Below are positions 1 to 37,218 of a stretch of 37,218 nt of DNA, in pieces. The stretch is from Microbacteriaceae bacterium X2B (GTDB lineage Bacteria > Actinomycetota > Actinomycetes > Actinomycetales > Microbacteriaceae). Numbering within the stretch: the stretch's first letter is position 1; each line of letters opens with the position of its first letter. Under the pieces are notes generated by a model. The model searched no databases, had not been told where the DNA came from, and saw only the letters and a list, made by a program, of their open reading frames with translations. The position numbers were made by a program, and so were the translations under genes. The stretch covers positions 1 to 37,218 of the forward strand of contig SCPB01000023.1 of NCBI GenBank assembly GCA_005502445.1, written 5' to 3'.

Positions 1-85
1 CCTGTGGGATGCCTCGCTCGTCGGCGCCGACCCGATCGCCGATCTCGCTGTCATCCGGCTCGGGGGTGGTCGGGTTCTCGGTCAT
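1..85 (-). CDS. N-terminal fragment of unidentified protein
   Basis: Only the first 28 codons are inside the window; the gene runs off the left edge. The ATG at 85-83 is preceded on the minus strand by AAAGGAG at a normal distance, which supports a real start. The visible peptide is acidic and polar (begins MTENPTTPEP, followed by an Asp/Glu-rich stretch) with no signal peptide or domain recognisable. It is divergent from the TetR gene that follows, so the 248-base gap between them probably carries both promoters. Function cannot be assigned. Confidence 0.6.
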   Translation of the reverse strand, partial: MTENPTTPEPDDSEIGDRVGADERGIPQ

Positions 86-333
86 GGCGAGGTCTCCTTT
101 CGGCCGCTGTCAGCGTTAACCGCAAACCTGTGCAGTGTATTGGCTCGCCCTGAGCGCGTCCTGACGCTTGCATCGGCACGGCCTATGCCATGGGCCTTTG
201 CCCTGGGCCTGTCCCCTGTCGGGCGCCCGCGGCGCGGAGGGGCCGAAACGCCCCGAACTGGGGCGCACCGACCGTTCGACTCCAGGCCTAGACTCGCCTC
301 AGCCTGCACCCGACGACCGAAGCCGAGCCCACC

Positions 334-987
334 ATGCCCTCTCCTGCGACCGACGTCGACCGCATCCTCCGCGCAGCCGGCGACATTCTCATGCACGACG
401 GCTACGACGCCGTCACCGTTCCCCGCATCGCCGAGAGCGCCGGGCTCCCGGTCGAGGAGATCAACGCGCTCTACGACGGCGCGGGCGACATCCTCGTCGC
501 GATGCTCAACCGCGAGTTCTCGTCGATGTACGCGGGCATCGTCGACCACATCGAGCGCGACCCGAGGGGCGGGCTGCTCTCGCGCATCTACCTCTACGTG
601 CTGTCGGCGATCTACGAGCGACCGCTCGCCAAGACCCTCTTCGTGATCGACCGCGACGCCCTCAACCGCATCATGCGCGGCAGCCACTCGTTCACCTACG
701 TGCCGCAGGTGGGCGTCCGCAGCGAGATGATCAGCCGGCTGCAGGAGGTCGGCATGGTGCGCCCCGACGTCGACGCCGAGATAGTCTCGCACGTGCTCTC
801 CGTCTACTCGGCAGGACTGGCGATCACGGCGCCGCACGACGACCTCGACATCGTGATCCGGGGCATCAGCGAGCTGCTCGCGCGCGGTGTGGACGCGACG
901 GTCGACGACACGATGCCGGGCAAGTCGGTGTTCTTCGACTGGGCCACGAGCCTCACGCTGCCGAAGCCGGCCCCCGCCGAGGAATGA
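334..987 (+). CDS. TetR/AcrR-family transcriptional regulator
   Basis: A 217-residue protein of the usual TetR size. Residues about 8-55 form the N-terminal helix-turn-helix: an alanine-rich first helix, GYDAVTVPRIAESAGL as the turn and recognition region, then a helix leading into LYDGAGDIL, where family members usually have a Tyr-x-His-Phe-x-Ser-Lys motif. This one is degenerate at that point. The remaining 160 residues are an all-helical ligand and dimer domain with no recognisable ligand signature. The start is the first ATG giving a complete HTH; the Shine-Dalgarno is weak. The divergent partial gene at the left edge and the co-directional aminotransferase 57 bases downstream are possible targets, but this is inference. 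The family call is firm; the effector and regulon are unknown. Confidence 0.85.
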   Translation: MPSPATDVDRILRAAGDILMHDGYDAVTVPRIAESAGLPVEEINALYDGAGDILVAMLNREFSSMYAGIVDHIERDPRGGLLSRIYLYVLSAIYERPLAKTLFVIDRDALNRIMRGSHSFTYVPQVGVRSEMISRLQEVGMVRPDVDAEIVSHVLSVYSAGLAITAPHDDLDIVIRGISELLARGVDATVDDTMPGKSVFFDWATSLTLPKPAPAEE

Positions 988-1031
988 TCGGCGCTCGCGC
1001 TGCCGACCGGGGATGCTCGCCTCGCGCTCGC

Positions 1032-1037
1032 TAGGGT
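1032..1037 (+). promoter_or_regulatory. -10 box TAGGGT of a probable leaderless transcript
   Basis: TAGGGT is followed by six bases and then the ATG of the aminotransferase at 1044, with no Shine-Dalgarno between. This is the spacing expected when transcription starts at the A of the start codon, which is common in actinobacteria. The same arrangement recurs at 3080-3085, 30407-30412 and 35440-35445. Confidence 0.5.
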
Positions 1038-1043
1038 GAGCGC

Positions 1044-2243
1044 ATGACCGCCGATGCATCGTGGCACCGCGCGCTCGCCGGCGCGGGACTCGTCGACGCC
1101 CTCGGGCGCACGCGCCCGACGATCTTCGCCGAGATGTCCGCGCTCGCTACCGAATACGACGCGGTCAATCTCGGGCAGGGCTTCCCCGATGAGGATGGCC
1201 CCCCGGAGGTGCTGGAGGCGGCGATCGAGGCGATCCGCCGCGGTCTCAACCAGTACCCGCCGGGTCGCGGCACGGTCGAGCTGCGCCGCGCGATCAGCGA
1301 GCACCGGGAGCGGTTCCGCGGCGACGCCCCCGACCCCGAGCGCGAAGTGCTCGTCACGGTCGGCGCGACGGAGGCCATCGCGGCCTCCCTGCTCGCGCTG
1401 CTCCGGCCCGGCGACGAGGTCGTGACCCTCTCGCCCTACTACGACTCGTACGCGGCCATCATCGGGCTCGCCGGCGCCCGGCACGTGACGATCCCGCTGC
1501 GCGGCGACGACTTCCAGCCCGACGCGCCCGGCATCGACGCGGCGATCGGCCCGCGCACGCGCGTGGTGCTGCTCAACAATCCGCACAACCCCACGGGCTC
1601 GGTCATCGAGCCCGAGCACCTCGAGCGCATCGCGGCCCGCGCCGCTGCGCACGATGCCGTCATCGTGAGCGACGAGGTCTACGAGCACCTCGTGTTCGAC
1701 GGCGCTCCGTTCACGCCGATGTCGGCGATCCCGGGCGCGACCGGCCGCACGCTCTCGATCTCCAGCGCGGCCAAGACCTTCCGCGTCACGGGGTGGAAGA
1801 TCGGCTGGGTCACCGGGCCCGCCGAGCTCATCGACGCCGTCGTCGCGATCAAGCAGTTCTTGACCTACGTCGGCGGCGCTCCGTTCCAGCCCGCCGTCGC
1901 CGTCGGCCTCGGGCTTCCCGATGCCTACTTCGAGACCGCTCGCGACGCTCTCCGGCGACGGCGCGACCTGCTCAGCGCGGGCTTGCGCGACGCGGGATTC
2001 GCCGTGTCACCGAGCCGCGGCTCATACTTCGTCATCGCCGACGCCGCCCCGCTCGGCATCGCCGACGGCGCCGCCTTCGCCCGCCGGCTGGTGCAGGATG
2101 CCGGGGTCGCCTCCATCCCGCTGCAGGCCTTCGCGCCCGCCTCGGCCGACCCCTCGGTGCGCAGCTCGCTGCGCTTCGCGTTCTGCCGCAGCGACGCCGC
2201 GATCGAGGAGGCCGTGCGCCGGCTGCGGGCCGTCGCGGGCTGA
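1044..2243 (+). CDS. PLP-dependent class I/II aminotransferase
   Basis: A fold-type I aminotransferase of 399 residues, the normal length. Visible landmarks are VNLGQGFPDE near the N-terminus (residues about 41-50), the substrate and cofactor motif NNPHNPTG at 178-185, the PLP-phosphate region around SDEVYEHL at 209-216, and the Schiff-base lysine K244 in SSAAKTFRVTGWKIGW. This subgroup includes methionine/kynurenine-type aminotransferases and the actinobacterial N-succinyldiaminopimelate aminotransferase DapC; sequence alone does not decide between them. The gene probably has a leaderless mRNA (TAGGGT six bases before the ATG). It converges on the nitrilase-family gene 23 bases downstream. 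Pairing of such an aminotransferase with a Nit-type omega-amidase suggests keto-acid/amide salvage, but the two genes are not co-transcribed here. Confidence 0.88.
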   Translation: MTADASWHRALAGAGLVDALGRTRPTIFAEMSALATEYDAVNLGQGFPDEDGPPEVLEAAIEAIRRGLNQYPPGRGTVELRRAISEHRERFRGDAPDPEREVLVTVGATEAIAASLLALLRPGDEVVTLSPYYDSYAAIIGLAGARHVTIPLRGDDFQPDAPGIDAAIGPRTRVVLLNNPHNPTGSVIEPEHLERIAARAAAHDAVIVSDEVYEHLVFDGAPFTPMSAIPGATGRTLSISSAAKTFRVTGWKIGWVTGPAELIDAVVAIKQFLTYVGGAPFQPAVAVGLGLPDAYFETARDALRRRRDLLSAGLRDAGFAVSPSRGSYFVIADAAPLGIADGAAFARRLVQDAGVASIPLQAFAPASADPSVRSSLRFAFCRSDAAIEEAVRRLRAVAG

Positions 2244-2266
2244 GCGCCGGCGATGTCGCGCGCGCG

Positions 2267-3073
2267 TCAGCGGGGGGCGACCGTGAAGCGGCGCAGGCTC
2301 AGAGCGGGATTGACGGCGCGCACGCGCGCGAGGCGATCGGGCGTCGGGACGGCGACCGCGACATCCTGCTCATCGCCGATGGAGGCGATCACGACCCCCA
2401 TGGGGTCGACGATGAGGCTGCAGCCGACCCCGATCGGCGGGGCGTGGTCGGCGGCCGCGACGTAGATCGTGTTCTCGAGGGCGCGCGCGGTGACGAGGGT
2501 GCGCCAGTGGTGCTCCTTCTGCGGCCCGCGAACCCACTCGGCGGGCACGAGCACGAGGTCGGCGCCGGCATCGACGAGTCGGCGCGTCACCTCGGGGAAC
2601 CGCAGGTCGTAGCAGGTCTGGATGCCGACCTGCAGCCCCGCGAAGACGAACAGCTGCGGCGGCTCGATCGCTCCGGCCTCGGCCCAGTCGGACTCGCGCG
2701 CTCCGAAGGCGTCGTAGAGGTGGAGCTTGCGCGAGACCGCGAGCACGCCGCCATCCGCCCCGACCGCGACGATCGTGTTGCGGAACCGGTCGCTGCGCGT
2801 TCCCTGCTCGATGAGGCCTGCGACGAGGGCGATGCCGAGATCGCGCGCGATCGAGCCGAGCCCGCTGACGAATGGCCCGTCGAGCGGCTCGGCCGCCGCG
2901 ATCCAGTCGGGGCCGATCTCGGGCGTGAAGAAGGCGCTGTACTCGGGCGCGACGACCAGACCTGCCCCGCGCGCGGCGGCCGTGCTCGCGAGTGCGCGGA
3001 TCGTCGCGAGGTTCTCGTCTCGATCAGCGCCGGGCGCGAATTGGGCGACGGCGACTCCGGTGCGATCGGTCAT
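2267..3073 (-). CDS. Carbon-nitrogen hydrolase (nitrilase superfamily amidase)
   Basis: A 268-residue amidohydrolase of the Nit/omega-amidase type. The catalytic triad is visible: Glu44 in VVAPEYSAF, Lys116 in VSRKLHLYDAF and the nucleophile Cys154 in QTCYDLRFPE. The family hydrolyses small carboxylic amides such as omega-amides of keto acids or deaminated glutathione; the exact substrate cannot be read. I start at the ATG at 3073 rather than the GTG two codons upstream because TAGGCT lies exactly six bases before that ATG, suggesting a leaderless transcript. The gene is divergent from the copper-binding protein gene and convergent with the aminotransferase. It is complete with no oddity. Confidence 0.88.
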   Translation of the reverse strand: MTDRTGVAVAQFAPGADRDENLATIRALASTAAARGAGLVVAPEYSAFFTPEIGPDWIAAAEPLDGPFVSGLGSIARDLGIALVAGLIEQGTRSDRFRNTIVAVGADGGVLAVSRKLHLYDAFGARESDWAEAGAIEPPQLFVFAGLQVGIQTCYDLRFPEVTRRLVDAGADLVLVPAEWVRGPQKEHHWRTLVTARALENTIYVAAADHAPPIGVGCSLIVDPMGVVIASIGDEQDVAVAVPTPDRLARVRAVNPALSLRRFTVAPR

Positions 3074-3079
3074 GCGCAC

Positions 3080-3085
3080 AGCCTA
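3080..3085 (-). promoter_or_regulatory. -10 box TAGGCT, leaderless promoter of the nitrilase gene
   Basis: On the minus strand TAGGCT is followed by GTGCGC and then the ATG at 3073. No Shine-Dalgarno is present. The spacing fits a transcript beginning at the start codon. Confidence 0.5.
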
Positions 3086-3102
3086 TTCACGACCGGATGC
3101 TC

Positions 3103-3131
3103 TCGACCTCGGCCGATCGCGGGCGTAATGT
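3103..3131 (+). promoter_or_regulatory. Possible promoter of the Met-rich copper protein gene
   Basis: TAATGT at 3126-3131 is a fair -10 element, and TCGACC at 3103-3108 lies 17 bases upstream. Transcription would start near 3138, giving a leader of about 75 bases before the chosen ATG at 3212. No clear CsoR operator was recognised. Confidence 0.3.
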
Positions 3132-3211
3132 TTCGTAACGTACAGGTCTCGGGGCTGCCGGAGAACGACTCGCTCGAGGCGGCCGACGTCGACGAAGGGG
3201 AGAACCGCCGA

Positions 3212-3610
3212 ATGATGATGACCGACATGATGAGTTCCATGTCGTCGCCCGTGATGGAGACGATGGACATGGAGAAGATGCAGGCGTGCATGGACGCCTG
3301 CATGGCTTGCGAGCAGGCGTGCACGATGTGCGCCGATTCCTCGACGGGCGAAGACATGGGGCGGTGCGCGAGCATGTGCGCGACGACCGCCGACATGTCG
3401 ATGGCCATGATGCGCATGATGATGCGCCCCATGGGCATGCACCGCGAATCGATGATGGCCATGCTCGAGGCGTGCGCGATGATGATGCGCGCGTGCGGCG
3501 AGGAGTGCACGAGCCACGAGGGCATGCACGATCAGTACCGCATGTGCGGCAACGCGTGCATGGCCGCCGCCGAGGCGTGCGATGCCATGCGCATGTCGAT
3601 GACGGCCTGA
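3212..3610 (+). CDS. Met/Cys-rich four-helix-bundle copper-binding protein
   Basis: A 132-residue cytosolic protein of the DUF326/Csp-like four-helix-bundle copper-binding group. Thirteen cysteines are spaced as helical CxxxC and CxxC repeats (26, 30, 33, 37, 40, 52, 56, 88, 95, 99, 112, 116, 123). The helix 3-4 region CGEECTSHEGMH followed by CGNAC is typical of the family. Relatives store or buffer Cu(I) through cysteine thiolates lining the bundle. Unusually, 36 of 132 residues (27 percent) are methionine, including MMM runs at 1-3, 69-71 and 90-92. No signal peptide is present. I start at 3212 because AAGGGGAG lies 9-10 bases upstream; an in-frame ATG at 3128 would add 28 residues unlike the family. 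The gene stands alone between divergent and convergent neighbours. Confidence 0.8.
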   Translation: MMMTDMMSSMSSPVMETMDMEKMQACMDACMACEQACTMCADSSTGEDMGRCASMCATTADMSMAMMRMMMRPMGMHRESMMAMLEACAMMMRACGEECTSHEGMHDQYRMCGNACMAAAEACDAMRMSMTA

Positions 3611-3661
3611 CCGACAGCCCCGACCGATCGGCGCGAGCGCGCCGCGAGCGCCGGCGTCCGC

Positions 3662-3988
3662 CTAGCGGATGACGGCGCTCGTCGTTTCACCGACGACCGC
3701 GACGAGCGCGGCGACGCGGTGCACGGCGACCGGTTCGCCGACGGCGACGGGGAATCCGCCGTGACGCCATACGCGCACGAGTTCGCCCGAGGCGAGAGTG
3801 CGAGCGTCGATCCAGCCGTCGGTTTCGATCGCGCTCACGAGCGCGTCTTCCCATTGGCGCGGCGTCGTCGAGGCGATGCGCTCCTGCATGAGGTAGGCCG
3901 CGTGTCCCGGCGCCTCGAGCGCGCACATCATCGCGTGCGCGGCGTCGCAGTCGACGGCGTGCGGGGCGATGGATGCGCGGGGTGCCAT
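3662..3988 (-). CDS. Hypothetical protein (108 aa)
   Basis: I do not recognise this 108-residue protein. It has an Ala/His-rich N-terminus, a central amphipathic region (APGHAAYLMQERIAS, then TPRQWEDALVSAIETDGW) and a C-terminal half predicted as short beta strands (ELVRVWRHGGFPVAVGEPV, then a VAALVAVVGE strand). There is no signal peptide or membrane segment. The ATG at 3988 is chosen over an upstream ATG at 4078 because GGGAGGA precedes it at good spacing and a -10-like TACCGT lies about 40 bases upstream. It is divergent from the ribokinase gene and ends about 50 bases from the copper protein gene, which runs towards it. No functional link with either neighbour can be claimed. Confidence 0.6.
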   Translation of the reverse strand: MAPRASIAPHAVDCDAAHAMMCALEAPGHAAYLMQERIASTTPRQWEDALVSAIETDGWIDARTLASGELVRVWRHGGFPVAVGEPVAVHRVAALVAVVGETTSAVIR

Positions 3989-4024
3989 GGGTGGAGTCCT
4001 CCCTGATGCGTGGGCGATTGCGCT

Positions 4025-4030
4025 ACGGTA
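4025..4030 (-). promoter_or_regulatory. -10 box TACCGT for the small hypothetical gene
   Basis: TACCGT on the minus strand would give a start near 4018 and a 30-base leader containing the GGGAGGA ribosome binding site before the ATG at 3988. No convincing -35 was seen. Confidence 0.35.
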
Positions 4031-4101
4031 CGCCGATCGTCGCCGCGGCCGCACCTGGCGCGTCATAGAGCGCAACACGGCCGCTCTGCAAGCATGGAGC
4101 G

Positions 4102-5001
4102 ATGACCGCCCCCCTCATCGTCATCGGTTCGGCGAACACCGACTACACCGTCGTCGTCGATCGGCACCCGCAACCCGGAGAGACGCTGCTCGGTGGCGAC
4201 GTCACGACCGGCACGGGCGGCAAGGGCGCGAATCAGGCGCTCGCCGCCGCGCGGGCCGGCGGCAGGCCCGTGCTGCTCGCCGCGGTCGGCGCCGACGCCA
4301 CCGGTCGCGCCCTGCTCGAGGCGCTCGGCTCGAGCGGCGTCGACGTCTCGAACGTCGCGATCGACGCCGACGCGCCGACGGGCGTGGCGCTCATCATCGT
4401 GGCCCGCGACGGCGAGAACACGATCGTCGTGGCGCCCGGCGCGAACGGCCGCCTCGACGCCGAGAGCGTCGCCGCGCGCGTCGCCGAGCTCGCGGGAGCG
4501 GGGTGCGTGCTGCTGGCCCAGCTCGAGGTGCCGCTGGCCGTCGTCGAGGCGGCTGCCGCCGCGATCGATCGCGCGGGCGGGCGCGTCGTGCTCAACCTCT
4601 CGCCGAGCCGCCCGGTTTCGGATTCCCTCCTCGCCCTCTGCGACCCCCTGGTCGTCAACGAGACGGAGGCCGCCGATCTCGTCGCCGCGCCCGTCGACGG
4701 CCCCGTTCCGGCCGCCGCTGCCGCGGCCGCGCTGCTCGAGCGCTGCCGCAGCGTCGTCATCACGCTCGGGGGCGAAGGCGCGGTATTCGCCGCGCGCGAC
4801 GGCGGTGCGGGCCCCGTGAGCGGCCACCGCCCCGCTCCGCGCGTCGAGGTCGTCGACACCACGGGCGCCGGCGACGCCTTCGTCGGCACGCTCGCGGCGG
4901 AGCTCGCGGAGGGCGACGACCTCGAGGCCGCCGTCGAACTCGGAGTCGCGGCGGGCGCGGCGGCGGTGCAGTGGCTCGGTGCGCAGCCGCCGCAGCGGTG
5001 A
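4102..5001 (+). CDS. rbsK: Ribokinase (PfkB family carbohydrate kinase)
   Basis: A 299-residue PfkB-family sugar kinase. Both family signatures are present: the sugar-binding GTGGKGANQA at residues 37-46 and the C-terminal anion-hole/catalytic motif VDTTGAGDAF at 251-260, with Asp258 as the base. The N-terminal GSANTDYTVVVDRHPQPGET is characteristic of ribokinases rather than fructokinases or adenosine kinases. It would phosphorylate D-ribose to ribose-5-phosphate with ATP. No ribose transporter or rbsD lies beside it, so the substrate assignment rests on motif similarity. The start at 4102 has GGAG just upstream. It is the last intact ordinary gene before the accessory island begins. Confidence 0.85.
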   Translation: MTAPLIVIGSANTDYTVVVDRHPQPGETLLGGDVTTGTGGKGANQALAAARAGGRPVLLAAVGADATGRALLEALGSSGVDVSNVAIDADAPTGVALIIVARDGENTIVVAPGANGRLDAESVAARVAELAGAGCVLLAQLEVPLAVVEAAAAAIDRAGGRVVLNLSPSRPVSDSLLALCDPLVVNETEAADLVAAPVDGPVPAAAAAAALLERCRSVVITLGGEGAVFAARDGGAGPVSGHRPAPRVEVVDTTGAGDAFVGTLAAELAEGDDLEAAVELGVAAGAAAVQWLGAQPPQR

Positions 5002-5063
5002 GCGTCGAGACGACCCAGGACGATCTCGATCAAGAAGGAATGTTGTACCTCATCGATGCTGCT

Positions 5064-5498
5064 TCAACGGACTCGGTCGCGAACGACCATCACCGAGAAT
5101 GCCGAATGATGCACGAGCTGCGTCGAGACCGATCCCATCAGCAGGCCGGTGAACCCGCCGTATCCGCGGGATCCGACGATGACGAGGTCAGCCTCTTTGG
5201 ACGCATCGATGAGAACCTTGGCAAGAGAACCGTGAACGACATCCCCGGTGACATCGACGTCGTCGTGGACGACCTTCCCGAGCACCGTCGATTGCACGTG
5301 CCGGGCCGCGGGCTCGAGGTTCGTCGGATCCAACACGCCTTCCATGCCGGCGGCGACGATCGGGTACTCCCACGCGGTCAGCACCCGGACAACCGAGCCA
5401 CGCATCCGCCCCTCGCCGACCGCCCACTCAAGCGCCAACCGGGAGAGTCGGGACCCGTCCACCCCCACCACGATCCGAAATTGGCCATCTGTCGACAC
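5064..5498 (-). CDS. Universal stress protein, UspA family
   Basis: A single-domain universal stress protein of 144 residues. It begins with the Usp strand and nucleotide-binding RIVVGVDGS and ends with the ATP-binding signature VIVGSRGYGG...GSVS (G-x2-G-x9-G-S), so it probably binds ATP like the Rv2623 class. The GTG at 5498 is chosen because GGGAGG sits about nine bases upstream; an upstream ATG at 5576 would translate through the DosR-like box. In mycobacteria UspA proteins are prominent members of the DosR dormancy regulon. Here a DosR-like palindrome lies 63 bases upstream, placing this gene in the same proposed regulon as the kinase and phosphoketolase genes. Confidence 0.85.
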   Translation of the reverse strand: MSTDGQFRIVVGVDGSRLSRLALEWAVGEGRMRGSVVRVLTAWEYPIVAAGMEGVLDPTNLEPAARHVQSTVLGKVVHDDVDVTGDVVHGSLAKVLIDASKEADLVIVGSRGYGGFTGLLMGSVSTQLVHHSAFSVMVVRDRVR

Positions 5499-5560
5499 TG
5501 GCAAACCTCCCTCGATTCCGATGCTGCTCCCACACTGCTCGACGGGCAGCGCATATCGAG

Positions 5561-5574
5561 GTGCCAAAGGTCCC
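5561..5574 (-). promoter_or_regulatory. DosR-like box upstream of usp
   Basis: The minus-strand 14-mer GGGACCTTTGGCAC matches the island consensus GGGACCTTnGGCCC at 13 of 14 positions. It ends 63 bases before the Usp start. A weak -10, CAGTGT at 5532-5537, lies 24 bases from the box edge, the same distance as in the cytochrome b promoter. Confidence 0.5.
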
Positions 5575-5767
5575 ACGGGACTGAGAGCAGGAAGACGGGA
5601 TCGGTGATCTCACCAGCGAACACACCACCGCGCGCCAGCATCGCCGGATAGGCGACCGAGCCGTACTCGAATCCCCACCTCATGAGAGCCTGCCTCAGCA
5701 CGGGTGTCCGATGGCAGAATCCAGTCCGCTTCCGCGTCACCGTTTGAACCGAGCATCTCGCCTCTGT

Positions 5768-6208
5768 TCAGAGGCGATGGCGCCGACCGGTCCAGAGAAG
5801 ATACGCGCCGAGGGTGCCGACAACACTCAAACCCGCTGTCATCATGCCCCCTTCCCACGGCCGCCACTTTCGGTCTCGGCTGACTACTTCAGTCCGTACC
5901 GCTTCGATGTCGACCGGCGGGGCCGAGTCCTGCAGCTTGGCCAGTTCGCCGATGTAGTCCGCGGGGAGCAGGTCGGGCCTGGTCGACAGCAACTGGCCGA
6001 GCTTGATGAACATCGGGCCGAGCTGCTCCAGCGCAAGCCGTACATGCTCGGGGGTCGTGTACCGTTCTGCCCTCACCTCGTGTCCGAGTGCGCCCCGATG
6101 GAACGGGATGAGCCAGTCCATGCCGGCCAGGCCCGCCGCGAAGCCGAGGCCGTGGCGGCGGAGGGTCTTGGCGATCTGGCGATAACGAGGTGTCAGCCGC
6201 GTCGTCAT
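5768..6208 (-). pseudogene. AarF/UbiB (ABC1) kinase with internal deletion
   Basis: The first 105 residues are a clear AarF/UbiB N-terminus: [18 protein letters not shown], then the signature [20 protein letters not shown] followed by [14 protein letters not shown]. Full-length proteins have about 450-550 residues with an ABC1 kinase-like core. Here the reading frame jumps directly to a 35-residue tail with one membrane helix ([18 protein letters not shown]), which resembles the C-terminal anchor of the family. The whole catalytic core is therefore missing while the frame is kept, consistent with an in-frame internal deletion. It lies 12 bases after the GAPDH stop and is the last member of the minus-strand operon. 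The parent family supports quinone biosynthesis and redox functions; this remnant cannot be a kinase. Confidence 0.7.
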
Positions 6209-6220
6209 ATGTTGCTCGTC

Positions 6221-7283
6221 TCAGCTTTCATGTTCCGGCGCCGACTCGGTGCCGGGAAGGAACTCATGCAGGATGCCCATGGTGGAGTCGGTGATCGCCA
6301 TCGATTCGGCCGCCGTGGGAGCGAGCTCGGTCAGAGCGCGAATGGCGTCGATCGTCTCGGGGACGACGATGGCCTCGTTGAACACCTGGTAGGTGAGATA
6401 GGCCTCGTCACCGTCGACCGTCACGAGATCCTCCCAGACGGCGACCTCCCACATGTCGCCGCGTGGGCGTCCCAGGTCGCGCATGAGTTCGATCGTCGAG
6501 TTGAGGGCGACGAGCCCGTCGGACATGCGGATGAAGGCGATCCGTGGGGCGGCGCGAAGCGCGGCGACGACCTCCTCGCCTTCCGAGGGGCGGGTGAGCT
6601 GCAGCGTCCAGTAGTGGTTGTGCGTCTGGGTGTGCGCGCCCTTCGCGGCGATCGTGACGATGTCGAGGTCGGGCAGGACGCTCTGCGCGTCAGGCCCCTG
6701 ATGGGAGGGGATGCGCGGCTCGGGGACCATCGTGTTCATGATGCCGTCGAGGTGCGATTCCCACGGGTCGGTGGCCCGTCGGATGAGGACACCGCGGGCG
6801 CGGGCGAGCAGGTCCGCCTCCCGCAACGCGCCGAGGACGCGCACGATGCTCGTGGTGTTGCATGAGACGACGCGGGTGCTCTCCCTGCCCAGCGCGCTCG
6901 CGTAGTTCGCCTGGGCGACGAACGAATGCCCCGTCGCCTCGTGCTTCTCGCCCCCCCTGCAAGACGAATCTCACCGCGGCATCACGATAGCGGCGCACGT
7001 TTCCGGCCGCGATGTGCTTCGGAGTCGCGTCGACGACGACGTCGACCTTTGCGAGAAGGTCGTCGAGGGTGCCGTGCGTTTCGATGCCGGCCGCGGCCAT
7101 CGCAGCCGCCGCATCCGTCGTCGCCGCGAAGAAGTGCAGCCGTCCCGCCGCGGCTTTGACACGCCAGTCTGCGGCCACGTCGGCTACGCCGACCAATTCC
7201 ATGTCGGGCTGCAGCAGTACAGCGTCCGCCACTCGCTTGCCGATCACTCCGTATCCGTTCACGGCTACACGGGTCGTGCTCAT
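6221..7283 (-). pseudogene. Type II (archaeal-type) glyceraldehyde-3-phosphate dehydrogenase, frameshifted
   Basis: The two halves of a type II GAPDH lie in different frames. The first starts at 7283 after an AGGAGG site with the Rossmann motif VAVNGYGVIGKRVADAV and reaches ATPKHIAAGNVRRYRDAAVRF. The second contains residues ending WESHLDGIMNTMVPEP and the C-terminal catalytic domain. Removing one G from the seven-G run at 6951-6957 joins them perfectly, giving LQGGEKHEATG, then a catalytic SCNTTSIVR with Cys141, and a 353-residue protein, the normal length. The enzyme oxidises glyceraldehyde-3-phosphate phosphorylatively, usually with NADP or NAD. Its ATG overlaps the stop of the GH65 fusion (ATGA), so it is translationally coupled. 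It is either a recent pseudogene, a slippery contingency tract, or a sequencing indel. Confidence 0.85.
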
Positions 7284-10200
7284 TGGGGGTCCTCCTCGGT
7301 GGCTGAATTGGGCGGAGATGTGGCCGGAGAAATCGAGAACTCGCGTGAAGTTCCCCCCGCGAGGCGCGCGGTGGTTGCTCCGACCCGGACTTGGATCGGA
7401 GCGGCGGGGCTCGAGCGCAGACTGAGCGTGAGTTTCGCGTCGGTCACGTGCACGTCGACTCGGTGGCCGCGGTACGCGAGCTGGAATGTCGCGCTTCTCA
7501 AGCGGGCCGGGAGACGAGGCGAGAAGGCGAGTTCGTTCGTGCCGAGCCGGAGGCCCGCGAAGGACCGCGTGACGATATCGAGGGTGCCGGCCATGGCGCC
7601 GAGGTGAATCCCCTCGCGGGTCGTGCCCCACTGCGTGTCGTCGAGGTCGGAGATCAGCGCCTGGCGGAACAGTGCCCAGGAACGGGCCGTGTCGAGACCG
7701 GCGAGCACTGAAGCATGCACGACTCGGCTGAGAGTCGATCCATCGCTGGTGCGCGTGAGGTAGTAGTCGACGGTGCGGACGAGGTCCCGTCGTGAGAAGG
7801 CATACCCGAGGTGCGAGAGTTGGCGACGGAGGCCGCTCTCGCCGAGCAGATAAACGAGCATGACGACGTCGGGTTGTTTTGCGGCCTTGTACCGGTTCGT
7901 GGCGTCGTTCTCGGATTCCAGGATGAGGTCGAGCCGGCCGATGTTGCCGTATCGGTCACGGTAGCGCGCCCAGTCGAGCTCCTCCAGATTCTCGTACCCG
8001 TCGAACTGGCTGAGGATCCCGTCGGCGTGCACGGGCACGGCAAGCCGGGTGCCGACGTGCGACCATCGGGCGATCTCTCGATCGTCGATGTGAAGGCGAT
8101 CGGTGAGGTCTTCGCGGTCGTGCCCGGTGAGAACGTCGAGCGCATCGCATGCGCGGGCGCAGACCCATGAGGCGAGGACGTTGGTGTAGGTGTTGTCTCT
8201 GAGGCCGCTGCCCGGGGTGTCGGGATATCCGTCGTGATACTCGTCGGGGCCCATGACTCCGACTATGTGGAACCGGTCGTTCGTGGCGTCATAGCTGGCG
8301 AGGGAAGCGAAGAGGCGTGTGACCTCGATGATGAGTTCCGCGCCCTTGTCGGCCAGCCAGCCGAGGTCTCCGGTGGCTTGGAAATGCTGCCAGGCGTTCC
8401 ACGCGACGGCGAGGCCCACATGTCGTTGCCGGCGCGAGTTGTCCGGCATCCATCGCGAGGACCTCTCGTTGTACAGGTGGGTCGGCGTCTCTTCACGGCC
8501 GTCGCTGCCGCTCTGCCAGGGGAAGAGCGCACCTTCCAGCCCCGCGCTCCGAGCGGCCGCACGGGCCGCGCCCAGCCGGTGCCAGCGATAGTCCAGGAGC
8601 GCGGCGGCCACCCGCGGAAGTCTCAGGCCGACGACCGGGAGCACGAAGACCTCGTCCCAGAACACGTGGCCCCGGTAGCCTTCACCGTGGAGGCCGCGTG
8701 CGGGAATCCCGGCGTCGAGTTCGGCGGTGTGCGGCGAGATGGCTTGCAGCAGATGGAAGACGTGCAGGTTCAAGACGAGTTGAGTGAGCCGATCGGCGTC
8801 GAGGGTCACCGAGAATCGGGCCCAGAGCCTCCGCCACGCGGCTTGGTGTCGCTCGAGCGCGCCGGCGACTGCCGGGGCCTGATCGAGAACGCGACCAACG
8901 GCGGCGAGGCCGGGCGAGGAGATGGCCGGGTCTCTCGACGTGAAGACCGCTGCCGACTTGGTGACCGTCGCGGCCTCGCCGTCGACGAGGTGCACGTCGA
9001 TGTGCTGCATAAAGCGGCGCGCGGACCGGATTGCTGAAGCTGGTGCCACTGCGTGCGCGCCGCGGAGAGCGAGGTGCACGGCCGTCGCGATCCGCACCTT
9101 GCTCTGCCTGGTCTGCACCTCACAGAGGATGACGTCGCCGTCGTTCCGGAAGGTCGGCGAGGCGAGGTGCGTGGCGTTCGTGCCGGTGTAGCTGGGGACG
9201 TTCGTGTTGCGGATGCTCGCATCGATCCCAGCCCGAATCGCGACTCGGCCGTTCCAGCCGATCGCCGTGACGGTGGTCTCCTGCACGGCGAGATGGGGGT
9301 CGTCCATGGAGACGAACGATTGCTGAGTGATAGTGAGCCGGCGTCCGCCGGGGCCTGTGAGCGTCACATGCCTGATCGAGACTCCGTGCTGGAGGTGCAC
9401 CTCGCGGCGCTCGTCTGCGGCCGGGACCGCGCCGCTCGACCACCATGGGCCGTCGTCGATGCGGAGGTCGAATGGAAGCCAGTTCGGAGCGTTGACGAGG
9501 TGTTCCTCCTCCAGCCGGCGGCCATGGATGTCGCTGACGAGGCGGTTGTACACGCCGGCAAGGTAGGTACCGGGATAGTGGGTTCCGTCATCCTCGTGCT
9601 CGGGCAGGGCGCCTCGGGTGACCATGCGCCCATTGCCCAACGAGGTCAGCGCCTCGCGATGGCCTTCGTGGGCTGGATCGAAGCCGTGGTATACCAACAC
9701 CCACGGGTCGGTTCGTGACGCACCGAGGTCGAGTTCGCTGACATCGTTCACGACGACGTCCGCACCCGCGGCCTCGAGCTGTGCACGATGGTCCGCACGG
9801 TCGACTCCGACGACGAGGCCGAAACCACCCCGCCGGCCTGCCTCGATTCCGGAGATGGCGTCTTCGATGACCGCGGAACGCTCCGGTGCAACCTCCAACC
9901 GGCGGGCAGCTTCGAGGAACATGGCCGGATCGGGTTTGCCCGCCAAGCCGAGATCGAAAACGACCTGGCCATCGATGATGGCATCGAACGTGTCCGCGAG
10001 GCCAGCTGCTGCGAGCATCTCCCGCGCGTTCCGGCTCGCAGTGACGAGCCCAACGAGCGTGCCGGCCGCGCGCAGTCGGTCAAGGAACGCGATCGTCCCG
10101 GGGAAGGCTCGCAGTCCTCGCTCGTCGAGCTCTGCGAGGAACAGCTCGTTCTTCCGAGCGGCGAGCCCGGCGATGGTCCACGCGTCATGGGGGTCTCCCG

Positions 10201-10534
10201 GCGTCCCCGGATCGAGCGTGATGCCCCGCGAGGCCAGGAACGCTGCGACTCCGTCCTCGCGGCTCCGGCCATCGACGTACCGGCGGTAGTCGTCGTCCGG
10301 ATCGAACACCCTGCCGAGGTCCTCGACACCGGCCCGCGAGTCGCTGAGCACCGCGTCGAACAGCCGTTTCCACGCTGCGGTATGAATCGACGCAGTATTC
10401 GTGACGACTCCGTCCATGTCGACCAGGACCGCGTCGTAGATGGTCTCGAAAGCGTGGCTGGTGGGTGCGCCGTGCACCGGCGCCTGCTCGCTCGACGAGC
10501 GGCTGGAAGACAGGGTCGGCCGACGACTCGTCAT
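7280..10534 (-). CDS. Beta-phosphoglucomutase / GH65 disaccharide phosphorylase fusion
   Basis: A 1084-residue bifunctional enzyme. Residues about 34-265 are a HAD-family beta-phosphoglucomutase: nucleophile Asp39 and acid/base Asp41 in DMDGVVTNT, motif II in LVTASRNA, Lys200 in GKPDP, and IEDAISGIEAG. Residues about 275-1084 are a GH65 phosphorylase, with the conserved GHVFWDEVF (622-630) and the general acid Glu765 in VMGPDEYHD. GH65 enzymes phosphorolyse trehalose, maltose, kojibiose or related alpha-glucosides to beta-glucose-1-phosphate, which the first domain converts to glucose-6-phosphate. Separate neighbours do this job in M. tuberculosis (Rv3400/Rv3401). The ATG at 10534 follows GGAGG. 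Its stop overlaps the GAPDH start, and the phosphoketolase gene lies upstream. Confidence 0.88.
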   Translation of the reverse strand: MTSRRPTLSSSRSSSEQAPVHGAPTSHAFETIYDAVLVDMDGVVTNTASIHTAAWKRLFDAVLSDSRAGVEDLGRVFDPDDDYRRYVDGRSREDGVAAFLASRGITLDPGTPGDPHDAWTIAGLAARKNELFLAELDERGLRAFPGTIAFLDRLRAAGTLVGLVTASRNAREMLAAAGLADTFDAIIDGQVVFDLGLAGKPDPAMFLEAARRLEVAPERSAVIEDAISGIEAGRRGGFGLVVGVDRADHRAQLEAAGADVVVNDVSELDLGASRTDPWVLVYHGFDPAHEGHREALTSLGNGRMVTRGALPEHEDDGTHYPGTYLAGVYNRLVSDIHGRRLEEEHLVNAPNWLPFDLRIDDGPWWSSGAVPAADERREVHLQHGVSIRHVTLTGPGGRRLTITQQSFVSMDDPHLAVQETTVTAIGWNGRVAIRAGIDASIRNTNVPSYTGTNATHLASPTFRNDGDVILCEVQTRQSKVRIATAVHLALRGAHAVAPASAIRSARRFMQHIDVHLVDGEAATVTKSAAVFTSRDPAISSPGLAAVGRVLDQAPAVAGALERHQAAWRRLWARFSVTLDADRLTQLVLNLHVFHLLQAISPHTAELDAGIPARGLHGEGYRGHVFWDEVFVLPVVGLRLPRVAAALLDYRWHRLGAARAAARSAGLEGALFPWQSGSDGREETPTHLYNERSSRWMPDNSRRQRHVGLAVAWNAWQHFQATGDLGWLADKGAELIIEVTRLFASLASYDATNDRFHIVGVMGPDEYHDGYPDTPGSGLRDNTYTNVLASWVCARACDALDVLTGHDREDLTDRLHIDDREIARWSHVGTRLAVPVHADGILSQFDGYENLEELDWARYRDRYGNIGRLDLILESENDATNRYKAAKQPDVVMLVYLLGESGLRRQLSHLGYAFSRRDLVRTVDYYLTRTSDGSTLSRVVHASVLAGLDTARSWALFRQALISDLDDTQWGTTREGIHLGAMAGTLDIVTRSFAGLRLGTNELAFSPRLPARLRSATFQLAYRGHRVDVHVTDAKLTLSLRSSPAAPIQVRVGATTARLAGGTSREFSISPATSPPNSATEEDPQ

Positions 10535-10610
10535 CTCGAGATTCGCCTCCGGCCGAGCCCGGGAGCGCGTGGGTCGCCATCGCACTCCGCCCGGGTCATC
10601 CTGGGGTTCA

Positions 10611-13016
10611 TCAGCTGACGGCCTGTTCTTGCTCGGCGCCGGATGTCGATGCGCCCCAGATCCAGTCCCGGATCTCGGGCATGTCCTGGCCGTTCTCCCT
10701 GATATAGACGGAATGGCGGATGAGGTCGTTACGAAGTCGCTCACGCACGTGAGCGGACGCGTCGCGCAGGCGTGGGACCCGGTCGATCACGTCGAGCGCC
10801 AAGTGGAAGCGATCCAGTTCATTCAGCACGCACATGTCGAACGGCGTGGTGGTCGTGCCTTCCTCCTGGTATCCGTGGACGTGGATGTTGCCGTGGTTCG
10901 CCCGGCGGTAGGTCAGACGGTGGATCAGCGACGGGTAGCCGTGGTAGGCAAACACGACCGGCACATCGGTGGTGAACAGTGCATCGAAATCATCGTCGGG
11001 CAGGCCATGCGGGTGCGCGCGTTGATCCCGCAACCGCAGCAGATCCACGACGTTCACCACGCGGATGCGCAGATCGGGGAAGGCGGAACGGAGAATCGTC
11101 ACGGCCGCGAGGGTCTCCAGGGTCGGCACGTCGCCGGCACATGCCATGACGACATCCGGCTTCTGGCCTTCGTCCGTGCTGGCCCAGCCCCAGATCCCGA
11201 TGCCCTTGGTGCAGTGCTCGATCGCCTGCTCCATGTTGAGGAACTGGGGCTGGGGCTGCTTGCCCGCGACGATGACGTTCACGTACTGGCGGCTCCTCAG
11301 GCAGTGATCGGCCACCGACAGGAGCGTGTTCGCGTCCGGCGGCAGGTACACCCGGATGACGTCGGGCTTCTTGTTCACGACGTGGTCGATGAAGCCGGGA
11401 TCCTGATGCGAGAACCCGTTGTGATCCTGCCTCCACACATGGGATGTGAGGAGGTAGTTGAGCGACGCGATCGGGCGCCGCCACGGGATGTCATTCGTCG
11501 TCGTCAACCACTTGGCGTGTTGATTGAACATCGAGTCGATGATGTGGATGAACGCCTCGTAGCAGGAGAAGAAACCATGCCGCCCGGTGAGCAGATACCC
11601 TTCCAGCCAGCCTTGGCAGGTGTGCTCGGAGAGGATCTCCATCACTCGTCCGTCGGGCGCCAGATGGTCGTCGCCGGGGACGGTGGCCGCATTCCACGCC
11701 CGATCGGTGACCTCGAGCACGGCGTTCAGTCGGTTGGAGTTGTTCTCGTCGGGCGCGAACACGCGGAAGTTGTCCATGTTGCCGGACATCACGTCGCGCA
11801 GGAGCACGCCGAGCGCGCGGGTGGACTCCGCATCCGACGCTCCGGGGTGGACGACGGGAACTGCGTACTGGCGGAAATCGGGCATCCGCAGGTCCCGGAG
11901 CAGGCCGCCGCCATTGCTGTGCGGATTGGAGCTCATGCGCCGCGTTCCCGACGGGTGAAGGGACACGATCTCCGGAAGAGGTGCACCGCTCTCATCGAAC
12001 AGCTCCTCCGGACGGTAGCTGCGCAGCCATCGCTCCAGGACCTCGCGGTGCGAATCGTTCTCACGCGCCTCGGCGAAGGGAACCTGGTGCGAACGCCACG
12101 TCCCCTCGACCTTCTTGCCGTCGACCTCGGCCGGGCCGGTCCATCCTTTTGGAGAACGCAAGACGATCATCGGCCAACGGGGTCGCTCGGCTCGCCCAGC
12201 ATCGCATGCTCGGCGCTTGATGCCCTCGATCTCGTCGAGGCAGGTCTCGAGTGCGCGAGCGAAATCCTGATGCATCTGCGCCGGGTCGTCACCCTCCACG
12301 TAGTAGGGGGTGTGGCCGAAACCGCGCAGGAGCTGGTCGAGCTCGTCACGACTGATCCGCCCCAGAACGGTCGGGTTGGCGATCTTGTAGCCGTTCAGGT
12401 GCAGGATCGGCAGGACGGTCCCGTCCCGCTGCGGATGCACGAACTTGTTCGACTGCCAACTCGCCGCCAGCGGCCCGGTCTCGGCCTCGCCGTCTCCGAC
12501 CACCGCGGCGACGATGAGATCTGGATTGTCGAAGGCAGCCCCGTAGGCGTGCGAGAGCGCGTATCCCAGCTCGCCGCCCTCATGGATGGAGCCGGGAGTC
12601 TCGGGGGCGACGTGGCTGGGGATCCCGCCGGGGAAAGAGAACTGCCGGAACAGGCGCCGCATCCCCTCAGCGTCCCGGGTGATGTTCGGGTACGTCTCCG
12701 TGTACGAACCTTCCAACCAGGAGGCTGCCACAGGGCCTGGGCCCCCATGGCCGGGACCCATGATGTACATCATGTCGAGGTCGTGCGCCATGATCGCCCG
12801 GTTGAGGTGGGCGTAGATGAAGTTCAGTCCCGGTGTCGTGCCCCAGTGACCGAGGAGTCTCGGTTTGATGTGCTCAGGCTCGAGTGGTTCACGAAGCAGC
12901 GGATTGTCGAGGAGGTAGATCTGCCCGACGGACAGGTAATTTGCGGCGCGCCACCACGCGTTGATGGCGTCCAGCTGGGCTTCGTCGAGGATGTCGCTGC
13001 TCGAGGAGGTGCTCAC
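10611..13016 (-). CDS. xfp: Xylulose-5-phosphate/fructose-6-phosphate phosphoketolase
   Basis: An 801-residue thiamine-diphosphate enzyme of full family length. Signatures include [11 protein letters not shown] at 56-66, phosphoketolase motif [15 protein letters not shown] at 146-160, and the TPP/Mg motif [14 protein letters not shown] at 174-187. It cleaves xylulose-5-phosphate (and usually fructose-6-phosphate) with phosphate to acetyl-phosphate plus glyceraldehyde-3-phosphate (or erythrose-4-phosphate), feeding acetate kinase for ATP. Dual specificity is known for many family members but is not provable here. The GTG start at 13016 overlaps the ATPase stop by four bases (GTGA), with AAAGGA upstream, so the two are coupled. 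The gene is followed 77 bases later by the GH65 fusion, whose product can supply hexose phosphate. Confidence 0.93.
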
Positions 13017-15484
13017 GAGCCGGATCCTTTCGTCGATCCGGTGACCGGTGCGGGTGCGACGGGCTCGGAGCGGGAAGGTACGGGCGAGGTCGGGGCGGCG
13101 GGCAGATGCAGCCGCTTCAGGAGGAGGGCGTTGACGGCAACGATCACACTCGATCCCGACATCGAGATCGCAGCGATCTCGGGGGTGAGCATGATCCCGA
13201 ATGCCGGGTAGAAGACGCCTGCAGCGATAGGCAGCGCGACGGTGTTGTAGCCGATCGCCCAACCGAGATTCTGCCGCATCTTTCGCACTGTCCCCTTGCC
13301 GATACGGAGTGCAATGGGTACGTCGAGCGGGTCGGAACGCATGAGCACGACATCGGCGGTCTCGATGGCGACGTCGGTGCCGGCGCCGATCGCGACGCCC
13401 AGGTCGGCCTGCGCCAAGGCGGGGGCGTCGTTCACACCGTCGCCGACCATCGCCACCTTCCTGCCGGCCTTCTGGAGTTCGGCGATCTTCGCCGACTTGT
13501 CCTCCGGAAGGACCTCGGCGATGATCGTGTCGATGCCGAGCTGCTGCCCGATGCGTGCGGCGGTCGGGGCATTGTCGCCGGTGAGCATCACCACCTCCAC
13601 ACCCATCTCGTGCATCGCGGTGATCGCGGCTGCCGCCGTCTCTCGCGGGGCGTCGGCGAGGGCGATGATCCCGACGGCCGTGCCGTCGACGGCCACGATG
13701 ATGGCGGTGCGGCCGGTGCTCGCCAATGCCTGCTGCTGCTCGCTGACGGCTGCCGAGTCGACGCCTTGCGCAGTCATCAGGCGCGTATTGCCGAGGAGCA
13801 CCTGGTGGCCCTCGACCGTCGAGACGGCGCCCTGGCCGGTGATGTTGCGGAACGACTCCGCCGACGCCTTGCGCGCACCACGCTGCTCGGCGTACGCGAC
13901 GACCGCCTTGGCGAGTGGATGCTCCGACTCGCGCTCGGCTGCTGCAGCCAGTGCAAGCAGTTCGAGTTCGTCGTACCCGATCGGGAGGTAGTCGGTGACC
14001 TCGGGCTCGCCCTTGGTCAGCGTGCCCGTCTTATCGAGCACGACGGTGTCGATGCTCGCCGCGGACTCGATCGCCGTGGCGTTCTTGAACAGCACGCCTC
14101 GCTTCGCTCCGAGACCCGTGCCGACCATGATCGCGGTCGGGGTGGCCAGACCGAGGGCGTCGGGGCAGGTGATCACCACGACCGTGATCGCGAAGAGAAG
14201 GGCCATCGAGAAGCTGGCCCCGGCGAGCAGCCAGGCACCCAGTACTGTCGACCCGCCGATCAAGGCGACGAAGACCAGCCAGAAGGCCGCACGATCAGCG
14301 AGCCGCTGACCGGGTGCCTTCGAATTCTGCGCCTCCTGCACGAGGGCGACGATCTGCGCCAGAGCCGTGTCCGCCCCGACCTTGGTGGCACGCACCCGAA
14401 GGGTGCCCGTCGTGTTGACGGTCGCGCCGACGACATCGGATCCGGGCTGCTTGACGACCGGGAGGCTCTCGCCGGTCACCATGGACTCGTCGATCTCCGA
14501 GTCGCCGTCCTCGACGACGCCGTCGGTGGGAACCTTCGCACCGGGACGAACGAGCATCAAGTCGCCGGGCACGACCTCCGATGTCGACACCTCGACGGCC
14601 TCGCCGTCACGGATCACGACCGCGCGCGGCGGCGCGAGCTCAAGCAACGTGCGGATGGCGTCGTTCGCCCCGCCACGGGCTCGCATCTCGACCCAGTGCC
14701 CGAGGAGCACGAACGTCGCGAGCACGGTCGAGGCTTCGTAGAACACCTCGCCGCCCCCGGTGAGCGTGATGACCAGGCTGTACACCCACCCTGCACCGAC
14801 GCCCACCGCGACCAGCACCATCATGTCGAGGGTTCGCGCCCGCAGCGCCCGGTACGCGCCGTCGAAGAAGATCCAGGCGGAGTAGAACATCACCGGCAGC
14901 GACAGGAGGAGCAGGAACACGTCGTCCCTGAGCCCGAAAGGCGCCGGGACGGTGAACCCGAGCACCTCACGACCCAGCGGGGACCACAACACGATCGGGA
15001 TCGAAAGAACCGCCGCGAGGAGGAAACGGTTGCGCATGTCGCGAACCATCTCGTCCATGCTCGCCCCGCCGTGACCGCCGTGACCCATCACCTCCTGCGC
15101 CGTCCGCGGAGCCTCCGCATGGGAAGCATGGGCCGCGGCCGGCGCTTCCGGGGCAGGCTCAGCCACGGTCTGCCCGTGCATCGAAGGGTCGTGGTTGACC
15201 CGGTCAGCTGCCGCCGCACGATCCGCGGGCTCTTCCATCGGATCGCAGATGTGACCCGGCACCGATTGGCCGGCGCAATGGAATCCGCAGTCCTCGACCC
15301 AGGAACGCAACTCGGCGATGTTCGTCGTCTGGGGATCATAGGTGATGTTGGCGGTCTGCGAGACGGGATTGACCTCGACGCTGACCACGCCAGGCCGGCG
15401 CCGCAGCGTGGCCTCCGCCACCGCCTTCGATGACGCCCATTGGACGCCCGATATCTCGAGTACGACCGATTCGGTGTGATTCAT
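13013..15484 (-). CDS. P1B-type heavy-metal (copper-like) transporting ATPase with CPD motif
   Basis: An 823-residue P1B ATPase. The phosphorylation site is [12 protein letters not shown] with Asp484; TGES (337-340), the HP signature in SEHPLAKA and GDGVNDAP are intact. Helices 7-8 carry YN and MSGSS as in Cu(I) pumps. Two features differ from CopA: the membrane motif is Cys440-Pro-Asp (CPD) rather than CPC or CPH, and the N-terminal HMA-like domain has WASS where CxxC is expected (GVQWASSKA). Downstream lie extra cysteines (66, 70, 80) and a His-rich segment (GHGGHGG). The cargo is therefore uncertain. The ATG at 15484 has GAAGGGA upstream. It leads the operon and overlaps the phosphoketolase start. 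Confidence 0.88.
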
Positions 15485-15624
15485 GGGCAATGCGTCCCTT
15501 CGTCGACGTGTCGACTGATGAAGTCGACGGCGGCTACGGCTCCTACGCTCTCCTACCAGACCGCAGACGCCGACGATAGCCGGGAGCGGCCCGGCCTTCC
15601 CTGTGCAATATGCCATCGACTGCG

Positions 15625-15638
15625 GGTTTCCGGAAACC
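15625..15638. promoter_or_regulatory. Perfect 14-bp palindrome upstream of the ATPase operon
   Basis: GGTTTCCGGAAACC is a perfect inverted repeat lying 141 bases upstream of the ATPase ATG, in the untranslated leader between the DosR-like box and the gene. It is a plausible operator for an additional regulator, but no known binding motif was recognised. Confidence 0.35.
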
Positions 15639-15761
15639 TTTCCGCCCTCACCCGTAGGGCACCGGAGCGGCCCCGACTACCGATGGTCACGGACACATCG
15701 ATGCCGACGAGCCTCCCGTCGGGCGCTGCCTCGCGGAGCGGGAGCTCGGACAGGCCGATTG

Positions 15762-19284
<3,523 letters not shown>

Positions 19285-19808
19285 GCGGATGACAAGCGAG
19301 GCCGCGGTTCGCAGGCACGGCTCAGCTGCCGTCCGCTCGCGTGCGCTCGAACGTGCGTCCGAGTACCTCGGTCGGCGTGATCCGTACCCACCGATCCTTC
19401 TCGCCGGGTTCCCACGGCGCGATGCCGAGCCGCCCGTCGACGTATTCGCTCATGGGTCGAGTGTCGCGTGCACCGTCCCGCGACGTCAGGTCGAAGATCC
19501 CGTGGCTCGGGGACGGATTTCGACTGGCCGCCAGCGGGTCGACCGGGTCGGATCGGCGACCGTTGATCGCCCAGTGGTTGGCCGATCGAGCTGTGGGCCG
19601 CGTCCGTTCCAGGCGCATTGTAGTGCGCACCCTGTCGTGCTCCACCTTCGACTGCTCGTAGTTGCGGCGGCGGGCCGGAGGGCCCGAGACCTGTCGACGA
19701 CGCTCGAAAACTGGTCGGTTTCGGACTCGCCGTGGGGATCGCACTGATGGGCGCGATCCTGACCTCATTCGGTCCGAACGCCGCGTTCGACCGGGCGTTC
19801 GGACCGGC
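19285..19808. other. Region of gene debris downstream of the response regulator
   Basis: No intact gene is visible in these 524 bases. They contain, on the minus strand, an unassigned 43-residue frame (19322-19453, MSEYVDGRLG onward) and a multicopper oxidase scrap; on the plus strand, the tail of an MFS transporter. The junctions do not carry recognisable insertion-sequence ends. Confidence 0.5.
19526..19620 (-). pseudogene. Fragment of a multicopper oxidase
   Basis: A short frame contains NHWAINGRRSDPVDPLAA, which matches YDWAINGRRFDPAEPLAG in the intact multicopper oxidase of this window (residues about 395-412). Nothing before or after it belongs to the oxidase. It is a scrap of a second, deleted oxidase gene or of a duplication. 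Confidence 0.5.
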
Positions 19809-19935
19809 TCACCACGCGGCATTCCTGCAAGGATTCGCCGTCTCTCTCGCGATCAACGCTGGGATCGCCACAGGTGCCGCGCTCCTCGCCGCGGTCCTGC
19901 TGCGCCCGCGTGTTCGGCGTCCGTCCGGTTCGTGA
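19699..19935 (+). pseudogene. C-terminal remnant of an MFS (DHA2-like) transporter
   Basis: The frame reads GFGLAVGIALMGAIL and continues to AFLQGFAVSLAINAG followed by an Ala/Leu-rich helix and an Arg-rich end, the pattern of the last two transmembrane helices of drug:H+ antiporters (DHA2 family). No start codon with a ribosome binding site and no upstream helices are present, so about 85-90 percent of the gene is missing. It overlaps the 3' end of the convergent small membrane protein frame. Confidence 0.55.
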
Positions 19936-20240
19936 CCCGCTCGGCCCGCCCTGCGCCGGAAGCTGAGCAGTCGGGTCATCACGGGGAAGTCCGTCGCGAG
20001 CGGAGGCATCGGCGGGCGTGTTGCGCGGCGCGCGCGCTCGAGCGCGATGACGACGCGCGCCGCGAGCATCATCGCGGCGAGGAGCAGCATCGCGCTGAGC
20101 GCGAACGACAGACCGGTCATGGGGTCCGGAGGTGACGACACAGCTGCGGAGAGCCAGCCAGCCGCCAGGATCGAGATCGCGATCAGCACCCAGAGCGACC
20201 GGTGCGCACGTCGCAGCGATGAGCCTCCTGACCGACTCAC
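19809..20240 (-). CDS. Small membrane protein coupled to cytochrome b
   Basis: A predicted protein of 143 residues with two membrane helices near residues 16-34 (WVLIAISILAAGWLSAAV) and 42-68 (GLSFALSAMLLLAAMMLAARVVIAL), then a basic, proline-rich cytoplasmic tail. I do not recognise the family. The GTG start at 20240 overlaps the cytochrome b stop (GTGA), so it is translated with it and may be a small partner subunit. The last 40 or so residues are Arg/Ala-rich and lie antisense to an MFS remnant, so the original C-terminus may have been replaced. Confidence 0.6.
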   Translation of the reverse strand: MSRSGGSSLRRAHRSLWVLIAISILAAGWLSAAVSSPPDPMTGLSFALSAMLLLAAMMLAARVVIALERARRATRPPMPPLATDFPVMTRLLSFRRRAGRAGHEPDGRRTRGRSRTAARSAAPVAIPALIARETANPCRNAAW

Positions 20241-21337
20241 AGGTGGACCTCTGCCGGGGTGATCGCCATGAGGATCGTGAGCACCGTCAGCACCGCGAGT
20301 ACCACGAGGGCGATCCCCATCGCGACAGGCCGTCGACGCCACCAGCGCTCCGGGCCCCGGTCGACGAAGGGCAGGACCGCGAGGAGGAAGAAGAACACCA
20401 GCTCACCCCACACGATCGCCGACAGGCCGAACCAGTTCTCGAGCGTGAACGGCCACCAGAACATCCACGGCGGCTTCGTGATCTCGATCCCGGGAACCGG
20501 AGTCGACCCGATCGGGGCGGGGAAGAGAACCGCCAGGACGCCAAGGATTCCGGCCAGCGCGATCCCGAAGGCGACGAGTCGGCGGATGTGGCGGGTGAAC
20601 GGCTGGGTCGGCTCTCCCTCGGCGGCCTGCTCACTCGATGTGCCGGCCGGGAGAAGCGGGTGCGGCGACATCCGGTGCCTCTTGACGAGCAGGAGGTGCA
20701 GCACGAGGAGTACGAGGATGATGCCGGGGATGATGACCACGTGCGCTCCGTACAGGCGCAGCAGGATGGAGATCCGACCCGCGAACTCCGGTGAGAACCA
20801 GAAGCCCAAACCCCCGAGAAGATTGCCGATCTCGATGTTGTGGCCGAGGGCTTCGAAGCCCTCCTGGTCCCACTTGAGCACCGTGCCGGTGAAGAGGGCG
20901 AACGTGATGAGTCCCAGCATCGCGACGCCGATGAGCCAGTTGCCTTCCCGCGGTCTCTTGTAGGACCCGGTCAGGAAGATGCGGATCATGTGAAGTACTG
21001 CGCCGACGTACATCGCCTGCGCCGCCCAGAAGTGCACGCCGCGGAAGAGGCTGCCTGCCCAGACCTCCGTCTCGATCGCTCGGACGGATTGGTTCGCATC
21101 CTCGGGCATCGGGGAGTAGAACTGGGCCAGCACGATCCCGGAACCGATCAGCAGCAAGAAGCTGATCGCGGTGATGCCGCCGAGCGTCCAGGCGAAGCGG
21201 TTCGCGTGCTCGGGCACCGGGTACGCCAAGGCGGTGATGCCGAGCCGCTCATCGATGGCATCCAGCGCTCGGCGCCCCCACGTGCGGGAGTCGGAAGCGT
21301 CCACGGCGGTCGAGGTCCGGAGTTCGGTCGGCATCAT
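20237..21337 (-). CDS. Cytochrome b (bc/b6f-type) subunit
   Basis: A 366-residue membrane protein with a full cytochrome b N-terminal domain. The four heme ligands are in the two standard pairs: His102/His116 (H-x13-H, in VHFWAAQAMYVGAVLHM) and His199/His214 (H-x14-H). A C-terminal part adds helices and PPWMFWW, which sits where the quinol-oxidation PEWY motif occurs in subunit IV. About eight helices are predicted. A complete bc complex would also need a Rieske protein and cytochrome c; neither is nearby, so this is a stand-alone diheme cytochrome b of unknown electron acceptor. It is coupled by ATGA to the upstream membrane protein and by GTGA to the downstream one. Confidence 0.88.
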   Translation of the reverse strand: MMPTELRTSTAVDASDSRTWGRRALDAIDERLGITALAYPVPEHANRFAWTLGGITAISFLLLIGSGIVLAQFYSPMPEDANQSVRAIETEVWAGSLFRGVHFWAAQAMYVGAVLHMIRIFLTGSYKRPREGNWLIGVAMLGLITFALFTGTVLKWDQEGFEALGHNIEIGNLLGGLGFWFSPEFAGRISILLRLYGAHVVIIPGIILVLLVLHLLLVKRHRMSPHPLLPAGTSSEQAAEGEPTQPFTRHIRRLVAFGIALAGILGVLAVLFPAPIGSTPVPGIEITKPPWMFWWPFTLENWFGLSAIVWGELVFFFLLAVLPFVDRGPERWWRRRPVAMGIALVVLAVLTVLTILMAITPAEVHL

Positions 21338-21984
21338 GCCTCCTTGCCGGTCGATGCGACGGTTGCGCGGTCTCTGGCTGCGGAGATATCGTGACCGAGC
21401 TCACGAAGACTCTCGGTTGGCCGGAAGAGCACGGCGAGCACGATGCCCACGGCAGCCGCGAGCACCGAGAGCCCGAGGAAGACCCAGTCCGTCACCGACA
21501 GCGCACCTCTGGGCGGTAGTGGAGCGAGCATCACCGTCGTGCCGGTCTCGTCGCCGACCGCGGGCTCGAGCGAATCGACGGCCTCGGAGATCGAGCCCTG
21601 CAGGAGCGTTTGCGCCTCTTCGGTGCTTCCGGCCCTGAGGGAGGCCGCCGCCTGTTCCAGCATCAGCACGTCGACCCCGTCATGGCCCTCGGCCTCGAGC
21701 GCGTCCCCGACCATGGCGAGCGCTTGCGCGGTGCCGTCCGGACCCGGGTCATTCACCAGGAAGCTCAGAGCCTGCAGCACCATGACGTAGCCCTCGTCGG
21801 CCGACTGGCCACCGTCCGCTCGTGCCGGCGATGCGATCGTGAGGCTGCCGAGGACCATGAGGGTCCCGATCGCGGCGGCGGCCATGTGGCATCCGACGCC
21901 GTCTCGTCGCAGACGGCGCGGTCGAACCGGGCCCCGCGTTCGCCAGCGAGCTTGGTGGGCCGGCAGCTCTTCTCGGCTTGTCAT
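21334..21984 (-). CDS. Exported/membrane-anchored protein of the cytochrome b operon
   Basis: A 216-residue protein with a long basic N-terminus, a signal-peptide-like hydrophobic segment ending ASPARADGG near residue 58, an extracytoplasmic helical domain (about 60-150, with repeated Ala/Glu/Leu helices), and one C-terminal transmembrane helix near WVFLGLSVLAAAVGIVLAVLF followed by a short cytoplasmic tail. No heme or metal motif is present. The start is ATG 21984 after GAAGGGG. A DosR-like box centred near -42 stands upstream of it, making this the promoter-proximal gene of the three-gene cytochrome b operon. The function is unknown; it could be an assembly or partner protein. Confidence 0.72.
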   Translation of the reverse strand: MTSREELPAHQARWRTRGPVRPRRLRRDGVGCHMAAAAIGTLMVLGSLTIASPARADGGQSADEGYVMVLQALSFLVNDPGPDGTAQALAMVGDALEAEGHDGVDVLMLEQAAASLRAGSTEEAQTLLQGSISEAVDSLEPAVGDETGTTVMLAPLPPRGALSVTDWVFLGLSVLAAAVGIVLAVLFRPTESLRELGHDISAARDRATVASTGKEA

Positions 21985-22036
21985 GGTCGCCCCTTCTCGG
22001 CTGTTCAGGACGCCTGGGGGTGACGCCGCTCAGCAC

Positions 22037-22042
22037 AAGCTA
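22037..22042 (-). promoter_or_regulatory. -10 box TAGCTT of the cytochrome b operon
   Basis: TAGCTT on the minus strand gives transcription from about 22030 and a 45-base leader with GAAGGGG before the ATG at 21984. The DosR-like box ends 24 bases upstream of it. Confidence 0.45.
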
Positions 22043-22065
22043 CGGGCGCGGCGCGACCGCCTGCA

Positions 22066-22079
22066 GGGACTTAAGGCCT
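22066..22079 (+). promoter_or_regulatory. DosR-like box of the cytochrome b operon
   Basis: GGGACTTAAGGCCT matches the mycobacterial DosR core GGGACTTNNGTCCC at all fixed positions but two, and the island consensus closely. Its centre is about 42 bases upstream of the predicted transcription start, the usual position for DosR activation. Confidence 0.55.
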
Positions 22080-22103
22080 GCTGATCCCCGACACAGATGC
22101 CGT

Positions 22104-22355
22104 TTATCGGTACCGTGCGGGGTCGGCTTCTGTGATTGGGCCGCAGCCATTCGGAAGGTGGCGACGACCTCGGTGCTCATGCATCGACTCCGTGGGAAGC
22201 GGACTGGCGTCAGGCGCCGCGCGCTCCTGGGTCGCGCGCACGTGGTGGTGGCCGCCGAGCGATGCTTCGTTCTCGTCGAGGGTCGCCTCCACGATGGACT
22301 TCGAGGACGCCCAGCGGACGCCGACGACTTCCAGGACAACGGTTCGTGTGTGCAT
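22104..22355 (-). pseudogene. N-terminal remnant of a second P1B ATPase (HMA-like fragment)
   Basis: The first 26 residues, VVLEVVGVRWASSKSIVEATL after a short lead, match [21 protein letters not shown] at the start of the intact ATPase. The match ends abruptly; the remaining residues (His-rich, then random) resemble nothing. A good site AGGGAAG precedes the ATG. It sits directly after the multicopper oxidase gene in the same direction, suggesting that an oxidase-ATPase operon once existed here and that the ATPase was deleted. The rest of the 399-base interval 21985-22383 holds the cytochrome b operon promoter. Confidence 0.6.
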
Positions 22356-22383
22356 GGTTTCGGCTTCCCTGTCGTGGAGGTTG

Positions 22384-23880
22384 TCAGGCCGCTTGGTACC
22401 CGAGAATGGTCATCATCCCGGCCTCGGCGTGGTAGATGTTGTGGCAGTGCGCCGCCCAGAGTCCCGGGTTGTCGGCGTCGAAGTCGACAGTCAGAGATCG
22501 TCGCGGCAGGACGATCGAGGTGTCCTTCCGCGGCCCTGACCCGGAGTGCTGGTAGGTGTGCCCGTGCAGGTGGAACGGATGCCACATCTGGGTGGTGTTC
22601 TCGATGCGCAGCCTCACGCGTTCACCTTGAGTCACCGCGAGTGCGCCGGCCAGCGGCTCGGCCGGGTCGAACCGACGGCCGTTGATCGCCCAGTCGTAGG
22701 CCATCATCGAGCCGGACAGCCTCGCAGTCAGTTCGCGGTCGACCGCACGCTCGGGGAGCACGACACTCGCATCGGCGGTGAGATCGCCGGCCGTGAGAAC
22801 CGACCCGGTCAGCTCGCGTACGGTCGCCGTCGCACGTGGGGTCTCGCCCGATCCGGTGCGCACGATCGCCAATGCCGTCTCGCCTTTGCCCTCCGCCGCG
22901 GCGACGAAGGGGAAGACGCCGTCGCCGAGCGTGACGAGGACGTCGTAGCGTTCGCCCATGCCGACCAGGATCGCATCGGTTTCCACCGGGTTCACCGGGA
23001 ATCCGTCGCTGTGGATGACGGTGAGGCGGTGACCGCCCAGCGCGACGCGGAACGCCGTATCGCTTCCCGCGTTGACGATGCGCAATCGGATCCGATTGCC
23101 CGGCGCGCTCGTGAAGGTCTCCGGGTCGGCAGCAGGCCGACCGTTGATGAGGTAATGCGGGTAGGACACGTCGCCGGCGTCCCCGCCGAGCAGGTCCGAG
23201 CGGGCGCCCATCATCATGCGTCCCCCGCCGTCGCCCATCATCCCCGCCATCCCGCCGCGCAGTTCCTCGAGCACCTCGTCAGGGGTGCCGGTCACCCCAT
23301 CGAGCCAGTCGTCGAGGATGACCACCCACTCGTCGTCGTAGCCCAAGGGTTCGTTCGGGTCGTCGACGATCAGGGCGCCGTACAGGCCGCGGTCCAGTTG
23401 CGGGCCGACATGCGGGTGGAACCAGTAGGTTCCCGGGTGCGCGGCGATGAACTCGTAGGTGAAGTCCTCTCCGGCTCCGATCGGAGCCTGGGTTGCACCG
23501 GGAACCCCGTCCATGTCGTTGCGCAGAGCCAGACCGTGCCAGTGCACAGAAGTATCAGCCGCGAGCCGGTTGCGAACGTTCGCGCGCAGGGTGTCCCCTG
23601 CCGTCAACCGGATCGTGGGCGCCGGCACCGATCCGAAGCTCCAGGTGTTCGCCACGGTGCCGGCGAGGTCGATCTGCGTCGGGGACGCGACCATGTCGAT
23701 GCTCGTGACTCGCCCCGTGCCCCCGCGGGCCAGCTCGGCCTGTTGTACCGGCGCTCCAGTCGGGGTGACGTATCTCGGTGGCGCAGTGCACGAAGCGAGC
23801 GCGATCGCGGCCAAGGTTCCGGTGCCGACAGCGAGGAAGCCGCGCCTGGTCAGGTCGGCGCCGCGGATCTCGGAGTTCAT
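22384..23880 (-). CDS. Tat-exported multicopper oxidase (CueO-like)
   Basis: A 498-residue three-domain copper oxidase. The N-terminus has a Tat signal (LTRRGFLAVGTG) followed by LASC, so it is probably an exported lipoprotein anchored at Cys31. All four copper-ligand motifs are present: HWHG (113-116), HPH (155-157), HPFHLHGH (434-441) and HCHNIYHAEAGM, with type 1 Cys479 and axial Met489. A Met-rich stretch at 211-224 (MAGMMGDGGGRMMM) is typical of cuprous oxidases such as CueO, suggesting Cu(I) detoxification. The ATG at 23880 has AGAGGA upstream; an alternative ATG at 23898 overlaps the preceding lipoprotein stop (TGATG) and would add six residues. Confidence 0.9.
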   Translation of the reverse strand: MNSEIRGADLTRRGFLAVGTGTLAAIALASCTAPPRYVTPTGAPVQQAELARGGTGRVTSIDMVASPTQIDLAGTVANTWSFGSVPAPTIRLTAGDTLRANVRNRLAADTSVHWHGLALRNDMDGVPGATQAPIGAGEDFTYEFIAAHPGTYWFHPHVGPQLDRGLYGALIVDDPNEPLGYDDEWVVILDDWLDGVTGTPDEVLEELRGGMAGMMGDGGGRMMMGARSDLLGGDAGDVSYPHYLINGRPAADPETFTSAPGNRIRLRIVNAGSDTAFRVALGGHRLTVIHSDGFPVNPVETDAILVGMGERYDVLVTLGDGVFPFVAAAEGKGETALAIVRTGSGETPRATATVRELTGSVLTAGDLTADASVVLPERAVDRELTARLSGSMMAYDWAINGRRFDPAEPLAGALAVTQGERVRLRIENTTQMWHPFHLHGHTYQHSGSGPRKDTSIVLPRRSLTVDFDADNPGLWAAHCHNIYHAEAGMMTILGYQAA

Positions 23881-23897
23881 GTCAGTCCTCTTTCTCA

Positions 23898-24111
23898 TCA
23901 GTCGATGCTTTCCCAGTTGTTGCGGGTGTTCGGGAAGCGGAGGTCCCCGCCTCCGCGCGACTCATCCGCGGTGCTCTCGGGAGGTGGCATCAGGCTGGAC
24001 CCGTGAACCATGCCGGGCGTTTCCGCCTGTGCCGTTGTTCTGGGCGCAGCCGGCGAGCAATAGAGCCGCGATCAGAGCGCCGGAGGCCAGCGCGGTTGTG
24101 CGAAGTCGCAC
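23898..24111 (-). pseudogene. Small lipoprotein of the copper operon, frameshifted
   Basis: From a GTG at 24111 with AGGGG upstream the frame encodes a lipoprotein signal ending LLLAGCAQNN. In that frame a stop follows soon after. In the next frame the sequence GMVHGSSLMPPPESTADES continues to LRFPNTRNNWESID and a TGA that overlaps the alternative oxidase start. One surplus base near 24015-24030 explains the split. Joined, the product would be about 70 residues: a signal peptide, a lipidated cysteine and a short Met/His/Pro-containing periplasmic peptide. I do not recognise a named family; its place suggests a copper-handling partner of the oxidase. Confidence 0.55.
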
Positions 24112-24179
24112 TGTGCAGACCCCTGGGCATCAGTCGGAAACAGGGTCGCGATTGGTCGCCCGGACGGGGCGAAACATCC

Positions 24180-24196
24180 TCCCGGCGAGCCCGGGA
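24180..24196 (-). terminator. Weak hairpin after the DUF6153-like gene
   Basis: TCCCGG and CCGGGA form a six-pair GC stem around a five-base loop, 11-27 bases after the stop at 24207, followed on the minus strand by ATGTTTC. The T run is poor, so termination is uncertain. Confidence 0.25.
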
Positions 24197-24206
24197 AGAG
24201 GGCGAA

Positions 24207-24650
24207 TCAGGTCCGGCTGACAGACAGGACGAGCAGTGACGGTGGCCGTGCTGGGGCCAATGCGCGGGCCGAGTCGCGAACGAGCACCGCGAGGCCGAGG
24301 GACATGCTCAGGCGGGCGAGCAGGGCTGGAGCAAGGACGACGGTGGCTGCGGCGAGCAGGGCGAGCGCGCAGACCATCAGCAGCAGGGCATGGCCGGGCG
24401 TGTTCCCTGGAGCTCCGCACTCGCCGGCGCAGTACCCGGCATCGACCGCGGAGTTATTGACAGCGGCCTGGGGCGCCTGGTCATGCGCTGCGGCGGCGAT
24501 GGTGACCGCATCGGATTCAAGGTGGTCGTCGCCGGTGCTGAGGGTGTGCATCGCGAGCAAGCTGGCGATCAGCACGAATGCTGCAGTGAAGGTCAGGAAG
24601 ACGCCGTGCATTGTCGAGCGTGTGCTCGCCAGCGAGCGGATCGCACTCAT
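24207..24650 (-). CDS. DUF6153-like two-helix membrane protein
   Basis: A 147-residue protein with an N-terminal helix (VFLTFTAAFVLIASLLAM), an extracytoplasmic segment with two cysteines (YCAGECG), and a second helix pair (ALLLMVCALALLAAATVVLAPALL). The pattern of a short N-terminal helix, acidic and His-containing loop and C-terminal helices resembles the actinobacterial DUF6153 family, often found beside copper genes; this is a pattern match only. The ATG at 24650 is chosen because GGGGAGG lies seven bases upstream. It precedes the lipoprotein and oxidase genes on the same strand. A DosR-like box is 139 bases upstream. Confidence 0.65.
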   Translation of the reverse strand: MSAIRSLASTRSTMHGVFLTFTAAFVLIASLLAMHTLSTGDDHLESDAVTIAAAAHDQAPQAAVNNSAVDAGYCAGECGAPGNTPGHALLLMVCALALLAAATVVLAPALLARLSMSLGLAVLVRDSARALAPARPPSLLVLSVSRT

Positions 24651-24674
24651 GCGCTTGCCTCCCCCCACTCAAGG

Positions 24675-25007
24675 CTAACTCAACATCCGGTCTGGATGGG
24701 AGTCCAGCGGGAACACCTCACATCGTCGCGCCGCCGACGTCCGTGACCACCGTACGTCGATGCTTCCGGCTGCTGGAGCTGCCGGACAGGGCCGAAGGTC
24801 CCAGGGCTGGGGACGAACGAGTCGGGCGATCGCCGCGCTGGCCTCGCGCAGTTTCTCCTCGGAGACGGGGCCACCTTGTTCCGCCGCCTCAGCGAAGCAG
24901 TGCACGAGATGATCGTCCAGCAGGCCAAGGGCTACCGCTTCGAGTGCCCTGGCGGTGGGCGAAACGTGGGTGAGCACGTCGGTGCAGTAGGGGTCGTACT
25001 CGATCAC
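24675..25007 (-). pseudogene. CsoR-family copper repressor lacking its N-terminus
   Basis: The frame encodes the second and third helices of a CsoR/DUF156 repressor: YDPYCTDVLTHVSPTARAL, then LLDDHLVHCFAEA and KLREASAAIARLVRP. The copper ligands are kept with exact CsoR spacing (Cys-x24-His-x3-Cys). The first helix, with the conserved DNA-contacting Arg and the RLRRIEGQVRG signature, is absent; upstream there is an in-frame stop after about ten further residues and then the tRNA gene. The C-terminal end also lacks its usual stop and reads through a DosR-like box. No ribosome binding site precedes the nominal GTG at 25007. It is a truncated pseudogene. Confidence 0.75.
24789..24802 (-). promoter_or_regulatory. 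DosR-like box upstream of the copper gene group
   Basis: The minus-strand GGGACCTTCGGCCC is identical to the box at 15804-15817. It lies within the read-through tail of the truncated CsoR. An AAGCAT at 24760-24765 is at the same 24-base distance as the -10 of the cytochrome b promoter. Likely targets are the DUF6153-like, lipoprotein and oxidase genes. Confidence 0.45.
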
Positions 25008-25079
25008 GCCGAGATGAGAAACGATCCGAAACCATCAAATGCGGGTTCGGACCGTTCACGATGTCGTGAGACATCACAT

Positions 25080-25156
25080 TGGTTGCGGGGGCAGGATTTG
25101 AACCTACGACCTCTGGGTTATGAGCCCAGCGAGCTACCGAACTGCTCCACCCCGCG
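25080..25156 (-). tRNA. Initiator tRNA-fMet (CAT)
   Basis: A 77-base gene with encoded CCA. The anticodon loop is CTCATAA flanked by GGG and CCC pairs, and the acceptor stem begins with an unpaired C1-A72 (CGCGGGG against CCCCGCA), both hallmarks of the initiator tRNA. The T loop GGTTCAAATCC is normal. Its 3' end faces the accessory island. Confidence 0.96.
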
Positions 25157-25251
25157 TCACGTGGGTCAACGATACCAGAGAACGGGGCGGGCATCTTGAT
25201 ATGAGGCCACAGGGGACTGTGCCGACGTCCGCAAGCTAACCCCCGCGATCG

Positions 25252-26121
25252 TCAGTGCGCGCGTCGCGTCGCTCCGAGGCTCATGCCGAGGGGCAGCAGG
25301 GCCTCCCCCGGCCAGCGCCACAACCCGTCATCGCCCCGCTCGCAGGCCGCGAAGATGCGCCAGGGCACCGCGTCGTGCTCGTGCAGGAAGTCGATGTCGA
25401 GCCCGGCGTCGATGAGGTCGGTGATGGTGCGACCGAGCGGGTGCATCCACTCGACGGTGCGGCCATTGGCGATCGTGGCCTCCGGGTCGGCGTAGTCGCG
25501 GTCGCTGTCGACCGCGACGCCGGCCTCGCGGAAGTACGGATGCGCGGGCAGCGGGAAGTCGCGGCCGCCGACGGGCGCCGATCCTGCGTCGTCGTCGAAG
25601 ACGGAGGCGGCGGGGTGGCCGTCGGCGAAGTAGAGCCGACCGCCGGGCTTGAGGAACCACGCGATGATGCGCGCCCATTCCACCGTGTCGGGCAGCCAGC
25701 CGATCGTGCCCCACGTCGTGTAGATGACATCGAAGCCCTCGGGATCGGGCAGGCGGTGCCGGGCGTCGTAGAGGTCGGCGAAGACGAACCGCGTGCGGTC
25801 GTCGAGACCGAGCTCGCGCGCGAGCTCGCGCGCCGCGCGAATCGCGGGCATCGAGAAGTCGATGCCGACGACCTCGGCGCCGCGCTGGGCGAGCACGAGC
25901 GAATCGGCACCGAAGTGGCACTGCAGATGCAGGACGCGCAGCCCCGCCCACCCCTCAGGAGCGATGCGAGGCAGCTCGGCCTCCTCGATCGGGTGGAGCC
26001 GCCCCTCGCCCCGCCGCAGCGGGGCGAGGTCGTAGAACGCGCTCGCGAGGTGCACGGGAACCTTCTCGTCCCAGTGCGCCCGATTGAGCTCGGCCCAGTC
26101 GGGCGACGCCGCGGCGCCCAC
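25252..26121 (-). CDS. Class I SAM-dependent methyltransferase
   Basis: A 289-residue Rossmann-fold methyltransferase. Motif I appears as LHLQCHFGADSL, motif II acidic residue in VVGIDFS, and a post-motif FADLYDA. The C-terminal part, with WMHPLGRTITDLIDAGLDIDFLHEH, is the usual shape of small-molecule methyltransferases of this group; no substrate can be inferred. The frame starts with GTG at 26121, only 11 bases after the UPF0182 stop, so it is probably the distal gene of that operon, though the ribosome binding site is poor. Confidence 0.8.
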   Translation of the reverse strand: MGAAASPDWAELNRAHWDEKVPVHLASAFYDLAPLRRGEGRLHPIEEAELPRIAPEGWAGLRVLHLQCHFGADSLVLAQRGAEVVGIDFSMPAIRAARELARELGLDDRTRFVFADLYDARHRLPDPEGFDVIYTTWGTIGWLPDTVEWARIIAWFLKPGGRLYFADGHPAASVFDDDAGSAPVGGRDFPLPAHPYFREAGVAVDSDRDYADPEATIANGRTVEWMHPLGRTITDLIDAGLDIDFLHEHDAVPWRIFAACERGDDGLWRWPGEALLPLGMSLGATRRAH

Positions 26122-26132
26122 GCCCCCGCCCG

Positions 26133-29036
26133 CTACTGCTGCTCGCTCAGGGCGAAGAGCCGCTCGAGCGCCACCTGCAGTCGCTCGTCAGCCTCAGCGG
26201 CGGCGACCAGGTCGTTGGCGGCGTAAGCCGCCTCGCGCTCGAGGAGCGCGGCGCGAGCCTGCTGCAGCGCCGCCTGGAACTCCGCATCGGCGTCCGGCGC
26301 GGGGTCGGTCGGCTGCTCGGGATCGATGGGCTGCTCCGGGGCGACCGGGGCGACCGGATCCACGTCGCCGTCACCTGCCTTCGCCCCCGACTCGCCCCCG
26401 AAGAGCGAGTCGAGCGCCTGGTCGAGGGTGTCCTCGAACGCGACCTCGTTGCCGAAGGCGACGAGCACCTTGCGCAGCAGCGGATAGCTGGTGCCACCCG
26501 TCGACTGCACGTACACCGGCTGGACGTAGAGCAGGCCGCCGCCGACCGGGAGGGTCAGCAGGTTGCCGCTGATGACCTCGGTCTCACCCTGGCGCAGCAG
26601 GTTGAGCTGCTGAGCGACCGTCGCGTTCGAGTCGAACTGGTTCTGCACCTGGCCGGGACCGGGCACGGTCGTCTGCCTCGGCAGGGTGAGCAGTGTGAGC
26701 TTGCCGTAGTCGTCGCCCGCGTCGGCGTTCGCCGCGAGATAGCCGTACAGCACGTTGCGGCTGTTGCCGCCAGACGACGCCGGGATGAACGTCGAGTACA
26801 GCGTGAAGGCAGGGCTCTCGGCGCCCGGCATCTGCATCGTCAGGTAGTACGGCGGCTGCAGCGTGTCGGCGCCCGCCGGCGCGGCCGGGTCGTTCGGGGT
26901 GACCCACTCGTCGTCGCGGTTGAAGAACGACACCGAATCGGTCACGTGGTATTCGCCGAGGATGTCGCGCTGTACCTTGAACAGGTCGGCCGGGTACCGC
27001 ACGTGGTCGAGCAGCTGATCGCTCATGGAGCTCATCGGCTCGAGCGTGGTCGGGAAGATCTTCTGCCACGTCTGCAGAACCGGATCCTCGGTGTCCCACG
27101 CGTAGAGCCGCACCGAGCCGTCGTAGGCGTCGACCGTGGCCTTCACCGAGTTGCGGATGTAGTTGATGTCGTCGATCGGGAACGTCGGCGTCGGCGTGTA
27201 CGTGTCGGCGATCGCGGCCGAGAGCGGCACCGAGGTCGAGTAGGGGTAGCTCGCCGAGGTCGTGTAGCCGTCGATGATCCACTGGATGCGGCCGTCGACG
27301 ATCGCGGGGTAGGGGTCGCTGTCGAGCGTCAGGTAGGGCGCCACCTTCTGCACGCGCTCGAGCGGGTCGCGGTCGTAGAGGATCTGCGACTGCTCGTTCA
27401 CGGCGTCGGAGAGGAAGATCTGCTCCGACTGGAACTTGATCGCATAGAGGAGCTTCTTGAAGGCGTTGTCGAGCGTCGGCCCGCCGTCGCCCGTGAAGGT
27501 GTAGGTCTGGTTGCCCGAGGGGTCGCTTTCGTCTCCGCCCTCGGACGGATAGTCGAGCTCGAGCGCCGGAGCGCCCTCGGGAGCGCCCACGATCGAGTAT
27601 GCGGGCGAGGTCTCGCCGAAGTAGATGCGCGGCTCGTACTCGCCGACTGCCTCCGAGAGCGGGCCGCTGGCAGGGATGCCCGACTCCAGGAACAGCGGCT
27701 GACCGTCGTCGGCGCGCTGGTTGCCCGCCGCCGCGACCACGCCGTAGCCGTGTGTGAAGACGACGCGCGAGTTGTACCAGGTCTCCTCGGTCTGCTCGTT
27801 GGGAGTGAGCTCTCGCACCGAGATGACCGTGTCCTGCGTCTGGCCCCCGATCTCGTAGCGGTCGACATCGAGGTAGGGCGGAAAGCCGTAGTAGGGCCGG
27901 AACTGCTCGAGCTGCGCGAAGGCGTCGGTCACGAGCGCCGGATCGATGATGCGGATGTTCGCCGTCGTCTCCGCGTCCTCCCGCAGCGCGCCCTCCTCCG
28001 CTGTCGTCGTCGCGGCGTATGGCACCTCTTCTATGCCCGTGATGCCGTAGGCGTCGCGGGTGGCTCCGATGTTGCGCTCGATGAAGGGCGCCTCGAGCGA
28101 GCGGGCGCTGGGCTCGACCTGGAACCGCTGCACGATCCACGGGTAGACGCTGCCGACGAGGAGCCCGGAGATGACGAGCAGGGCGGTGCCGACGATCGAC
28201 AGGCGCCACCGGCCGATGACCGCCGTGATGACGAAGAGCACGGCGATGAGCGCGGCGATTCCGGCGAGGATCTGCCGACCCGGGATCGTCGCGAAGACCT
28301 CGGTGTAGCCGGCGCCCGCCGCGAGGAACCCGTCGCTCGGCTGGATGAGAGCCGCATACTGGTCGAGCCAGATCGACACGGCCTGCAGGGCGAGGTAGAT
28401 CGCGGCGGTCGCGGCGAGCTGGATGCGCGCCGTCCGTGAGATGCGCACCTCGCGCCCCGTGAACCGGATGGCGCCGTACAGGTAGCCCGTGGCGACCGCG
28501 GCGATCGCCGCGAGCAGCACCGCCCCCGAAGCGAAGGCGACGACAGCGCGCCAGAAGGGCAGCTCGTAGACGTAGAAGGCGATGTCGAGCCCGAACTGGG
28601 GGTCCGTCTCGCCGAAGGGCGTGCGGTTCCACCACTGCAGCACCATAGGCCAGCGGCTCGCCGTCGCGACGCCCGCGAAGAGAGCGAGCACCGCGGGAAT
28701 GCCGACCATGGCGACCCGCCGCAGAGGCTCCACGACCTCCTGGTATCGGTCCAGCTGCGAGGAGAGCTTGGCGTAGACGGGTCGCGATCGGTACGCGATC
28801 TGGAGGCTCGCGAAGACCGGCAGGAACATGCCGAGGAAGCCGACCGCGAACATCCCTGCGGTGGCGAACCACTGCGTCGTGAGCACCGGGAGATAGCCGA
28901 GCTGGTCGAACCAGAGCACGTCGGTGTAGAAGTTCGCGAAGACGAAGAACAGCACGACGAGAACGGCGAGGACGCCGCCCGTGATCGCGAGGGTCGCCCG
29001 GCTTCGGCTGGCGGGCGGCGGTGCGGTGGACGTCAC
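26133..29036 (-). CDS. UPF0182 family membrane protein
   Basis: A 967-residue protein of the UPF0182 family. The first third contains seven predicted transmembrane helices, beginning with LAITGGVLAVLVVLFFVFANFYTDVLWFDQLGY, which is the family hallmark. The large remainder is extracytoplasmic, with conserved stretches such as VVFTHGYGVVAA, YFGETSPAYSIVG and WQKIFPT. The C-terminus is Pro/Asp-rich and ends in a helical Ala/Glu segment. The biochemical role of the family is not known. The start is a GTG with GGGAG upstream and a -10 TAGGCT about 40 bases before it. In M. tuberculosis its homologue Rv3193c lies beside the PDZ protease gene, as here. Confidence 0.92.
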   Translation of the reverse strand: MTSTAPPPASRSRATLAITGGVLAVLVVLFFVFANFYTDVLWFDQLGYLPVLTTQWFATAGMFAVGFLGMFLPVFASLQIAYRSRPVYAKLSSQLDRYQEVVEPLRRVAMVGIPAVLALFAGVATASRWPMVLQWWNRTPFGETDPQFGLDIAFYVYELPFWRAVVAFASGAVLLAAIAAVATGYLYGAIRFTGREVRISRTARIQLAATAAIYLALQAVSIWLDQYAALIQPSDGFLAAGAGYTEVFATIPGRQILAGIAALIAVLFVITAVIGRWRLSIVGTALLVISGLLVGSVYPWIVQRFQVEPSARSLEAPFIERNIGATRDAYGITGIEEVPYAATTTAEEGALREDAETTANIRIIDPALVTDAFAQLEQFRPYYGFPPYLDVDRYEIGGQTQDTVISVRELTPNEQTEETWYNSRVVFTHGYGVVAAAGNQRADDGQPLFLESGIPASGPLSEAVGEYEPRIYFGETSPAYSIVGAPEGAPALELDYPSEGGDESDPSGNQTYTFTGDGGPTLDNAFKKLLYAIKFQSEQIFLSDAVNEQSQILYDRDPLERVQKVAPYLTLDSDPYPAIVDGRIQWIIDGYTTSASYPYSTSVPLSAAIADTYTPTPTFPIDDINYIRNSVKATVDAYDGSVRLYAWDTEDPVLQTWQKIFPTTLEPMSSMSDQLLDHVRYPADLFKVQRDILGEYHVTDSVSFFNRDDEWVTPNDPAAPAGADTLQPPYYLTMQMPGAESPAFTLYSTFIPASSGGNSRNVLYGYLAANADAGDDYGKLTLLTLPRQTTVPGPGQVQNQFDSNATVAQQLNLLRQGETEVISGNLLTLPVGGGLLYVQPVYVQSTGGTSYPLLRKVLVAFGNEVAFEDTLDQALDSLFGGESGAKAGDGDVDPVAPVAPEQPIDPEQPTDPAPDADAEFQAALQQARAALLEREAAYAANDLVAAAEADERLQVALERLFALSEQQ

Positions 29037-29072
29037 GAAGGGTCTCCCGGAGAGTCGGTGGCGAGCGGTTTC

Positions 29073-29078
29073 AGCCTA
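29073..29078 (-). promoter_or_regulatory. -10 box TAGGCT of the UPF0182 gene
   Basis: TAGGCT on the minus strand predicts a transcript with a leader of about 30 bases, containing GGGAG, before the GTG at 29036. Confidence 0.4.
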
Positions 29079-29122
29079 CCGGGAGGAACCTCGGCGACAC
29101 CCGGGGCGGGTGCCCTGTTCGC

Positions 29123-30238
29123 TCAGGGCGCGCCGCACCGGGCGAGCGCGCCGAGGTCGCCCTCGTCGGCGACCGTCTGCAGCACGTCGATCGCCTCGTC
29201 GAGCGTCGCGACCGAGAACACCTCGAGCCCCTCGGGAATGCTGCCGACCACCTCGCCGCAGTTCTCTGCGGGCGACAGGAAGACCTCGGCGCCCGCATCG
29301 ACGGCGCCGTACATCTTCTGCACGATGCCGCCGATCGGGCCGACCGTGCCGTCGGCGGCGATCGTGCCGGTGCCGGCGACCTCGGCGCCGCCCGCGAGCG
29401 AGCCGGGCGTGAGCTTGTCGATGATGCCCAGGGCGAACATCATTCCGGCGCTCGGTCCGCCGACGTTGGTCAGCTCGATCTCGACCTCGAAGGGGAACTC
29501 GTAGTCGCCCGCGACGAGGATTCCGATGACGGGAACGGGGTCGTCCCCCTCACCCAGTCGCGGGGTGATCTCGACCGTGCGCTCCGAGCCGTCGCGCTGG
29601 ATGCCGAGCGACACGGGCGAATCGGTGCCGTTCTCTGCGATCGCGGCGCGCAGCGCCGTGACATCCCGCACCGCCTCGCCGTCGATCGAGAGGATGACGT
29701 CGTCGGCCTCGAGGATCCCCTCGGAGGCTCCGCCCTCCTGGGTCGCCACGACGTACAGGCGGCTCTCGTACGGCTCTCCGAGGGCGCGCAGGGCCGCGGC
29801 GATCGCCTCCTGCTGAGAGTTGTCCATCTCGACGCGGCTCTGCTCGCGCCGGTCGTCGGTCGACAGGCCCGGAGGGAAGACCGCCTCGATCGGCACGACC
29901 GACTGCTTCGGATCGAGCCAGGCGGCCACGACCTCGAACCACGAGGGCTGCGTCTCGGGATTGCCGACGACGTTCACGGTGAGCAGGCTCAAGGAGCCCT
30001 TCGTCGGGTAGGTGGGCTCGGTCGGGATCGTGATGAGCGGCACCTCCTCGCCGTCGACCTCGACGCTGCCGAGCGTGTCGAACACGGGACCGGGCTGTTC
30101 GATGACGTACGGCGAGGGCAGCATGGCCATGCCGAACACGCCGAAGAGCATCACGGCGAGCAGGAGCCAGCCGACTCGACGGCCGCGGGATCGGGCGCGA
30201 TCGCGCTGCTCGGCCTCGTCGTCGGTGAAGAGCGACAC
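29123..30238 (-). CDS. YlbL-like PDZ/Lon-family secreted serine protease
   Basis: A 371-residue membrane-anchored protease. After a basic cytoplasmic start, one helix (GWLLLAVMLFGVFGMAML, about 23-40) anchors the protein. A PDZ domain (about 160-226) contains SEGILEADDVILSIDGEAV. The C-terminal Lon-type proteolytic domain has the Ser263 nucleophile in NVGGPSAGMMFAL and Lys308 in GPIGGIVQKMYGA, the Ser-Lys dyad. The GTG start at 30238 has GAGAGGA four bases upstream; a longer upstream frame is excluded because it runs into the divergent gene. In M. tuberculosis the homologue is Rv3194c. The substrate is unknown. Confidence 0.9.
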   Translation of the reverse strand: MSLFTDDEAEQRDRARSRGRRVGWLLLAVMLFGVFGMAMLPSPYVIEQPGPVFDTLGSVEVDGEEVPLITIPTEPTYPTKGSLSLLTVNVVGNPETQPSWFEVVAAWLDPKQSVVPIEAVFPPGLSTDDRREQSRVEMDNSQQEAIAAALRALGEPYESRLYVVATQEGGASEGILEADDVILSIDGEAVRDVTALRAAIAENGTDSPVSLGIQRDGSERTVEITPRLGEGDDPVPVIGILVAGDYEFPFEVEIELTNVGGPSAGMMFALGIIDKLTPGSLAGGAEVAGTGTIAADGTVGPIGGIVQKMYGAVDAGAEVFLSPAENCGEVVGSIPEGLEVFSVATLDEAIDVLQTVADEGDLGALARCGAP

Positions 30239-30365
30239 GTGTTCCTCTCGGTGCCCGTCGGGCGGTCGGGGCCGGCGGCGAAGCCGATCGGCGGTCGGGA
30301 CGGACGAACGGAGCGGCCGGACGGATGCGGCGTCCGGAATGCCCGGGGCGCGAGCGCCGGCCGTC

Positions 30366-30371
30366 AGCCTA
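30366..30371 (-). promoter_or_regulatory. -10 box TAGGCT of the PDZ protease gene
   Basis: TAGGCT on the minus strand lies about 130 bases upstream of the GTG at 30238. It stands back to back with the plus-strand -10 at 30407-30412. Confidence 0.35.
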
Positions 30372-30406
30372 GGGCGAAACCCGGCAGCGAGACACGGACG
30401 CCGCAC

Positions 30407-30412
30407 TAGCGT
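30407..30412 (+). promoter_or_regulatory. -10 box TAGCGT, near-leaderless promoter of the DUF2342 gene
   Basis: TAGCGT ends seven bases before the ATG at 30420, and no Shine-Dalgarno is present, so the transcript probably starts at or next to the start codon. Confidence 0.45.
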
Positions 30413-30419
30413 AGGCATC

Positions 30420-31838
30420 ATGGCTGACGATTCCCTCGGCGGCGCGGAGGACGACTTCCGCGAGATGATGCGCAAGTTCCTCGCGGGCGAGGGTGAGATC
30501 GACCCCGCGAAGCTCGCCGGGGCCGCAGGTCTGCCCACCGACCCCGCCATGGTCGCTCGACTCATGGGCCAGCTGCAGAGCGCGATGACCTCGGGTGTCG
30601 ACGGCATCGACGAGAAGCTCGCGCGCGAGGAGTCGGGCCGGATCGCCGCGACGGGCGCCGTCGCCCCGAGCGACGCAGAGCTGGAGGCGCTGCGGCAGGC
30701 GCTGCACGTCGCGGCCCTCTGGCTCGACGAGGCCACCTCGATCACGCAGCTGACCGCCGAACCCGCGCTGCTCACGCGCGCCGCCTGGGCCCGGCAGACC
30801 CTCCCGGTGTGGAGCCAGCTCGCCGAGCCGGTCGCCCGCTCGATCGCCGACGCCCTGACCGAGGCTCTCGACGCGCAGGTGCCGGAGGAGATGAAGGCGA
30901 TGCTCGGCGATGCCGGCGGACTCATGCGCTCGCTCGGCGGCACGCTCTTCTCCCTCCAGCTCGGTCACGTGGTCGGCCAGCTCGCGGCCGAGGTCGTCTC
31001 GGGGGGCGACATCGGGATCCCGCTCCTGCCCGGCCGCGACGAGCACGACGTGCAGGCCGCCCTCCTGCCGCAGAACGTCGCCGCCTTCGGCCAGGGGCTC
31101 GACATCCCGGCCGACCAGGTGCAGCTCTACCTCTCGGTTCGGGAGCTCGCGCACGCCCGGCTCTTCCGGCACGCGCGCTGGCTCCGCGCGCACTTGATCA
31201 GCGCGATCACGGACTACGCCCACGGGATCCGCGTCGACGTCGGTCGCATCGAGTCGGTCGCCGCCGACTTCGACCCCGCGAACCCCGAGAGCCTGCGCGA
31301 GGCGCTCACGAGCGGCGCGCTCATACCGCCCAAGTCGGAAGCGCAGCTCGCGGCGCTCGCGCGGCTCGAGACGACGCTCGCCCTGATCGAGGGCTGGGTC
31401 GACGTCGTCACCGCCGATGCGACGACCCGACTACCGAAGGCGGATGCCGTGGCCGAGACGGTGCGCCGCCGCCGGGCTGCGGGCGGCCCGGCCGAGTCGG
31501 CCTTCGCGACGCTCGTCGGGCTCGAACTGCGCCCCCGACGACTGCGCGAGGCGGCCTCGTTCTGGCGCGCCGTCACCGAGGCCGTCGGCGGCTCGAGTCG
31601 CGACGAGCTCTGGGCGCACCCCGACCTGCTGCCGACCGCCGACGACATCGATGACCCGTCCCGCGTCATCGCCTCCCTGCGCGACGGGCCCGTCGACGAC
31701 GACGCCTTCGATCAGGCGCTCAGCGACCTGCTCGCCGGCGAGGGCGATCGACCGATCGAGGGGCGACCCGGCGACGACCCGCAGGATGCGCCCGACGCGG
31801 AGGACGAGTCGGGGTCCGAGGGACCTGTGCACAACTGA
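30420..31838 (+). CDS. DUF2342 zinc-dependent metalloprotease-like protein
   Basis: A 472-residue actinobacterial protein of the DUF2342 family. The family motif RELAHARLF lies at 241-249; it is read as a degenerate zincin helix with Glu242 and His245, and further ligands would lie downstream. Surrounding regions are helical, and the last 45 residues form an acidic tail. The family is annotated as a zinc-dependent metalloprotease in databases, but enzymatic activity is not well established. The homologue in M. tuberculosis is Rv3195. It is divergent from the PDZ protease and 34 bases upstream of the ThiF-like gene. Confidence 0.85.
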   Translation: MADDSLGGAEDDFREMMRKFLAGEGEIDPAKLAGAAGLPTDPAMVARLMGQLQSAMTSGVDGIDEKLAREESGRIAATGAVAPSDAELEALRQALHVAALWLDEATSITQLTAEPALLTRAAWARQTLPVWSQLAEPVARSIADALTEALDAQVPEEMKAMLGDAGGLMRSLGGTLFSLQLGHVVGQLAAEVVSGGDIGIPLLPGRDEHDVQAALLPQNVAAFGQGLDIPADQVQLYLSVRELAHARLFRHARWLRAHLISAITDYAHGIRVDVGRIESVAADFDPANPESLREALTSGALIPPKSEAQLAALARLETTLALIEGWVDVVTADATTRLPKADAVAETVRRRRAAGGPAESAFATLVGLELRPRRLREAASFWRAVTEAVGGSSRDELWAHPDLLPTADDIDDPSRVIASLRDGPVDDDAFDQALSDLLAGEGDRPIEGRPGDDPQDAPDAEDESGSEGPVHN

Positions 31839-31872
31839 CGCCCGGGGGCGGGCCGCCGCGCATCATGTGCGC

Positions 31873-32721
31873 ATGGTTCTGCGCATCGACCCTCGACGCC
31901 CTCTCGTGTGGCGCACGCCGCACAGCATCCAGATCGGCGTCGATCCGGTCGTCGCGGTGCTCGATCGCGTCGACGACGGCGATGCCCGCCTGATCGCTGC
32001 CCTCACGACCGGCGTCACGCGCAGCGGGCTCGACATGCTCGCGGCGACCGCGGGCGTCTCCGCCGCCCGCGTCGAGCGGCTGCTCGCCGAGCTCGCCGAG
32101 GCGCTCGCCCCGCCGCCCCGGCCGGCCGTGCGGCGCGTGGCCGTGATCGGAGCGGTGCCGGCCGCGGGCCGCATCGCGCGTCTGATCGCCGATGCCGGGC
32201 ATCCCGTCATCGCCGCCGCCCACGGTGCCGGCGTCGTCGACCATTCGATCGACGCCGCGGTGCTGGTCAGTCACCACGTCGTCGACCCGAACGAGCACCT
32301 CTCCTGGTTGCGTCGCGACATCGTGCACCTGCCGATCGTCATCGGCGAGCAATCGGCGACCGTCGGGCCCCTCGTCGAGCCGGGGGCGACGGCGTGCCTC
32401 GCCTGCGTCGATCAGCTGCGCACCGCGGAGGATCCGTCCTGGCCCGCGATCGAGGCCCAGCTGTGGGGCAGGGAGGCGCACGCCGATGCGCCCATGCTCG
32501 CAACCGAGGCGGCGATCGAGGCACTGCGCCTGCTGCGCGGCCGCGGCGCGGAGAGCGTGCGCATCGATGCCGTCACGGGTCGGCGCTCGCGACGCATGTG
32601 GCGGCCGTCGGAGCGGTGCGGATGCCTCGGGCTCGAGTCCGCGCCCGCCGCCGTCGCCCTTCCGAACGCCGACCTGCCCGAGCCGTCGGGGCTCAGCGCC
32701 GCAGCTCCGCTCGCCGGCTGA
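31873..32721 (+). CDS. ThiF/cyclodehydratase-like protein (TOMM leader-binding type)
   Basis: A 282-residue protein resembling the partner subunit of azoline cyclodehydratases. Residues about 86-165 form a small Rossmann-like region (RRVAVIGAVPAAGRIARLI), and paired cysteines Cys175/Cys178 (CLACVD) and Cys249/Cys251 (CGCLG) would bind zinc. Such proteins are annotated as TOMM or bacteriocin cyclodehydratase components, but there is no YcaO gene, precursor peptide or transporter here. In M. tuberculosis the same slot, between the DUF2342 gene and uvrD2, contains Rv3196, so this is probably a housekeeping actinobacterial protein of unknown role. Its end overlaps the convergent helicase gene by 29 bases. 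Confidence 0.75.
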   Translation: MVLRIDPRRPLVWRTPHSIQIGVDPVVAVLDRVDDGDARLIAALTTGVTRSGLDMLAATAGVSAARVERLLAELAEALAPPPRPAVRRVAVIGAVPAAGRIARLIADAGHPVIAAAHGAGVVDHSIDAAVLVSHHVVDPNEHLSWLRRDIVHLPIVIGEQSATVGPLVEPGATACLACVDQLRTAEDPSWPAIEAQLWGREAHADAPMLATEAAIEALRLLRGRGAESVRIDAVTGRRSRRMWRPSERCGCLGLESAPAAVALPNADLPEPSGLSAAAPLAG

Positions 32722-34441
32722 CGTCCACCGCCGCGCCGGCTGCCGCCCCGGGCGCGCGCAACTCGTCGAGGAACCGGCTCGGCGCACGCTCGGCCCGGCT
32801 CGCGTTCGCCCGCTGCGCCCACGACAGCTCGAGCGCACGGCGCGCGCGCGTGATGCCGACGTAGAACAGCCGGCGCTCCTCGTCGACCGCCTCGAGGCTC
32901 GTCGCGAAGGTGATCGGCACCGAGCCCTCCGTCAGTCCGACGATGTAGACGACGTCCCACTCCAGGCCCTTGGCCGCGTGCAGCGTCGAAAGGGTCACGG
33001 CCGAGCGTGTCGGCGCGTGCTGCTGCTCGACGCGGCGCTGCAGCTCGCGCACGAACGCGGCGAGGGTCGTACCGGCGGGCGACTCCTCGGCGAGGCCGAG
33101 GAGGGCGGTCAGGCTCTCCCACCGCGAGCGCTCGGCACCCGAGCCCTCAGGCGCATCCTGGCGCCAGCCGAGCCCGCGCAGCACGTCGCTCACGCTTTTG
33201 AACAGCGGCTCGTCGCCGATCGAGATCGCCGCTCCGCGAAGGAGCATGATCGCCTGCCGCACTTCCGGCTGGTCGAAGTACCGGCTGTCCGCTCGCGTCT
33301 GCACGGGGATGTCGGCGCGCCGCAGCGCCGCCTCGATCGCGATCGACTGCGTGTTGATGCGGTACAGCACGGCGATCGACTCGGGACTCGCGCCGTCGGC
33401 GATGCGTCGGGAGACCGACTGCGCGACGGCGGCGGCCTCGGCCGCGTCATCGGAGTGGCGCACGATGCTCGGCTCGGGGGCCTCGCCCGCGCCGGCGGAG
33501 GCGGCCCGGAGGGTGAGGGAACCGGGGCGGCCGCGCATGAGCCGGTTGGCGACCGAGACGATCGGCGCGCTCGACCGGTAGTTGTCCTCGAGGCGCACGA
33601 TCGTCGCATCCGGGTACTCGCTGCCGAACCGCACCAGGTAGTCGCTCGACGCGCCCGCGAACGAGTAGATCGTCTGCGAGGCGTCGCCGACGACGCAGAG
33701 CTCGCGGCGGCCGCCCAGCCACAGGGCGAGCAGGTCGTGCTGGAGCGGGGAGACATCCTGGTACTCGTCGACGACGAAGAAGCGGTACTGCTCGCGCACC
33801 TGCTCGGCCACGCGCGGCTCCGTCTCCAGCATGCCCGCCGTCGCGAGCAGGACGTCCTCGAAGTCGATCTGCCGCCGCTCGTCCTTGATCTGCTCGTAGC
33901 GCTCGTGCAGATCCACCATGGCCTGGACGCTCAACCGGGCCGGCATCGTGCGGCTCTCCGCAGCCCGCGCGTAGGCGTCGAGCGAGAGCTTGCTGACCTT
34001 CCGCCACTCGATCTCGGCGGCCGCGTCGCGCAGCGCCGGGGTGTCGAGACCGAGTCTGAGCGCCGAGGCGGCCTGCCCGATGAGCGGGCCCTTGCCGTCG
34101 AGCACCCGCGGCGGCGAGCCGCCGACGACGGTCGGCCAGAAGTAGTGCAGCTGTCGCAGCGCCGCCGAGTGGAAGGTGCGTGCGGCGACGCCCTCGGCGC
34201 CGAGCGCCCGCAGACGGCCGAGCAGCTCGCCCGCAGCACGGGTCGTGAAGGTCAGCGCCATGACGCGCTTCGGGTCGTACGCACCCGTCGCGACGCCGTA
34301 GGCGATGCGGTGGGTGATCGCGCGCGTCTTGCCGGTGCCCGCTCCGGCGAGCACGCACACAGGGCCGAGCAGGGCCTCGGCGGCGACGCGCTGCTGCTCG
34401 TCGAGCTGGGCGAGCAGTCGATCGGGTTCGTGGCCGCTCAT
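32693..34441 (-). CDS. UvrD/PcrA-family ATP-dependent DNA helicase
   Basis: A 582-residue superfamily 1A helicase. Motif I AGAGTGKT at 32-39, motif Ia LTFTTRAAGE, motif II VVDEYQDV, motif III GDASQTIYSFAGA, motif IV region EDNYRSS, motif V LHAAKGLEWDVVYIVGL and motif VI FYVGITRARR are all present, so it should unwind DNA with 3'-5' polarity. It is shorter than PcrA and lacks the C-terminal HRDC domain found in mycobacterial UvrD2. The position next to nudC is as for uvrD2 (Rv3198c), so it is probably its orthologue without HRDC. The ATG overlaps the NUDIX gene stop (ATGA), and its 3' end overlaps the convergent ThiF-like gene. Confidence 0.9.
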   Translation of the reverse strand: MSGHEPDRLLAQLDEQQRVAAEALLGPVCVLAGAGTGKTRAITHRIAYGVATGAYDPKRVMALTFTTRAAGELLGRLRALGAEGVAARTFHSAALRQLHYFWPTVVGGSPPRVLDGKGPLIGQAASALRLGLDTPALRDAAAEIEWRKVSKLSLDAYARAAESRTMPARLSVQAMVDLHERYEQIKDERRQIDFEDVLLATAGMLETEPRVAEQVREQYRFFVVDEYQDVSPLQHDLLALWLGGRRELCVVGDASQTIYSFAGASSDYLVRFGSEYPDATIVRLEDNYRSSAPIVSVANRLMRGRPGSLTLRAASAGAGEAPEPSIVRHSDDAAEAAAVAQSVSRRIADGASPESIAVLYRINTQSIAIEAALRRADIPVQTRADSRYFDQPEVRQAIMLLRGAAISIGDEPLFKSVSDVLRGLGWRQDAPEGSGAERSRWESLTALLGLAEESPAGTTLAAFVRELQRRVEQQHAPTRSAVTLSTLHAAKGLEWDVVYIVGLTEGSVPITFATSLEAVDEERRLFYVGITRARRALELSWAQRANASRAERAPSRFLDELRAPGAAAGAAVDVSRRAELRR

Positions 34442-35376
34442 GCCTCGATCGGGCCCCCGTACCAGTCCTCGATGATCGCGCGGGCGATCGAGGTGCGACC
34501 GGGGAGGGCGATCTCTCCGTGGGCGGTGGTGAGCTCGCCGCGACTGAACCAGCGCAGGTCGAGGATCTCGTCGCCGTCGGGCCGCAGGACGTGCTCGATC
34601 GCCGGGTCGAGGCGTGCCCGGAAGCCGAGCATGAGCGAGGCGGGGAACGGCCACGGCTGCGAGCCCACGTAGACGGGGTCGATGACGCGCAGCCCCGATT
34701 CCTCGTGCACCTCGCGCGCGACGGCGGCCTCGAGCGACTCCCCCGGCTCGACGAAGCCCGCGAGCAGTGAGAAGCGGTTGGCCTCCCACTGCCCGTTCGA
34801 GCCGAGCATGATGCGGTCGTCGGCGTCGGTCACGCCGACGATGATCGCGGCATCGGTGCGCGGGAAGAGCTCGCGGCCCGTCTCGACGTCGAGGCGCACC
34901 CACCCGGCGCGCCCGGGAACGGTGGGGTTGCCCGTGATGGGCGAGTAGGCGTGCGAGGCGTGCCAGTTGGCGATGCCGAGCGCTTCGACCGCGAGTCCCG
35001 CGTCCCGGTCGCCGAGCGCGTGCCCGACGGTTCGGGGGTTGCTCCAGCGGGCGATGTCGGCCCCGAGAGCGGGCGCGCTGTCGTCGTCGAGCACGACGGC
35101 GACGATGGCGGCGCCGGCCGGGAGGTCGGGGGCGTCGTCGGTCGTGCGCCCGAGGTAGATGCGCAGGGCATCCGCGGGGGCAGCCCCGGGCGGCAGGAAG
35201 GCGAGGGCGGTCGATGACGACGCCGACAGCAGCACCTCGCCGCGCCAGAGCGGCAGGACGCGCGTCGACGGTTCCGCCCACAGCTCGGCGAAGAGCTGCG
35301 GCCGCGCGCGCGCGGCATCATCGCGATCGATCCGGTAGCGCGAGAGGGGCAGCGTCGCGGTGAGCGAACGATGCAT
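34438..35376 (-). CDS. NudC-like NUDIX hydrolase (NADH/RNA-cap pyrophosphatase type)
   Basis: A 312-residue NUDIX enzyme. The full NUDIX box GFVEPGESLEAAVAREVHEE lies at 207-226, and the NudC-specific SQPWPFPAS follows at 239-247. NudC cleaves NAD(H) to NMN(H) and AMP and can remove NAD caps from RNA. The zinc ribbon that normally sits before the NUDIX domain (four cysteines) is recognisable by position, WHASHAYSPITGNPTVPGRAGWVR, but every cysteine is replaced. The ATG at 35376 is preceded by GGAGG; a TTG four codons earlier is less likely. The stop overlaps the helicase start. The homologue in M. tuberculosis is Rv3199c. Confidence 0.88.
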   Translation of the reverse strand: MHRSLTATLPLSRYRIDRDDAARARPQLFAELWAEPSTRVLPLWRGEVLLSASSSTALAFLPPGAAPADALRIYLGRTTDDAPDLPAGAAIVAVVLDDDSAPALGADIARWSNPRTVGHALGDRDAGLAVEALGIANWHASHAYSPITGNPTVPGRAGWVRLDVETGRELFPRTDAAIIVGVTDADDRIMLGSNGQWEANRFSLLAGFVEPGESLEAAVAREVHEESGLRVIDPVYVGSQPWPFPASLMLGFRARLDPAIEHVLRPDGDEILDLRWFSRGELTTAHGEIALPGRTSIARAIIEDWYGGPIEA

Positions 35377-35439
35377 GGATGCCTCCAACTGCCGGTCGGG
35401 AACTGCGTGGCGCAGGGCGGTCGCGGGGTGCCCGCCGCC

Positions 35440-35445
35440 TACCCT
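35440..35445 (+). promoter_or_regulatory. -10 box TACCCT, leaderless promoter of the pseudokinase gene
   Basis: TACCCT is followed by six G/C-rich bases and the ATG at 35452, with no normal Shine-Dalgarno spacing. The arrangement matches the other leaderless promoters in this window. Confidence 0.45.
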
Positions 35446-35451
35446 GGGGGC

Positions 35452-36624
35452 ATGGCCAGATCCCCCCTCATTCTAGCCGCGGTCGCCACGGCCGCCGTTC
35501 CGGGACTGGACGTCACGCACGCCGTGCGGCTCGGCACCGGGAGCGGCGGCGAGGTCGATGCTGCCGTGCTCACGAGTCGCGACGGTCGTCATCTCGTGAT
35601 CCGCGTGCCGCGGTCGGAGCCGGCCGAGGCCGAGCAGTCCGCAGACCTCGTGGCGCTGCGCGCCCTGAGCGACGGCGTTCGCTCGCGTCTGCCCTTCGCG
35701 GTGCCCCGGCTCGTCGGGCAGACCCCGGTCGGCGGCACGCGCGCGATCGTGCACGAGTTCGTCGACGGCGCGTCGCTCGCCCTCGACACCATCCCGCCCG
35801 CCCTTGCTGGCTCGATCGGTCAGGCGATCGCCGCGATCCACGCCCTGCCCACGAGCGTCGTCGCCGACGTCGGACTGCCGCAGCTGCGCGCGGTCGACGT
35901 CATGCGCGAGGCGCTCGCCACGCTCGACCGGGCGAGTGAGACCGGCCTCGTGCCGGCGGGGCTGCTCCGACGGTGGGAGCTCGCGAGCGAGGACCAGTCG
36001 CTCTGGCAGTTCACGCCGACCGTCATCAACGGCGGGCTCTCGGCCGGCTCGTTCCTCGCCGTCGGCGACACCGTCACGGGCGTCATCGGCTGGTCGCGAC
36101 TGCAGGTCGCCGACCCGGCGCGCGACCTGTTCTGGCTGCTCGGCTCCTCCGACGCCGCGGTGCCCGACTCGGCCTTCGACGCGTACCACCAGGCACGCGG
36201 CATCCACGACCGCCAACTCGGCAGGCGCGCGGTCTTCGCCGCGGAGCTGGAGGTGGCGCGCTGGCTGCTGCACGGCACGACGACGCGCAGCACCGAGATC
36301 GTCGATGACGCCGTCGAGATGCTGCACGCGCTGCTCGACCGCGTGCACCGCGACATGACCAACCCGCTCACGACCGAGACGGATCGCCCGGCCACTCTCA
36401 CCGAGGCGCACGACCTCGCCGAACTGGGCGCGCCGGTCGAAGCGCGCCCCACGCCCGCCGTGCCCGGCGGAAGTCCGGCATCACCGTGGTCGGCAGGATC
36501 GGCGGGATCGGCGGAGAGGCCGGCAGGGTCGGCCGCGAGCCCCACCGGCCCCGGCGGGGCGGCCGGGCCTCGCTCGGGCGACAGCGTCGCGACGCCCCCG
36601 ACGCCCCCCACGCCGCGCGACTGA
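35452..36624 (+). CDS. Aminoglycoside-phosphotransferase-fold protein, probable pseudokinase
   Basis: A 390-residue protein with the fold of APH/choline-type kinases: nucleotide-lobe strands with HLVIRVPRSE, the hinge IVHEFVDG, and a helical lobe. The catalytic loop that should read HGD-L-x-x-x-N is INGGLSAGS at 192-200, so the catalytic Asp is Gly195 and the metal-binding Asn is Ser200. The second metal-binding Asp, normally in IDW, is Gly213 in GVIGW. The protein is therefore unlikely to transfer phosphate. The last 60 residues are Gly/Ser/Pro/Ala-rich with GSA repeats and look disordered. It is divergent from the NudC gene. A binding or scaffold role is possible. Confidence 0.75.
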   Translation: MARSPLILAAVATAAVPGLDVTHAVRLGTGSGGEVDAAVLTSRDGRHLVIRVPRSEPAEAEQSADLVALRALSDGVRSRLPFAVPRLVGQTPVGGTRAIVHEFVDGASLALDTIPPALAGSIGQAIAAIHALPTSVVADVGLPQLRAVDVMREALATLDRASETGLVPAGLLRRWELASEDQSLWQFTPTVINGGLSAGSFLAVGDTVTGVIGWSRLQVADPARDLFWLLGSSDAAVPDSAFDAYHQARGIHDRQLGRRAVFAAELEVARWLLHGTTTRSTEIVDDAVEMLHALLDRVHRDMTNPLTTETDRPATLTEAHDLAELGAPVEARPTPAVPGGSPASPWSAGSAGSAERPAGSAASPTGPGGAAGPRSGDSVATPPTPPTPRD

Positions 36625-36628
36625 CGCC

Positions 36629-36672
36629 CCACGAGCCCGCGGCCACGAGCGCGGGGCCACGAGCCCGCGGCC
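36629..36672. repeat. 14-base tandem repeat, three copies
   Basis: Units CCACGAGCCCGCGG (36629), CCACGAGCGCGGGG (36643) and CCACGAGCCCGCGG (36657) are in register, the outer two identical. The array begins four bases after the pseudokinase stop and can fold on itself, so it may also act as a terminator. Confidence 0.7.
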
Positions 36673-36745
36673 CGGGGCCCGGATGCCGACAACACGAGAT
36701 GGGAACATCATCGGCGTCCACCCGGTCGAGGACGCCCCTCCGCGT

Positions 36746-36828
36746 CCCTTCCACAAGTCGCCTCTCCACGCCCCTTCCACAAGTACGGAGTGGGTGAGGC
36801 AGCCTCAGCCGTTCCGTAGTTGTGGAAG
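36746..36828. repeat. Long hairpin with an additional direct arm copy
   Basis: CTTCCACAAGTACGGA at 36774-36789 pairs with TCCGTAGTTGTGGAAG at 36813-36828 at 15 of 16 positions. The loop holds a smaller stem, GAGGC-A-GCCTC. CCCTTCCACAAGT also occurs 26 bases before the left arm, at 36746-36758. This resembles a dispersed intergenic repeat or a bidirectional terminator between convergent genes. Confidence 0.65.
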
Positions 36829-36894
36829 CCTGCCGCCGTGACCACATGGGCCGCCGCATGATCGTCGCGCTGCGGCACGGACAGCGCGAGGCGG

Positions 36895-36930
36895 CAACGA
36901 CAACGACAACCACAGCGACAGCGACAGCGA
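36895..36930. repeat. Hexanucleotide array, six units
   Basis: Six consecutive hexamers of the type CAACGA or CAGCGA (CAACGA twice, CAACCA once, CAGCGA three times) lie just after the stop of the small sigma-like gene. Such arrays are prone to length variation. Confidence 0.7.
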
Positions 36931-36948
36931 CAAAGCAGACGCGTTCGA

Positions 36949-37200
36949 TCAGCCCAGTCGCCGCGCGATCAGCGCGCGACCGCGCTGCACGGCGCGCGCG
37001 AGCTCGGCCTGGCGGATCCCCAGTTCCTGCGAGACATCGGAGTACGACCGTTTCTCGAGCAGCACCGCTCCCATCGGAGCGCGCAACTCGGGCGGGAGCT
37101 GCGAGATGGCCCCGACGAGCTCGTCATAGCTCAGCCCGTCGACGACGGAGTCGTCCACGGGGTGGTCGGGGGTGATGTCGAGGTCGAAACGATCGGCCAT
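36949..37200 (-). CDS. Small sigma-70 region 4-like helix-turn-helix protein
   Basis: An 83-residue acidic protein. Residues 24-83 form a region-4-like fold: GLSYDELVGAISQLPPEL, then LLEKRSYSDVSQELGIRQAELARAV and a basic terminal helix RGRALIARRL. This is how sigma factors read the -35 element, but the protein lacks region 2, so it cannot act as a complete sigma factor. It might be an anti- or co-sigma, or a small DNA-binding regulator. The ATG at 37200 has AGGAGG in the last bases of the window, so the gene is complete. It converges on the pseudokinase gene across a repeat-rich spacer. Confidence 0.7.
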   Translation of the reverse strand: MADRFDLDITPDHPVDDSVVDGLSYDELVGAISQLPPELRAPMGAVLLEKRSYSDVSQELGIRQAELARAVQRGRALIARRLG

Positions 37201-37218
37201 GCGGGGTGCCTCCTGGAG

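Follow-up and report, generated by a model that had tools for sequence, protein, structure and literature searches.

The closest described relatives of the locus analysed here are the OsdK-OsdR regulon of Streptomyces coelicolor and the mycobacterial DosR/DevR dormancy regulon. In S. coelicolor, a DosR-type two-component system likewise lies beside usp genes, its predicted targets cluster around the system as they do in the present island, and binding to the SCO5978/SCO5979 region has been reported from gel shifts (PMC5069765). The mycobacterial regulon shares with our locus the regulator segment EKTVKNYVS, a DosT/DevS-type GAF domain in the sensor, the core of the box and usp genes. The DosR/DevR core published for Rhodococcus equi, GGGHCNWWNGNCCC (PMC2947987, Table S6 legend), was used as an independent test pattern in the present work.

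The window, that is, the whole stretch of 37,218 bases analysed, carries between pfkB and a tRNA-Met gene what is very probably an acquired DosR/OsdR-type low-oxygen module with its own sensor and regulator. This reading draws on the candidate boxes, the protein families, the insertion, the phylogeny and the finding that the boxes at cydA and at usp2/dosS are conserved. The features are as follows.

5002..25079, unstranded: putative acquired island between pfkB and tRNA-Met (short sites in relatives, GC content, DosR tree)
5064..5498, minus: universal stress protein 1 (usp1), start trimmed (Pfam Usp, 3e-25)
5561..5574, minus: candidate DosR-type box GGGACCTTTGGCAC, 62 bases before usp1 (core match within one mismatch)
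5768..6208, minus: remnant of an ABC1/UbiB-like kinase that retains both ends but lacks about 400 residues in between
6221..7290, minus: type II GAPDH, gene broken by a frame change (NCBIfam NF003251)
7280..10501, minus: GH65 disaccharide phosphorylase-like and beta-phosphoglucomutase-like HAD domains, fused (domain searches)
10611..13010, minus: Xfp phosphoketolase (Pfam XFP_N, XFP, XFP_C; NCBIfam phosphoketolase, 1468 bits)
13013..15484, minus: P1B-type heavy-metal ATPase with HMA domain (domain searches)
15804..15817, minus: candidate DosR/OsdR box GGGACCTTCGGCCC before the likely start of the ATPase-xfp-GH65 operon, at a distance of about 320 bases
15915..16724, minus: universal stress protein 2 (usp2; Pfam Usp), open frame continuing to 15762
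16824..16837, plus: candidate box GGGCCTTTGGTCCT in the divergent usp2/dosS promoter, kept in Agromyces loci
16910..18631, plus: DosS/DosT-like sensor histidine kinase (best solved-structure match, DosT GAF 2vzw, 4.3e-46)
18628..19284, plus: DosR/DevR-like response regulator (best solved-structure match, DevR 3c3w, E 4.8e-68)
19530..19583, minus: remnant of a second multicopper oxidase gene (85% DNA repeat of 22649-22702, inside mco)
19672..19685, unstranded: box-like site GGGCCGGAGGGCCC, differing from the published core at one position and absent from the preliminary description
20237..21337, minus: membrane cytochrome b (Pfam Cytochrome_B)
21334..21984, minus: putative exported membrane-anchored protein (judged by eye; no family match)
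22066..22079, plus: candidate box GGGACTTAAGGCCT upstream of the cytochrome b operon, at 81 bases (core match within one mismatch)
22104..22355, minus: probably what is left of an ATPase HMA N-terminus, located behind mco (like the intact ATPase start, by eye)
22384..23898, minus: multicopper oxidase, mco (domain searches; 84% to the L252 multicopper oxidase)
24207..24668, minus: DUF6153 protein (domain search)
24789..24802, minus: candidate DosR/OsdR box GGGACCTTCGGCCC before DUF6153-mco, just beyond the homologous end of csoR
24810..25007, minus: CsoR-like repressor (Pfam match without the first 21 positions); the stop shared by homologues is lost, and the end was set by homology to L020
25080..25156, minus: tRNA-Met, right edge of the island

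The site between pfkB and the neighbouring methyltransferase gene is short in relatives (271 bases in G006, 371 in G005, 1577 in G001 and 1834 in G012), and the GC content is 0.673 in the island versus about 0.72 in its flanks. In the tree, the island DosR groups with Agromyces, and a separate clade of resident DosR-like regulators was placed for 24 of the 26 genomes of the genus; usp2 is 57-59% identical to its counterparts in L017, L018 and L020. The apparent insertion beside a tRNA gene, together with the short site in relatives, is that of a tRNA-associated genomic island, and a single inserted island is supported by these data. No duplicated tRNA 3′ end that could serve as an attachment site was found among the 20 direct repeat families listed out of at least 60, and no integrase among the window proteins run through general family scans.

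The sensor and the regulator are encoded by intact frames. The EKTVKNYVS segment of the island DosR is identical to the recognition segment of DevR, in agreement with the recognition helix claimed for it earlier, and with its receiver and LuxR-type HTH domains the protein can be assigned to the DosR/DevR type. The sensor, likewise correctly recognized as a kinase in the preliminary description, retains the histidine before PPM, aligned with those of DosT and DevS, which we take to be the heme-binding residue; its GAF domain with this proximal histidine, HisKA_3 and HATPase are those of a DosS/DosT-type sensor kinase. The same EKTVKNYVS segment is present in the resident DosR-like regulator of the host, and the resident sensor has the histidine; among the 14 sensors looked at, the histidine pattern missed the site in four, the frames being approximate.

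The preliminary description had reported five near-identical boxes, and 14-mers are indeed present at 5561, 15804, 16824, 22066 and 24789, those at 15804 and 24789 being identical in sequence. The consensus proposed for them, GGGACCTTnGGCCC, is fitted exactly by this pair only, with one mismatch at 5561 and three each at 16824 and 22066. At up to three mismatches, it gave 17 matches in the window versus a shuffle mean of 18.6, and at up to two mismatches 69 (35 + 34) in the whole genome versus 103 (51 + 52) for the reversed pattern. Since GGGACCTTnGGCCC does not rise above shuffles or the reversed pattern, the near-identity of five boxes is not significant as originally worded, and GGGACCTTnGGCCC was rejected as a genome-wide marker. 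A first box pattern with C barred at position 9 led nowhere.

The published core GGGHCNWWNGNCCC gave a different picture. At up to one mismatch it has 10 matches in the window, and these include all five candidate boxes upstream of their presumed targets, two of them exactly; seven of the 10 are intergenic, with an intergenic share of the window of 11.9%. The island accounts for seven matches, six of them intergenic when the usp2 and csoR frames are trimmed to the end of Agromyces homology (intergenic share of the island, 13.4%), while in the raw, untrimmed ORF list the boxes at 15804 and 24789 both fall within the ORF tails of usp2 and csoR. With trimmed frames, the earlier statement that boxes of the published DosR/OsdR type precede transcription units held, and the candidate boxes at 5561 and 16824 stand before usp genes and the regulator operon, as would be expected of a DosR/OsdR regulon. 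Only one of 839 permuted mirror patterns reached six island-intergenic matches, and that one was nearly the same motif. A matrix built from published OsdR sites placed only two of the five boxes at the top, that at 24789 first and that at 15804 second among 37,203 window positions, with the remaining three at ranks 9, 15 and 21; its island totals above each threshold stayed inside the shuffle range.

The five boxes might be fortuitous GC-rich matches, the island itself being rich in GC, as the unenriched GGGACCTTnGGCCC counts and the shuffle-like totals of the OsdR matrix would allow, but the position test against permuted patterns and the cross-species conservation of the cydA and dosS boxes make this very improbable. 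Chance is already disfavoured by the sequence evidence in the case of the boxes at 15804, 24789 and 16824; for those at 5561 and 22066 the case stands on the position test.

Conservation at dosS was found in all four Agromyces loci, where the gene is preceded by a box that differs from the core at one position at most. GGGCCTTTGGTCCT itself recurs at the same place in L020 (L020:8184), with variants in L017, L018 and L019, and in L022 a box precedes dosR rather than dosS. No box was found upstream of dosS in five of 11 Microbacteriaceae-type loci, one of which offered just 133 bases. Over 79 loci from relatives, the intergenic enrichment of the loose core was weak: the core reached 3.8-fold, and controls ranged from 0.8 to 3.0. 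In the genome, the loose palindrome GGGMCNNNNGKCCC is not commoner than its reversed control (34 versus 40 sites), which would suit sites of another regulator of GC-rich palindromes, with only a coincidental resemblance to DosR. That explanation is very improbable given that GGGACCTTCGGCCC is contained in the predicted OsdR sites of SCO0167, SCO0216 and SCO5979, that the neighbours are of the DosR type (usp, pyridoxamine oxidase), and that the box is linked to dosS/dosR in relatives.

Exact GGGACCTTCGGCCC occurs at three sites in the whole genome: both island copies and a third, which precedes the resident cydA by 86 bases. Across 26 genomes of the genus, the exact box was found 38 times versus five for the reversed control, and it or a close variant lies upstream of cydA in all 20 readable genomes, exactly in 12 and within one mismatch of the core in eight. 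These are the best conserved 14 columns of the cydA upstream alignment (0.968 versus a mean of 0.538, gaps being counted against conservation). A resident pyridoxamine-oxidase gene outside the island is also preceded by a box, one mismatch from the published core, and such genes are recurrent neighbours of the genus boxes; of the 30 exact sites inspected in the genus, seven fall only within predicted ORFs. Beyond the genus, the exact core was found upstream of cydA in none of 28 cases and a one-mismatch core in three (controls, 1 to 6), although L221 has GGGACCTTCGACCC at -79. On these counts, the idea that the cydA box extends across the family was rejected. The earlier claim that nearly all targets travel together is too strong as worded: cydAB and the pyridoxamine-oxidase gene are resident and boxed outside the island, and the phosphoketolase operon occurs without a DosRS relative on the stretches fetched from four other genomes of the genus.

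It could be that only the resident DosR-like regulator reads the boxes, the imported DosRS being redundant or decaying and the island a passive addition to the host regulon. The spread of the resident clade through the genus, the recognition segment and histidine of the host pair, the resident location of the cydA and pyridoxamine-oxidase boxes and the broken genes of the island are all compatible with this. We regard it as unlikely, however, because the dosS and dosR frames of the island are intact, the usp2/dosS box equals the Agromyces box in place and sequence, and the resident DosR operon had no box that could be found in its vicinity. Since the same box precedes cydAB in the genus and the resident DosR has the same recognition segment, both regulators probably read the same sites, with cross-talk at shared boxes as the probable outcome. 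In the preferred reading, that of an acquired low-oxygen module, DosS would most likely sense loss of O2 or presence of NO via heme and phosphorylate DosR, which would bind GGGAC-NNNN-GKCCC-type palindromes and presumably switch on usp1, usp2/dosSR, the ATPase-phosphoketolase-disaccharide phosphorylase operon, the cytochrome b pair and the copper/multicopper oxidase group.

The phosphoketolase operon consists of the metal ATPase, Xfp, the GH65/phosphoglucomutase fusion and type II GAPDH, and it is partly decayed in the island. Relatives of the kinase remnant reach 626 aa in L018:17230-19110 and 552 aa in L252:14646-16304, and GAPDH homology is split over two frames (6248-6958 and 6948-7283), with the C-terminal half above the NCBIfam NF003251 cut-off. 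With several genes of the island disrupted, the module may have lost some of its function. In L252-L254, mco adjoins the ATPase. A phosphoketolase lies within 10 kb of DosR-like genes in six of 80 loci, so that the analysis points to it as a recurring neighbour of such genes. Upstream of phosphoketolase in other genera, the signal was weak: the exact core was found in L052 only, with one-mismatch cores in L033, L161 and L094 (L162 is the same place); no box was found in L035, L163 and L164, and L053 offered just four upstream bases. We tentatively propose one box code with two sensors, in which the resident DosR-like system holds cytochrome bd under GGGACCTTCGGCCC, the imported DosR system and phosphoketolase cassette share this box, and the cassette is thereby connected to the low-oxygen network already present in the host. 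Xfp would produce acetyl phosphate, which could in turn serve DosR as a phosphate donor; phosphorylation of OsdR by acetyl phosphate has been reported in vitro (PMC5069765).

Comparison with the known systems shows both common and distinct traits. Pyridoxamine oxidase, a boxed resident gene here, is also a predicted OsdR target in S. coelicolor, whereas the words cyd and phosphoketolase are absent from the main text of that report (PMC5069765). Unlike OsdK-OsdR, the present cluster appears as an insertion at a tRNA-Met spot in a host with a second, resident DosR-like pair. Xfp is held in common with the bifidobacterial phosphoketolase shunt, and an acetate kinase gene is also carried by the host; unlike in that shunt, Xfp lies in an operon with the metal ATPase, the fusion protein and type II GAPDH. 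If the proposed reading is true, a dormancy-type regulon can move as one block and join a resident copy via a shared operator, and such non-mycobacterial hosts would allow direct tests of DosR rewiring and cross-talk. The bd oxidase would then be wired to a DosR-type box in one Microbacteriaceae genus, with the box before cydA in every readable genome, unlike in Mycobacterium smegmatis, where cydAB has been reported to lie outside the DevR regulon (PMC7739888).

The five 14-base palindromes listed in the preliminary description were all found at window positions 5561, 15804, 16824, 22066 and 24789. Their near-identity held in part: the boxes at 15804 and 24789 are the same, that at 5561 departs at one base from the consensus proposed there, and those at 16824 and 22066 at three. 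As an enriched motif this consensus was not borne out: with up to three mismatches allowed, the window has 17 matches where shuffles average 18.6, and with up to two allowed, the genome has 69 and the reversed pattern 103. A loose core, GGGMCNNNNGKCCC, likewise showed no enrichment genome-wide (34 sites, 40 for the control). The core GGGHCNWWNGNCCC is that given for the DosR/DevR box of Rhodococcus equi (PMC2947987). At up to one mismatch it had ten matches in the window, including all five boxes, two of them exact; seven of the ten are intergenic (intergenic DNA is 11.9% of the window), as are six of the seven in the island at 5002..25079 (13.4% intergenic). Only one of 839 permuted mirror patterns attained six island-intergenic matches, and that one is approximately the same motif. 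Note that the ends of usp2 and csoR were placed via homology; untrimmed, two boxes sit within ORF tails.

The sequence GGGACCTTCGGCCC occurs within the predicted sites of OsdR, the DosR-type regulator of Streptomyces coelicolor, at SCO0167, SCO0216 and SCO5979, and in gel shifts OsdR is reported to have bound every predicted site tested, including the SCO5978/SCO5979 region (PMC5069765). A matrix built from the published OsdR sites (Table 1 of the same source) gave the five boxes ranks 1, 2, 9, 15 and 21 among 37,203 window positions, and island site counts at each threshold lay inside the shuffled range.

The regulator and sensor genes of the island are located as follows:
16910-18631, DosS/DosT-like sensor (DosS); best matches are the DosT and DevS GAF domains
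18628-19284, DosR/DevR-like regulator; best solved-structure match is DevR (3c3w)
The regulator had been described as DosR-like with the same recognition helix, and its segment EKTVKNYVS is indeed identical to that of DevR in 3c3w. DosS retains the histidine preceding PPM in its GAF domain, which we take to be the heme ligand, and the glycine in its YGALGV presumably marks a DosT-like state.

The host genome contains three copies of the exact box: two lie in the island, and the third is 86 bases upstream of cydA, with cydB next. Across the genus, GGGACCTTYGGCCC has 38 occurrences in 21 of 26 genomes, against five for the reversed control. Among the 30 sites whose surroundings were examined, nine adjoin cydA, seven a pyridoxamine-oxidase gene and three a lipoprotein-like gene; a further one precedes a zinc dehydrogenase gene, another is box 15804 of the window itself, and seven fall solely within predicted ORFs. 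For the host pyridoxamine-oxidase gene, a one-mismatch version of the published core lies 54 bases upstream of the gene match, and in S. coelicolor OsdR is predicted to target the pyridoxamine oxidase SCO0214 (PMC5069765). A stretch from one genus genome (L157, G005) carries one more DosR-like gene (61%); its boxes are at 4331, ahead of a zinc dehydrogenase gene, and at 8672.

Upstream of cydA the box is present in all 20 readable genus genomes (L168-L187; a 21st cydA match, a partial gene, lies outside this set), at -86 to -112, 12 being exact and eight having one mismatch to the core. It is the best conserved 14-column stretch of the aligned upstream regions (0.968 against a mean of 0.538, with gaps penalised). 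Some 24 bases further downstream the alignment shows a TAGG-like element, which may be a -10 element. Outside the genus, among the best-scoring 28 of 94 matching genomes, none had the exact core before cydA and three had a one-mismatch core (controls, 1 to 6); one of these, the relative's locus L221, has GGGACCTTCGACCC at -79, consistent with the published core.

The island between pfkB and tRNA-Met is an insertion. The distance from pfkB to the methyltransferase gene is 271 bases in G006 and 371 in G005, with tRNA-Met in between, 1577 in G001 and 1834 in G012, against 20 kb in the window; tRNA-Met was found in 11 of the 13 stretches examined. The island GC content is 0.673 against about 0.72 in the flanks, and GC3 ranges from 0.79 to 0.89 across 11 island genes and from 0.87 to 0.95 across nine flanking genes. 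Other genus members hold several kb of additional DNA at this spot (L147-L152), apparently a hotspot for insertions.

In a tree of 46 regulators (the G018 row omitted; the best G014 match only 41%), the island DosR grouped with those of Agromyces humatus and A. humi (97/89) and, with two more Agromyces, formed a set of five rows (90/89), while 24 genus rows, including the resident DosR-like copy of the host, formed a separate clade (99/96). The usp2-dosS-dosR block and its box are common to the island and Agromyces; in the Agromyces locus L020 the box GGGCCTTTGGTCCT is identical and occupies the same place in the block.

Phosphoketolase (Xfp) was found in five of 26 genus genomes, host counted. 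The order multicopper oxidase (MCO)-ATPase-Xfp-GH65/phosphoglucomutase-type II GAPDH is shared by G006, G014 and G010, with the ABC1/UbiB-like kinase gene (ABC1) next in the first two; G010 gave no ABC1 match, its contig stopping 0.45 kb beyond GAPDH. G007 has Xfp-ATPase-GH65-ABC1-GAPDH and lacks MCO. The operon recurs in the genus apart from DosRS (L252, L253, L254 and L255; ABC1 in three of the four, MCO missing from L255), no DosRS relative being found in these four stretches, which are 12 to 20 kb long. An exact published-type box, again GGGACCTTCGACCC, lies a little upstream of MCO in G010, and a one-mismatch box about 270 bases upstream of the MCO match in G006 and G014, whose near-identity in this region means that they do not count as two independent cases; none was seen for the G007 operon, with one-mismatch matches taken on the + strand only. 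In Kitasatospora aureofaciens, a tandem of three exact core boxes and one mismatched box precedes xfp (L052:2636-2765), with a dosR-like gene about 7 kb away.

In the window, the middle part of ABC1 is missing and GAPDH is divided over two frames, so part of the module has decayed. An acetate kinase gene lies elsewhere in the host genome. A remnant of a second MCO gene (19530-19583) and a probable ATPase HMA domain remnant (22104-22355) suggest that the operon was duplicated and rearranged in the past. A putative exported, membrane-anchored protein lacking a family match (21334-21984) shares an operon with cytochrome b.

Low oxygen or NO would most likely change the heme state of DosS, whereupon phosphorylated DosR would activate the promoters that carry a box. 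Cells would then be helped to survive by usp proteins, by an alternative branch through cytochrome b and by the cleavage of sugars to acetyl phosphate. Since the recognition segment is shared by the resident regulator, both regulators would be expected to cross-read the boxes.

Judged from its sequence, the island system is of the DosR/OsdR kind and would work likewise. No report combining a DosR island, a boxed bd oxidase and a phosphoketolase operon was found in a limited literature search on DosR with phosphoketolase and hypoxia, with genomic islands and with Microbacteriaceae. The system differs from that kind in its mobile setting beside a resident copy, in the predicted box upstream of the bd oxidase genes, whereas cydAB of M. 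smegmatis is reported to lie outside the DevR regulon (PMC7739888), and in the inclusion of the phosphoketolase operon.
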